Origin: Amphiura filiformis
Taxonomy: Eukaryota; Echinodermata; Ophiuroidea; Amphilepidida; Amphiuridae
Reading direction: 5' to 3'
Assembly: GCF_039555335.1 (NCBI RefSeq)
Contig: NC_092647.1
Location: 12,593,094-12,657,093 of the forward strand
DNA length: 64,000 nucleotides
Part shown: positions 1-64,000 of the stretch, piece after piece
How the letters are laid out: the number at the start of each line of letters is the position of its first letter
Position numbering within the stretch: position 1 is the first letter of the stretch
Made by a program: the position numbers and the translations under genes
The notes under the pieces: generated by a model
What the model was told of the DNA's origin: nothing
What the model saw: the letters and a program-made list of their open reading frames with translations, nothing else
The model's database searches: none

Positions 1-123
1 GATGTAAGTGGGAGTATGTGCGTCAATGTTTGCAACGACACACATTCAAACCATGCACCTACCTGCAAATGAGTACCCACATTATTGGAAAGTTTATTAT
101 TAACAGCATTATTTTTTAATTAC

Positions 124-340
124 CTGTAATGGACCTGACAGGAACCATACCTGAACCATGAGCTTGTTGTGTTGGCAGCTGAACTTGTTGAATCTGCTGG
201 TGCTGTTGTTCATCTTGTCCTGCTTGTGCAGGTTGTTGAATCTGCTGCTGCTGTTGTTCATCTTGTCCTGATTGTACTGGTTGTTGTTGCTGCTGTCTGT
301 CTTGGCGCTTTCTGGTCCTATGCCTACCCTTGCGAGTCAT
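124..340 (-). CDS. Possible first coding exon, glutamine-rich protein of unknown function
   Basis: On the minus strand an ATG at 338-340 opens 72 complete codons to a consensus splice donor: CAG at 126-124 followed by GTAATT from 123. The unspliced frame stops just after the donor. The product starts with a basic stretch (MTRKGRHRTRKRQDRQ) and continues with two imperfect copies of a unit that reads GQDEQQ followed by glutamines and IQQ, so the exon contains an internal ~45-bp duplication. A second possible donor (CAG then GTATGG) lies near 151-155. The basic start could be a nuclear signal, but that is inference. No family is recognised. Downstream exons would lie left of the window. It could instead be a chance open frame across a CAG-rich tract, which is why confidence is low. 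Confidence 0.35.
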
Positions 341-842
341 GTTGAAACTTCAGCAGAAATTAACGATTCCTAATTGATATTTGTGAACAAAAATTCAACA
401 TCACAATGCTAAAATCAATGTGCACACAAATGTTGGGTGGACTGAAAAAGATTGTGATCTAATTGACCAATTTCTGACTCAACACTCTGATTTGGACCAA
501 GTGCCATTTTCTTTTTATGTGCGACACAGTTTTTTCTATCTATGCCAGGTCATGTAGATTACATGTAGCTCAATTTACTGCAGCTCAACATCAATTTTAT
601 AGTAATGATTAAAGCTCCCGCGCGTATAAGTAAAATCACCCGCTTTTTGCATGTTATTCCCGCACACCGTCATCGTCCCTATATCTTCGTGTCAAAAATT
701 GCCGTGATAGTACGATGAATCCTCACGTTTTCAACAGCTACGCATGGTGATTTTATTCGAGATAGGCCGAGCGACTTAGGCTAAGCATACAATTTGAGAT
801 TTTGAGAGCCTGCCACACTGTTTCTATTCTATGTTTTTACGA
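341..842. other. No gene seen; upstream flank of the Q-rich exon
   Basis: Mixed AT-rich sequence. It would contain the 5' UTR and promoter if the exon at 124-340 is real. I see no clear TATA box, CCAAT pair or repeat. One TACATGTA octamer lies at 560-567. Confidence 0.4.
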
Positions 843-848
843 TTTTCA

Positions 849-970
849 GTATGACCAGTATATGGCTGGTCGTAACCGCCACAACGTGGAGCTGCTACGC
901 CAGTAGCTTACTTTTCGCTTCGAGCTAAATTGACCAATCATGTTAGATCTTTTCATTACGCTGGAGACAG
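849..970 (+). repeat. Left arm of inverted repeat pair (partner 2745-2870)
   Basis: The sequence from CTGGTCGTAACCGCC through GTGGAGCTGCTACG to ATTGACCAATCATG recurs, diverged, in reverse complement at 2745-2870. The two arms could be the ends of one ~2-kb element or two separate MITE copies. No transposase frame lies between them. Confidence 0.5.
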
Positions 971-1954
971 TGGATGCATCCTCGCTCCAGAGAGAAAAAC
1001 TCTTGCCAAAATTAATGTTTACTATGGGGATTTTAAATGAATCGATTGTAAATAAACCACGACCAGCTGTACAGGATCAATACCATTGTTTGATTAGTGT
1101 ATAGTCAATGTTACCTTGCATGCATGTGTCATGTGTGTGGCGTGTTTGTTTGTTTGTTTGTCTACTGTGTCAGGCCAGGATCACTGACACCCACGGTACT
1201 GATACTGTCATACTATCACGGTGATCATATTGTTGAATGTTGTTGACTTTAAAATAATCATGATGCAGTCATGTCTACAGTAGAATTCACCACGACCTTT
1301 GAAGGACTTAAACCCCATTAAAAGCTATTAAACCAAGATAACACTCAATGAAAACAGCTCAACTATGTTACATCAGATCTTCTCTGGTTAAATACACACT
1401 GCACTTGTGTCTGTTTTACCTGTGCAATGAGCAATGAGCTGGTATTAGAGTTTCAGTTGGGTGAACGATTATAAAGCTTAACGCAAGGTAACAATACTGT
1501 GGGCTTTTGTTTACTTAAATGAGACAATAGTCTGCTTATTGTTAACCAGCGTTCTTGAAAATGAGAAGCTTAATGACTTAACACGGTTTAGAAATAATTT
1601 CTTCATATTTTTTGGTGTTATCTGTCGCTTATATCCTTCCTAAAACACTAAAGTACCAATATTTCCAAACACCTAAATTAGCTAAAAATTTAGGACATGT
1701 TACAAAACTATATTTTCTAGAATTTCAGAGAATACTTTAAATATTGGCGGTTATTTTTTACACAGTGACGCCAACTAGGCAATGGCCTATACTTCTAACA
1801 TACACTATTTGTAGAGGTCACGCGTCAATGGTGAGCGCACTGAGTATTGTGTATAGGAAAACGGACAGTAACTACAGTATGTATGGCCTACTACTAGTAT
1901 ATAAAGTAAATCCGAACTGGTTTGCAGTTTGCTGAAGGTCGAATTCCGCAGGGA

Positions 1955-2430
1955 CAGGGGCGTAGCAAGAGCACCGGGGGCCCATGGACAAGGAGCAGTA
2001 TGGGCCCTTTGAACCAGGGCGGGATTTAGCCTACCTTATGGAGGCCCCGAACTCACGTGCAGAGGAAAGCATGTACACACAAGACAGTGGCCAAGTTTTG
2101 GTTCAACTAAAGGGGGACTAAGGGAGACTAACATATTTTGTTCAATTCAATTTTAGACTATTTTGGCCCCAGATCAACATGAATTTTGCTACTTGTATTT
2201 GCGCGAAGCGCGGAAAATTTTACAATTTTACCCTATTTTGACCACAAAACGTGTTGTTATTGGGGTTAAAAGAAAGATACATAGAGCAAATTTTGGGGGC
2301 CCTGGACCCGGGTCCATCTGGCCCAATGGTATAAAAAAAACCCTATTAGCCCTTATTTAATTCTCGCTTTTGTGCTCGGGGCCCTGAACCTCGGGGCCCA
2401 TGGACTTCGGCCCACCCTGTCCCCCGCTTG
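1955..2430. repeat. Degenerate GGGCCCATGGA-bounded repeat
   Basis: Copies of GGGCCCATGGAC occur near 1977 and 2395, and the left one follows the recurrent GGGGCGTAGCAAG motif. Related 'AGTGGCGTAG' starts occur at about 44215, 46390 and 63143. The middle is AT-rich with GCGCGAAGCGCGG near 2200. This looks like an old dispersed repeat; the exact ends are unclear. Confidence 0.35.
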
Positions 2431-2744
2431 CTGGCGCCTGCGCAGGGACACCGCGCAAGTTATACAAATTAGCTCCCGGCGATACACTGCAGATCGCAGA
2501 ACTGTGTGCATAGTTTACCACCACTCTGCCTAGCTATATAGTTATGTACAATACTGTATGAGTTTCTTATGAGTGCAAGTCCATCTTAATAATAAGTCAG
2601 TTCGTACTTTTCATAAACTACTTTTTGAATCATAACTTTCGTGACCGAGGATATCTTTCAACTACGTGACGCTCGCCTGGCAAATTCTTAATGAATAAAT
2701 TCGCTTCACGTAATGAGTAAGTCGTACTTAATTGGTCAGTTTTA

Positions 2745-2870
2745 CCTCCGAGTAATGAAAAACTCTAACATGATCATGATTGGTCAATTTGGCTCCACGG
2801 AGCAAAAAGTCAGCTACGTAGCAGCTCCACGCTAGGCGGTTCTTATGCCTACCATATCAGTATCCCATAT
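2745..2870 (-). repeat. Right arm of inverted repeat pair (partner 849-970)
   Basis: Reverse complement of the arm at 849-970, sharing GTGGAGCTGCTACG and AATTGACCAATCATG with small indels. Confidence 0.5.
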
Positions 2871-2879
2871 GATATTTCT

Positions 2880-4188
2880 ATTGCAAGAAAATTTTATTTG
2901 TTGTCAGGTTTTATCTTAAATACACTAACTGGAAATTAAATACACTAATTAGTGAGGACCGGTATTTTGCTGTGGATATGTTTAACTGCAATTTGCGGGT
3001 AAAAATTTGAAATCCTGGGTAAAAATTGTGATCATATTCAACTCTTTGAGAAAATAATAATATAAAGGAATGCATGTAAAATCCAGCTGCAATACAATGT
3101 ACATTATTGACACACTACCACTCTCTTTATCTACGGCAATAATAGAATATCGATTTCAATCGAATTGAACACATTGCTCAGTTTTGAGTTTGTAGTTGAC
3201 TACTAAGCGACCTAAGCGATCGATTGCTAGCCAATCAGATAGAACTCCTTTTCTTATGCGTTAGTGAAATACCACTCGCCTGTCAGCTCACCAACGGAGT
3301 ATTAAATTTATATTTATCGTATAGGACGTCGACACTGTGTCCCGCTGGATTGAGTAAATTTCAGTTTTTTACAATTATGTGCACAATATTACCGACATAT
3401 CATTCATGGCAAAAATATCTAGGTCTGCAATTGCCATCATCATTTTTCGTGTAAAATACATACATACAAATGTACACCCTGCTAATTTCTGTTCTTTTTT
3501 ACATGTACATTTTTTTTAAAGATATATAACATTGGATTTGTGCATATTTGTTTATCTTTTTTAATTTAGGTTGACAATAGGTTCTTTTTGCATGCTGCCT
3601 TGTGTGAATTTGGTGAAAACCATAGAAATAACAATATACTGTATACAGTCACACAGAGCACTCAGCAGTTTAAAAGAGAACAATGATATCCTATCACGCA
3701 TGGCCGAATTGTATTTTTTGTCAAGTCATATGTTGCTCAATCTATAAAAACAAGAATTTCCCACATATCGCTAGTATAGTAAATGAAGTGTAAAAATACA
3801 TGTTAAATTACCTCAATTGGTGTGTAAGTCCAATCCAACCAAAGTAAATCCTTGATTTTCCTTCAAACAGTGAATTGTTTCCACTCAAATTCAATTTAAT
3901 ATGATACGGTTAGAAAAACACATACGCCATATTTCATACATTGTACAGTGTTGCTACAATGTAGCCAATTCGCGATGTGTGGTGCAAAAGTACAACTTGG
4001 GTGTTTTTTCCACAATAATGGCAATATTGTGGAAATTTCTAGATTGCCAATGCAATGTGGACTACATGGATTAATAGTACTAAATGCGAACGCACCCAAC
4101 GACATGTACACTTACCACCAGGTTACCACAATGAATTGAGATATGATTGGGCAAGTTGCCAAGGTACAAAGTACAAAGCAATTTAAGC
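2880..4188. other. No gene or clear repeat seen
   Basis: AT-rich sequence with short open frames on both strands that carry no recognisable motif. A TACATGTA octamer is at 3500-3507. Confidence 0.35.
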
Positions 4189-4557
4189 CAAGAAATGTCT
4201 TTAAAAAAGACAATGCCTCCAAGATACCAGTGGGCACCTTTTGTTATTAGTTAAGGAGACACTTATAATGCTAGCTTTAAGGTAACGCTATTGGATATAG
4301 ATTTTTGTCTGATTGAAATATGTGAGCCCATTCTCTCCTGATTACAAGACTGAAAATTTTATTTTAATCGGATATTCGGTTACCAAAATATGGCCTGTCA
4401 AAATGGCACGTAACCAAGAAGTTGGCAACAACTTTCTTTTATTTTTGTTTTGCAATGTTGTCAGGTATCCCTTATTTTCTAATTATATATGCAAGAATTA
4501 TACAAAGTAAAATGTTCAGATCGGCTACAAAATAAGATATAAAACCCATGGATGCCT

Positions 4558-4652
4558 TTGGCAAATTTCCATTTGCATATTAATTAATTAGGGCCCTAAT
4601 CAACTTTTCTAATAAGTGGCCCTAATTAATTATGCAAATTGAAATTTGCCAA
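4558..4652. repeat. Inverted repeat within element X copy 1
   Basis: Arms begin TTGGCAAATTTCCATTTGCAT and end ATGCAAATTGAAATTTGCCAA, flanking an internal AATTAGGGCC / GGCCCTAATT pair. The structure is also kept in copy 2 near 20310-20402. Confidence 0.75.
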
Positions 4653-4758
4653 AACGCAACCGTAATTTTGTAGTAGTATGTGTTCTAACCATGTACCATG
4701 CCTCAGTGCCATAGCTCTTTTAATTGTATCTGATTATCTGAAATCTTTACTTTGCATA

Positions 4759-5535
4759 ATTCATGCATGTAATTAGAAAATCATCTGGCAACTGGACTTG
4801 TCAAAAATATAGAAAATAAAACGAAACTTGTTGCCAATTTTTTTTTTTTTTTTCGCGCCATTTTGACAGGCCATATCTCAAGAACCGAATGTAATCTACA
4901 GGGCATAAGCTTTAACATACTATAGTATTATTTAAATAGAAAGAAAATCTAAATGTGTACATTAGCCAATAGGGCCACGGTCACCTAAAGCCATCTTGCA
5001 ATCTTGCAGATAATTCTGATGTATGAAATAAGACCTTCAAACTTTCAGATATGAAGAGTTCCAGATGCAGGCAGCCGTTTCTGTTTTTTAAATATAGGCC
5101 TAAGTTGTATCAAGAGTCATTTCTTGTGGATTTTTTGACTGAAAATTACGATTGTAACGTTTCAGAGTAACAAGTTTTCGTATCAGATTCTTTTATGCTT
5201 GTTTATTATATTTTGTATTCAGGACTAAAATAATATTAATATTATTATATTTAGGGGGGTCTTTTCATAGGCCATTACTTTTTTGTATGTGTAATTGAAT
5301 AAAAAATCAAAAACATTGTTTTGTTTTCTTTCCTTCATTTGTGCTTTGTTTTGCATCGAAAGGGCCAATATCAACACCTTGTTTGTAAGAAGTATTGTGT
5401 GGGGAAAGATGATTCTTGCATTTTATTTTTATTTTTATCTTAACAAACAAAAAGCAAATTTCTCAGTCATAGTCTTGAAACGGTCATGGGTATGCATGCA
5501 AAAATATTGCAACAGTAGGGCCTACTCAGTAGAAT
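4759..5535. mobile_element. Segment present only in element X copy 1
   Basis: Copy 2 runs straight from its equivalent of 4758 to its equivalent of 5536, so about 777 bases are either inserted here or deleted there. The segment contains GACAGGCCATAT and a poly-T tract related to X sequence near 4390, so it may be a second partial X-like piece. Confidence 0.55.
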
Positions 5536-6147
5536 GTAAAAAACTGACATACATACCACCAACATGACCAACCACGCATGGGAATTGGGGAAGCAAATAG
5601 GCCTACTTTAAAACGAATTATATCAACGCAATAAAATTGCAATACTTTAGTAGGCCTACATGTATTTGAACAGCAATGAAGCCGGCCATAGGCGCGGCTA
5701 GGCGTATCATACCATGACATGTGTGTACGTTGAACACGGCACAGCACATACATCTCGTATGCAGAGAAATCAAATAGCTAGCCGGTCTTTTCAATCCCAT
5801 CATTTCAGCCTATATGATGTAGACACGCATGCACGATGATTGTGGCCTAGTCGAGCCTAGCCTGCATGCCAGTCGGCCTGCTGACTCACCGCGTATTAAA
5901 TGGCACAAAAATACCTCAAATTTTGCACAAAACAATCCGTGATGTCAAATTATCACATCCAAAGTGTCGCCATGAACGTCAGCTTCAACTTCTCCAGCCA
6001 AAGTTTTTCCATTGATAATCAGATTTCATGTAATCATGAAATTAAACCTTGTTTAATGTGTATTCCCATTGCCACACACAGCATAACAGTTGTCCGACTA
6101 TTTCTACGATAAGTTGCTGATGTGATGAGGTACACCCTATATTAAAT

Positions 6148-6282
6148 ACCGAATTAAAAATACTAGTTTGCGTCTGACGTCATGACAAAGGCGCGCCGTG
6201 ATTGGTTGCTGACCTGCGCAGTATGGCATTTTTTGGTCTGGTTGACAGGACGGCATACGCAAGCTAGTCTTTTAATTCGGTC
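6148..6282. mobile_element. Small MITE with ACCGAATTAAA ends
   Basis: Inverted ends ACCGAATTAAAA...TTTTAATTCGGT, followed internally by ACTAGTTTGCGT / ACGCAAGCTAGT. The paralogous copy within X copy 2 is at 18878-19003 and lacks about 35 internal bases. Confidence 0.65.
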
Positions 6283-6677
6283 TTCAATTATACAACATAT
6301 GAGTTTGAAAAATTCTAATGCATAATTCATGAGCTTGATAGACTCGCACCATTGGCGCCACGTGCTAGGCGTTTCTAGAATCCCTATAGAATAAGATTAA
6401 TTTTAATGCTAATTTATTGCACATGCTGAGGAAGCGTGATTACCTTTTTGAACATTCGGAAATGGCGATAGGCGAATTTATGTATGGCGCAAAGAGGTGG
6501 GGATATATATTGGGCTCTCGATATTGGGCGGAAATTAGAGTACTTGTCAGAATATAAATTTGTACAATCGGCCTACATGCCGCGCAATGTGCGGCATTTT
6601 AGGTGTAAATTTGAAAGCAAACTACCTCCTGCGGAGGCAGAAAAATCTGTGTCATTGCATGTTTCGAGTTCAATAAT

Positions 6678-6726
6678 TCAATAATAATAATAATAATAAT
6701 AATAACAATAATAACAATAATAATAA
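6678..6726 (+). repeat. (AAT)n microsatellite, Helitron target
   Basis: Runs of AAT/AAC triplets end with an A directly before the Helitron TC end. The microsatellite resumes with TAATAATAAT at 7691. Confidence 0.9.
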
Positions 6727-7690
6727 TCTTACTATAAATAGGGAAATGTATGTATCTATCTATGTATCTATGTATCTATGTATCTATGTATGCCTATAAA
6801 GGCTCCGTCAGTTTCGATCCAAATGTCGCCAAATTCATACGGGAGATCGATGAATATACGGGAACGTGTTTAAACTTTATTTGGTTGAAAACGGTCAAGA
6901 ATTGGCTGCAAAAACAGTGAAAATATGGGTAAAAACGGGTTTTTTGTTATGAAAATCCTTTGCCAGACTACGCGTCACTGCAGCTGGCCGGCAGCGCGTC
7001 GGCGCCTCGTGCGTAATGCGCACTACGCCAATGGGCGCGTAAACGGCGCAGAGCCACGCGACTGCGAGCCAGAGACCAGTGGACATGATAATACGGAAAG
7101 AAGGAAAAATAAAGGACAAAAAGGTACATGGACGGGTCACGGGATTATGATAACGGGTGAACACGTCCGCAGACACGCTATGAGAGGACGTAATAAATAC
7201 GGGAAAAAGATGTTTGTTGTTTAAACAACATGAAGCGGTACTATAAAGAAAAATAAAATTAAAATGAGGACAAAAAAGTACGAGTAATAGGCCAACGGGT
7301 TAAAGTAACTAAATGAAACGGGAACGAAACAAAGAAGGAAAGAAACTAATCAGGAAATGTAAGAAAAAGAAGCTAAAATAATGAGAACAGAATTAAATAA
7401 AAAACATGGAAACGGGAAATCACAAGCAGCAAATAAACAAAGAAGCTAAAGGGAAATGTAAGAAAGAACAGATTTAGAAAATAATGGGAACGAGGTTAAA
7501 TAAATAAATAACATGGAAACGGAAAATCACAAGCTAAGCAAATAAAACTAAAAAAGAAAGTGCAAGAAGAGACAGGTTTAGAAAAATAAAAGGTACCTTT
7601 TCAATGATTCTACCTGTTCAGTAATTATTCCTGTTATGGTGAACGCTCCCATCTAGCGGGGACCCGCGCGAAGCGCGGGTATCCCGCTAG
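6727..7690 (+). mobile_element. Non-autonomous Helitron, 964 bp
   Basis: The left end begins TCTTACTATAAATAGGG and is preceded by A. The right end has an 8-bp GC-rich hairpin (ACCCGCGC, loop GAA, GCGCGGGT), then ATCCCGCTAG, and is followed by T. These are the classical Helitron hallmarks: 5' TC, 3' hairpin about 10 bases before CTAG, insertion between A and T, and no target duplication. The interior has a TATC/TATG tetranucleotide run (6753-6790), a CpG-rich patch near 6965-7070 and a purine-rich tail. There is no Rep/helicase frame, so it depends on another element for movement. Confidence 0.88.
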
Positions 7691-7720
7691 TAATAATAAT
7701 AATAATTACAAATAGCGAGT

Positions 7721-8590
7721 TAGGGCATACGCCCTAAATGGGCAGGCAACACTAGACTAAATCCTCCAGTCTCGAATATACGCACGGCCGCTACACTGTG
7801 CTGTATACATCGATATTAAATAGAGGGTGCATGCCACTAAATCCGCGTGTGAAGCGGTTTCCGGTAAAAGTTTATCACGACTATAGTCCCAACTTTGCAT
7901 AAAAAATGTGCAAAATCGGTACAATATTAACAATTTTAGTGTTGCAAATCGTGTTTTGCTAGAACTTGTGAATGTGATCTCTACTAATTTGAACAGAAAA
8001 CGCGAAAATTTGAGTGATGTTTACGATGATGAGCGCATGAACACACGAGGTCAAAACGCGGTTAGCAGTCGGACGTAAACAAGGGAAAATCGGGTCTTTT
8101 TATATAGCGCTATTTTTCTCAAAAAGTAGACCTAAAATATGGTGTCATTTTCAGATATGTTATGCAGAATTTTGTTCTGATTAAGATGATATCAAATATA
8201 TATTTCAAAGTAAGACGTAACTCGACTTATAGCCTAAAACGTGACCCCTATTTTGCACGTAAAGTCTATGGAAAGCTATTTTGTGGCATGTACCCTAGAC
8301 TTCAGTGGCTGTATACGAACGAGCCGCCGCCATGTTTGTCCGCCATTTTGCGAGTGAGAGGCCAGGGACTCAGGCTAAGGCAACACTAGTACCCAAAACT
8401 GTTTCATATTAGCTAATTTCAGAGATTAAGTACGCTAAACGTATTTACGTGTCATACAGATAACTATTGTGTAATAAAAGTATTTTTTGTGAAGTTAATT
8501 TCAATTTTTCATCATGCATGTTTTTTCAAAAATGCCCTAACTTTGTGGGGATGAGATTATTAGTATAAATTAGGACTTAGGGCATCCAAA
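7721..8590. repeat. Possible MITE with GTTAGGGCAT ends
   Basis: GTTAGGGCAT at 7721 is mirrored by ATGCCCTAAC at 8532. GGCAACACTAG occurs in direct orientation near 7745 and 8378. The ~850-base interior has no recognisable gene; a 75-codon frame at 8162-8389 shows no motif. Confidence 0.3.
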
Positions 8591-9064
8591 TGACCCAGGG
8601 TCACCTGTGTTAAAGGTTCCATTGCCTCAAACCCAGCTCTATGACTGGCAACTTCTGACTTCCGGGCCGAAGACCTTGTTTATCAATCAATCGATTTCAT
8701 CAGCTCAGTCACCGGGGCTCAGTGTAGCTGTGTCAACGCTGTCATGGCTGTGTAGCTCTATTTTTGGCCCTACTGATTTTATATCTGGTGTTTCAATTTC
8801 GACAAAAACCCGCGTCCGTGGTTCGTGGAAAATGCTTCGTCATGACAGTGTACATGTGTAGGAAGGTCTTCAATCGATCTAATTCGTAATGTACTGTATA
8901 GACGAGGTGTATGAATGATGTTACAATTCATGAATCATGTGAATTACATTGCAATTCAGGTAAGCTTAAATTTTCTTTAATGTCATGAATGATGAATGTA
9001 GACACATGTAGAGGAGGTGTACCATGCACAACTGCATGATGCTGTTACATTGGTACTACTAAGC

Positions 9065-9730
9065 TTAAAGGCCCATTCAGTGATTTGCTCATCCGGACGA
9101 TCGTAAAAATCATCAAAATTCAGATTTTGGTACCTTTGTAATTGGCATAGATGTGCTAACATAGCCTGCTAGTGGTTCGGTCGAAAGCCGTGTATTTTAG
9201 ACAAAATAAAGCATTTGATGATTCTGGACTTTTGATACTGACAGTACAAAAAGTCCGACTCGAGATCGAAAGAAGCTCACTCTCCACGTACCAACACGCG
9301 TTGCGTATTGTTTCTACTACTTATTACATCAGTAGCTACTATTTTAAACAAAATTTTAACTGTTTTTCATATTTGAATTGACCGTTAGTTTGCCTCGGTG
9401 ATCTTTAATTGCTTATTTTGTTTTCTACTACAAAATTGTAGCTTAAAAGCGTCTGTTTTAAATCAATTTAGACTCTACTTCCCCCGTGTTAGAAACACTG
9501 GACTAGGAAGTTTTTCCAGTCGATTGGTGGCGCACTGTACGAAAATCTCGATTTTCTCAGAGTTGAAGTAGAAAACCTTTCTAAAACTTCTGTTTTTGAC
9601 TAATTTGTCGATGTATTCAGGGAAAAGTGGTTTAATGAAATTCTGTAGACTTATTCTTTATTTCTAAGCAACTCTGACAAATTTCCATTTTTTTTTAATG
9701 TTCCTGTGAAATCACTGAAAGGGCCTTTAA
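9065..9730 (+). mobile_element. MITE family P, copy 1
   Basis: Terminal inverted repeats TTAAAGGCCCATTCAGTGAT and ATCACTGAAAGGGCCTTTAA bound 666 bases. Two more copies lie at 27138-27804 and 29505-30096. Shared internal sequence includes GACGATCGTAAAAATCATC just inside the left end. No open frame is conserved. Confidence 0.8.
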
Positions 9731-9835
9731 TATTCTCATGTGTAACTGTAAATCATTTGCAAGGTCTCTGGTTTCATACTACCCTGCCGCTTGCTGCTGA
9801 GCGGCGTGGCGCACGCGCATTGGCATTGGCAGACA

Positions 9836-10010
9836 TACTATAAAGTAATTCTTGGCCAAGCTCGAACATACCTGTTGCACTGTATGATCCATGTAGCGTA
9901 CAAATCGTGTACCGTACGCAATCATGTAACATGAGTGCATGCTTTCTACTGTACGGTACCTCACTTAGCGCACTATGTTCCAGCTTGGCCAAGAATTTAA
10001 TACTTAGATA
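9836..10010. mobile_element. MITE with CTTGGCCAAG-type inverted ends, copy 1
   Basis: AATTCTTGGCCAAGCTCGAAC on the left is mirrored by GTTCCAGCTTGGCCAAGAATT on the right. A better preserved copy with longer ends is at 60722-60921. Confidence 0.7.
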
Positions 10011-10454
10011 AATAGGCATATAGTTTAGCTGCAACTCTATGTCTATAACGGACTAGATTAGGCATATAGTTTCTGCAACGCATAGGCCTAGATATAAAAT
10101 TGTTAATTCTGATCTTAGCCAGTGGCTGTGGTTTAGCTTGTAAGCACTGCATTTCATTGAGTTCCTGTATGTCGTCTAAAACACGGTAGAGGATATGGTG
10201 CGCGTACATGCATCATTACGCAACACGCTTGTCGAGAGATGCGCACTAGCTGCACGAAGTTCTGCGAAGTAATACGCCACACAGTACGCGCAACTGAATT
10301 TGTTAATTTTAGAATAAGGGAAGTTTTCATGGCTGTTTGTACATATAGTTAATTTATTTTCCCCTAAATAAAACTAGTTTTAGTTATCAAAATAATAATT
10401 TACGGTAACTGACTAAAGAATGACAACAAATGATAGGAATTTTTGTTTTTACTA

Positions 10455-10556
10455 TCCTCTACGTATGATGGACGACAGACAGGTCCAATTTTTATCGTAG
10501 TGTGCGCCAGCATCCACTACGCAAAATATTGGTCTTGCCTGTCGTCTCTCATACGG
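10455..10556. mobile_element. Short hairpin MITE
   Basis: CGTATGATGGACGACAGACAGG and its diverged reverse complement CCTGTCGTCTCTCATACG flank a CGTAGTG / CACTACG core. Confidence 0.6.
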
Positions 10557-10699
10557 CAAGCAAAACTCTTGCCAACCCCCAACCCAACCCCCTTGCCCCC
10601 CCCCCCCACAGTAAAAAGCCAAAATTACAAAAATGTCACCTTTTTGCAGTAATTTTGCACAAAATTTGTTGGTTTTGCCCCCCAAAAAAAAAATTCACT

Positions 10700-11095
10700 T
10701 TGCCCACTCAATGCCCCCATTGGATGAGAGCATGATTTTTGGCATTGGGTGAGAGCAAAATGTAAAAATATTTGGGTCATTGGGTGAGAACAATTTTTTA
10801 AATGGAACTTTTGTGTTAGAGCCAAAACAGCGCCACAGAAACCTCAAACATCAAATTTCTAGTTCTAAATCTAAATCTAAATGGCTAAAAGTAATAAAAT
10901 CAGTGATAAATGAAAGCTGCTGTTCAAATTGAACTTAAGGGTCTTTGGTTGACAGATCAAATGCAAAAATAGGGTGTCTTCCGGTGACAGAGCATTTGTT
11001 AGTAAAAAGATATGGGGTCTTTGGGTGACAGCGACGCTGAAAAGGGGATCTTAACAGCCTCCAAAGTGGGAGTGCCCCCCGGATTGCCAAACTCA
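10700..11095 (-). repeat. Repeat Q copy 1 (partner 37335-37700)
   Basis: Contains spaced GGGTGAGAGCA, GGTGACAGAGCAT and CTTTGGGTGACAG blocks and ends CCAAAGTGGGAGTGCCCCCC. The same series occurs in reverse complement at 37335-37700. A C-tract and A-tract (10573-10700) precede it. Confidence 0.7.
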
Positions 11096-11099
11096 AAAA

Positions 11100-11850
11100 C
11101 TTTACAATGTGCACAATCTTGGTCATACTGCAATGATGATTGTTTAAATTCATGCACACAGTTGTCAGGATGAAATAACTTCATGGTTTGATTGACACAC
11201 ATTTATGTTACAAACATGTGTGTCAAACTGTTTAAATTGAACTCCTGTCAACTGTGAGCATGTTTAAAAGTATCGAAGTATGGGACCCCCCCCCAGGTCT
11301 ACACTCCCTGGACGCCCATCAAGTTACGCAGAACTTTGGTCCATGGATGAGGGCTCAGTCCCCCCATGTTGGAAAGGCTTTCATGGGGCATGTTCCCATT
11401 ATTAGTGAACTTCTGTATTTTTTAAGTGGGAGTAGGTCCTTTTGAGAGGTCAAATATGATGAGTTGCCAAAATCAGATCATAAAATATCCTTTCCTTTTT
11501 GATCAATTTTCAATACATACAATCAAATAAAAGTCTGAGTCTGCTGCTGACAACTCACCACACGTAACTTTCAAGTTAAATGACCCTCCACACTTTAAAA
11601 GTAGGCCTACAAACATATCCTGTGCATGATACACATCACAGTTTTACCAAACACAACTCCAGTATGGTACTCTGACTTAACTCACCACATTAAGAACACA
11701 CTAATAAGGTTCTTTCACTTCCGATTCCAACCATAACCAATGAACATAAAATGCTACATATCCAATCTTCTACATTAGCTAACTCTTGATTTCCAATACT
11801 CTGAAGATAACAACTCACCATATATTTGAACTCACATTGACTACATTTTT
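11100..11850. other. No gene seen
   Basis: AT-rich sequence with a C-run at 11287-11294. Open frames are short and without motifs. Confidence 0.35.
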
Positions 11851-11864
11851 TGTATCCCCACTCA

Positions 11865-12435
11865 GTTACTCAGAAAGCCCACTATTCAGAAAACAGAAAA
11901 CCTATCACCCAAGGTCCGCTATTCAGAATTGTGGGCTTATTTTCCTTTTAAAAAATGACATGCTAACCAGAAGACCCGCTAATCAGAAAACCCATTAATC
12001 AGAAGGCCCACTACTCAGAAAATATATTCTGAGTAGCGGGTCTTCTGATTAACGAAATTTAATGAGCCCGTTTGAAGAATCACACCCAGACAACCTGCCA
12101 CTCAGAAAACCCAGTTCTCAGGGTATCATTAGAGTTAGAGGTTAGGTTAAGGTTAGGGCTAACTCAGTTCTTTCAAATGATAAAAGCAGGCCACTATATT
12201 ATAGTCATAGTGGGCATTCTGAGTAGCGGGTAAAGGATCAGATACAGCCCGCTAGCCAAAAAATGCTAGTCGGGAAAAAAATTAGTAGCGAGACTTTTAC
12301 ATAAAATACAACAAAAAGCCCACTATTCAGAAGGCCTGCTGCTCAGAAAATTCTGACTAGCGGGCCTTCTGAAAAATGGGTTTTCTGAATAGCAGGTCTT
12401 CTGACTACCAAGTCCTCTGAGTGACAGGCTGCACC
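11865..12435. repeat. Cluster of CCGCTACTCAGAA motifs in both orientations
   Basis: About a dozen imperfect copies of a ~14-base motif (CCCACTATTCAGAA, CCCGCTAATCAGAA and similar) run in one orientation. They are interleaved with the reverse form TTCTGAGTAGCGGGTC, so the region can fold into many alternative hairpins. A degenerate telomere-like stretch (GAGGTTAGGTTAAGGTTAGGG) lies at 12138-12158. Confidence 0.75.
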
Positions 12436-12439
12436 CAAC

Positions 12440-13600
12440 ATTCTATGCCATGACCAAATCTCATCAAATATGTTTGTGTAACTCCTAATGTGACATCTTA
12501 ACATATTAAAACTCTCCAAATATCTTCCCCAGGAATGGCATCCACCATGGGATCACAATTAATTGATTAATTTGAATTAATAAAAATAGCACTACTTTTC
12601 TTGCTGAGTTCTAAAGATAGACCATTGTCCAGCTCATGATACAATAGTAATATGCTTTTATTTATTTTGTATGTTTTACATTATGTTTGCTTTATATACA
12701 CTTAGAATGGCTGAGAAATCTATTGTACTGGTCCACCAATTTTTTGAATGGGAATTATGACAGCGACAAAAGATACTGAATTTTGATTGTATCTGCAAAA
12801 CAAGGTAAATCAACATTTGCATTGGCTTAGGAAGATTTTTAGCACATTTGCAACGCAAATGATGCTATTGTCATGGTCCAGATTTCTGTATGTTTTTTTC
12901 TTTCTCTGCTACATCGTTTGAGCAATGGATCTGGTAATTTGAGGCAGCGATCTTTGCATGATCGTTCATGATTGTTACTTATTTAGCTAGGAAAATTCGG
13001 AGGGAAAGTGTCATTTTTGGAGCATTTTGTTACGAAAATTTTTACCAAATTTCATGGAATAGTCTCCTATGCAGACTGTTTGTGGTGCTTTTCATATTAC
13101 AAACACTGTACAAACTCCTTGATCTGGCGATTTTGTAAAAGAGATGTTGAACTTTACTGCTTCAGTGCGGCTACAATGTTTGCTTTTCAGTGTTGCTTTG
13201 CCTTGCATTCGGCAAGTCAATAGATAAAGCACCAATTGGGCTCATGCTGTCTATAGGCCCCTACTTCTGTGCGCGAGCCATGAGCAATTAGTGTCTCAAA
13301 TTCTCCAAATTAGTGCACATTCAGAACGATTGTAGCAAAACTTAGTTTATATCATTGGCACTGACACATTTAATGCTAGTCCAGACTTTGTGTCTTTGTA
13401 ACATATTAACACCTTTCTAGTTTTTCAATTAACACATTTAATGCTACAACATTTAATCGTTTATTGGTCTTGAACAGATCCTGTACACTGTAAATATAAA
13501 CTTAGAAATGTGATTGACTATAGCATGTAAGAAATTAATGTCCAGACTTGATGTCTTTTTAACATATTAACACCTACTTGTTAGGTCATTGTTAAGGTGG
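12440..13600. other. No gene seen
   Basis: AT-rich; short open frames only. The block 'ACATATTAACACCT' recurs near 13400 and 13560, suggesting an old duplication. Confidence 0.35.
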
Positions 13601-14235
13601 TGTTAAAGGAAAGGTTTAGGGAAATCATGAATTCCAACATTTTTGCAAATATCTCCAAAACCTTTCATGATACAATCTCAAGTCAGTTTGTACTTATGTA
13701 GGGATATGTTGGCCATGTTATGAAGGTAATAAAACCGTTGCCATGGTAACCAAGCAGTCGCTATTGGCTTCTGACCAATCACATTGAAAGTTTTTTGCTG
13801 TTTTTTCGAGTCGCAAATCACTTCATTTGTCCCAATAAAAGTATACTCACATGTTGAGTCATGTTCCTGCGCACCTCCACTGATTTTCCCGTAAAAAAAA
13901 TACCAGTGGAATTCCCCCTGGGGGTCAAAGTGAAATTTTTGTTTTTTTGGCCACAGATTCCACATTACTTACAAACTTTTTACGGGAAAATCAGCAGGGA
14001 GGTCATTCGTGATGTCCTTGAACGATTTGACACCATTTCCTAATTTATTTGGACATGTGCAATTTCAACCATATGAGAGCAGTATCCAGGTCTGAAATTT
14101 CTCGGTCCCTGGAGAGCAATAATCAGAGGATGTAGGGTGCTGAAAACACTGCCGAAAATCTTTAAAAATAATTATCTTCTTCTCTGCCAAAGATGAAAAC
14201 GATCCATAGACCTTAAATTTGCATTTTAAACCACC

Positions 14236-14360
14236 TTAAGTTGTAAATTTCTCAGTATCAATAAAATTACTGAGCAAACATAGATAATGGAATTATCTGT
14301 GGAGCAAATTAATACGCTTAATTCCAATCAGTTAATTTCAATCATTTACAATCTGATTAT
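14236..14360 (+). repeat. Direct repeat, copy 1 (partner 15529-15630)
   Basis: Shared blocks: CTTAAGTTGT, CAGTATCAATAAAAT, GGAGCAAATTAATAC and TTCCAATCAGTTAATT. The rest of 13600-15530 has no recognisable gene. It contains AT-rich sequence and one CpG-rich patch at about 15190-15320 (GCGCCGCGTCACGCGACGCG). Confidence 0.65.
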
Positions 14361-15528
14361 ATTATCTTCTGTGCCAAAGATGAAAACGGTCCATAGATCT
14401 TTAATTTGCATTTAAAACCACCTTAAGGGCAGTGTAATGGGAGCGAACATTGACCTTTTCGAGCATCATTATTTCTGAATTGTATGTCCAAAGTATATAA
14501 AACTATACATTTTTGGAAAGGAAATGAGTCAAGGAATCCCATGGTGACGTCAGATTTTTGTAAAAATCTCGAGTTTTTGAAAAATCACAAAAAATCACTT
14601 TTTTACCCCAATTTTTTTGTGACAACTTAAAAAAAAATCCGTTCGGAGTAAAAAAAATTCAGTTAGCTTTTTATGAAGAAGAGACATGAACTTAGGGAAG
14701 GTTTTTTTATTTTTTTGAAATTCGTCTCTTTTTTCGAAATATTGAAAAAAACATGTGAAAAAGGCAATTTTGTCACTTTATTCAGCTAAAAAATGCACAT
14801 AATGGTGTATATTTTTGTTTAAAACAAATATTTTGAAAAAATGAGAAAACCTTCCCTAGACTTTGATGTACTCTAAACGATAGTGCAAAAAGTTTACCTT
14901 TTGCTTGCATATTTTTCGAGTTATCTTGTCACAAAAATCGTGCAATATTGTCAAAAGTGAACTATGAGCAATCGACGTTTTAGTAAAAAAATGTCAAAAT
15001 TATGCACAAAATTTCCTTATATTTTAAAACGGCAAGACTTTCACGCTTGTAAAAGCTGTATATGGTGCATGGTCTAAATATGCATCTTTTTGCACCAATG
15101 AATTTATAATGTCTGCTTTTAGTGCGCCAAAATTCAAAATAATTAAAAAATCTAAGTGGCATTTTGACTGCAAATTTTTGTTTTGTTTACACCACATTTG
15201 CCGGCGTTAACAACATACCGAATGCGCCTTGACTGCGTTGGATATACGCGCAGAGTTGCGCCGCGTCACGCGACGCGAATCGCGCGCGTAATCACAATAT
15301 TTCGCATTCGCGCATTTCTGACTCATTATTTCCCGCCAATTTACTAAGCTGTCTTGAGCCATGTGACTTTTTAGAGTTGAAAAGAGTGAAATAAATCAAG
15401 CAAAAATACGTGTAAATATTAACAAGTTGTATTTAATCAGTTTCAAGTGAAAGAATACATCTTAGTGTTGATAAATATCAAGAAATCTCAAATTCGGGCG
15501 TGGACGAATGTATCTTCCATTACTCTGG

Positions 15529-15630
15529 CCTTAAGTTGTTGTACATTTCTCGGTATCAATAAAATGACGGAGCAAATTAATACCCTTAATTCCAATCAGT
15601 TAATTCCAATCATTTACAATGTGATTAAAA
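15529..15630 (+). repeat. Direct repeat, copy 2
   Basis: Diverged copy of 14236-14360. Confidence 0.65.
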
Positions 15631-15639
15631 AAACTAAAT

Positions 15640-16460
15640 GTTTAAAGGGCTGTAACTACAGATCTATAATACACTGTAAATGAAAATATCTACATGTTTC
15701 AATAAAAAAAAATTGATGTAACTGCTCACAGCAAACCCAAGAATAAAACCACCCATATTTAGCGGCACACAAAGTACACAGGTTCACTTCCCACATACCT
15801 AGTTTATGCATATTTTTAACATAATGTGACATAAAAATGAACAAATATGCTACAATTTTTATTGAACCTTACCTCTGGCAAAACTACATTTTCCCAGATT
15901 ATTGTGCAATATATTATATATTTATTTGTATGGCGCAGTTGTATACAGGTTACTGTATATTGGTTACTATATATTGGTTATAGATGGTACATTTAACTCC
16001 ACAACTTCAAAAATACGCACTCACACAACAAAAGTCCTAACATTCCCAGCAACCAACTCCACACAACTCAACCCTATAAAATACCTTCAACTATAAACTA
16101 CAAACCAGCAAACATGAAACAATCCAATTATACCAAATCTACATTGCCTGCCCAATGCAACCAGCCAAAAACCTGTCAACAGCACCAAATACACTAACAA
16201 ATATCTACAACATTACAGGTTGATCTCGATAACTTTTCAGTCTTTGCGGACTTAGCATTTTTTCCTATCTTCTGATACACTTCTGATCCCCGGTTCTGGT
16301 GATACATGAAATTGTGATATAGCCCTCAGTCGCCACAACAGCTTGTAAAGATATATCTATATAGGAGGCCTTACGATCCCTCCGTTTTGGAACTGTAACC
16401 ATGGTAGGTCTAACTCTTATTTCAAATCCTAACCCCAAAACATATTTCTAACTCTAATAG
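15640..16460. other. No gene seen
   Basis: AT-rich; contains TATATTGGTTAC tandem remnants near 15955-15980 and A/C-rich sequence at 16000-16200. Confidence 0.3.
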
Positions 16461-16464
16461 AAAA

Positions 16465-16612
16465 TCCTAACCCTAATACGTATACCCTATTTTGTAACCC
16501 CAAATCAAAATTCTAAATTATACACCTAAAGACCTCTAAAAACGTATGGGTAGCCATGTTAACGCTTGCTCTACAGAGTCTAAGTATTTATAAATGAAAT
16601 TCTATCGAGAAC
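16465..16612 (+). repeat. Dispersed repeat copy 1 (partner 18125-18332)
   Basis: Shared blocks AATACGTATACC, ATTTTGTAACCC and ATGTTAACGCTTGCTC. The second copy has about 70 extra bases in the middle. Confidence 0.65.
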
Positions 16613-16751
16613 GCCCATTAAAGTAATTTCTAATCCCACCGATTGATCATAACTGAAAAAAAAAATGAATCCATAAATTCCACAGTCTTAGGTGTCATCT
16701 GAAATTTATAAAAGGGATACAGAGCAGAATTTAAAAGCCAAAAAATCGGCA

Positions 16752-16815
16752 ATAACGAGACACGAACTCTAGACCTCGTGATCACAAGTCAGTAACCTAA
16801 CCACTACACTGTAGC
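16752..16815 (-). repeat. tRNA-like SINE head
   Basis: On the minus strand, GTGTAGTGGTTAGGTTACTGAC resembles a pol III A box region and AGAGTTCGTGTCTCG resembles a B box, in tRNA-like spacing. Stems do not pair well enough for a functional tRNA. Confidence 0.5.
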
Positions 16816-17138
16816 AGAACTGTTGGTATTCATGCGAATTTATTTATAATAAGGATAACAATAATTAATGACGCAATAACGGTCTACCAACATAATATAA
16901 CTTCAAAAGGTAATATCTATTTATTTTACACCATGGTAGACCGTACTAATTTGGCTTATGGAGAAATAATTACCTATATACATATCGCAGACACAAAGAT
17001 GTGTAATGTAACCGTGCATATTTTTTTTTTAAAGTGAGATAAATGCAGCAAAATAGGAAAAAACCATGGGTTTTAACACAATACAGTAGCATGGACAGAG
17101 CATTAAATACACTGAAATCGATTGCGATTATAAGCTTC

Positions 17139-17205
17139 CCCAGTGGCTCATGGTTAGTTCACCCGCTTCTCACACGAAAATCATAAGTTCGAATCCATGT
17201 AATGC
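17139..17205 (+). repeat. tRNA-like SINE head
   Basis: CAGTGGCTCATGGTTAG followed by AAGTTCGAATCCATG at tRNA A-box/B-box spacing, then AT-rich sequence. No complete cloverleaf. Confidence 0.5.
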
Positions 17206-17557
17206 TGTTATTTTTTCTTTATTTTTCTCTTTTATTTCTTTTTCTTACTCCGTTACTTCAATTGAGGTAGACCGCATTCTTTAAAATTATAAAACAAAAC
17301 AAGTATGCACGGGTTTATTTTTTTTGTTTTCTAATCAAGAGATGTTGCGTTTACTTTTATTTTCTTCTATGGAGTAATTGTTGGTGAAAACAATAATTCA
17401 CACATTTCCAATTTACCTTTTTGACAGTTACAGTCATGAATAGTAAACTTAAACAGGGCACAAAATATGGTTTTAAGATTTTAAAGTGACCAGTCTCTAA
17501 ATTTCGAAATTAATGATAGAAACTTCCACGGTTTCAAATTTGGTATCAATTATTCCT

Positions 17558-17625
17558 TCCTTCATTCATTCATTCATTCATTCATTTATTTATTTATTTA
17601 TTTATCTATTTATTTATTTTTCACT
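17558..17625 (+). repeat. (TTCA)n(TTTA)n microsatellite
   Basis: Tetranucleotide repeats TTCA then TTTA. Confidence 0.9.
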
Positions 17626-17784
17626 CATTATAACAAAAATTATCTTATTTACTTTGTGTGTACAAATGTGTTAGAACACTTATGGAAAACGTACACTATG
17701 TTATGGCCTTATTTACGTAATTTTTAACGTGATGAAATGAAGGTTTCTTTGGTGTCAAGTCTATATTTTTTTCCAAACACCTCA

Positions 17785-17910
17785 ATCCTCCCCCTTCCCC
17801 ACCAATCAATGTTGATGTCACTATACTAGGCGCGCGTGACCAAAAAAGTAGGACTCAACATTGATCGGGGGAGGGGGGACTCAACATTGATCGGGGGAGG
17901 GGGGGGGGGC
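17785..17910. repeat. G-rich tandem and inverted repeat
   Basis: ACTCAACATTGATCGGGGGAGG occurs twice in tandem. A C-rich inverse (CCTCCCCCTTCCCC followed by AATGTTGA) lies just upstream, giving hairpin and G-quadruplex potential. Confidence 0.65.
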
Positions 17911-18124
17911 TTATCTTGGTACTCACATAACATTATTTGATTTTCCACCACATTATATAAGGGTATGGCCACTTCATGTATTCTACAGTGCGTTATGTGC
18001 ATAGCATAGTCTATAAGTTGCTTAAAATGACGCTGTATTTCCAAAGAGTAGTGATTTAGTCGTCAGAAATACATGACATTTGTTTGAAATGATTTGTTTG
18101 AACATATTTACAGCATTAATCCCA

Positions 18125-18332
18125 AACCTTAACCATAATACGTATACCGTATTTTGTAACCCAAATCAAATTCTAAGACTTCTCCAAACGTATACCGGCC
18201 CATTTCATCGGCTGCCGAATTTGGCACCTTACTTGGTCCGGAGACTAAGTCCCAGACCCCAGGCTGCTTGGGTAGCAATGTTAACGCTTGCTCCACGGAG
18301 TCTAAGTTTTAAAGACTGAAATTCTATCGTGA
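18125..18332 (+). repeat. Dispersed repeat copy 2
   Basis: Copy of 16465-16612 with an internal ~70-base segment (about 18195-18265). Confidence 0.65.
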
Positions 18333-18375
18333 TCGACCAGTAATGATCAATAAGAGAGGTACACCACTAACCACG

Positions 18376-18509
18376 ACATCTCAAATTAACTTGTCAGTAT
18401 ACCTACTTTGTGCAATTTCACTGGTGCTTATTTGAATTCTGCGATGTCTTGAAGTAATTTGGCAACTCAATTTTAGTACAATATTGTATTTCTAATGTAT
18501 TTTATAGTG
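18376..18509 (+). mobile_element. LINE 3' UTR fragment, left of element X copy 2
   Basis: ACATCTCAAATTAACTTGTC and the run AATGTATTTTATAGTGTTTTT match, in opposite orientation, the LINE 3' region near 34760-35230. The LINE sequence resumes at 21536 on the other side of element X, so X split it. An internal part of the UTR is missing. Confidence 0.7.
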
Positions 18510-18877
18510 TTTTTCTGCCTCCGCAGGAGGTAGTTTGCTTTGAAATTTAAGCCTAAAATGCCGCACATTGCGCGGCATATAGACCGATTGTACAAATTTA
18601 TATTCTGACAAGGGGGTGACAAGTACTCTAATTTCCGCCCAATATCGAGAGCCCAATACATATCCCCCACCTCTTTGCGCCATACATAAATTCGCCTATC
18701 GCCATTTCCGAATGTTCAAAAAGGTAATCACGCTTCCTCAGCATGTGCAATAAATGAGCATTAAAATTAATCTTATTCTATAGGGATTCTAGAAACACCT
18801 AGCACGTGGCGACAATGGTGTGGGTCTATCAAGTTCATGAATTATGCATTAGAATTTTTCAAGCTCATATGTTAGTA

Positions 18878-19003
18878 TAATTGAAGACCGAATTAAAAGA
18901 CTAGCTTGCGTATGCCGTCCTGCAGGACAGCAACCAATCACGGCGCGCCTTTGTCATGACGTCAGACGCAAACTAGTCTTTTTTAATTCGGTCTTTAATT
19001 ATT
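18878..19003. mobile_element. Small MITE, copy within X copy 2
   Basis: AAGACCGAATTAAAAGACTAG and its reverse CTAGTCTTTTTTAATTCGGTC bound about 125 bases; paralogue of 6148-6282. Confidence 0.65.
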
Positions 19004-19370
19004 AGGTTGTAGCCTCAGCGCTCATCAGCAGCTTTATCGTTGAAGACAAGTCGGAAAACCGTTATGCTGTGACAATGGGAATACACATCAAACAAGGTTT
19101 AATTTCATGATTACATGAAATCTGATTATCAATGGAAAAACTTTGGCTGGAGAAGTTGAAGCTGACGTTCATGGCGACACTTTGGATGTGATAATTTGAC
19201 ATCATGGATTGTTTTGTGCAAAATTTGAGGTATTTTTGTGCCATTTAATACGCGGGGAGTCAGCAGGCCGACTGGCATGCAGGCTAGCAGGCTAGGCTCG
19301 ACTAGGCCGCAATCATCGTGCATGCGTGTCTACATCATAATAATAGGTTGAAATGATGGGATTGAAAATG

Positions 19371-19603
19371 CCTTTTCAGAAATATTGATGTTTATTTATA
19401 TTTCTAAAGCTCTGTTGTTATGATTATGATATATTTTATGCATTCTATTTTCTTGCTTTTAACATATTTAATGTATACTTGTTTATCAAATTTTCAATTG
19501 TATAATGTTGTTTTTAATATTGTAAGGCGATTTGGACTTTTTTGAAAAGGCGCCTAATAAATGTCTTTTAATAATAAATAAATAATAATAATAATAAAAG
19601 ACC
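19371..19603 (+). mobile_element. 5'-truncated LINE insertion with (AATA)n tail
   Basis: The 3' portion reads GGCGATTTGGACTTTTTTG, then AAGGCGCCTAATAAATG and an AATAATAAT tail, a typical LINE 3' end. X copy 1 has the empty site: GATTGAAAAGACCGG (reverse complement near 5785-5800). Here the site is split with a short AAAA duplication, so this inserted after the copies separated. Confidence 0.7.
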
Positions 19604-19925
19604 GGCTAGCTATTTGATTTCTCTGCATACGAGATGTAGCCTATGTGCTGTGCCGTGTTCAACGTACACACGGCATGTCATGATCATGATGATGTTGCAT
19701 TTGAACTGCAATGTATGGTATGATACGCCTAGCCGCGCCTATGGCCGGCTTCATTGCTGTTCAAATACATGTAGGCCTACTAAAGTATTGTAATTTTATT
19801 GCGTTGATATAATTCGGAATAATTCGTTTTTAAGTATTTGCTTCCCCAATTCCCATGCGTGGTTGGTCATGTTGGTGGTATGTATGTCAGTTTTTTCATG
19901 CAAAGTAAAGATTTCAGATAATCAG

Positions 19926-20228
19926 ATACAAAAAAAAACAGTCTTTGCATCGGGGCCTGAGATTGGAATTCCAGTTTCCTTTCTCACGAAGTAAGGGCTA
20001 AGAGTAAAATTGTACAATTGTGTTTGGGAGTGGCCTTCTCTCTTTTCTTTTTCCTAGCTATTTTCTTCCATTTCTTGCTTTGTTTATCAAAGCTATCTAG
20101 GCCAGCATGCATATATTAGCCTACACTGGCTATCCAGGCTTGTGCATTTGTATGAGCTTGGAACGGTCCATGGATTTTCCATGGATTAGCATGTGTTCCT
20201 CACGGACCAACCTGGGTAAACAAACAAA
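19926..20228. mobile_element. Insertion present only in element X copy 2
   Basis: In X copy 1, TTTTAATTG joins directly to TATCTGATTATC. Here about 300 bases bounded by a poly-A run (~19929) and (CAAA)n (~20218) intervene. Likely a retroposed fragment; family not recognised. Confidence 0.55.
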
Positions 20229-20707
20229 CAAACAATTAAAAGAGCTATGGCACTGAGGCATGGTACATGGGTAGAACACACACTATACTACAAAATTACG
20301 GTTGCGTTTTGGCAAATTTCAATTTGCATAATTAATTAGGGCCACTTATTAGAAAAGTTGATTAGGGCCCTAATTAATTATGCAAATGGAAATTTGCCAA
20401 AGGCATCCATTGGTTTTATATCTTATTTTGTAGCCGATCTGAACATTTTACTTTGTATAATTCTTGCATATATAATTAGAAAATAAGGCCTACCTGACAA
20501 CATTGCATAACAAAAATAAAAGAAAGTTGTTGCCAACTTCTTGGTTACGTGCCATTTTGACAGGCCATATTTTGGTAACCGAATATCCGATTAAAATAAA
20601 ATTTTCAGTCTTGTAATCAGGAGAGAATGGGCTCACATATGTCAATCAGACAAAAATCTATATCCAATAGCGTTACCTTAAAGCTAGCATTATAAGTGTC
20701 TCCTTAA

Positions 20708-21469
20708 GGGGACTCGATCTTTTGTGCGTAATTATAGAGGGCCAGGGGATTCACTCTATCATTAAAAAAATTATTTGAAGAAGTCAAAGTGCCCTAGGAA
20801 TAAAAACTGTAGTGTAATTCACGCCAGACACAATTTCTTTATACGACAAAATTAATTTTTGTAATCGATCAAAAACAAACGTTTTATATCAATTTTAAAT
20901 TTAGCCTGAATCCGTAAATATGGTACCTCTCGCCCTTTTTTAGGTCAAGGCTATTTTTACCATTATGCAGCGAACCATTGTTGAAGCTATTTCACATACT
21001 AGAGAAAGAATGAGCCCATATAGCCTACTGTTGAAATATCTTTTGTTGATAATGTCATGAAGTCGTAAATTTTAAGGTCAAATTCCTAAAACCAAAACAA
21101 AACATTGCGACGCAGATAATTCCCGACTTACGCAATTTCATCATCACATCAGTGTCTTTATTATTTGTTTGAAACCTTTCCCAAACGTTCGTGCTATTTA
21201 TGCATAAAACGGCTAATCTATCTTTACAAACCGCGTCTTTTTTTAGTAAACAAAAGGCTAAAGATGGCATTATGAGATTTATCATTTATCATTACACTCA
21301 TCCGCTCAACTGCCACCATGGTCGAGCGGTAAAGCGCTAGACGCGTAATCAAAGGAAGTTTAGAATCGCTGGTTCGAGTCCCAACGAAGCCTGTGGAAAC
21401 TTTTTTTCTTCAAAATTCATGATCGCATTCCGAAATGAGTCACTTGTCGGTAAATCATGTATCGTATCC
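20708..21469 (+). mobile_element. TTAA-flanked element, 762 bp
   Basis: TTAA at 20704-20707 and again at 21470-21473 flank this segment. X copy 1 has a single TTAA at that point (GTCTCCTTAACTAATAAC as reverse complement). This is the exact TTAA target duplication typical of piggyBac-type transposition. The ends GGGGACTCGATC and GATACGATACA (inverse GGATACGAT) are only weakly inverted. There is no transposase frame. It contains the tRNA-like block at 21311-21395. Confidence 0.7.
21311..21395 (+). repeat. tRNA-like sequence inside the TTAA element
   Basis: TGGTCGAGCGG (21319-21329) fits the pol III A box and GGTTCGAGTCC (21371-21381) fits the B box exactly. The acceptor and T stems are broken, so it is a tRNA-derived SINE head or tRNA pseudogene, not a working tRNA. 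Confidence 0.6.
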
Positions 21470-21535
21470 TTAACTAATAACAAAAGTTGCCCACTGGTAT
21501 CTTGGAGGCATTGTCTTTTTTAAAGACATTTCTTG

Positions 21536-21712
21536 TTTAAATGTGTTTATAATTATGTACTGTGTAATTTTAGTTCCTTTATTTGGTGTGTGTATAAGGG
21601 ACCCCATCTAGTGGGCCTGCGTGCCTGTTCGGGGTTGCCCTTTTGCAGCACACACCACAATTTGATATTTTTATGTGCAATGAAGGTAATAAACTAAACT
21701 ACACTCTTTATC
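21536..21712 (+). mobile_element. LINE 3' UTR end, continuation of 18376-18509
   Basis: TATAATTATGTACTGTGTAA through CCATCTAGTGGGCCTGCG and GTTCGGGGTTGCCCTTTTGC to the tail AATAAACTAAACTA. The same end occurs on the minus strand at 33538-33648 with tail (CTAAA)n. Confidence 0.75.
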
Positions 21713-21714
21713 AC

Positions 21715-22335
21715 AGCCCTGCCAATAAACTAATAAAAAATAACAACTGCACTTACAAACAACATAACAAATAAAACCTGCACACAACCACCAACACAAT
21801 GAATTTCAATTCCTGACCATAACCCATAACAAACCTACTACAGCACCATTGGTGCTCTTGTTTGCAAAATATATAGGTCACAAACACTCTTTCCTCTATT
21901 TTATCACAATTTGTTAACTCCACCTATAGGATTATTGGGGGAGGCTGAAAGGTATTCAGGCTCCCACAAAAATTAATATTCAGGGGCTGAGCCCCCCCCC
22001 CCGTTCCAAAGCATATGATTTATGTGCTCTTTGACATCTGTGGTTCAATGCTGTTGCAGTGGTACAAACCGCATGAGCGTACTAGTGCAGCGCCATATAT
22101 TAAAAAATTGTGCACCTATTGCTATGGTAGCTAGTTAATCCGATTATTACTACACTACGAATAGTAATTTCATATTTATGCCGAGTCCATTGTAGCTATG
22201 TTTCAAAGAGCGGTATTATTTTTATATTCAATCAATGATTGAGCAAATACACAGGTGGTGAGTGTGGCCTGATTATAGTGAAGGACAATTACATTCAAAA
22301 ATAGTGTAACTTTGTTATGGTAATTATATGTTTCA
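21715..22335. other. No gene; contains a fragment of a GATTATTAC MITE at ~22070-22155
   Basis: AGTGCAGCGCCATATATT, CACCTATTGCTATGG and TTAATCCGATTATTAC match the right half of the MITE at 35893-36137. Elsewhere A/C-rich sequence and a C-run at ~21992-22000. Confidence 0.5.
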
Positions 22336-22338
22336 CTC

Positions 22339-23010
22339 ACCTACCTACCTACATACATACATATTTAGCATTTATAAAGTGCTGCTACAAGAGCGTAGCG
22401 CTGCACAGTGCACACAATATTGAAGGTGGCAAAACCCGGTGTCAAAAGGCCAAAATACACAAGCAAAATATATAGAGAGCAACAGAGCAATTAGAAAGAA
22501 TTATACAAATGTGTCTTAAGAGCCTTCTTAAAAACAGCAAGTGATGTAGATTCACGGATATTGATTGGTAAACGATTCCACATTCCGGGAGCATTATAGT
22601 AGAAGGCCCTGCGCTCCGCAGACTTCAGCAGTTTAGATGTACATTTGTGCTCTGTCAGTTGTGTTGTGTCAGATGCTGAGCACAGTCCAGCTCTACCAGG
22701 TTGATTGAGAGTGATACAAGAGAAAATGTAATTAGGAGCCATATGATTCATGCATTTGTAAATGATTAAAAGTTAAAACAAATTCTTATTTCCACAGGCA
22801 ACCTTAATGCAGTTCTTCCAAACATGGAGTGGCATGATCTTGCATGTTTACGGACTTGACATATCATCTTCACAGCCCAGTTCTGGATGCGTTGAATACA
22901 CTGAATGTCAGTTATGTTTGACCCTATAGGAGCTAGTCCATAGTCGATTTTAGACAAGATGAGGGCACGGATGACAAGATGGCAAGTATCACAAAGAGAA
23001 TTGATCAAAA
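22339..23010 (-). pseudogene. CR1/Jockey-type LINE fragment, 3' end of reverse transcriptase ORF
   Basis: Two minus-strand open frames join into the C-terminal part of a non-LTR retrotransposon polymerase. The upstream one (22766-23008) has ALILSKIDYGLAPIG and IQRIQNWAVKMI, matching the post-palm region of CR1-like ORF2. The downstream one (22491-22751) has ERRAFYYNAPGMWNRLP then IRES and FKKALKTHLY, the usual carboxy end. They are in different frames, so it is dead. It is 5'-truncated near 23010, and the 3' UTR ends in a tetranucleotide run ((ATGT)n(AGGT)n read on the minus strand) at about 22339-22362. Confidence 0.85.
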
Positions 23011-23325
23011 AATGATTTCCCTCATGAAGTTGGTATCTGTCGATGAGTTGACCACATCACCATGGCTGTCATTTTTAAAGGCAGTATATGGCACACATGG
23101 GTCAATGAGTTACATCCCCGGGTTACATCAAAATGACCTTGTGTGGTATTTAGTTCCCAGGATGTGAGTTTTGCCTGAGGCAATTTATGGTTAAATGTTG
23201 ATCCCTCACTACAAGTGTTACCATCGATTTGGTTAGAAAGGAGGTAAGACATGATCAAATCTCTCCAGGTTACAAAACGTAATGTGTATTCATCACTACT
23301 TCTATGTGAATATCAAACACTTCCT

Positions 23326-23465
23326 ACTCTGAAGTACAAAGTACCAAAGCGGACGCACACATTTTGCCGACTATGAAGGCATACATATACCTGCAGCAGA
23401 GACGCAGCACTACGCACTGTTAACGCGCGGTATACGCGTGCGTTGGCACTTTGTACTTCAGAGTG
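23326..23465. mobile_element. 140-bp MITE
   Basis: ACTCTGAAGTACAAAGTACC and its inverse GGCACTTTGTACTTCAGAGT form the ends; GCGGACGCACAC / GCGTGCGTT lie inside. Confidence 0.75.
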
Positions 23466-23630
23466 GACAAACTGTAGGAGACAAAATGATGTACCGTGAT
23501 TGTATATACTTGTAACTCTTAAAATAGATGTCTGAACAGCTCTGAACCCCATTATCTATATAGTATGTAGATCAGTGACAAAAGTGGGACTTAATCCCAG
23601 GGACTATCACTTGTTGGGAGCTAGTGTACG

Positions 23631-23695
23631 GAGATGTTGATGCGTCTAATGCACGAGCCCCAAAGGGGGGAGTGTATTAGACGCATCAACATCTC
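23631..23695. repeat. Hairpin with 24-bp arms
   Basis: GAGATGTTGATGCGTCTAAT and ATTAGACGCATCAACATCTC are exact inverses; the loop has CCCCAAAGGGGGG. Confidence 0.8.
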
Positions 23696-23699
23696 AGTA

Positions 23700-24225
23700 G
23701 AGTAACATGTGATACGTATTTATTAACCTATTTCATACACGACTAAAACAAAACCTGTGATTTTTGCAATTTCTTATAACAAAATTGTCAGTAAAAATGT
23801 TGGAAAATGCAAGCAAATATAAATGCATCCACCCGAAAGAAAATGAACGCGTCCGAAAACGCTGCGCGCCAGTGCAATTATACAATATTTATGCACAGCT
23901 AGTAATTTACTAATGCTTGCTCTGATTGGTTCTCACTATCTAGGAGTGTATGAATGCTTTTTATCATAACACCTAAAATGTTGGCCCATTTTCAATTTGG
24001 TGCTGATTGAGATGTCAATTAAGGTAAAGCAATATTGTAACATAGTTCATAGGGACACCCTCAATGTTTTTCAAACTCTACCACACGTACACACATTTAC
24101 CAGGACCAGGAAGAAGAATACTTATAGATTATAGGGATTTACTTAGTATGAAAAAGTTATTCTTTCAACTCCTATAAAATGATTATTCTGTTATAGATAT
24201 GCAATTTGTTTTTGTTTTTTCTCAG
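23700..24225. other. No gene seen
   Basis: AT-rich, ending in a strong polypyrimidine tract and CTCAG at 24221-24225, the acceptor-like start of the next feature. Confidence 0.35.
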
Positions 24226-24437
24226 GGATTTGTTTCTCACTTCGGTCTGGTTTTGCATGGCACAACACAGGCTACACAGCTCTAGATAACTGGTGAAAAA
24301 GTGCTTCAACGATTCTCCTTTACAGACACAGATTATCCAACCTGGTATGTTCACAGCAAATCTCGACCAGCACTGGACGGTATGAAACATATGGGTCAGA
24401 TAAAGTGAGTGCGAGCACTGGACTATTAAAGCCATAA
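24226..24437 (+). pseudogene. Coding-like stretch with one in-frame stop, unknown
   Basis: After a good acceptor (TTTTTTCTCAG) one frame reads ICFSLRSGFAWHNTGYTALD, then NW, then a TGA at 24294-24296. It continues open for 46 more codons (through NLVCSQQISTSTGRYETYG) to TAA at 24435-24437. The TGA overlaps a weak donor (TGGTGAAAA), and a strong donor GTGAGT occurs near 24405. It could be a decayed exon, a piece of retroelement or chance. The antisense frame is also open across the same span (24172-24435), which weakens the case. No family is recognised. Confidence 0.25.
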
Positions 24438-24439
24438 TG

Positions 24440-25424
24440 TGTGATTTTCATAAAATAGATTCCTAAATGTTAGTTTTCACTTATCACATTGCCCCCTTTT
24501 AATTTTGAGCCAAACAAATGAGGTAATATCAAAAATTATGATTTCACTCCAGCGCTTAAAATGTGTGTATTTAGCTTGCTGTTCATATTACATTGATCTA
24601 TTTATATTGCACCAAGCATTGCGCAGCTGGGATGTACACAATATGTGTGCATGAAGAAATTTGCAGCACTTATCCAAAGCATGAAAGGGTGCTCACTGCG
24701 CAGTTTACTTTAGCGTGCAAATATTAAAATAGCCAAACAATTCACTAATACATTTTGAATTTGGTACTGATCAGACCCACCTCCCATGTAACTTTGGAGC
24801 TAAGATTCTTTTACATGTAAGTGCAGCATGGAGAAGCCTTTTTTCAGAAACCTGGAGGATAAATGCTTGTTCTTGTGAAAGGTTGCTCCATTTTATAAAA
24901 TCTTATTTCTTGAATTTCCACACTAGGTGATATCAGTGATGTCAACTTGAAGTGAACTCCCATCTCCTATGCACAATTTATCCCTTATATACCATGTGTC
25001 TTTGAATAGCCCACCAACCCTGTGGTTAAGAGACTAGGAAATATTTCCTAATATCTCATACCCTCGTTTGAATGTCGATCTTTTCTAATCCTGCCTCACA
25101 TGTCAAGAACAATTTAGCCCATTTAATCTAGCAATGTGACTGTACAGTGTATGAGGTTGGGCATATAGGACAAATACACTGGACTTTTCATTAAGCCAAT
25201 TTACTACCAAAAGCCGGGGCCACTGTGAGGTGGGCCAAATAAAAATTAGTTTATATTCTTGAACATGATTTAACCATAACCTTCATGCTTCATAGAAATT
25301 GATACATATCTACCCATAATGTTTGCTTATATTTTCTGTCAATAATTGGGGCACTATATAATGACAAATTTGGACATTAAACTCTCTCATCTTCCCCTGG
25401 TTAGGTTAGGCTATAGTATGATAG
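24440..25424. other. No gene; contains a diverged dispersed repeat
   Basis: The block CCCCTTTTAATTTTGAGCCAAAC near 24490 recurs diverged at ~28265, indicating a shared repeat. Confidence 0.4.
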
Positions 25425-26347
25425 TTGTTCCGTTATATGACCTATGACACATAACGCGCCCTGTTATATGACCTCTGACACATAACGTGCCCCGATATGT
25501 GACCTATGACACATACCGCGCCCGTTATGTGACCTATGACACATAATGCACCCGGTTATGTGACCTGTGACACATAACACACCTGTTATGTGACCTATGA
25601 CACATAACATGCCTCGTTATATGACCTATGACACATAACGCACCCGTTATATGACCTGACACATAATGCGCCCGTTATGTAACGTATGTCACATAACGCC
25701 CCCGTTATGTGACCTATGACCCATAACGCTCACCGTTATGTGACCTATGACACATAACGTGCCCCGTTATGTGACCTATGACACAATGCACCCCATTATG
25801 ACACGTAACGTGCCCCATTATATGATCTATGACACATAACGTGCCCCGTTATGTGACCTATGACACATAATGCGCCCGGTTATGTGACCTATGACACATA
25901 ACACGCCCCGTTATATGACCAATGACACAAAAGGCGCCCCCGTTATATGACCTATGACACATAACACGCCCCATTATATGACCTATGACACATTACGCAC
26001 CCTGTTATATGACATATGACACATAACATGCCCATTATATAACATATGACACATAAAGTGCCCCGTTATATGACCTATGACACATAACACACCCCATTGT
26101 ATGACCTATGACACATAACATGCCCAGTTATGTGACCTATGTCACATAACGTGCCCCGATGTATGACCTATGACACATAACATGCCCCTATGACACATAA
26201 CATGCCCTGTTATGTGACCTATGACACATAACATGCCCTGTTATGTGACCTATGACACATAATGCACCCGGTTATGTGACCTAAGACACATAACGGGCCC
26301 CGTTATATGACCTATGACACAACGTGCCCCGTTATGTGACCTATGCA
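25425..26347 (+). repeat. Palindromic ~30-bp satellite, array A (about 30 units)
   Basis: Each unit is GTTATGTG-ACCTATGA-CACATAAC plus a short GCGCCCC-type spacer. The first and last octamers are inverse of each other, so every unit can form a hairpin. Units vary from 28 to 31 bases. On the minus strand the core reads GTGTCATAGGTCA, two half-sites separated by one base. Open frames here are just translations of the 30-base (10-codon) period. Confidence 0.95.
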
Positions 26348-26372
26348 GAGGAGAGAGAAAACAGAGCGTACC

Positions 26373-26620
26373 ACCAGTCAAAGTCCCCGTGTGTTGTATG
26401 CGCTGAGTTCTCGCATATTCATGAGGGCCGATTGTTCGATCGTGCTGTGTCAAACAATAACGCCAGCGATGTGTGCCTTCGTGTATACATGATAGAGCAT
26501 TGCGTGCTTTCGCAATTATGCGATAGACCATGAAAATATGCGGTAATTGCGTAGCAGTCTCGCCTGTCGCATTTCATGGAACAATCGGCCCTCATTATCG
26601 ATGCGGAGACTTTGACTGGT
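26373..26620. mobile_element. MITE inserted next to array A
   Basis: Ends ACCAGTCAAAGTC and GACTTTGACTGGT, with GAGGGCCGATTGTTC / GAACAATCGGCCCTC further in. The unoccupied sequence, GGGCCTATGGTACGGG in + orientation, is seen at about 30708-30722. Confidence 0.75.
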
Positions 26621-26929
26621 GCATAGGGCCTGCACTTTGGCTCGTTTTTTGCAGGTTTACATGGTCCAATAATCACAAGATGACTGACATGTGGTAACAA
26701 AGGAAGCAGTCACTGCAATTTGATTATGTCCCATATGATTGGCCATTCAAGACACCCCTGTGAATATACTATAGCGGCCTTTTCAAACTATAATACCTGT
26801 TTGCTTGACTGTATTGACAATACCCGGGAACAATACACACAGTATATGCATTGGACAAACTTTTTACAATAAGCATGATAAGTGATGATGTGACCTCCAG
26901 ATTTATACATCGTTCGTCTCGCACACTGA

Positions 26930-27010
26930 CAACATTTGATTGAATGGACTGTAGGCTACTGCGCCGTGATTACGGTGAAGGACACCGGTTCAAATCCTTT
27001 GTTTGGAGCC
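26930..27010 (+). repeat. tRNA-like SINE head, copy 1
   Basis: CCGTGATTACGGTGAAGGACA followed by a B-box GGTTCAAATCC (26987-26997) and TTTGGAGCCAATC. A second copy in the same orientation is at 30350-30430. Confidence 0.5.
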
Positions 27011-27044
27011 AATCGATAAAAGCATGTACAGTTTATCCCTACAT

Positions 27045-27137
27045 AACCTATGTCTTGAATACGCTGGCAAAGTTATGTAATAATCGGATTAATACTATAT
27101 AGCAGTAGGTAAAAACAAGTTTTGAATAATCTGCGCT
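27045..27137. mobile_element. Half of a GATTATTAC MITE
   Basis: GAATACGCTGGCAAAGTTATG then TAATAATCGGATTAAT match the left half of 35893-36137. The sequence stops where element P copy 2 begins. Confidence 0.65.
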
Positions 27138-27804
27138 ATAAAGTCCCATTCAGTGATCCCAGCGAAAGTGAAAAAAAAATCAAATTGTTACGTTTATAAA
27201 TTTTTTTGATGAAAAACAAATGGCAAAAAAACAAAACAGGAAAACGACAGTATTGACGAAGTTGAAGCCCCATTCAAATACATGTAGCTAATTTATATAC
27301 TGTCAGTACCGGTATATAAATTACAGACTCACGTAAATGCATTATTTTTTGTCTTAGACACACGGTTTTCGGCTGAACCACTGCACTAGCAAGCTATGTT
27401 AGCACATCTATGACAATGACGAAAGGTACAAAATCAGCCATAGGCCTTTAGATAGCAGAAGACACAAAAGTGGTGTTTTATGACCTTTGACATTCTTTTG
27501 TGGCGAGTGACATGGTCTTTCAATTCACGCCGAGTGTCCTTGACAGGTTTGACTATGCTTCAGTGGTCATGAAAGAATTCAAAAGATAACCTCTGCTCCA
27601 ATAATCCCAAGCAATTGTCTGAAACTGCTCCTCGGATCATAAGAACTCAGTCCTCAAATGATAGTCATAATAATGTCCAAAATATAAAAATTACTGACTA
27701 TCATTGAAGACTGAGTTCCGCAGTCTAGTATCCAAAATCTGAATTTTGATGATTTTTACGATCGTCGGATGAAAAAAATCAAAAAATCACTGAATAGGCC
27801 TTTA
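27138..27804 (-). mobile_element. MITE family P, copy 2
   Basis: Ends AAAGTCCCATTCAGTGATC and ATCACTGAATAGGCCTTTA. Runs parallel, inverted, to copy 3. Carries TACCGGTA at 27307-27314, which copy 3 lacks. Confidence 0.8.
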
Positions 27805-27880
27805 GTTCCCTCTCCTTACCCTGGCAATATAAATCAAAGAAAAATAAAGAAAGAAAACAAGAAAAGAAAATTAACCAAAT

Positions 27881-28125
27881 TAAGGGATCTGGAATGAGCG
27901 TTTTGAGCGTTTCGATAGTATTTTTGTGGGACATGAGAGCACATCAGACATATCGAATTGCATTCTGAATACGAAGAATGTCTTTCTGATATCAAATAAA
28001 TTTCATTGTTTGAAATTCACGATATAATACAAATTTTATGGCAAATTATTAAAATTTGATATTTTTCACATTTTTGATAAATAACAGTCCTCGAAGTAAA
28101 TATCATAAATCTAATGTTATATTCT
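27881..28125 (+). mobile_element. Foldback element R, one arm
   Basis: AAGGGATCTGGAATGAGCG, GTGGGACATGAGAGCACATC and CGAATTGCATTCTGAATACG match the arms of the complete element at 42960-43632. The second arm is absent. Confidence 0.75.
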
Positions 28126-28129
28126 TAAA

Positions 28130-29255
28130 CAGTCCCTGGCATGATACCATACATGTATAGGCCTATGTATAGTAAATGTGTCTGCTTTATCTGTTTTGTG
28201 CTGTTTAAGCAAATAGTTAAACATAATTTCCATAAAATGTAAGCTTTTCCTGTCAGCTAGATATGTCCCCTTTTAATTTTGAGCAGAACAAGTGAGGTAA
28301 AGCAAAGAAAATTGAAATTTACTACTACTAGCGCCAATGAAAGTTATAAGATTGTAAAACGGTACGATCCTCTGGGTGGGGGTGTGTGTGGGGGTGTGTG
28401 CGTATGTGTGTCCTGCACGCGTATTTTTTTTCTGCAACTATAACGGGACGCAATACGATATCGGTATGTTATAAGAATCAAACTTACAAGAAAGATGGCT
28501 CTTGTCAAATCCTACAATTCTGTCAGAGAAAATATGCATATTTGCATTAAATTTTTAATTAATTGACATAATTGATTAATTAATAAATATTTTATTTAAT
28601 GATTTACCATAATTCCAAATATGTCAAACAATATGTCAAATTAAAGCTAATGAAATGCTTTATAAATTGGTCAGAGCGCATTTTGCAGAATGCATTTAGT
28701 ACTTTAGTTACATGATTCCAAACATTCTATTCCAATTTTTTTGCTATACACGCATAGGAGCTGTACTTTTAAAATCCGCGCCTAATCAATAATAATAGTC
28801 TTTCACTCCATTGTCAAAGTACTGTGCTCCCTGTAGCTGTAGCATTATGGAGTGACCAGGTCCTAGAGTGTGATGGTTTTGTAGCAGATGACAGTGCTCA
28901 TTCAAGCCTGTCAAGGTCAGTTAGTAGCCACTTGCTGAATGGATGGCCATGATCAGGTATCAAAGAGATGCCTTGTGCAGCTGCCAATCACAGTAGAGGT
29001 TTGATAACATTTTGTTAAAAACCCAAATGTGATATAAGGACAAAGCTGTGCATGTTGGTACTTAATTGTTTGGATTCTTACGTTGAAATTCCCTTGTATT
29101 AGTATTTTTATGTGTAGTGTATAGTGGTCATAAATTATATAGCTTTTAAATTTTGGGCATTTTTGCTCTGTTGCACTGTACCATTATGGAATTTGAGCAA
29201 ATCAATTACCGACATAAGCAGGTATACAGTGTATTATTTTATTTTTATTTCGTAT
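28130..29255. other. No gene seen; GT-rich patch at 28375-28425
   Basis: GGGTGGGGGTGTGTGTGGGGG has G-quadruplex potential. TACATGTA and TAGGCCTA stand side by side near 28151-28166. A short open frame near 28855-28970 (beginning WSDQVLECDGF) has no supporting splice pair. Confidence 0.35.
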
Positions 29256-29261
29256 CTCAGG

Positions 29262-29350
29262 AGCACAGCTCACTTGGTAAGGCATCAGAATTTGGTACAC
29301 TAGCGCTTCGAACTTTAAATCGGAAGGTGGTGAGTTCGAGCCTCATCACG
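29262..29350 (+). repeat. tRNA-like SINE head with pyrimidine-rich tail
   Basis: CACAGCTCACTTGGTAAGGC resembles an A box region, and GTGAGTTCGAGCCTCAT forms a good T-arm with B box. A TTC/TTT-rich tract follows (29385-29475). Confidence 0.55.
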
Positions 29351-29504
29351 GTCACATTAATTTTATAAACCAAATATTGTTCGAACTTTTCATATTTGTT
29401 TTTCTTTTATTGTTTCTTTTCTTGTCTTTTTTTTTCTTGTTTTCTTTATTTTTTTCTTTATTTTTCTTTGATCCATATTGCCAGTGTAAGAAGAGGAGGG
29501 AACT

Positions 29505-30096
29505 AACGGCCCATTCAGTGATTTTTTTCATCCGGACGATCGTAAAAATCATCAAAATTCAGATTTTGTACAAGACTGCGGAACTCAGTCTTCAATGATA
29601 TAGTCAGTAATAATCTTTTGGTCATTATATGACTATCATCATTTGACGACTGAGTTCTTATGATACATCATCCGAAGAGCAGTTTCAGACAATTGCTTGG
29701 GATTGTTGGGGCAGAGGTTATCTTTTGAATTCTTTCATGACCACCGAAGCAGAGTTAAACCTGTCAAGGACACTCGGCGTGAATTGAACTGACCATGTCA
29801 CTCGCCACAAAAGAATGTCAAAGGTCATAAAACATCAACTTGGTGTCTTCTGCTAGTGGTTCAGCCCTAAGCCGTGTAGGCCTATTTAAGACAAAAATAA
29901 TGCATTTACGTGAATCTGTAATTTATATACTGACAGTATATATAAATTTAATAGCTACATGTATTTGAATGGGGCTTCAACTTCGTCAATACTGCCGTTT
30001 TCTTGGGTTTGTGCCAATTTTTTTCATTAAATTTTTTTATAAAAGTAACAATTTGATTTTTTTTTTTTTTTTTCTGGGATCACTGAATGGGGCTTT
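29505..30096 (+). mobile_element. MITE family P, copy 3
   Basis: Ends GGCCCATTCAGTGATTTTTT and ATCACTGAATGGGGCTTT. Long internal identity to 27138-27804 in reverse complement, e.g. GACACTCGGCGTGAATTGAA. Carries TAGGCCTA at 29877-29884, absent from copies 1 and 2. Confidence 0.8.
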
Positions 30097-30185
30097 GCAA
30101 CGCGATATATTCAAAACTTGTATTCACCTACTGTTATAGCATTAATCCGATTATTACACAACCTCACCAGCGTATTCAAGATATC
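30097..30185. mobile_element. Half of a GATTATTAC MITE
   Basis: ACGCGATATATTCAAAAC, CACCTACTGTTATAG and TTAATCCGATTATTAC match the right half of 35893-36137, abutting element P copy 3. Confidence 0.65.
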
Positions 30186-30349
30186 CAATGCAAATAATCA
30201 CCTAGATTATGACGTATCATACCGTAAATATGGCGGAGTACTCAAATTCATTCAACAAAAGCATGATTACAAGCTATTGCAATCTACCGCGACAGCTCGT
30301 CTCACACACATAACAAATGCACAAATACGATCAAATAGGTTGACGACAA

Positions 30350-30430
30350 CGTTTGATTGAATGCACTGCATTGTGCCATGATTACGGTGAAGGACACCGG
30401 TTCAATTCCTTTGTATGGAGCCAATCAATA
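30350..30430 (+). repeat. tRNA-like SINE head, copy 2
   Basis: CCATGATTACGGTGAAGGACA and B box GGTTCAATTCC (30399-30409); same family and orientation as 26930-27010. Confidence 0.5.
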
Positions 30431-30743
30431 ATTTCACGCACATCCTCTATTATTGCCCAATTATTGCCCGGGATGATTGCACACTGTAAAAGAGCAATTG
30501 TTATAATGTTTGATGAAATCGTGTTTAACTACCGTATTTGCTTAAGAAGGGGCACAATACAGATAAAGCAGACAGATTGACTACATGTGGTACATGTATA
30601 TACATATTAATATAGGGAATGTGTGTGAGTCGAGTATTACCTAATTATAATAGGGGCGTATCCAAAAATGAATTCACGCCCCTTTCAAATGTCGAGCCAA
30701 AGTGCAGGCCCTATGGTACGGGCTCTGTTTTCTCTCTCCTCTG

Positions 30744-31304
30744 TGGACCTATGACACATAATGCGCCATGCTATGTGACCTATGACACATAATGCGCCAT
30801 GTTATGTGACCTGTGACACAAAGCATCCCATTATATGACCTATGACACGACGCCCCGTTATATGACCTATGACAAATAACGCTTCCGTTATGTGACCTAT
30901 ATGACACATAACACGCCCTGTTATGTGACCTATTACACATAACGTGCCCCGTTATGTGACCTATGACACAGAACCTGCCTGTTATATGACCTATGACACA
31001 TAAACGCCCCATTATGTGACCTATGACACATAACACGCCCCGTTATGTGACCTATGATGCATACCATAACGCGCCAGTTATGTGACCTATGATGCATAAC
31101 ATGCCCCGTTATGGACCTATGATACATAACGCACCCCGATATATGACCTATGACACATAACGCGCCCGTTATATGACCTATGACACATAACATGCCCTGT
31201 TATGTGAACTATGACACATAACGTACCCGTTATGTGACCTATGACACATAACATGCCCGTTATATGACCTATGACACATAACGCACCCCGTTATATGACC
31301 TATG
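30744..31304 (+). repeat. Palindromic ~30-bp satellite, array B
   Basis: Same unit and same core orientation (ACCTATGA) as array A, about 18-19 units, more diverged. Its left flank (GGGCTCTGTTTTCTCTCTCC at ~30720-30740) is the inverse of array A's right flank (26350-26370). Confidence 0.95.
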
Positions 31305-31565
31305 GCCACAGAATTAGAGAAGGAGAACTGGGACTCCCTATACCGCCACATACAATCGCTCCGTCAGCTAGGGGGAGAAAATTATAGAGACGAACGAAAA
31401 CAATGTGGCGTCGAAGCATCTTGGTACTCGTGTGCAGGTCGCATCAAGTGCGTCTCTCAAATGCACCCTTCATCCATGTCGCACTTGCATGACAACGAAT
31501 GCCTCGAGTGCATTCCGAGGGAAACCGAATACCCCCAATTTTTGCTCCATTCATGCCTGTATTAA
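31302..31565 (+). CDS. Unassigned 87-codon ORF in a block interrupting the satellite
   Basis: Between arrays B and C lie about 305 bases of unrelated sequence. One frame is open from ATG 31302 (the ATG is shared with the last satellite unit) to TAA at 31563-31565. The first half (MATELEKENWDSLYRHIQSL) reads like ordinary coding sequence; the second half is rich in Cys, His and Met. No family is recognised and no splice signals are obvious. It could be a captured exon fragment or chance. Confidence 0.2.
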   Translation: MATELEKENWDSLYRHIQSLRQLGGENYRDERKQCGVEASWYSCAGRIKCVSQMHPSSMSHLHDNECLECIPRETEYPQFLLHSCLY

Positions 31566-31612
31566 TATGGTGGTCAAGTCCCTATTCTTTGTCTTTAATT
31601 ATGTGCGCTCAG

Positions 31613-31762
31613 TTATGTGACCTATCATATGTGACCTATGACATGACACAACCCGCCCTGTTATATGACCTATGACACATCACATGCCCTGTTATGTGAC
31701 CTATGACACATAATGCGCCCTGTCATGTGACCTATGACACATAACGCATCCCGTTATGTCCA
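31613..31762 (+). repeat. Palindromic ~30-bp satellite, array C (about 5 units)
   Basis: Continuation of the same unit after the interrupting block. It ends CGTTATGTCCAGTCATG; shortly after, AAAGACAATTCTTGTTTC (~31833-31850) resembles the right tip of element X. Confidence 0.9.
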
Positions 31763-31764
31763 GT

Positions 31765-32463
31765 CATGTCCATAATCATTTTGATACAGCCTGTATACCT
31801 GATCCGTGAACTTTGTCTTTAATGCCTTTTTAAAGACAATTCTTGTTTCAAGTTACACTTGCAGCTACCTACTTTACAGTTGAATTGTAGCTCTGTAAAT
31901 CAACTACTATGTAAATTTCAGCTACTGGATAATTGAGAATCATAAAACAAATCAAATTTCATGGAATCATTCCGGGTTTCGTGATTTAAATCATGTTGAA
32001 TCAAATCGCAATTTAAATCACATGACTTGTTTCAAAAAAAAATTTTTGATAAATCATAAATGTAAGTTAATTTCTTTCTTAAATTGATGGTTTTACCTCA
32101 TCCCTAATGCTTCTACAACTTCTGGATACAATTAAAATACCTCTATGATGTCATTTTTATATATTGCCAAAAATTCACCTTCAAGATGTAGAATCATGAT
32201 TTTACCAAATATTTTCTTTGAAAATGTAAAAACATGTTTCGAATATTTGTAAATACCTGATAGGATTGCGCATTATGTCTAGCTTTTTACTGGTCTCTTT
32301 TGACTCTATCATGGGGTATAGTTCTCGGAATAAAAAAAATTAAACAAATCAATATAAATAAAAAAGAATCGGATCTAAATAAAAAAAAATCGGATTTAAA
32401 TTTGAACAATCTGATTTTCAAAAATGAAATTTTTAATTTATATTTTGGTTTATTTCTTTACAG
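31765..32463 (+). other. Probable intron sequence ending in a splice acceptor
   Basis: AT-rich, with degenerate AAATCGGATTTAAAT motifs. It ends in a pyrimidine tract and TTTCTTTACAG at 32453-32463. Confidence 0.45.
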
Positions 32464-32568
32464 ATGACATTTGAACTTGTACTGGAAGGAATCATCTGGA
32501 TCAACATGCTAAAGCAACAGATGGATCGAGATGATGATACTGTAGTGATGAGTGATGACGATGTGTAA
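32464..32568 (+). CDS. Terminal coding exon of an unidentified gene (acidic C-terminus)
   Basis: Directly after a strong acceptor (TATTTCTTTACAG) only one of the three frames is open. It runs 34 codons from ATG to TAA at 32566-32568. The peptide begins MTFELVLEGIIWINMLKQQM and ends in an acidic tail with DRDDD and SDDDV. The other two frames hit stops within a few codons. Acceptor quality, the single open frame and the low-complexity acidic end argue for the last exon of a plus-strand gene whose earlier exons lie further left, possibly outside the window. A polyadenylation hexamer AATAAA lies at 33074-33079, giving a ~500-base 3' UTR. No protein family is recognised. Confidence 0.5.
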   Translation: MTFELVLEGIIWINMLKQQMDRDDDTVVMSDDDV

Positions 32569-33073
32569 AGTAAATGCAAACACCTGTGCCATATAGCATG
32601 TTGGCACTTCAACTAGGCAAGCGAATTAAAATTTGACAGAAATAGACAACTTGTCAACAAAATGGCTGGTAGGACCTACATGTAAACATGTACATGTACA
32701 GTATATGTATAGGCCTATACCTAGGCTTAGAGGACTAGCTAGTAGTAGTCACCTGCTGTTAAACTTTTAACCCAAGACTGAGTACAAAGAAACGTTAACA
32801 GAATTAAGTTTTAGAAGAGAATATGTTGATCTCAATATATACATGTATAAGTGCAATCTGGGATTATATGACATTAATCTAGATGATTATGTAGTTTGTT
32901 ACTGGTGGAACCAGCTCGCTAGTATTAATTATTAGTTCCACAAATTATGTTGCTTTTCACAGCACCTTGCGAATGGTAGTGAGCTTTAGCACCCGGCTTT
33001 AGCAACAATTGCATTGCTCAATTCACAGGGAACGTGTAGAAGAATTCAAATAACTACGTTGTGTCCTCATTTA

Positions 33074-33079
33074 AATAAA
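33074..33079 (+). promoter_or_regulatory. Possible polyadenylation signal AATAAA
   Basis: First canonical hexamer downstream of the stop codon at 32568. Confidence 0.3.
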
Positions 33080-33114
33080 ATTCTGTCAACCATAAGGTAC
33101 CATAGGGCAATTCT

Positions 33115-33185
33115 AAAGAATGGTTGCGGAATCGAACTGAAGACCTTTCCCTCTGTCACTTAAAACTGTCCACCAACATGTCTGC
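33115..33185 (-). repeat. Weak tRNA-like block
   Basis: On the minus strand CAGTTCGATTCCG resembles a B box; the A box is poor. Confidence 0.3.
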
Positions 33186-33648
33186 TATTTCAATTGTTAT
33201 AGTACCGTTCCAGGTGAGTTTATTTGATAGGGTCTATACAAGGAACTTATTAGGTCTAGCAGAGATAGATGTGTTGTAGGTTATTCATGTACCTGTAGTG
33301 TATGTAACAGTGGATGCTGGACAATATTAATATACTGATGTTTGATATAATGCAGACATGACCTTAAAATAACAACATACATGTATGTAAACAAGAGCTC
33401 ATTTTGAGGCCACCCCACCACGTATGCATCACATCCGCAACCAATAAAAATGCTATTTCTGTTATTATTTTGAGATTTAACATCTTCGAAAGCTTTAATT
33501 AGAAATACAATGTACATCTTTGGCCCGCTATCAAATTTTTAGTTTAGTTTAGTTTAATATCTTTATTGCACAAAATATCAAAATGCGGTGTGTGGTGCAA
33601 AAGGGCAACCCCGAACAGGCACGCAGGCCCACTGGATGGGGGCCCTTA

Positions 33649-34716
33649 CCCTTACGAAAATGACACGCTTTTTTTGCAAGCGTGCAGCATGAATACGCAC
33701 ACATGTCGCACATGTGCATATGAAGCGTGCGCATGCGTGTTTTTGGAAAAAAACACGCATGCACATGCATGCACGGTGCACGGTCTGCACGCTTTTATAG
33801 CATGCAGGGCTGCATGCGTGCAGGTGCTGCACGCTTGCAGGAGCTGCACGCGTGCAGGAGCTGCACGTTTGCAGGAGCTGCACGCTTGCAGGAGCAGCAT
33901 GCGTGCAGGAGCTGCATGCGTGTTTTTGGAAAAAAACACGCATGCACATGCATGCACAGTGCACGGTCTGCACGCTTTTATAGCATGCAGGGCTGCATGC
34001 GTGCAGGTGCTGCACGCTTGCAGAAGCTGCATGCATGCGTGCAGGTGCTGCACGCTTGCAGGAGCTGCACGCATAATATACAGGTATTTACACTTCATGC
34101 ATGTCTGCTGAATTCAACAACTATACTTAGACTATGGTTTCCTGGGGAAAAATAATCATAAAAAACAGACTTTTGAAACTTACGCAATTCGATTTTTCTT
34201 GCAGAGACAATTCTTGATATGCTCAACATCAACAAGACAATGATGAAAACCCCTAAAATACACTTAAAACTTATAAATTTTCAAAGTTATTAGGAGCTTC
34301 TGAGGAGCCAGCACTTCTATGATTCTTGGCAGTTGGTGACCTCTGACATCCCATACTGCACTGCTGCTTCCTGCATTTATGCGTGCAGTGCACGCATCAA
34401 GTTTGCGTGCAGAGAATATAAGTGTGCAATGCGTGCACTGCACGCTTCAAGTTTGCGTGCAGAGAATATTAGGTGTGCAAATGCGTGCACTGCATGCTTT
34501 AAAGTGCGTGCAGGGAATAATGTGCAAGTTGCGTGCAGCGCACAGTTTATTATGCAAATATGTGTGCAATTGATACTTGCGTGCATTGCCTGCACGCACA
34601 TGGCTAGTTCGCACACATGAACACGCTCTTGCTCGCTTCTGCACACTTTTGCACACTTATTTAAGCGTGCAGCACGCTTCTGCACACATTTTTTCTTGCC
34701 TGCATTTTCGTAAGGG
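33649..34716. mobile_element. 1068-bp TA-flanked element filled with TGCACG/GCATGC satellite
   Basis: Perfect 14-bp inverted ends CCCTTACGAAAATG and CATTTTCGTAAGGG, flanked by TA on both sides (33647-33648, 34717-34718). The empty site, a single TA in TGTATAAGGGACCCC, is seen in the LINE copy near 21593. A TA duplication is the Tc1/mariner signature. The interior is mostly GTGCAG/GCATGC/TGCACG tandem sequence with a unique AT-rich centre at about 34090-34360. No transposase is visible. Confidence 0.82.
33731..34076 (+). repeat. 183-bp duplication and 17-bp tandem repeat inside the TA element
   Basis: GCATGCGTGTTTTTGGAAAA recurs at 33731 and 33914 (period 183). Between them GGAGCTGCACGCTTGCA repeats with a 17-base period. 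Alternating purine-pyrimidine runs favour Z-DNA. Long open frames on both strands are a by-product of the repeat. Confidence 0.9.
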
Positions 34717-35188
34717 TATACACACACCAAAATAAAAGAACTAAAATTACACAGTACATAATTATAAGCATATTTAAAAAACACTATAAAATACATTAAA
34801 AATACAATATAACACTAAAATTGAGTTGCCAAATATAAGGTAAAGACATCGCATAATTCAATAGACATTAGTGAAATTGCACAATTGAACTGATAAGTTC
34901 ACAATTTGCAAATGTTCCCCCGCACAAATCCAAGAACACCTCGGCACAAAGATCCCCTACACACCCCAATGACGCTCCGCACCACACCGTAGCACCATAT
35001 CAAATTGACTGATCAACACTCGTCTGATTCCTGCTGGAACTTGATGTTGGTGCCGTCAATTCGAGAAAGTACCACAGTGCAGCACGAAACGCCACAGAGG
35101 CATGCCTAAGACCTCCATACCGAAGCATTTCCGGACATGTACAGAAGAAACACTTGCAAATTGTGAATTATGAACAATCCCGATGAAA

Positions 35189-35378
35189 TTATTTATGGAT
35201 ACTGACAAGTGAATTTGAGATGTAGTAATTTAGGAGCTCGGATTTGAAATATTTGAAAATGTGAACGTTCCTAACGTCAGCAGGGAGATTGTTCCAGGAG
35301 TTGTACACACGGTTAAAAAATGTCTGCTTGAAAATATTGGTATTGCACTTATTTGGGATAATTGTAGGTGAGTCAAAA
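35189..35378 (-). pseudogene. LINE ORF2 C-terminal remnant
   Basis: An open minus-strand frame reads IFKQTFFNRVYNSWNNLPAD, then VRNVHIFKYFKSELLNYY, and stops at 35189. The R-x-x-x-x-WNxLP-x-x-VR-x-x-x-x-x-x-FK pattern is the usual carboxy end of non-LTR retrotransposon polymerases. The catalytic part is missing, so this is a 5'-truncated copy. Confidence 0.75.
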
Positions 35379-35399
35379 GATCTTTAAAAAATGGCTAGC

Positions 35400-35890
35400 C
35401 CTCTTTGGCCATAATTTTTTAGTGTTGCGTATGTGACAAAAGTTGCGGATGTGACCATGTCTTAGGTTGCCCAACCTAGATTTTGCATTTCGAAAGATTT
35501 TTATTTTTAATCTTGCCGAGTTACTCAATTAATTTTTTGCATTTTTTGGCCAAAATGTATTGATTTTGACTGGAAGTTTTGAAAATAATTCCGAACATTT
35601 TCAAAATTTGTTTTCAAAAATCAAATGTTTATTTGGGGTGTTTTTTGCCAGCAATATTAGTACTAAGAAAGTTTTTAAATGTGTTCTCATGACCCTGGAC
35701 ATGAAGTTATGAAGTTTTAAAATGGTCTGCTGGTAGTGCAAACAGGAAAATTGCAACAGTTGTGCACACTGCTAAAAAATCTATACTTTGGCAGAATAGT
35801 ATATAGTCAAGACCACAAAGAATATTTTCAGGATAGAAACCAATCAACCAAGCTGGTTAGGCCCCTGGGTTAAGTTGGGTAAAAAAATTG
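35400..35890. other. No gene seen
   Basis: AT-rich sequence between a LINE end and a MITE. Confidence 0.35.
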
Positions 35891-35892
35891 TA

Positions 35893-36137
35893 TACACTGG
35901 CGAAGTTACGTAATAATCGGATTACCGCGCTGCACTGATACGTTCACACGGTACCTCTGCATTGAATCACATCATGCTGATCACTTGCACCTGTAAGATT
36001 AGTATCTTTGAAAAGGCCAGTATTGTATTCAGTGATGAGTGTAACCTGCTTGTAGTGCAGCGCGATATGTTCAAAATTGTTTTCACCTATTGCTATGGTA
36101 ATTAATTCGATTAATTACGTAACTTTGCCAGCGTATA
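35893..36137. mobile_element. GATTATTAC MITE, complete copy
   Basis: Ends ATACACTGGCGAAGTTACG and CGTAACTTTGCCAGCGTAT bound ~245 bases; subterminal TAATAATCGGATTA / TTCGATTAATTA. Partial copies: 22070-22155, 27045-27137, 30097-30185. Confidence 0.8.
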
Positions 36138-36489
36138 GTGGTCAAAAATGTTCCTCTAGTCCTGTGAATTAAAAAAGGATGGTATAATCAACGGCATCTC
36201 CACTTCTCCTCATCAAAATGGAGATCTTTGTATCAGCGGAAAGTGCATATTTTCTAGTTTCCTATTGACCCTGATTTTAAAAAATAACATTTTTAATATA
36301 AAAATGTATCACTTGTTTTAGGTTTGGCAAACTTGTGTATTTTGTGTCTGAATTATACACTGACTACAATTTTGGAGTAGTTACTTTTGTGTGTGTTTTT
36401 GCATGTTAGAAAAATAAAATGACATTGAATAAGAATACAAAAGAGCATGTATCTATGAGTTTGTTTTCATGGTGACTGGTGTTTAGGCA

Positions 36490-36770
36490 GTATGCAGACT
36501 CTGAGTATTAGACGTATAATATTTGATGTATCTACGTTATTTAATCTAGTCCCATTCTATTTCCAGTAATGTTTAAGTTCTAACGAATGTTTGATGACGT
36601 AAAATCGATAATATGTTACGTATAATATCTGGTAGAAATATATTATCCCTTTTACGTCATCAAACATTTGTTAAACATTACTGGAAATAGAATGCCAATA
36701 GATTAAATAACGTAGAGATATGTTACATCAAATATCATACGTCTAGTAAAAAGTCTGCATACGGCCTACA
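36490..36770. mobile_element. Long-arm hairpin MITE (~280 bp)
   Basis: AGGCAGTATGCAGACTCT pairs with AGTCTGCATACGGCCT. Inner blocks ACGTTATTTAATCTA / TAGATTAAATAACGT and ATTCTATTTCCAGTAATG / CATTACTGGAAATAGAAT pair across a central TTACGTAT core; arms are ~130 bases. Confidence 0.85.
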
Positions 36771-36774
36771 GTAA

Positions 36775-37250
36775 GGACTGATCAATTATTAGACAATTTT
36801 ATGGGTGAGCTTTTTTTTCATGGAAAGGTGTGATCGAACATGAAAGAAAACGCAAATTTAAAATTGATAGAAGGATCTTTTTCTGTGGAGCCATGGGTGT
36901 AAAATTCGGCAATTTTTTTTGCCCGAAATTGTGTAGTTTTCAGTGAAGGTTTGTTCTGATGGGGGTTGGGGGCCCGGGGTGGCAAGTTTGTAGGAAAAAT
37001 ATCCAAATTCGAAAATGATTGGTCCAATAAAATCAAGGTGTCAGGAGGAATGGACACAATGATCCAGAGACGCTAGACGGCTACGAAGGAGTGAGCATTT
37101 CCCTCAATCATGGGCTTTGCCACCAAGCAGCAGCGAAGCCAGGAATTTTTCAGATGGGGGAAGGGGACATTTCGAATGTTTTTTGGATTCCCCCCCCCAA
37201 ATGGTTTTTGTGGCAGAGCTAACCGTGGAGTCAAGCACATACATGTATTT
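36775..37250. other. No gene seen
   Basis: Short G-run and C-run patches (36960-36980, 37188-37198); no recognisable element or exon. Confidence 0.3.
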
Positions 37251-37251
37251 T

Positions 37252-37334
37252 TACTGAACCATGAAATGGTCTCAGCCTATTATTCTAATTTACTTTCTTC
37301 CTTACTGACGTAGTCAACAACGGTCTGAAATGGA
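37252..37334 (+). repeat. Head-only copy of the 146-bp-monomer element
   Basis: CTGAACCATGAAATGGTCTC and GGTCTGAAATGGACATATCT are the head sequences of the element at 38410-39175. Confidence 0.6.
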
Positions 37335-37700
37335 CATATCTCCAAATCCGGGGGGCACTCCCACTTTGGAGGTGACGCGTATGTAGGCCTGTTAAGAGCC
37401 CCTTTTTCAGCACCGCTGTCACCCAAAGAAACCCCGGAAAGAAACCATATTTTTTGATGTGCATATGCTCTGTCACCCAAAGACCCCATATTTTTCCTTT
37501 CGATTTGTCACCCAAAGACCCTATATACTTACATATGAACACCAACGAGTCATCTAAATTCAATTTTCGAGGCTTTTTTTTTTGTTGCTCTCACCCAGAC
37601 CCCATTTTAAAAAAGGTCCTATTCTCACCAAATGCCCCCTAATTTAGATCCAAACGGTTCGTCTCTCACCCAATGACCCCATAGTTTGTACATTTTGCTC
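37335..37700 (+). repeat. Repeat Q copy 2
   Basis: CCGGGGGGCACTCCCACTTT, then repeated GTCACCCAAAGACCCC blocks and CTCACCCAATGACCCC; inverse of 10700-11095. Confidence 0.7.
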
Positions 37701-38405
37701 TCATATGGAAAGGTTTCTATACAAAACGTTTCTCTTATAAACCATCATGCGTTCAGTTTCCACCTCGATACACCTGAGCACACATTTTCGTCCAAGAGCT
37801 TCCAAGCAGAGAACAAGCAGTGAATGTCTCCACCAGTCTTTGATTACACTACGCGGTTGAGTGCATAGCAATGTGAGAGCTGTGGAGCTTCTAGCTGAAA
37901 AATGGGCCTCTTTGATTGGTTTTTGTCGAAACCTCAAGTGTTCCCTTCATCCAATCAGAATTTTTTTATATCAAACGAAAGCTAACACTTCCCCCTAAAA
38001 AACACTTTTCGTCACTAGGTCAACAGATAACGCAATTCAATGTTATAGCAAGGCGAATGCGGTAAATCTGTTGAAAACTACCTGTCCAAGCACATTTTTT
38101 GACCAAAATGTAGGTTTAAAAGTCAAAGCCTCAAGTGTTCCTTAAAATCTTTGTCAAATTTTATGTCATTACATGAAAAAGCACACTTATATCGTCTCAT
38201 ATCCCTGCTTATATTGTCCATACACTAGCGTCACTAGAATAAGCAATGCCCAATTCTCTTTAAATTGCAAATCTTGTGCAAAAAGTTACTATTTTCGCCT
38301 GTTTTGTCATACGGTTATAAATTCAATGAACTGTGATAAAAGAGCGCTTACAAATTGATATGCACCTGAATGCCAAAACACATGCTCTTACGCAATGACC
38401 CCATA
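37701..38405. other. No gene seen
   Basis: CCTCAAGTGTTCC occurs twice (~37932 and ~38130). No motif-bearing open frame. Confidence 0.3.
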
Positions 38406-38407
38406 TT

Positions 38408-39175
38408 TTGCTGAACCATGAAATGGTATCAGCCTATATTAGTGTACGTTACTTATTACTTACTTGCTTACTTATAATTACCAACCTTTTGGTCTGAAAT
38501 GGACATATCTTTATATGCCACGATGGTATGTACCCCGAAGTGGTGTCAAATGAAAGAGGAAGAAGTAAAGAATATAATAAAAATATTTTTCCACCCAGGT
38601 GGCACTCATAATAAGCCCTGGCTCAATATTTATATGGGTCCTTTTCATATCTCAAAATGCCAAGAAGGTATGTACCCCGAGTGGTGTCAAATGAAAGAAA
38701 ACAAAGTAACGAATATGAAAATAGTTTCATGAGTCAATAATTATACATATTTTGGGTCCTTTTCATATCTCGAAATGCCAAGAAGGTATGACCCCCTGGG
38801 TGGTGTCAAATGAAAGAGAAAGAAGTAAAGAATGTATTAAAATTATTTTCCCCACCGGGGGTGACACTCACTCATAAGCCCCGGGTTAATATTCATATTT
38901 TGGGTCCTTTTCATATCTCGAAATGCCAAGAAAGTATGGCCCCGAGTGGTGTCAAATGAAAGATAAAGAAGTATAGAATGCATTAAAATTATTTCCCCAC
39001 TAGGGGGTCACACTCCTCATAAGACCTGGGTCGATATTCCTATTTTGGGTCCTTTTATCCTTTTCATATCTCCCAAGAAGGTATGAGCCCCCCGGGTTAT
39101 GTAGTGATATTCCACAATACTGTTGAAGCATCATGGTTCAGCTATGGTGCGGTAACCGCTCTAGTTTTATATTTT
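38408..39175 (+). mobile_element. Complete 146-bp-monomer element with short inverted ends
   Basis: Head GCTGAACCATGAAATGG, then about five monomers of roughly 145 bases. Each monomer holds GTCAAATGAAAGA, a CCCC/GGGG-type block, CTCATAAG, TTTTGGGTCCTTTTCATATC and GCCAAGAAGGTATG. The tail is CATGGTTCAGCTATGGTGCGG. GCTGAACCATG and CATGGTTCAGC are inverse. A partial extra monomer follows at ~39230-39360. Confidence 0.8.
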
Positions 39176-39370
39176 GCTCTCACCAAATGTCCCTTACTGC
39201 GAAAGTACCAGCCCTACACATATATCCATTTCATATTGAAGTGCTCCCGGGCTCCAAATGTCGAGAAGGTATGACCCCCCCCCAGTGGTGTCACATGAAA
39301 GAGAAAAACGTAAAGAATATAATAACAATATTTCACAACCCGGGGTGACATTCATAATTGCGAGTTCTTA

Positions 39371-39455
39371 TGTTATGTTATGTTATGTTATGTTATGTTA
39401 TGTTATGTTATTTATTATTTATTTATTTATATATTTATTTATTTCTTTATTTAAT
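39371..39455 (+). repeat. (ATGTT)n then (TTTA)n microsatellite
   Basis: Eight-plus perfect TTATG pentamers, then ATTTATTT sequence. Confidence 0.95.
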
Positions 39456-39711
39456 TAATTAATTTTATGTATTTGGCCATGCGTTTTGAGTTGGGCCGGT
39501 AATGTGTAACATTTTTCGCGAGATGAAAATTATGGCACAGTCTAAAGTTGCTTACAGTATTCATGGTATTATAAACATATCCATAACGTAGAACACCCAA
39601 CAAACACAATACTATAGAGAATTAATAAACATGATGCATCCATTAAGTGACCTTTGACCTTGTAAATTAATTCTTAAAGCACATCTATTCTAATCACTGT
39701 CATACAGGGTG

Positions 39712-39805
39712 TCTCAAAAATAAATATTGATATTTTTTCCATTTTTGATATTTAACAGTCCTCGAAGTAAACTTTACAAATTTAATTATATGTACTTAAA
39801 ATACT
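39712..39805. mobile_element. Fragment of foldback element R
   Basis: TTGATATTTAACAGTCCTCGAAG matches the inner arm of R. The opposite-arm fragment is at 41745-41895, so unrelated sequence (including 40257-41115) now separates the halves. Confidence 0.55.
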
Positions 39806-39919
39806 TTTAAAAACTTGACATTTCATAATTGAAGTATTATGTGCAAACGTTGCTATTTGATCCTTTACAGTGAATCATGTGTTTTCGCTCATAGCCTAAC
39901 TTTTTACAAATAAAGGCGC

Positions 39920-40256
39920 ACATACAGGCCCGGCGCAAGGGATTTATAAGTGGTGTGGCGCTAGAAATATACTATCCCATTCGAGCCCGGGATTCGAGCG
40001 TAGCAAGGGAAGCGAGCGGAGCGTCTAACGGCGTGGGGTGCAGGGGCCCGCTTTAGGGCCCCTGGAAAATTTTTGTTTCTGGATGCGCTTAGAGAGGCCA
40101 TTTCCTGTTGTTTTTTAAACAAAATTGCGGATATTCTAGGCTTAACTTAACACCAAAATAAGGTCCCGGTTGCGCGAGAATCAGTCACACAAAAAACCAA
40201 TTCACTCTATTATAATTTCCCCCAATTTGCAATGGTAAATATGTAGATTAAGAACT
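39920..40256. repeat. Dispersed repeat start with AAGCGAGCGGAGCG motif
   Basis: GGGGCCCGCTTTAGGGCCCC and GAAGCGAGCGGAGCG precede the tandem repeat; no gene. Confidence 0.4.
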
Positions 40257-40399
40257 TCACATTATAAAACCCGGGAAAGGGGGTGGGGGGTGCCGCTGAG
40301 AATTTGAAAGTAGACCCATCAATATAATTATACAAGGTGTCAAGGAAGGGCGGATCCAGGACTGCTTCCCCCGGGGTGCTTTAAAATAAAATATCGTAA

Positions 40400-41115
40400 A
40401 TGGTAAAAAAATGTGTGCGAAGCGAGCATCGCAGGGGGGTGTCTGAGGGGGGATGTGCCCCCTCAGAAGTAAGAAACTTTTGCAAAATGAAGACCTAATT
40501 GAAGCGATTTGGTGGACCATTTTGTCTTTATTAGTGTGTAAAATTTTAGTTTGAAAAAGCCGAAAATTTGTGAAATGACATGGCATGAAGCCTTTCGTGG
40601 ACAAGTTTTCCCTATTGTTGTAGGCCTATGTTTAAACATAAATGGGCAAATGTTGAAAGCAGAAGCAAAAATGGCCACTTGTTTATGCACTACGCAGGGA
40701 GTGTCTGAGGAAATTTTGCAAAATGAAGACCTATTTGAAGCGATTTGGTGGCCCATTTTGGCACTATTAGTGTGTACAATTTTAGTTTGAAAAAGCTGAA
40801 AATTTGTGAAATGACGGGCCATGAAGCCTTTCCCTATTGTTGTAGGCCTATAAATTGTTTTAAATATAAATTGGCAAATGTTGAAGCAGAAGCGAAAATG
40901 GACACTTGTTTATCCACTACGCAAGGGGGTGTCTGAGGGGGTATTCCCCCCTGAGAAGTTGGAAAATTTTGCAAAATGAAGACCTAATTGAAGCGATTTG
41001 GTGGACCATTTTGGCACTATTAGTGTGTAAAATTTTAGTTAGAACATGTTGAAAAAGCCGAAAATATTTGTGAATGACGGCCCGTCCATGAAGCCTTTCG
41101 TGAACAAGTTTTCCC
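40400..41115 (-). repeat. Three-copy tandem repeat, period ~236-253
   Basis: GCAAAATGAAGACCTA starts at 40482, 40718 and 40971, each followed by GAAGCGATTTGGTGG, GTGTGTA(C/A)AATTTTAG and CATGAAGCCTTTC. The 115-119-codon minus-strand frames here repeat with the units and show no known domain. They might be remnants of a coding repeat, but nothing supports expression. Confidence 0.85.
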
Positions 41116-41339
41116 TATATTATTGTCATCTAATATAGTGACTTTGGTGACACAATGTGATAGGCCCTGCATAACGGCGGGCCCGTAATAATTTGCACAT
41201 GCTTTTGGTACGATGACCCGCCTTCAAGCAATGCCTAAAATAATTTCAGGCCTATCTTATAGGGCCTACTTCTGATCGACCCGACTGCTGTTTTTTAGGC
41301 ATGGACCTACTCAATTACGTGCAATTTAACTTTTCTATC

Positions 41340-41630
41340 CTCCTTTTCTCTTTTCTCCTTTTTTTTTTTTTTAAAGCCTTTTTTCCCTTTCTCTTCTCTC
41401 ATTTCCTCTTTTTTGTGGGAGGATGGCCCGCCCCCTAAACCGCGCCTGCTGTAAAGTTATGACCAATAGGGCCTACGGGGGTCCAGTGTGTTGCCCGGGG
41501 TGTTGCCTAGGGAAATTTTGCATTTCTGAACTCAATTCGCCCGATTTGGTGCATACTTTTCCTTTCTTTCGTTCTCTCTTTCTTTCTTTCCTCTCTCTCT
41601 CTTTTTTTTTTTTTTTTTTTTTTTTTGCTT
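41340..41630 (+). repeat. Pyrimidine-rich tracts
   Basis: CTTTTCTC-rich sequence at 41338-41415 and TTTC/CTCT then poly-T at 41565-41626. Confidence 0.8.
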
Positions 41631-41744
41631 TGCTCCAAACTGGTGCGGCGATCGCCTGACCTGTCGCATAGGTTGCGCCGGCCCTGACATAGGCCTACTT
41701 ATTACCATGATTACCAATTCGAAGCTAAAATATGGCGTGAAACT

Positions 41745-41895
41745 TTTTCTCCCAGCTACATGCACTTTAAGTACACAGGCCTATAGGCTATATCGATAGA
41801 TTGATAAAGTTTACTTCGAGGACAGTTTAAATCTCAAAAATAAAAAATATATAATTTGCCATAAAATTTGTATTATGTCGCGAATTTAAAAACAA
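41745..41895. mobile_element. Fragment of foldback element R (opposite arm)
   Basis: TCCCAGCTACATGCACTTTAA, GTTTACTTCGAGGACAGTTTA and TTGCCATAAAATTTGTATTA match the right arm of R. Confidence 0.6.
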
Positions 41896-42030
41896 AAATC
41901 AGTCACCATTTTTAACCCTTGGTCTTATTTTCAAATTGATTACTTGAAATGCCCATTTTCTCCATTCGCCAGCTGTATGGCAAGTATGATATGGTACGGT
42001 ATAGAGTATAGGGACCTGTGCCAGATGATA

Positions 42031-42535
42031 ATACACCAGGCACAAAAAGAAACTCGTCAGTTATATTCATCCTTGCTGTTCAATAACTTGATAATTTTGG
42101 ATTATTCTGAAATATACATTTTGTTAATTGGCCTTTTCTTTCTCATTTGACACCCTGTTCGTGAACATTGAGCAAGAATTAACCAAGATATGCGCCTCCA
42201 AACTCTCAAACCCCAAAATGAAAAGTTGCAATTTTAACGATTCAATTGTGCCTGTTACACTGTGTGCTTTATTGATTGGCCCTTGGTGCTTGTGTGCAAT
42301 ACAACGATGCGATCCCATTGAAAATCGTTGAAAATGCAACTTTTGATTTTGGGGTTTTGAGGCTTTGGAGGCGCATATCGTGGCCAATTCTTGTTCGTTT
42401 TTCACGAACAGGGTGTCAAATGAGAAAGCAAAGTCAAATTAACAAAATGGATATTTCAGAATAATCCAAAATTATCAAGTTATTGAACAGCAAGGATGAA
42501 TATAACTGACGAGTTTCTTTTTGTGCCTGGTGTAT
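42031..42535. mobile_element. 505-bp foldback element
   Basis: Arms of about 190 bases: ATACACCAGGCACAAAAAGA...CCAAACTCTCAAACCCCAAA on the left, mirrored by TTTGGGGTTTTGAGGC...TCTTTTTGTGCCTGGTGTAT on the right, with a ~100-base loop. No coding capacity. Confidence 0.88.
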
Positions 42536-42570
42536 ACTACAAAACATCGTCTCAAAAATTACAATGTTGT

Positions 42571-42883
42571 CCCAGCAAACGCAAAAACGTTTCAAAACGT
42601 TTTAAACAAGTTATTTTTTTTTTTTTTTTTTTGATAAAAACGTTTTAATAACTTTATAATTTTGGATTAGGGCAGGGTCATGAAACGTTTCGTTTGAAAT
42701 TCCGATGATACACTAATAGGCCTACAACAATGTTTTTAAAATGTTTTCAAAATGTTATGTTATATAGGCCTATAAAATATTTTTGCAAACATTTGTTGCC
42801 AAATAGTTTGCCAACACTTAATTAAATAACATTTTTCTAACCTTTTGCGGATCATAAGTCGAAAATGTTTTGTGTTTGCTGGG
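42571..42883. mobile_element. CCCAGCAAACA MITE, simple copy
   Basis: Ends CCCAGCAAACGCAAAAACGT and AAAATGTTTTGTGTTTGCTGGG; the interior repeats AAACGTTTT. Confidence 0.85.
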
Positions 42884-42959
42884 ATAGGCCTAAATGCAAC
42901 ATAATCTAAACTTTTAAACCCGACAAACAAGGGGTTTATTCGCGCTCGCGCTGCATTAA

Positions 42960-43632
42960 GGGAAGGGGTATGAACGTTTGGACAGTATTTATTGTGGGAC
43001 ATTAGAGCACATCAGACATATCGAATTGCATTCTGAATACGAAGAATTACCTTCTGATATCAAATAATTTAGATTTTTTGAAATTCGCAATGTAATACAC
43101 ATTTTATGGCAAATCATTAAAAATTGATATTTTTGATATTTAACAGTACTTGAAGTAAACTTTATAAATCTGATGATTTAAAGTGTATGTAGGTGGGATG
43201 AAAAGCCGACGATCAATTGAAAATTTTGACCTTTCGTATTGAAGATATGGAGTTTTTCCCCAAAACACCAAAAAAAGGTCTTTTTGGGGAAAAATCCATA
43301 TCTTCAATATAAAAGGTCCAAATTTTCAATTGATCGTCGGCTTTTCCTCCCAGCTACATACACTGTAAGAATATACTCGTATCATTAGATTTATAAAATT
43401 TATTTCGAGGACTGTTAGGCCTATATATCAAAAATTTAAAAAAATATCAAATTATCAAATTTTAATAATTTTGTATTATAGGCCTATCGTGAATTTCAAA
43501 AAATGAAAATTATTTGATATCAGAAAGACATGCTACGTATTCAGAATGCAATTCGATACGTCTGAGGTGCTCTCATGTCCCACAAAAAATACTGTCGAAA
43601 CGCCATAAACGCTCATTCTAGATCCCTTAAAA
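42960..43632. mobile_element. Foldback element R, complete (~670 bp)
   Basis: Near-palindrome from AAGGGAAGGGGTATGAACG to CATTCTAGATCCCTT. The centre is a tight hairpin (43190-43350): AAAGCCGACGATCAATTG / CAATTGATCGTCGGCTTTT. Arms share GCACATCAGACATATCGAAT and its inverse. Other partial copies: 27881-28125, 39712-39805, 41745-41895. Confidence 0.88.
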
Positions 43633-44095
43633 GTACAGAGAAACTGTCGTGTTGTAGCATAGCATACGGGACATAGGCTTACGGCTCGTTTAGGGTACGG
43701 CTTGTTTGAGTCGTTTCACACAGTGTGGGCTCGATGTTACGTTCATTTCATCAGAAACATACCGCCCTCTATTCGCGCTACGTTAAGTACAGAAAAATCT
43801 TGTCGGGTTGCATAGCATGTATACGGGATATATAGGTACGTAGGTCTGGGCACGTTCATTTCATAACGCGTGTAGGCCTACCCCGGGCGTGTACCAGGAA
43901 TATTTTTATGATTCTAGTAGGCCTATCCTCTTAATGTTTGAGTAGACCTATATCCACAAAAACTTTTATTCCCAAAATTTCAGTTGAATTATGCATGATG
44001 AATAGGCATATATGCCTCATTTTTCCTACATAGGCCACTGTGCTGTAAGTTTCTTTGACGTTATTTTGCTTACTGTAGGCCTAAATGAATCTGCA

Positions 44096-44500
44096 AGTAA
44101 AGTCACTGAATGAACCCCGAAACATAAAATGACTTTGTTTTTAAGAATAGGTAAAACAATGAGTGATAAATGAAAGTTGTTATTAAGATGCAAATTATGT
44201 TCGACTCAGGAGCAGTGGCGTAGCCAAGCCCCCCCCCCCCCCCCCCATGGTGGCCGCCCGGTATTTAAGGTTGTTAGGCCTTTTTTGTCCTTTTAGCCCA
44301 TTTTGAATTTGGACCGTTTTTGTCAATGTTTACACCCCCCCCCTTACAATTGGTCTTGACCCCCCCCATTCACTTTTTTGTTACATAGCCCTATTTCATG
44401 AAAGCATGTAAGGAATTACTGGGGTCTCCATTGCACCTCCTCATCAAAATTAATAAGTCTATCTTGATTTAAAAGTGCGTCTCAAGTCCCTTCTTTTTTT
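44096..44500 (+). repeat. Dispersed repeat copy 1 (partner 45545-46030)
   Basis: Shared blocks GGGATAAATGAAAGTTG-like, TATGTTCGACTCAGGAGC and GCACCTCCTCATCAAAAT. C-runs at 44229-44246. Confidence 0.7.
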
Positions 44501-44519
44501 CTTTTTCTTTTTTTTTACT

Positions 44520-44690
44520 TTAGTTTTTGCTAAACCATGAAATGGTCGTAGTCTTTCTCACTTCCTTACTCAGCAACCTTTTGGTCTAAAATGGACATAT
44601 TTCCAAATACCAAGAAGGTAGGCCTATGACCCCCTGAGTGGTGTCACATGAAAGAGAAAAAATTAAAAACTGTTTAAATATACAGGGTAA
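44520..44690 (+). repeat. Single-monomer copy of the 146-bp-monomer element
   Basis: Head GCTAAACCATGAAATGGTCG, GGTCTAAAATGGACATAT and one GAGTGGTGTCACATGAAAG unit. Confidence 0.65.
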
Positions 44691-45540
44691 GTAAAAAAAA
44701 GTGCAATAGAGCAAAGAATCGATATTTATGTACGAACCAGACCACCAAGTTTCCCATCATTGAACGTTTTTATAAATGCCACATTCAATAGTTATACCTT
44801 CTGTGAAAAAATGAAGTGACTCGCTACTATGCCTACCGTTTAATTTTTATGTTTGCTGCGTGCGTTACTTTAATTTTTTTTCTGTTCAAACTAACTTTCT
44901 AACATTAATTTAAGCCCTTCCTACCTCACTCGACTCCAACTCCAGTTTGTTTAAAACCCCAATAATGTCCAACTTCCTGGATATTTTGTAATTTACTCCA
45001 CTTCAATTTGCGCGCATTTCATTCCGACATTTGAAAGCCTACAGATTTATATGTTTTTGATAGAGAATAAACATCCGGCTTTAAAGTAAAGGGAAAATGA
45101 AAATAACAACAAATAAATGTTTCTTCTCCTTAAACAAGACCAAGGAATTTACAAATGTCTTTATGTCACTAGTTACCAGTTTCGATTACCAATCTGCTGG
45201 ATATAATACGGTAGCTAAATGAATACATGATATAATATGTCACGTCATGGGAGCCTCAGTGAGGCTATTTTTAAGCCTGCAAAATCGTTTTACTGAAGAC
45301 GAAGAAAATGCATGTTAAAACGAATGAGAGGCTTGGCTTGGCTTTTTTTAGTAAAACCCCAGCACATTTTACACTATGCATCAGTGCTTGCGTGTACGCT
45401 TTCCAGTCCCGGAACTTACGTTATGAATATTTTGGTAATATTTTCTGATATTGGCACGCTAAAACGGGACAGGAACAAATAATAATTTTCGAGTGAATGT
45501 TCATACGTGTTAGTGGTTTAAACAGCAATAGTTTAAACAG
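44691..45540. other. No gene seen
   Basis: AT-rich; no clear repeat or exon. Confidence 0.3.
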
Positions 45541-45544
45541 TCTG

Positions 45545-46030
45545 CAAGAAGAATCGCTGAATGAACTCTAAAATAGCTTTGTTATAAAGAATAGGTAAAA
45601 AATAAGGGATAAATGAAAGTTGCTATTCAAATTCAAATTCATTATGTTCGACTCAGGAGCTAAAATTCTCCCCCCCATTGTCCCCAGCACTTTTTGTATT
45701 ATCTTTTCTGATGTAGGCCTATATTATGGTATTGACAAAGATGCCAAGTTTTCAATTATACATGAAATAACAAGAAACACCCCCCCACCCCGAAACATCC
45801 ACACGCATTATGCTCTTTTTACCGTGTTTGCTATTATAGTTATTTATATAGGAGTTATCAACGATAATGTCAAATTGGTTCATTATTTTGTGACATTCAC
45901 TTTTTGTTACATATTAGCATGTAGGAATTCTCCTTTAGGGCCTATTTCTCCCTGGGGTCTCCCTTGCACCTCCTCATCAAAATATATAAGGTCACCTTAA
46001 TTTAATAGTTCGTCTCAAACCCTTCCCAAA
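45545..46030 (+). repeat. Dispersed repeat copy 2
   Basis: Diverged copy of 44096-44500. The 126-codon open frame at 45620-46000 lies entirely in it and is not conserved in copy 1. Confidence 0.7.
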
Positions 46031-46214
46031 GTGAATGCGCCGGAATGCGCGTGCGGTTTTAGGGCTGTTTTTTTTTTTTACTTTTTTTTACTTTAGTCTT
46101 CTTTAATCTGTGCAATGAGCTTTTTTTGTTTTTTTAATTAATTTAGGTATAATTAAATTTATAATTTTTCTACTATACTCAAAAATTGCCCCCAAAATGT
46201 GATACAGTACCGTT

Positions 46215-46320
46215 TTCGGTCCTTCAGAGAACCTTTAAGGGTTCTCCAAATTAAAGAACCTTTTTGAGAGGTTCAAGAGAGAAGGTTCTCCTGAGAGGAC
46301 AAAAAGGTTCTATTTCACAT
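46215..46320. repeat. AGAACCTTT / AAGGTTCT inverted cluster
   Basis: AGAACCTTTAAGGGTTCTCC, AAAGAACCTTTTTGAGAGG, AGAAGGTTCTCC and AAAAAGGTTCT form several overlapping hairpins. Confidence 0.7.
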
Positions 46321-46394
46321 TTATTTCTTAGATGTACACTCCTCCTCAGAAGAACTAAGTAATTCCGTTAACTTAGTCGTGTTTAACCAGTGGC

Positions 46395-46470
46395 GTAGGG
46401 TGGGTGGGTAACTCGCCCGTGGGTGTGTTCCGGTGGGTGGGGGTGGGCGGGGGTGGTGGTCGGTGTTTCA
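46395..46470 (+). repeat. G-rich patch with quadruplex potential
   Basis: GGTGGGTGGGTAAC and GGTGGGTGGGGGTGGGCGGG. Confidence 0.7.
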
Positions 46471-46696
46471 TTCAGGTCTCTGCAGTGGTTAATTTAATAG
46501 ATTAACTTACGGCCAACCAAAAAGTTTTTTAGCAATCAATACTTTATATCTTGGTGTAAAAATTCAATAAATTCTTTAACATGTTCAATTATTTCTTTCA
46601 TCATGTTGATCATTGTTGTTTAAGGGGGTATAATACCCTGATTTTCATCAGTACCCCTCTTCTTTTTTCCTTGCAAATTTATGAAGTACATAAATA

Positions 46697-47376
46697 CCCA
46701 GCAAACACAAAAACGTTTTAAATAAGTTATATTTTGGCTCTTGGTTTAGGTAAAAACGTTTTAATAACATTAAAATGTCGGGTTATATAAAGGTCATGAT
46801 AACGTTTTAAAACGTTTTGTATGAAAACACACTACAACAATATTTTTAAATGTTTTCAAAAATGTTATTGTAAACTATTTTTGCAAACATTTTTGCCAAA
46901 TATTGTGTCAATACTTAAATAACATTATGTTAAAATATTTTAACCCAGCAAACACAGAAATGTTCTTAAAATGTTTTTTCAAAACCTTTTAATAACATTT
47001 AAATGTCGGGTTACATAAAGGTCATGAAAAAACGTTTGTAAAACGTTATTGAAAATATTTTGGGCGAACATTTTTCGCAAAATATTTTTTCAATCCCAAA
47101 ATAACATTTTGTTTAGAATGTTTTGTATCAAGTTTTCAAGAATATTTTTGGAATGCTATTAAAACGTTTTTATACCCATTATATAACCCGACATTTAAAC
47201 GTTTTCTGTAAAACGTTTTTGTTTGCTGAGCAGTAGATTATCAAAAATGTTTTTAAGGTTATGAAAACGTTTTATACTCTTAATATACCCTTTATATAAC
47301 CCGACATTTAAACGTTTTCTGACGACCTTTTATAACCTTTTGCGAATGATGTCGAAAACGTTTTGTGTTTGCTGGG
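46697..47376. mobile_element. CCCAGCAAACA MITE with a second copy nested inside
   Basis: Outer ends CCCAGCAAACACAAAAACG and CGTTTTGTGTTTGCTGGG. An inner pair at about 46943-47227 (CCCAGCAAACACAGAAATG and GTTTTTGTTTGCTGAG) marks a second element. Internal ATGTCGGGTTATATAAAGGTC blocks occur in both orientations. Confidence 0.8.
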
Positions 47377-47379
47377 TAT

Positions 47380-48860
47380 GTTCATCACTGCATGTCCTGA
47401 ACTTTATCCTAGTAACTCAGATGTGTGTTTCATAACAAACCATAATTTATTCTATTCAACATGTTCAAGTAGAGTACATGAGTAGAATACATTAAATCCT
47501 TTGTTATAGTCTCTATAGAAAATTTATTCAGCGCGGCGGTGCATGCAAAATAACACTGAATAAATTAAATAAACTCTAACCCAATGGATGCATAGTCAAT
47601 TTAATTACTATATGTACCTCCTATAATGTGTTGTTAGGAAAAGAGATTTAAAAAGAGGTCATCATAGGTCAGGTAATAGGTCACTTGGTTCAGGTCAAAT
47701 TTAAGCATCCATTTGAATACATGTGAGAGTCTGAGATATCCTAATGAGGCGTAAATTTTGATATTCTGTCTTTTACTGGATATTGAAAAGTGCAAGGTGG
47801 ATATACTAAAATACCTTGTTGAGATGGATTGGACAAATAAATATAAAATAGTTACCAAAATCACAAAACTGAAGCTTACGGGAAAAAGACCTAAATATGG
47901 TGGTATAGGTGACAAGAAATACAATTTTTTCAACATTGCTGTAGTGTGGTTGTGGTAACCTGGTACCTATGGCTTAATGAAGTTTCAGTGAAATAATGTC
48001 GCAAGTTAAAAATACAAAATATAGCTCAACATTGTAAATAGAAGCATTTTAACCAGTTCGTTTTTTGATAGGTGTGGAGCACCAAGTTCATGAAGTCATA
48101 AAAGAAATCAGGAACCACTTATGCCCTATTCCCATTCCAAAACTTTAACGAAATCCGTTGATAGTAAGCTGTCCAAAATGAAGTGAATTTAAAACATCAG
48201 TGATGTACCACCTTTTGGCTTCTACCTTTAAAAGCATGCCACCAATAAAACAAGAAGATTAGCCCCGTCATTTTGCATACCACTTTGTTAATTTTTTTTG
48301 TAATAATTTCTTCACAAAATGCACAAAAAAAATGCAACAAAAATAAATCAATGGGTGTAGTACCCCTTTAATCTGTCTTATACAGCTCTGTGATATGGCC
48401 ACATAAAATTGACATTCGTTTCATGTCCATACCTTTTTGGAAAGGGAGCAGGAAGGGTGTTGTGTGTGTGGGGGTGAGTATGTGTGTGCTAAATTGTGCA
48501 AAATACAGCATTTTTCACGTAAAATTGACATTGCGAGCATTTTTCAGCATCTGCTAGGAAAATGATGAGACCCTTTTGTACTTATTATGAGGAGTTTTAG
48601 AGTTCCACAAAAAACAGCACTTGCGGGATTTATGCTAATTAATAAACTAATTTATTAGCATTAACATTTTACTATTTTAGTATATTAAAACGGAAAATAA
48701 AAAAAAAAATATGGACTGATCCCAGAAAGTGACAAGGCGGGGGAGGGCATGAAACTATTTTTTTTTATTTGGCCCATGCTCCTGTAGTCTTGTTTATCAC
48801 AACCACAGATATTAGAACATTGTGCGTTCAGATATTTCTGGTTCAACTGTGAGGAGGTAG
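47380..48860. other. No gene seen; GT-rich patch at 48455-48490
   Basis: AT-rich. A 100-codon minus-strand frame (47634-47936) is hydrophobic by composition but has no supporting start context or splice signals. Confidence 0.35.
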
Positions 48861-48862
48861 CG

Positions 48863-49290
48863 TAAAATGGTATCAGCCTATAATAGTAATGTTACTTGCT
48901 TACTAACTTATTAACGTTACTTACTGACTCTACCTTTTGGTCTGAAATGGACATATTTTGAAATGCCACAAGGGTATGACCCCAAGTGTGTCAAATGAAA
49001 AAGAAGAAAGTAAAGAATAATAATTACAATAGAAATATTTCCCCGCCCGGGGGTGACACTCATCATAAGACCCGAGTCAATATCCATATGGGTCCTATTC
49101 ATATCTCAAAATGCGAAAAAGGTATGACCCCTGAGTGGTGTCAAATGAAAGTGATAAATGTAAGGAATATAATAAAACAATTTCCCAACCGGGGTGAAAT
49201 TCTTCATAAGACCTGGGTCAATATTCATATTTCGGTTCCTCTTCATATCTCAAAATGCCAAGAAGGTATTACCTCCCCCCCCGAGTGGTG
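48863..49290 (+). mobile_element. 146-bp-monomer element, left part (split by a LINE)
   Basis: Head-like GTAAAATGGTATCAGCCTA and TTTTGGTCTGAAATGGACAT, then monomers with GGTATGACCCC at 48974, 49120 and 49266 (exact 146-base spacing). It stops inside GAGTGGTGTC at 49290. Confidence 0.8.
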
Positions 49291-49469
49291 TCTTGTCTTG
49301 TCTTGTCTTTGTTAAGTCGGCAGGTTCAGTCTTGCTGTACTTTCGCCAACTTTGATGCTGCTCAAGCTGATATTGATATGACTACATGTAGGCCTACCTA
49401 TTACTTTTGTACTCTATTTTTGAAGATATCAAGTGTGGCTGCTGAAGTGGTGTCCCCCTGGAGCTTGTT

Positions 49470-51244
49470 CTAGTCTGTCACAGTGCGAGGAAGGAAGGAA
49501 TTCAAATAGATGTCCTTTGTTCCTTGCATCTTGAGGATTTTATGTTGGTGACTACCCCTGGTTCTGGTTTCCGTTGACATGGTGATCATGTCGTCCCTGT
49601 CGATTGCGACCAAGTCGTTCATGATTTTGTACATGATCATGGTCAGTCTGTTTGTTCTGCGTCGGTCTTCTAAGGTCTTCCACTCAAGTTTCTCCAGCAT
49701 TTTTGTTACACTGCTGCGCTGCTCGTAGTCTTTCAAGCAATCTGGCTGCTTTCCGCTGGGCTTATCTCCTCTTCTGTATGGATCCCATACACAGGAAGCA
49801 TATTATAATACGGGTCTAACCAGCGCTGTATATGCTGCTACTTTAGTTTCCTGTGATGCAAACCAGATGTTTCTCTTAAGGAAGCCCAGGATCCTGCTTG
49901 CTTTTGAGGCTGCCATCTTGATGTGCCCTTCCACTGAAGACGATTGTCGATTTGAACTCCTAAATATGGATGGCTAGTCACTTCATTGAGTTCTTCTCCA
50001 CAGAATGTGAGTTCATCTGCGGTCTTTCTTTCTTGAGGGTGATCTGCATATGCATAACAGAGCACTTGCTGGGATTGAATTTCATGCCCCATTTGTCTTG
50101 CCACTCCTGAAGTTTTGTCAGGTCGTCTTGCAAGACTGTCAGCTCCTCAGGTGAACTGCTAGATGTATAAAGCACACAATCATCTGCAAACAACCTTGCT
50201 GTACTTGTGAGGTTTGCAGGAAAGTCATTGAACCACAATGGTCCAGTGACTGTGCCTTGTGGAACCCCTGAAGTCACATTTTCAGCTCTGAAGGTGTCCC
50301 TTCACAGACCACTCTCTGTGTACGTCTAGTAAGGAAGTTTGTTACCCATTTGTGAATGGCACCCCTGATGCCATAATGCTCAAGTTTCTTGAGGAGGCGT
50401 TGATGTGGCACTTTGTCGAACGCTTTGGCGAAGTCTGAGATGGCCATTATATGCGTGACTTCACCTCTTTCGATGCTCTTGGTCAGGTCATTTAATGTCA
50501 GGATAAGTTGAGTTTCCGTCGAGTGCTTTGCACGGAACCCATGCTGCTTGTCAACAAGAATACTGTTCTGTTCCAAGTGTCCCATTACATACATGAGAAT
50601 GGATGATGTGCTCCATCACCTTGCACGGAACGCTGGTCAATGAGACAGGCCTGTAGTTTTCAGGCTTTGATTTTTCACCCTTTTTGTAGATTGCACTGAC
50701 GTTGGCTTCACCCCATTGATGTGGAATCTCCCTTTATCAAGGGTCTCTTGGAAAAATTTGGTGAATCTTGGTGTCAATTCCGTCGCCGCCATCTTGAGTA
50801 GCCATGTTGGAATGCCGTCAGGCCCAGATGCCTTATTTGGATTAAGGTTCTGAAGTTGCTTGAGTACCCCTTCTTCTCGTATGATCAGCTTCTTGATGGG
50901 AGGAATGGTGCTACTGGCAGATTTGGTATAGTAGAATCCTCCGTAGTGAAAACACTGCTGAATTGGTCGCTGAGCGCCTCAGCCTTCCCTTTGTTCGTAC
51001 TAAGGATTTTGTTGTTCACTTTGAGATCTGGTACTCCTCCTCCATCCTGGCGAAGCTTCTTGATAAATGACCAGAATTCTTTGGTATTGTCCTTAAGACA
51101 GCTTTCAATGTAATCTTTAACATGTTCCCTCTCTTTCGAGCAAAGTTTGTACTTCTCCCAGTCGGTTGATTTTCCAGAACACTTTGCCTTGTTGTAGGCC
51201 ATTTGTTTCTTTCTACACAACCTTCTGTGCTCCTCGTGAACCAA
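49470..51244 (-). pseudogene. LINE reverse transcriptase region (broken)
   Basis: Four minus-strand frames cover a non-LTR reverse transcriptase. 50885-51244 is the pre-RT linker (EFWSFIKKLRQDGGGVPDLK). 50274-50594 has QHGFRAKHSTETQL and SDFAKAFDKVPHQRLLKKL, the fingers and first catalytic Asp. 49978-50277 has SGVPQGTVTGPL and LFADDCVLY, the FADD catalytic motif. 49838-50104 has HPYLGVQIDNRLQW, the thumb. 49470-49736 ends with EDRRRTNRLTMIMYKI and SFLPRTVTDW-like sequence. Catalytic aspartates survive but the frames do not join. Confidence 0.9.
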
Positions 51245-52298
51245 GGCAGACTGTGCCTGTTAGAGACCATTTTGATGGAACATGTTTGTCCATGACAGAT
51301 TTGATTTGATTCTCAATGGCATCCCATTTCTCTTGGACAGTTGACCCAGTCAGTTTCTCGTAAGTTTCTTGGAAATGAGTCAGGTCCTCTTTAATTTCGT
51401 CTTCGTCAGCTTTGTTTTTCAGGTAGATTCTGCGGGTGGATTTCTTTTCCCTTTTTCCAGCTAAATCCAATTCATCCAATTCAAGTAATACCACGCTGTG
51501 ATCACTCATACCAGGTACTACATCAACGGTCTTAATTCCTTTGCTGTTTGTCCAAACCACGTCAAGTATGTTATCTCCCCTAGTTGGTTTGTGAACCACC
51601 TGGTCCAGCCCATTTTCAAAGACTGTCAAGGAGTTCTTCAGCTACCTCCTTTGAAGCATAACTGTCTGGAATAACGGTCTGGTTTATTCAGTTAACATTT
51701 GGTTGATTTGCATCGCCACTCAGAATAATGTCAAACTCTTTATGTTTGGAACTGATGGTTGCAAGTGAATTTTGGAGACCTTTAACTGCGTCCATGTCGT
51801 TGTGGTGGGACTTGTAGGCTAGTAGGTGCCCAACAGTAGGTTTCTCCTTCCCTTTACTTCCACTTGGCTCCACAATAATTCACATTCAGAGTCAAACTCG
51901 GTTCTATGCGTGACTATAAGGTCCCTTTTACAAGCAAAAAGAACACCCCATGCCTGTCACCTTCCTGTCTTTCCTGTAGTTGTAATTGCTTTGAAGAAAC
52001 TCAGAGTTCTGTATGTCTGGAGAGAGCCACGTCTCTGTACCCTGTATGATGTCAGGGTTATATTCCTGGATTAATGCTTCCACTTCAGCCACTTTATTCA
52101 TGATGCTTTGGAAGTTTATCACAAGGATTTTCAGCGAGTTGAGGTGATTTCTATTACTAGTCTGATGTCTGTTCTTCCTTCCTCTTGAATGGAGTCATCT
52201 TCATCCGCGCAACTTGTGTCCCCTAAATCGAAGAACGAGTCTCGAAAATCAAGGACTTCACATTCGGGGCATTTCCAATCGAATGTCTGCCCAAGCTT
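51213..52298 (-). pseudogene. LINE endonuclease region (broken)
   Basis: Frames at 51928-52122, 51688-51873 and 51213-51629 spell an APE-like endonuclease. MINFQSIMNKVAEVEALI and IQGTETWLSPD carry the N-terminal metal-binding Glu. IILSGDANQPN corresponds to the GDFN motif with Phe replaced by Ala. LDVVWTN and PGMSDHSVVL carry the catalytic SDH. At least two frameshifts separate them. Upstream, DWKCPECEVLDF is a Cys-rich N-terminal remnant cut off at 52298. Confidence 0.88.
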
Positions 52299-52675
52299 GT
52301 CAAATGAAAGAGGACAAAGTAAAGAATAGGCCCTATATAAAAAAAAAATCCCCACTGGGGGGTAACACTCCTCATAAGACCTGGGTCAATATTCATATTT
52401 TGGGTCCTTTTTGTATCTCGAGTGGTGTCAAATAAAAGAGAAATAAAAATAAAGAATGTACCGGTACCCTACCCCCTCCCGGTATTAAAATTACTTTATA
52501 AATTTCCACACGGTGACGATCCTCATAAAACTCTGTTCAAAATGCCTATTTTGGGTCTATATTTCAGAATCCCAAGAAGGTTTGACCCCCCGGGGGACAG
52601 TGGTATAATCTGTTCTTCCCTGGTATAATACAATAACATGGTTCAGCTATGGTGCGGTAACCGCTAACAACCCGA
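52299..52675 (+). mobile_element. 146-bp-monomer element, right part
   Basis: Resumes TGTCAAATGAAAGAGGAC, with further monomers (CTCATAAGACCTGGGTCAAT, GTGGTGTCAAATAAAAG) and the tail CATGGTTCAGCTATGGTGCGG seen also at 39131-39152. Confidence 0.8.
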
Positions 52676-52964
52676 CAGGAAGATTTCATGGATTTAGAGA
52701 AACGACTGGTAAAGACTAAGAGGCAATTATTTAAAGATGGATGCTCGCGAACCCACACGTAAACATTAACCGTGATGGAATAATAATGCTGCAAAAAGGT
52801 GTTAATATGGCAAGAGCAACTACAGTTTCGAATCGAAGGTAATTATTTGATCTAAAATATTCTTGAAATGAATTCGGTTTCATCATCAGCGATGAATATT
52901 TCATGAAATTGTACATTACTTTGCACCCAAGTTCTGACTTGTTTCCCCCTTAACATAGTCATGA

Positions 52965-53145
52965 TAGTATACAAATACAACATGTTTTGAGGGGAAGTAG
53001 TCAAAACTACTGGTCCCGAGGTGTTGGATGATTTGACTACTTCCCGACGCGTCAGCGGAGGGAAGTAGTCAAATCATCCAACACCTCGGGACCAGTAGTT
53101 TTGACTACTTCCCCTAAAACATGTTGTATTTGTTTTACTATACCT
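52965..53145. mobile_element. Near-perfect palindrome, ~70-bp arms
   Basis: ACAACATGTTTTGAGGGGAA...GATTTGACTACTTCCC pairs with GGGAAGTAGTCAAATCATCC...CCCCTAAAACATGTTGT around a ~12-base GACGCGTCAGCGG centre, with about one mismatch. GGAAGTAGTCAAA also repeats inside each arm. Looks like a young hairpin element. Confidence 0.88.
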
Positions 53146-53600
53146 CATAAATATATTCACTATCACGGTAAAATCGTAAACAAAAGTCAAAACACACACC
53201 AGTCAACGTGCCGGCCGGCATGGTAAATAAGCTTAATATTTTGGCTTACCTGATTTTATTGGAGGATTTCTGTTCAATCAATCTACATTTTGACCTATAT
53301 TGTTCGAATTTTCTTTTTAACATTCCATAAATAACATTTTGTTTCATAAAACGTCAAATTCGCGTGTTATTTTCCATCGGTATCTCGGCAAAATAACTGC
53401 AGCAGACGCCATTTTCACGATAAACGCATCTGCAGAATCGCCGTTGTGTAGCATAATGCTACGTCAAAAGGAACGGTGACGCGCGGGGTCGATACACCGT
53501 GTGGTAGTAGCACTGAAGTCTATTTAACAACCAGAAGCATATGCTTTCGATACACACCACCACATTGGGTTCGTTACTTTTAATGCACTCGGTGTTTCTA
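53146..53600. other. Intergenic / upstream sequence
   Basis: No gene. More CpG than surroundings near 53385-53510 (AGACGCCATTTTCACG, GGTGACGCGCGGGG), possibly the outer part of the following promoter. Confidence 0.35.
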
Positions 53601-53651
53601 CCGTCCCGGCTCAAACCAGGCTCAAACGATTCTAGACGTTTTTCTCACAAG

Positions 53652-53705
53652 CCCCGCCTACTTTTCCTTCCTTCTCGGCGACCCGGAAGTAACGTTTTCC
53701 ATTGG
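53652..53705 (+). promoter_or_regulatory. Housekeeping-type promoter block (GC box, ETS site, inverted CCAAT)
   Basis: CCCCGCC at 53652-53658, ACCCGGAAGTAAC (ETS core CCGGAAGT at 53683-53690) and CCATTGG at 53699-53705 lie within about 55 bases, with no TATA box. This is the usual arrangement of TATA-less ubiquitous promoters, 80-130 bases before a start codon and donor at 53784-53797. Confidence 0.5.
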
Positions 53706-53783
53706 TTTGTGTGGTGCAAAGTGAGGAAATTACCAATATTTGGCAACGAATTACAGGAATTCCAGTCGTAGATCTCGACTGAA

Positions 53784-53796
53784 ATGGATATATTAG
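53784..53796 (+). CDS. Possible short first coding exon
   Basis: GAAATGG gives a start codon at 53784. Thirteen coding bases (M-D-I-L plus one base) precede a donor (TTAG then GTAAAT at 53797). If real, this is the start of the gene ending at 56214-56385. The phases do not match the longer frame of that exon, so at least one exon between them would be needed; alternatively the shorter frame is used. Confidence 0.3.
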
Positions 53797-54290
53797 GTAA
53801 ATAACACTTTCATTTATGTAATATCAAAAAATTGTAGGAGATCTACTACCAGTTTGGTAGAAAATCGAGTTGAAATGTGGGCATGTTTTTGGTATAATGG
53901 TCAATTGAATTGACGGGTTCGTATTAAACTCAATGGGAATCTCAAGCTTTCGGCTAGGCTAAACTTTAGTCTCGGCATTATACAACAATATTTTGTAAAT
54001 TTTTCTCGTAAATCGACTCGTCCATGTGTGGTATACACTCTCTTTTTCCATTTAAATAGTTAAGAATGGAAATTTTGGCCTTACGAGTGTAACAATTACG
54101 AGGTATTTGTCCGCGGTTTCGGATTCTGTTCCCTTCGCCAGTAGTGCAAGACTGTGGAATTCGGCAATGTCGAGATAGTATTTTCACGAGTTCATACCCT
54201 AAAATGCACTTTATCACTGAGTGTCTCCCAACGAGTGTTTTTTTATTTATATCAAATGTCTTCATTACAAAAGAAAACGTCCAAACCTGT

Positions 54291-54712
54291 TAGGGGTGGT
54301 GCAATAATTATGTGTACCCTGGGGGAATTATAGGGGGGCAAAGATTTTGGGCAGGTCAAAAGGGGGGGTCAAGTGATTTTTGGCAGGCCGAAAGGGGGGC
54401 AAGCAATTTTTGACACAGATATTTGGGCACCGTCTCTATATTACGCTCTAAAAAGGCATAGGAAAACGTTAGGAATACGTTCAAATTTCCTGCTCGCTGC
54501 GCTCGCATTATATGATAAGGCAATTTAAGGTTTTAAATTCGGGTTCCCCAAAATCTTGCATGTGTAAGGGGGGGTGGGGCAAAGATTTTTTGGCACATCA
54601 AAAGGGGGGGGCAAAGGTTTTTTGGCACGTCGAAAGGGGGGGGGGGGGCAAAAATTTTGGCAGACCATTTTGAGAATTCACCCCGGGTACACATAATTAT
54701 TGCACCACCCTT
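54291..54712. mobile_element. GTGCAATAATTATG MITE with G-runs, copy 1
   Basis: Ends GGGTGGTGCAATAATTATG and CATAATTATTGCACCACCC (TIR ~28 bases) with TTA on both sides. The interior repeats GGGGGGCAAAGATTTTTTGGC. Confidence 0.85.
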
Positions 54713-54752
54713 AATTTAGATTTTAGTTAAGAGAATTCCCACATAAGGGGCC

Positions 54753-55217
54753 TAGGGCTGGCATTTTCTTCGAAATGGGGGGTCCCAAATATGTCGGTGA
54801 CCGGAGAAATGACCCCCTATCGCGGCAAATTTTTATGACCCCCCCTAAATTTGGTTGGAAAATTTTATGAACCCCCCCTTCCATCTACACAGACTCAAGA
54901 CAAATTATTTATTGCGAACTAAATGCTGCACGCACTCAAAACTTTATAGTGAAGAAAGTGCATTGAGCGTGTTAAAATTTTTATTGTAAGTGTAAACAAG
55001 GCGCGCGTTGCACGCAAACATTTTGCATAGATTGTACGCACATTTCGATTGTGAAGTCAAAGAATGCGCTAAAATTTTAAGTCACCAGCCCTTAATAATT
55101 CTATAACCCCCCTATTTTGGGTGTTAACAAAATTATAACCCCCCTATCTTTTGTCTGAAAATTCTATGACCCCCCTGTATTTTTTTTTTTTTTTTTCTGA
55201 AGAAAATGCCAGCCCCC
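54753..55217. mobile_element. MITE with GGGCTGGCATTTTCTTC ends
   Basis: GGGCTGGCATTTTCTTC is mirrored by GAAGAAAATGCCAGCCC. Inside, imperfect repeats of TTTATGACCCCCC. Confidence 0.8.
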
Positions 55218-55290
55218 TCATCACCTTCAAAATACAAAACACTTGATTTGTTTACCTCTTTGATGAAGTATGTATTTTAAAACTGCATTT

Positions 55291-55625
55291 AGGGGTTGTG
55301 CAATAATGATGAGCTCCCTCATGGGGGGATTTCAAACGGCTTGCCAAAAATTGCTTGCCCCCCCCCACGGCATGCCAAAATCACTTGCCCCACCTCTTGG
55401 CCCGCCAAAAAATATTCCCCCCCCCCCTCCTTTTGCACATGCCAAACTTGGGATCCCAATTTGCAAACCTTAAAATGGTCTATATGCTTACATGTTGCGA
55501 ATGCAGCGAGCAGGAAAATTGGCATATTTAAGCGTTTCCGTACGGTTTTCCTAAGCCTTTTTAGAGCGTTTTATTTAAAAGGCGCCCCAGAATGTGTGCC
55601 AAAATCATTTGCCCCCCCCTCTCAG
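55291..55625. mobile_element. GTGCAATAATTATG MITE, truncated copy
   Basis: Starts GGGGTTGTGCAATAATGATG, contains GCCAAAAATTGCTTGCCCC, and lacks the opposite end. The 135-codon frame across it is a by-product. Confidence 0.7.
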
Positions 55626-55629
55626 CTTT

Positions 55630-55845
55630 GGGGGTCGGAAATATTTTTTAGGGCCCCACTTTCAGACCTAATATTAATTTCAGGGCCCCCTTTTTGGCCA
55701 TGATTAATGAATGTCAACCCTATAGAAAATAGTGTAATAATGTTCTACAAGAAAAATTAAGGTGAAATTTTTAAAGCCCCCCGGCAATTTTTCTTTGGGC
55801 ATTAGGCCCCCCCTGTTACAAGTGTTTGTGAACGTTCCCAAATAT
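55630..55845. mobile_element. Truncated copy of the 60471-60712 MITE
   Basis: GTCAACCCTATAGAAAA and the end ACAAGTGTTTGTGAACG match 60471-60712; the left end is missing. Confidence 0.6.
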
Positions 55846-56213
55846 GACACCTTAATGAACCCTGTGGTGTGCGACCAACTGGGGGGGTTAATAATTTGCC
55901 CCATAAATGAAATCACTCAGTGCTCAATGACACCGCACCACAGGGGGGGGGGGGGGATCAGGGGTAACACACCCCAGTGGCGACAACAGGCTTCCGCAAT
56001 CAAGAGAACAGTTACATGTAGCTGGGGGTAAATCTGCCACCACCACCAAAGGGGGCTGGGGAAGTGCTGATTTTTTATTGAAGAATGTGTTCATTTGGGG
56101 AAGTGTGAGTGGGGGCAAGGATTTCAAACGGCTGCTGTAACATGCTGGAGGTATTGTGCCACTGTCCCAGCTCTACCCTAACAAATTTTCTAAAATCCTA
56201 TTTTCCTTTACAG
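55846..56213 (+). other. Probable intron end with G-run
   Basis: GGGGGGGGG at ~55944-55954 and a polypyrimidine tract with acceptor CCTATTTTCCTTTACAG ending at 56213. Confidence 0.45.
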
Positions 56214-56385
56214 ACCCCGTTCAGACCTGCCAAAAGATGAGAGCTACTGTACAAGTAACAACCAACTGCCAGTCACCATTGACCAAGTCGCTTTTTTGCA
56301 GCAGAGGCAGACAAAACAAAGGACTGAAATAACGGAGTTCAGAAACGCACTTCACCGTGTGGCACTTCACTATGTTGCTAATTGA
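56214..56385 (+). CDS. Terminal coding exon of an unidentified gene
   Basis: After a strong acceptor, the frame starting at 56215 is open for 56 codons to TGA at 56383-56385. Its carboxy half reads DQVAFLQQRQTKQRTEITEF then RNALHRVALHYVAN, a charged, probably helical sequence with ordinary codon use. A second frame (from 56216) is open for 38 codons; the third stops after eight. AATAAA hexamers follow at 56537-56546. With the promoter block at 53652-53705 this suggests a small plus-strand gene whose intron(s) are filled by MITEs. No family is recognised; the signature looks more like a nuclear or cytoplasmic helical protein than a transposon protein, but that is impression only. Confidence 0.55.
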
Positions 56386-56536
56386 AGAACAATACTAGTA
56401 TTAAAAGTCGGGACTCATAAATTAGGTGTAATGGAATGTGTAAAAAATTATTCAAATCTAGTATTAGAAATATTCAATCTAGACAGATTAGAATATAATT
56501 TAATTTTAATTTAAGGGATTAAAAATTGCTTAGATT

Positions 56537-56546
56537 AATAAATAAA
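56537..56546 (+). promoter_or_regulatory. Overlapping AATAAA polyadenylation hexamers
   Basis: AATAAATAAA about 150 bases after the stop codon at 56385. Confidence 0.45.
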
Positions 56547-56687
56547 TTTTGGATTTATAAACCCCTTAAATTAAAATCAAATTAGATTGAATCGAATTGG
56601 ATTTAAAAAAATCAAAGCGATTTTAAAAATCGAATTAGATTGAATTCTAGATTGAATGTTTCTAATTAGAGAATAATGGTATTGTTT

Positions 56688-56828
56688 TTAACCGCTGGAG
56701 TGCATCTATCGTCTTATATAACACGGGCGACATCATTTTTTTAAGTAAAACAAAAATAATGATGTCGCCCGAACTCGCCCATGTTATATGAGATGATAGA
56801 TGCATGACAGCGGCTAAAAACAATACCT
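56688..56828. mobile_element. Hairpin MITE (~140 bp)
   Basis: GGTATTGTTTTTAACCGCTG pairs with CAGCGGCTAAAAACAATACC; GGGCGACATCATT pairs with AATGATGTCGCCC next to the loop. Confidence 0.85.
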
Positions 56829-56837
56829 TTATTCTCA

Positions 56838-57050
56838 TTCTTAAACACTTCAATCCTACATTTTGCAAGGAATTATACCTAGGGCTTAAAATCGATCAGT
56901 CCCATTGTTGCTATGCGCCTCCAATTGGTTCAAATAGTGAGTACGCCTATCGCGTCGATGCACACGCGCTAACCCATGTGATATCATGTCGTATCACACG
57001 GGTAAGAACCAATAAGATTGCAGGAACATTCTCAAGTGTTTAAGAATAGA
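56838..57050. mobile_element. MITE with ATTCTTAAACACTT ends
   Basis: ATTCTTAAACACTT and AAGTGTTTAAGAAT bound ~210 bases; it abuts the preceding MITE. Confidence 0.65.
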
Positions 57051-57490
57051 TTAGAATTCAGTTAAATTTCATTTAAATGTTTTAATCCAATTTTGGACTT
57101 GTCTCTGATTACAATCACTAGTAGACTGATTGAGGAATTTGTAGGGAACGTATACTGGATATCTTCTTCCATCACACAATAGTAGAGGCTAGTAAAAAAA
57201 ATCCCATCATTTATTCTCTATTTAGTAGGTGTGATGAACTATTTTGGTTTGATTGTTTATTGATGGCAAACACAGAACTTCATACTTTTTTAATTAAAAA
57301 AATAGTGCTTTTTATTTTTTAAATTTCTTACAAATCTCAAAATAAACAGTGATCAAAACTACATATCGGCCGTATTCACCATGCTTTCTTGTTGTGTTTT
57401 TTTCATGAACTCTTGTCTTTTTTATATAGTGTAAAAATAACTTTAGTAATGAATTGCAAGTACAAAAAGATCATTTGTTTGTCTATTGGC
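57051..57490. other. No gene seen
   Basis: AT-rich with poly-A/T patches. Confidence 0.3.
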
Positions 57491-57494
57491 AGTC

Positions 57495-57640
57495 ACTAGT
57501 CTTTTGGGAAGGCTTGTGTGCAGGCCTCGAATTTCAAGGTGCTTTTTTTTTGGGGGGCACCCATTTTCAAGCCCCCCCCCAAAAAAAACATTGAAATTCG
57601 AGGCCTGCACACAAGCCTTCCCAATTTCCCAAAAGACTAG
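57495..57640. mobile_element. Hairpin element with GGGGGG/CCCCCC centre
   Basis: CTAGTCTTTTGGGAAGGCTT and GCAGGCCTCGAATTTCAA pair with TTGAAATTCGAGGCCTGC and AAAAGACTAG on the other arm. Confidence 0.8.
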
Positions 57641-58153
57641 CAAGGGCACCAAGGCCAACAAGTGATGAAGAATGCCTTGAAAATGACAAAGATATGGGGC
57701 ACCAAGGCCAAAACTGAAATAGGGCAGGCAATGGCCTTGGTGGCCTCACTGCAATTCAAGCCCTACTCAGATGATGGTGGATGCGATATCGCTATTTTTG
57801 ACGTCGCCATTGGATTAACACATAATCATGAAATCTTCACAAACAATTCTAAATTTGTTATGTGGTGTCAAAGCAAAATTATCTTACTCTAAAACCGGTG
57901 GGGTTCTGCAAAGTACCCCACTGCAAGTATGTTAATTGTCCATTTATAATCGCTAACCGTAGTATTGTGAATGGGGCTGTCAGCCCTGTATCTTCGCCAG
58001 CCTCAGACGTCCGTGTTATGTGTCCTATGCCGCCTGGCCCTACTTAATATGGTACTTTCACAAAAGACTAGTATTGACTGACACCTGCCAATGCTAGTCT
58101 TCATGAAAGAAATAGTTTGTCTGCCAATAATAAAGCATTTACAAGTCGAAGAT
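57641..58153. other. No gene seen; short GGCACCAAGGCC repeats
   Basis: GGGCACCAAGGCCAA occurs twice (57645, 57698) with inverse GGCCTTGGTGGCC near 57733. Confidence 0.4.
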
Positions 58154-58281
58154 TTAGGACCAGAAGGCCCTACCTGCAATAGCTGCCAGGTGTCATATTT
58201 TAGATATGTACACTACATAATGCAAAAATTACTGAGATGTCTACATGGCAGCTATTGCAATTGGGGCCTTCTGGACTTAAA
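58154..58281. mobile_element. Hairpin MITE (~128 bp)
   Basis: TTAGGACCAGAAGGCCC and TGCAATAGCTGCCA pair with TGGCAGCTATTGCA and GGGGCCTTCTGGACTTAA. Confidence 0.8.
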
Positions 58282-58400
58282 CCCTTGAAGTGGATACTCA
58301 TCATATTTGCAGTATCCAGATTTTTAATTATTGGAATGAAGGTACACCTTACCCATCACTGCCACCCCCCCCCCCCCCACACACACTCACCGGAACCCTA

Positions 58401-58923
58401 GTTTGACTCAAGTTCGGTAGTGACGTTGGTGCAAAAATTTTTGGGCCGGGTGGAGTATTGAATCGCACTTTCGTAAAGTTAATTGCGTAGAGCGACATGT
58501 ACAATGTTGGTTTTAGGGCTCTCAACTAACAGGTAATTATGTACTTGGGTACCGGTACCTGATTTAATTTGTGAAAAAATACTTTTGCTTCTATTGAACA
58601 GGCAGGGACACATTGAATTAGTATGCATTGCTAGCTGTTCAATAGAAGCAAAAGTAATTAAAATTATTTTTTTTTTATATAGGTCAGTATTTCTCTGGTT
58701 TCCAACCTTGAATAACACCTGAGTAATTTAAGGCCAGGTTAACTGCCAGGTTATTTTTTCAAATTTTGTAAAAAAAAAAATGCCATTTTTCAGGTACTTT
58801 GACCCGGGTAGGCCAAGAACAGGCGGGAACTCAGAATTGGTGAGAGCCTTAGTTGGTTTGTAATGGCACAACCGCGAAATGACATTGATGTCATTAGGCC
58901 TATCGAACTTGAGGCTAACCAAA
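58401..58923. mobile_element. CTCAAGTTCGGTAGTGACG MITE, copy 1
   Basis: GACTCAAGTTCGGTAGTGACG on the left, diverged inverse TCGAACTTGAGGCTAACC on the right. Contains a second hairpin (58575-58655). A compact copy is at 62587-62762. Confidence 0.6.
58575..58655. mobile_element. Hairpin nested in the 58401 MITE
   Basis: ACTTTTGCTTCTATTGAACAG and CTGTTCAATAGAAGCAAAAGT are exact 21-base inverse arms; absent from the copy at 62587-62762. Confidence 0.85.
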
Positions 58924-58929
58924 TAAAAA

Positions 58930-59570
58930 TGCCTGCACATTGAACATTTCCAATCATTCTGTGCTATAATTTACAGTCTACAAGGAACTCTGCATTGTAC
59001 TTGTAGGCATCACTTGTCAGTGTCACTTTTTGAGGTCCTTATTGTTATTATAATTGGAGTTCATATTTACTAAATTACTACTGCATCGTGCATGTAGTTA
59101 GTTTATGCACAACATGTATTGCTATGCAAGTTTTTAATTTCTTTTAAAATGTTAAACCTCCAGATAAGATTTTTCTTCAAAAATTAAATTGTTGACTTTA
59201 TCGGTCCAGCAGCATGTTGGGAGAGTTTTAAATGCATGCAACAGATAGTTTACAGATGCCAGCTGTTCACTTCCAAATCATTATCTTTTCGGTCTTTCAA
59301 GAATTGCGCCATTATTCTCAGTTGTTCTACTGCACCTGGAAATGAGAATAAAATAAAATGTAAAATAATATTAGCCAATGATAAATTACAAATTATTATC
59401 CATGTATCAGGATTATAGACTGCCTTTTACCATGGACAGCATCCAGCGATGCTTTTAGTTTCGTTCTTTTAACTCGGATGCACTCGCTTTTAAAATTGAA
59501 AATCACATTGCCACGATTTATTAAAAATTCCTGTAGTAGGTTGCAGAATAAATTTTTGTACAGTAACTGA
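58930..59570. other. No gene seen
   Basis: AT-rich; no repeat recognised. Confidence 0.3.
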
Positions 59571-59574
59571 GTAA

Positions 59575-59988
59575 GGGCTGTGCAATAATTATGAGCCCTG
59601 GGGAGGGTAAAATTGGGGGGGGCAAGAAATGTTTGGCGAGCAGAGATGGGTGGCCGGGCAAGCAATTTTTGGCAAGCCAAAAGGGAGGGGCAAACGACTT
59701 TTGGCACACGTTCATGGGGCGCCTTTTAAATAAAAGGCTTATGGAAAACAGGACGGAAACGCTTAAATACGTAAATGTTCCTTCACGCTGCGCTCGCAAC
59801 ATATATCTAGACCATTTGAGGTTTGTAAATTGGGATCCCAAAAATTTGGCATGATACGCAAGGGGGGCAAAGAATTTTTGGCGGGCTGAGAGGGGGGGAA
59901 GCAAATTTTGGCGGGGCAAGAAGGGGGGGGCAAGAGATTTTTGGCGTGCCGTTTGGAAATCCCCCGGTGCATAATTATTGCACAGCCC
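59575..59988. mobile_element. GTGCAATAATTATG MITE, copy 3
   Basis: GGGCTGTGCAATAATTATG and CATAATTATTGCACAGCCC ends; internal GGGGCAAGAAATTTTTGGC-type repeats. It shares the block around TTTAAATAAAAGGC with 55291-55625. Confidence 0.85.
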
Positions 59989-60099
59989 CTATGTCAATGT
60001 TGGCTGCAGAAATATGCAGAATTTGAAAACAGTCATTTGCCCATAAACTTAGCTAATTTTTGATATACAGACATGGTGGCAAGACCCCGGGGGGGGGGG

Positions 60100-60376
60100 G
60101 GGGTCTTCCTGGTTGAAGGTATACGGGGGTGTGCCACGGTTTTGGGGTACCTTTTCAGCAATTTTGGTATATCGATGGGTGGGTTATCAGCGGAGACCAA
60201 TGCGCCTAATTAGGCGCATTTTGGAAAAATTGCACTTAAAGCGCCTAATTATGGCAAATTTGGGTGCTTTTTGGGTGATTTTTCTTGAAAATTGGTATAC
60301 TGATGGGTAGCAAAAACAGCAAAAAGTAGGTATAGAGAAAGTCAGCATCCGAAAGTCTGCGTGGCACACCCCCGTA
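60100..60376. mobile_element. MITE with ACGGGGGTGTGCCACG ends
   Basis: TACGGGGGTGTGCCACG and CGTGGCACACCCCCGTA; outer G-run and C-run flanks also mirror each other; palindromic TGCGCCTAATTAGGCGCA inside. Confidence 0.75.
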
Positions 60377-60470
60377 CAAAATTTTTCGAAGAACCCCCCC
60401 CGGGGGCAAGACCCCTCATTTTTTTAGTTAAATCATCACCTTTTTAAACAAAATAATTAAATGTAAAGGA

Positions 60471-60712
60471 CCGTTCACAAACACTTGTAAGGGGGGACTT
60501 TACAGACCTCGAAAATTTCAGGGACCTCCCTTTTTGACATGAAAATTATGGGTCAACCCCATAGAAAAGCATATAAACTCAATTTTTCCCAGAAAATTTG
60601 TGGTCATCACCTGGTCATTTTTTTCAGGTCCCCCAGCCCCCCTTAGAGAGGGTCAAAAAAATTCAGGGCCACCCTTTTTGCATCATGCCCCCTAACAAGT
60701 GTTTGTGAACGG
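60471..60712. mobile_element. MITE with CCGTTCACAAACACTTGT ends
   Basis: Perfect 18-base inverted ends bound 242 bases. Confidence 0.85.
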
Positions 60713-60721
60713 TAGATTTAG

Positions 60722-60921
60722 ACTATAATATTTACAGTATTTTCTTGGCCAAACTGGAACATGTGCGTTGCGTCCTCGTACTAAGCGTGTACGCAATGTA
60801 AGGCGCGTGAATGCTTTCTTCTGTACCACGCTATATTCGCGTGTGTTTATCGTGGAGCCACTAGCGATATAGCGTTTATAGTGTTCCAGTTTGGCCAAGA
60901 AATTACTGTAAATATTATAGT
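60722..60921. mobile_element. CTTGGCCAA MITE, complete copy
   Basis: ACTATAATATTTACAGTA-TTTTCTTGGCCAAACTGGAAC is mirrored on the right with one mismatch (TIR ~40 bases). Related copy at 9836-10010. Confidence 0.88.
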
Positions 60922-60924
60922 ATT

Positions 60925-61440
60925 GGTTATATAAAAGAAACCCACCTTGCAGAGTCGTGTACACAACAAGCAAAACAATCCAACATACAGCATGCTCAGC
61001 TAGCTGTACACACAGACAAAGGTATGATCAATTGATGCATATGAAAACATACGGGCAGTGCAGTACATGGTAGTCAATGGAACAAATCTCGATATCGTCA
61101 TGTTTTCGCCGTCTATTCGATGCGGGATTCGATGTCCGTGGCAATATTTGTTCTTAGTCCATATTATTATTTGCTTCTCTGATACATGATGAATTGAAAC
61201 CCTATTGCAAACTTGTCAAAGCACGTCGGTAAACGAGGCAAATAATGCGATTGATTTTCACAACTATCGTGTGTATTGCATTTTGTGTGTGTGTGAATGT
61301 CCCACTGGGCGCAGCCATGTTTGTGATCGAGGTCAGAGGTGAAATCTGTCAATCAAACTACTTTGCGATATTTTAGGGAAATATTTTGCCGAAGGCATTG
61401 AGGTGGTGTGCTTTCGATATACGGCGTAACCGGAAGTACT
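60925..61440. other. No gene seen
   Basis: Mixed sequence; no exon with supporting splice sites. Confidence 0.3.
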
Positions 61441-61444
61441 GCAT

Positions 61445-61520
61445 AAAGTTCCACAGATAATGTTAATGAGTTCCACAAATAATGTTAATTAGATAAAGTT
61501 CCACAAATAATGTTAATGAG
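61445..61520 (+). repeat. Three-copy AGTTCCACAAATAATGTTAAT repeat
   Basis: Units at about 61447, 61468 and 61498, alternately 21 and 30 bases apart. Confidence 0.85.
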
Positions 61521-61810
61521 GAACGCTAATAATGGCATGATCGCCCGGATGTACGATCCTTATATGGGCATGTTAATTAATATTCATGATTTATACTGCA
61601 ATAAATGTGCAGTACGTAGCCTGGATCTTGCCTAGTCACCTAAATCTTTATAACGTGTCCGAATACTAAATATATCTCAAATTTGGGGACTTGGGAAAGA
61701 TCCATGTTTTTGCCTGTATTTCGGCATTTTTTACATCCTTCAGTCTCCTAACCTATACGCATAGACGCTACTAAAAACCCTCTCATTTCTATTTGGACAA
61801 ACAATAAAGA

Positions 61811-61933
61811 CAGGGTCAGAATAAATGAGATAGATGAGTTGATTTGCGAGAATCAAATGATTCCCTGCAAATTTATTCTGAAAGAATCAGGATTGATTCT
61901 CGCACTGTGAAACGAAATTCTGATCTGGCCCTG
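61811..61933. mobile_element. MITE with CAGGGTCAGAAT ends
   Basis: CAGGGTCAGAATAAATGA is mirrored by TTCTGATCTGGCCCTG; GCGAGAATCAA / TTGATTCTCGC inside. The 89-codon frame starting here is mostly this element. Confidence 0.65.
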
Positions 61934-61934
61934 A

Positions 61935-62586
61935 AAAAGCTACAAAAATCGAATCAAGTTCATATATTTGTTGAGGAGATAAAGCAGTTGCTAAAAAAGT
62001 TATTAAACAAAACATGCTTGGGCTTTCAACTGGCGAGAAGATTTATCACATGCATTATTGACACTAGCATTTTTAATTTATTTAGGCCTATATCTAAATT
62101 TCTATTAGTATGAAGCAAAAATCATATGTAACCTATAATGTTTAACAATTCTATGTCCAACTCAGTGGATTTGGACCGCTTTGGTTCCTGTCGCACACAC
62201 ATGACGAAGTGTCCAAATTAAAGTCCAAGTGTACTGTAGGTGTAAAAAAAGTATTCAGTTTCGGGGTTTGACATACAAAATCCTGAACTTGTTGTTGGCC
62301 ATAAACAGTTCAGTTTTGGGGGCACAGTCCTGTAAAAGTGGCAATTTTTGCAGAAGATGAGTTGCACTTTTTGTGCTCCACACAGCTATTGCAAAAATGA
62401 AAACACATGATATGTTCTTTTATGTAAAACTCAAAATCACAAATTTATGACCTGAAAGCAAAATGGTTCAAAATTCTGTTCGAAATAAAAAGGTTTTTTT
62501 AGGTACCCTTTGTTGCTAGAACCAAGATTGTCACTCTTTAAGTGAGTCAACACAAAAAGGTGAACTTGTTTATCCAATTGCAACAT
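61935..62586. other. No gene seen
   Basis: AT-rich sequence without recognised elements. Confidence 0.3.
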
Positions 62587-62762
62587 GGTTCGCCTCAAGT
62601 TTGGTAATGACGTAGGTGCGTATTTCACTACATGTATGTGCAGGATTTAACTGTGCGCGTAAAGTTAGTCGCAGAGAGCGTAGCCACACAAGTCCAAGCG
62701 ACGCTTGTTTGCAGCGCAACCGCGAAAAAGCATTGACGTCACTACTGTACTTGAGGTGAACC
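62587..62762. mobile_element. CTCAAGTTCGGTAGTGACG MITE, copy 2
   Basis: GGTTCGCCTCAAGTTTGGTA and TACTGTACTTGAGGTGAACC ends with ATGACGTAGGTG / GACGTCACTA next to them. Confidence 0.75.
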
Positions 62763-63061
62763 AAAGTTTAGCAAGCGCTACAATTTATGTTTTGAAAATC
62801 ATTTTGTAACCTGGGGTATTAAACCCCATAGGGTAGATACTAAAGATATACTAGCAATGTTTGAGAAACTCAAATAATAAAATTAACATTCAGTATCTAC
62901 AATCATTAATTAGGCGATTTGCAATGAAACACACACAAGAAGCATGTATCTTTTTAATTGTTTTATTTCCCCATCAAATTAAAAGCTCATTACCAAGATT
63001 ACTGATACATGTATGATAATGATTCTGACTGGATAGAGGAATATTTTGGCACACCTGTACC

Positions 63062-63141
63062 ACCACATTGCTATTTTACCAGTGGCAGATCCACGCTTGT
63101 GGAATACCTTACCGGTTCATAACAGGAATGCTGCTCCTCTG
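63062..63141 (+). pseudogene. Short LINE C-terminal remnant
   Basis: One frame reads ILPVADPRLWNTLPVHNRNA, the LWNxLP signature of non-LTR ORF2 ends. It stops where an AGTGGCGTAG repeat begins (63141). Only about 80 bases remain. Confidence 0.4.
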
Positions 63142-64000
63142 GCAGTGGCGTAGATTTCTTTTTGACATTGGGGGGGATGGGTTGGAAAAAATTCTTGAAA
63201 TATAGAGAATCCGTCACTTTTGGCAACAGAACCAGTATATGGCACAAATGCGTGCGAAAAATTTTGCCATTTTGAAGGTAAAATCGATGAAATAGTGCAA
63301 AAGTGGAATAAATTCGCGCATATCCCCCTGGGATCTACGCCTATGTCCCCTGGAATAATTCAAAACCATGGTCAAGATATATCTTTTTCCATGACATGTA
63401 TAGCTGATAATGTTGCCTTTTTTTCTGTATTTGATCATTTCTGGTATTCTTTTGACATTTCGCTTTGAAGCTAATGGAAAAGGCGCACTATAAAAGTATA
63501 GTATTAGTTAAGTATAGCCCAGTGTGGTGTAATGAACCCCAAAATGAGTTGGTTTGCTCACTCAACCTCCCCCCGAAAATTTCAACCCCTTAAACCAAAA
63601 ACCAAAAAAAAAAAACTTCTTTTGTCGCCAAAATGTGTTGGATTCACTATCAAGACAATTTTTCCAACCTCATCCCCCCATGTCACAAAGAAATCTATGC
63701 CACTGTTCTGGGGACACATTCCATAGTAATAATTAAAACTGCAGCACCTAGAGTCCTGATTTTTGCTGGATATTATTGTGTAAAAAACAGAATTTTGAAA
63801 AATATTGAGGGAGTCCTCCTCAGCAAATGTTATAATATGGCTTTAACAATGGCAGTCCTGGACCTCTAAGCACTGGTTTATTGCTACCCCTGAGTTCATG
63901 GTTTGTTTTCCTCCAAAATACTCAGTCCCATTATCAAGTTTCCACTAGTGGTGGCAGCAAGCATGTGGTATCATGGTGGCATGCATGACTAATTTAAGGG
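63142..64000. other. Dispersed AGTGGCGTAG repeat, otherwise no gene
   Basis: CAGTGGCGTAGATTTC starts a repeat with GGGGGGATGGGTTGG; C-run near 63571-63576 and poly-A near 63605. No exon supported. Confidence 0.35.

Follow-up and report, generated by a model that had tools for sequence, protein, structure and literature searches.

In the present study, the palindromic octamer TAGGCCTA was found to be markedly over-represented in the window, i.e., the whole 64,000-nt stretch of DNA that was analyzed, and at four sites GGCCTA was shown by comparison with related repeat copies to be an exact gain at a TA dinucleotide. We consider it likely, at a probability of roughly 70%, that TAGGCCTA, together with TACCGGTA and probably TACATGTA, marks sites at which a cut-and-paste DNA element targeting TA inserted, duplicated this TA, and later left. 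The data are best fitted by scars that Tc1/mariner-like elements, targeting TA and ending in GG...CC, would have left on excision; the source element is putative. According to this model, the element would target TA and duplicate it on insertion, and the enzyme, which we infer to be of the Tc1/mariner type, would cut within the element at a distance of two bases from each 5' end. On either side, the two bases that remain (GG/CC, CC/GG, or CA/TG) would then be filled in and joined, which would convert TA into TA-GGCC-TA, and one base fewer or more, as in TAGCCTA and TAGGCCCTA, would reflect imperfect repair or different cutting.

Regarding abundance, exact counts in the window were 25 for TAGGCCTA, 18 for TACATGTA, and 3 for TACCGGTA. 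Markov models of order 1, 2, and 3, built from the window itself, predicted 0.59, 0.64, and 1.34 copies of TAGGCCTA (Poisson p = 2.8e-23 against the largest expectation) and 1.75, 2.3, and 3.19 copies of TACATGTA (p = 8.9e-9, likewise), while TACCGGTA was marginal with an expectation of at most 0.46 (p = 0.012), an excess that is not significant because this was one of 2770 words tested. Clear enrichment among the 16 palindromic TA-NNNN-TA words was confined to the cores GGCC and CATG, and TAGGCCTA was the most over-represented palindromic octamer of the window. The unusual aspect is the density, which amounts to one TAGGCCTA per 2.8 kb and, if all three cores are pooled, to one word per 1.5 kb. 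All of these counts refer to one window, within which they confirm the over-representation of palindromic TA-NNNN-TA octamers reported by a first-pass annotation; its estimates by eye of approximately two dozen copies of the first octamer and at least 15 of the second were also accurate, and its example positions were correct within 0-6 bases (28163 is 28158, 32683 is 32677, and 58897 is 58895). The one-base-longer variant TAGGCCCTA/TAGGGCCTA was present five times against a Markov expectation of 0.53 in the window. A further word, TAGGGCCCTA (2 seen, 0.05 expected), was dropped as a single inverted copy pair at 4589 and 20363. One-mismatch neighbours numbered 32 for TAGGCCTA (16.9 expected) and 50 for TACATGTA (47.7 expected), too few for an age to be derived from them.

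Repeat copies inside the window were compared using an ungapped probe test on 30 bases with a threshold of 23/30. The octamer TAGGCCTA at 5598..5605 has a bare TA as its counterpart in the opposite arm of a large inverted repeat (approximately 19834; 29/30 against the empty probe), and that at 43416..43423, located in one arm of a foldback repeat, is lacking in all four other aligned copies (27/30). The same foldback arm carries TAGGCCTA at 43479..43486, which is represented by a bare TA in the copy at approximately 28009 (27/30) and is also absent from the copies at 43.1 and 41.9 kb, and the octamer at 44619..44626 lies in an interspersed repeat, all eight other aligned copies of which have TA at the same place (28/30). 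In each of these four cases, the insertion is exactly 6 bp, and the gains at 44619 and 43416 are derived because every other aligned copy lacks them; direction is not readable at 5598, 27307, and 19637, each of which has a single partner copy. A near-exact case was TAGGCCTA at 29877..29884, which is missing from the copy at approximately 27345, where TG stands instead of the predicted TA (24/30). Related words behaved similarly: TACCGGTA at 27307..27314 corresponds to a bare TA at approximately 29914 (28/30), and the 5-bp variant TAGCCTA at 19637..19643 to a bare TA in the other arm (approximately 5749) with 30 identical flanking bases. The seven bases of the 7-bp variant TAGGCCCTA at 52327..52335 are absent in seven of the eight other aligned copies, four of which read TA and three TG, and the eighth has another sequence.

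The first-pass annotation had interpreted the octamers as scars of TA-targeting elements and had proposed a search for indels of exactly NNNNTA at TA sites. This interpretation is partly supported, in that such indels were found for TAGGCCTA (the four sites and the near-exact one) and for one of the three TACCGGTA copies, and we infer that excision is their cause. Its use of TACATGTA as the known case of a scar did not gain support from the window's repeat copies, among which an empty paralogue was found for none of the 18 TACATGTA sites and two pairs both carry the octamer.

The sequences next to the octamers and the candidate source elements were also considered. Of the 23 TAGGCCTA sites, 16 had R-TA-Y on both sides, as against 27% (binomial p = 2.7e-5), a pattern that had been noticed before testing. 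As in the TA target duplication of Tc1/mariner elements, the insertions lie at TA and the candidate elements are flanked by TA on both sides. GG-ended foldback candidates are located at 36484..36768 (inverted ends GGCMGTATGCAGACT) and 54291..54713 (ends RGGGTGGTGCAATAATTATG), and the family of the latter has a second copy at 59572..59991 (ends RGGGCTGTGCAATAATTATG) and a lone end at 55290. Weaker GG-ended candidates lie at 14693..14858 (TA-flanked ends GGGAAGGTTTT) and 26624..30713 (TA-flanked matching ends GGGCCTGCACTTTGGCTCG, boundaries unsure), and TA-flanked foldback elements with CA...TG and CC...GG ends at 42032..42534 (CACCAGGCACAAAAAG) and 46695..47378 (CCCAGCAAACACAAAA), respectively. 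Elements ending in GG...CC or CC...GG, a search for which had been recommended in the first-pass annotation, are present as candidates. A Pfam search (E up to 0.01) that covered all six frames of 1-30002 and of 48999-64000, and a single frame on each strand of 34500-49499, detected no transposase domain. An automatic census of TA-flanked inverted repeats, which missed several hand-picked elements, returned 36 ends (AA 7, GG 6, AG 4, TA 4, and others 15); GG was not set apart from other ends, and TG, AA, and GT ends occurred without a matching excess of scars. Since the census ends were mixed and hand-picked elements were missed, the match between element ends and scars is suggestive only. Furthermore, TAGGCCTA sites outnumber the GG-ended candidates (23 versus 5 and the lone end), which is unusual, and these elements do not share the R-TA-Y preference of the scars: the bases adjoining TA comprise 5 purines and 6 pyrimidines at the elements, compared with 39 and 7, respectively, at the scars (p = 0.011).

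This surplus of octamers over GG-ended candidates, with a flank preference absent from those elements, together with the exact and palindromic nature of the gains, could also arise if an enzyme or repair process added the palindrome directly at R-TA-Y with no excised element. We regard such micro-insertion as unlikely because the 5- and 7-base variants would result if excision ends were joined imprecisely and TA-flanked elements with fitting ends are present in the window; moreover, to our knowledge, no process adds such palindromes directly at TA. Still less probable is the direct pasting of a 4-bp palindrome, with duplication of TA, by a transposase or repair activity at R-TA-Y sites where no full element has ever been present; if this were true and the density of the window applied genome-wide, very many identical palindromes would have been written into the genome.

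Considering their placement, some octamers were copied along with their repeat, namely, the TAGGCCTA pairs 5651/19772 and 40621/40843, the collapsing of which leaves 23 sites, and the TACATGTA pairs 5657/19766, which was collapsed to leave 17, and 27279/29956, which was left uncollapsed. These pairs are in line with a view of the octamers as ancestral parts of repeat families or as protein-binding sites under selection, to which we assign an equally low probability as to direct pasting: most of the 25 TAGGCCTA copies sit in visibly unrelated flanks, and relatives without exactly 6 bases contradict this view for the four sites described above. The clustering noted earlier at 40-49 kb is real, with 13 of 25 TAGGCCTA copies in 40621..45721 (40.6-45.8 kb; the pair 40621/40843 counted as two), a concentration reached in none of 20,000 uniform placements. 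Octamers had also been reported to abut at three places. At two of these, they have one TA in common, with TAGGCCTA and TACATGTA at 5651..5664, repeated in the opposite arm of the large inverted repeat at 19766-19779, and TACATGTA and TAGGCCTA at the word positions 49383..49396, i.e., two independent cases versus a mean of 0.01 by chance; at 28150-28165, they abut without a common TA.

The 25 TAGGCCTA sites comprised five that were empty with TA in a related copy, one empty without TA, two that were filled and form one pair, and 17 for which no match was obtained; one of the five, 62083, was discounted because it was detected only at the threshold of 23/30. The 428 other TANNNNTA sites, which served as controls, included 5 empty with TA, 7 empty without TA, and 53 filled, many of the filled ones being in the same repeats and, thus, not independent. 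The ratio of empty-with-TA to filled sites was 5:2 for TAGGCCTA versus 5:53 for the controls (Fisher p = 5.5e-4), and 4:2 versus 1:53 at a cut of 27/30 picked after the list had been seen (p = 1.5e-4), the single control that passed reading AA, not TA. Apparent empties at 40843 and 29956 were rejected as false because they are next to other indels; in the third copy of the repeat shared by 40621 and 40843, the position of the octamer has diverged, and 42717 and 42765 were left out of the count due to poor alignments. The least probable explanation reverses the order of events, with the octamer present first and lost from the empty copies by a deletion between its two TA repeats. Both the TA...TA structure and the single-partner sites 5598, 27307, and 19637 would allow this, but it is opposed by all eight other copies at 44619 and all four at 43416 lacking the octamer and by 5 of 428 controls with the same structure being empty with TA.

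The preferred reading of excision scars has parallels in known systems. The Tc1 excision footprint has the form of TACATGTA. In the footprints of Tc1, Tc3, Sleeping Beauty, ZB, and Passer, as in the window, TA is duplicated and a few terminal bases remain between the TAs; in contrast to the core CATG of the Tc1 footprint, the main core here is GGCC, with the high density described above and a source element that is only putative. The reported footprints measure 2-4 bp in Tc1/mariner and 0-3 bp in ZB (PMC7913693) and 0-4 bp in Passer (PMC9976928), and those of Sleeping Beauty equal the overhangs (PMC7827188). Footprints of Stowaway MITEs in Triticeae also consist of short element-end fragments between TAs in several variants, but in that article they concern one intron across species (PMC1925063), whereas those described here are spread over the whole window. 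No such scars were reported for TAGGCCTA, TACATGTA, or palindromic octamers among the literature matches listed, as judged by titles and the openings of abstracts.

The target duplication of PIF/Harbinger elements is the 3-bp TWA. The GG-ended candidates resemble this group (PHIS superfamily) in that its ends usually start with A or G, and ISL2EU was rejected as a source because it duplicates AT, both according to one article (PMC4482050). Neither a TWA nor an AT duplication was found at the GG-ended candidates, which agree with these groups only in the TA next to their ends on both sides. Three repeat patterns of the window had no related stretches in viral_contigs, none of the 9 pattern matches of its reverse-transcriptase fragment in the same collection was confirmed, and tRNA and Rfam searches of the window gave no matches.

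If the density of the window applies genome-wide, small insertions in this species would stem to a large part from scars of departed elements. Such scars would preserve traces of earlier transposition events to which repeat annotation is blind, and by counting and dating them, one may deduce which targets the vanished elements preferred. They would also account for the excess of a palindrome that might otherwise be taken for a regulatory motif. At TACATGTA, the flanking bases tend towards C at position -4 and A at position -3 (uncorrected p = 0.016 and 0.041, respectively), as they do in the Tc1 target consensus.

The word TAGGCCTA, which has a GGCC core, occurs 25 times in the window (G+C 38% over 64,000 bases) against at most 1.34 expected under order 1-3 Markov models of the window, and TACATGTA, with a CATG core, occurs 18 times against 3.19, so that the over-representation claimed for both in the first-pass annotation, and its suggested comparison with a Markov background, were borne out; the CCGG-core word TACCGGTA is present three times (0.46 expected). 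Among the 16 palindromic TA-NNNN-TA words, the excess is conspicuous for TAGGCCTA and TACATGTA only. Eight octamers outscore TAGGCCTA when all are ranked, seven being assigned by their letters to a ~31-bp satellite and one to a C run. Removal of copied pairs leaves 23 independent occurrences of TAGGCCTA and 17 of TACATGTA, the latter still including a further copy (27279/29956). The clustering noticed earlier at 40-49 kb was confirmed for TAGGCCTA, with 13 of 25 copies within 5.2 kb (40600-45800), for which local re-insertion or an unconstrained region may be the reason.

Regarding their origin, we consider it likely (probability roughly 0.7) that the TAGGCCTA octamers are excision scars of a TA-targeting element with GG...CC ends. 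Repeat copies within this one 64-kb window were compared, and several 6-bp gaps in an unbiased list of indels between them coincided with GGCCTA. Probes of 14 bases from either side of each TA-NNNN-TA site (TANNNNTA), joined by TA, were then assigned their best ungapped match elsewhere (threshold 23/30). Empty copies with TA were found for TAGGCCTA at 5598 (29/30), 43416 and 43479 (27/30 each) and 44619 (28/30), and one reading TG at 29877 (24/30); 62083 was discounted as an empty-with-TA case, matching only at the threshold of 23. The filled copies at 5651 and 19772 matched each other, and 17 of 25 had no probe match, including the filled pair 40621/40843, in which a nearby indel spoils it. 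The 428 other TANNNNTA sites, mutually non-independent because many share the same repeats, gave 53 filled copies, five empty with TA and seven empty without. Exact placement on TA, as indels of NNNNTA between repeat copies, thus held for four TAGGCCTA and for one of three TACCGGTA (27307, 28/30), but for none of the 18 TACATGTA in this test, two of which were filled (one pair) and one of which gave a low-complexity match without TA (3500).

In multiple alignments, the six bases were absent from all eight other copies at 44619 and all four at 43416, and the gain is therefore derived; at 43479, copies at 28.0, 43.1 and 41.9 kb lacked them. A large inverted repeat lies in pieces at 4164-6645 and 18510-21560 (80-97% alike, arms ~12 kb apart; no Pfam matches in six frames of 1-30002), and its arms differ at 5598, which has the octamer in one arm and an empty site in the opposite one, with the reverse at 19637, where the 5-bp variant TAGCCTA stands against TA in a relative with matching flanks. 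At 52327, the seven bases of the variant TAGGCCCTA are absent from seven of eight relatives, the junction being TA in four and TG in three. The alignments fit an inserted register of GGCCTA, AGGCCT or TAGGCC alike. Direct micro-insertion of the palindrome without any element appears improbable. Excision of an element with GG...CC ends would be predicted to leave TA-GG-CC-TA, and imperfect joining would be expected to yield variants one base shorter or longer. Four to five of the 23 TAGGCCTA are directly demonstrated as insertions, and the remainder may be regarded as such by analogy.

The bases before TA, taken on both sides of the 23 TAGGCCTA, were A 22, G 17, T 6 and C 1 (expected 15.0, 9.0, 14.5 and 7.6; p 1e-4). 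A purine before and a pyrimidine after TA (R-TA-Y) was found on both sides at 16 of 23, versus 27% of 4,740 TA sites (p 2.7e-5), a pattern spotted before testing and tested on those same sites. The flanks of TACATGTA lean weakly to C at -4 (p 0.016) and A at -3 (p 0.041, both uncorrected). The abutting octamers reported previously were also recovered: CATG and GGCC words have one TA in common at two independent places, versus 0.01 expected under uniform placement, which is what repeated TA use would give.

Candidate TA-flanked inverted-repeat elements are GG-ended at 36484-36768, 54291-54713 and 59572-59991 and, more weakly, at 14693-14858 and 26624-30713, CA-ended at 42032-42534, and CC-ended at 46695-47378. 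The last is a foldback repeat rich in AAAACGTTTT and, with another at 42594-42825, probably underlies the excess of AAACGTTT (16 vs 2.35 expected). Ends were mixed in an automatic census; GG, CA and CC correspond to the three octamer cores, and TG, AA, GT and more are also present, with no matching scar excess in the window. The first-pass suggestion of scars from related TA-targeting elements is partly supported, by the exact TA gains and by the presence of GG- and CC-ended elements, but the flanks differ: GG-ended candidates have five purines and six pyrimidines next to TA, versus 39 and 7 at TAGGCCTA (p 0.011). Since they lack the R-TA-Y preference, the GG-ended families present may not be the source of the scars. 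No transposase was found in the frames scanned, which were all six of 1-30,002 and 48,999-64,000 and one per strand of 34,500-48,998.

Excision footprints as such are known. Among the papers listed by the literature searches, none was seen to describe as many as 23 independent TAGGCCTA footprints in 64 kb, outnumbering the GG-ended candidates left; with the other two cores, the words total 43 in 64 kb, the TACATGTA among them being putative insertions. The claim rests on one window, and genome-wide numbers would be an extrapolation.

The window was judged eukaryotic and animal-like, and yielded no tRNA genes or Rfam matches. Blocks of the ~31-bp satellite GACCTATGACACATAACGCGCCCCGTTATGT (25430-26345, 30746-31304 and 31628-31759) flank both sides of the inverted-repeat structure at 26.6-30.7 kb, and a 17-bp minisatellite, TGCAGGAGCTGCACGCG, forms two blocks at 33803-34072. 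A broken retrotransposon remnant with the look of a LINE lies at 49470-51641 (minus strand) and has a reverse-transcriptase match (PF00078).
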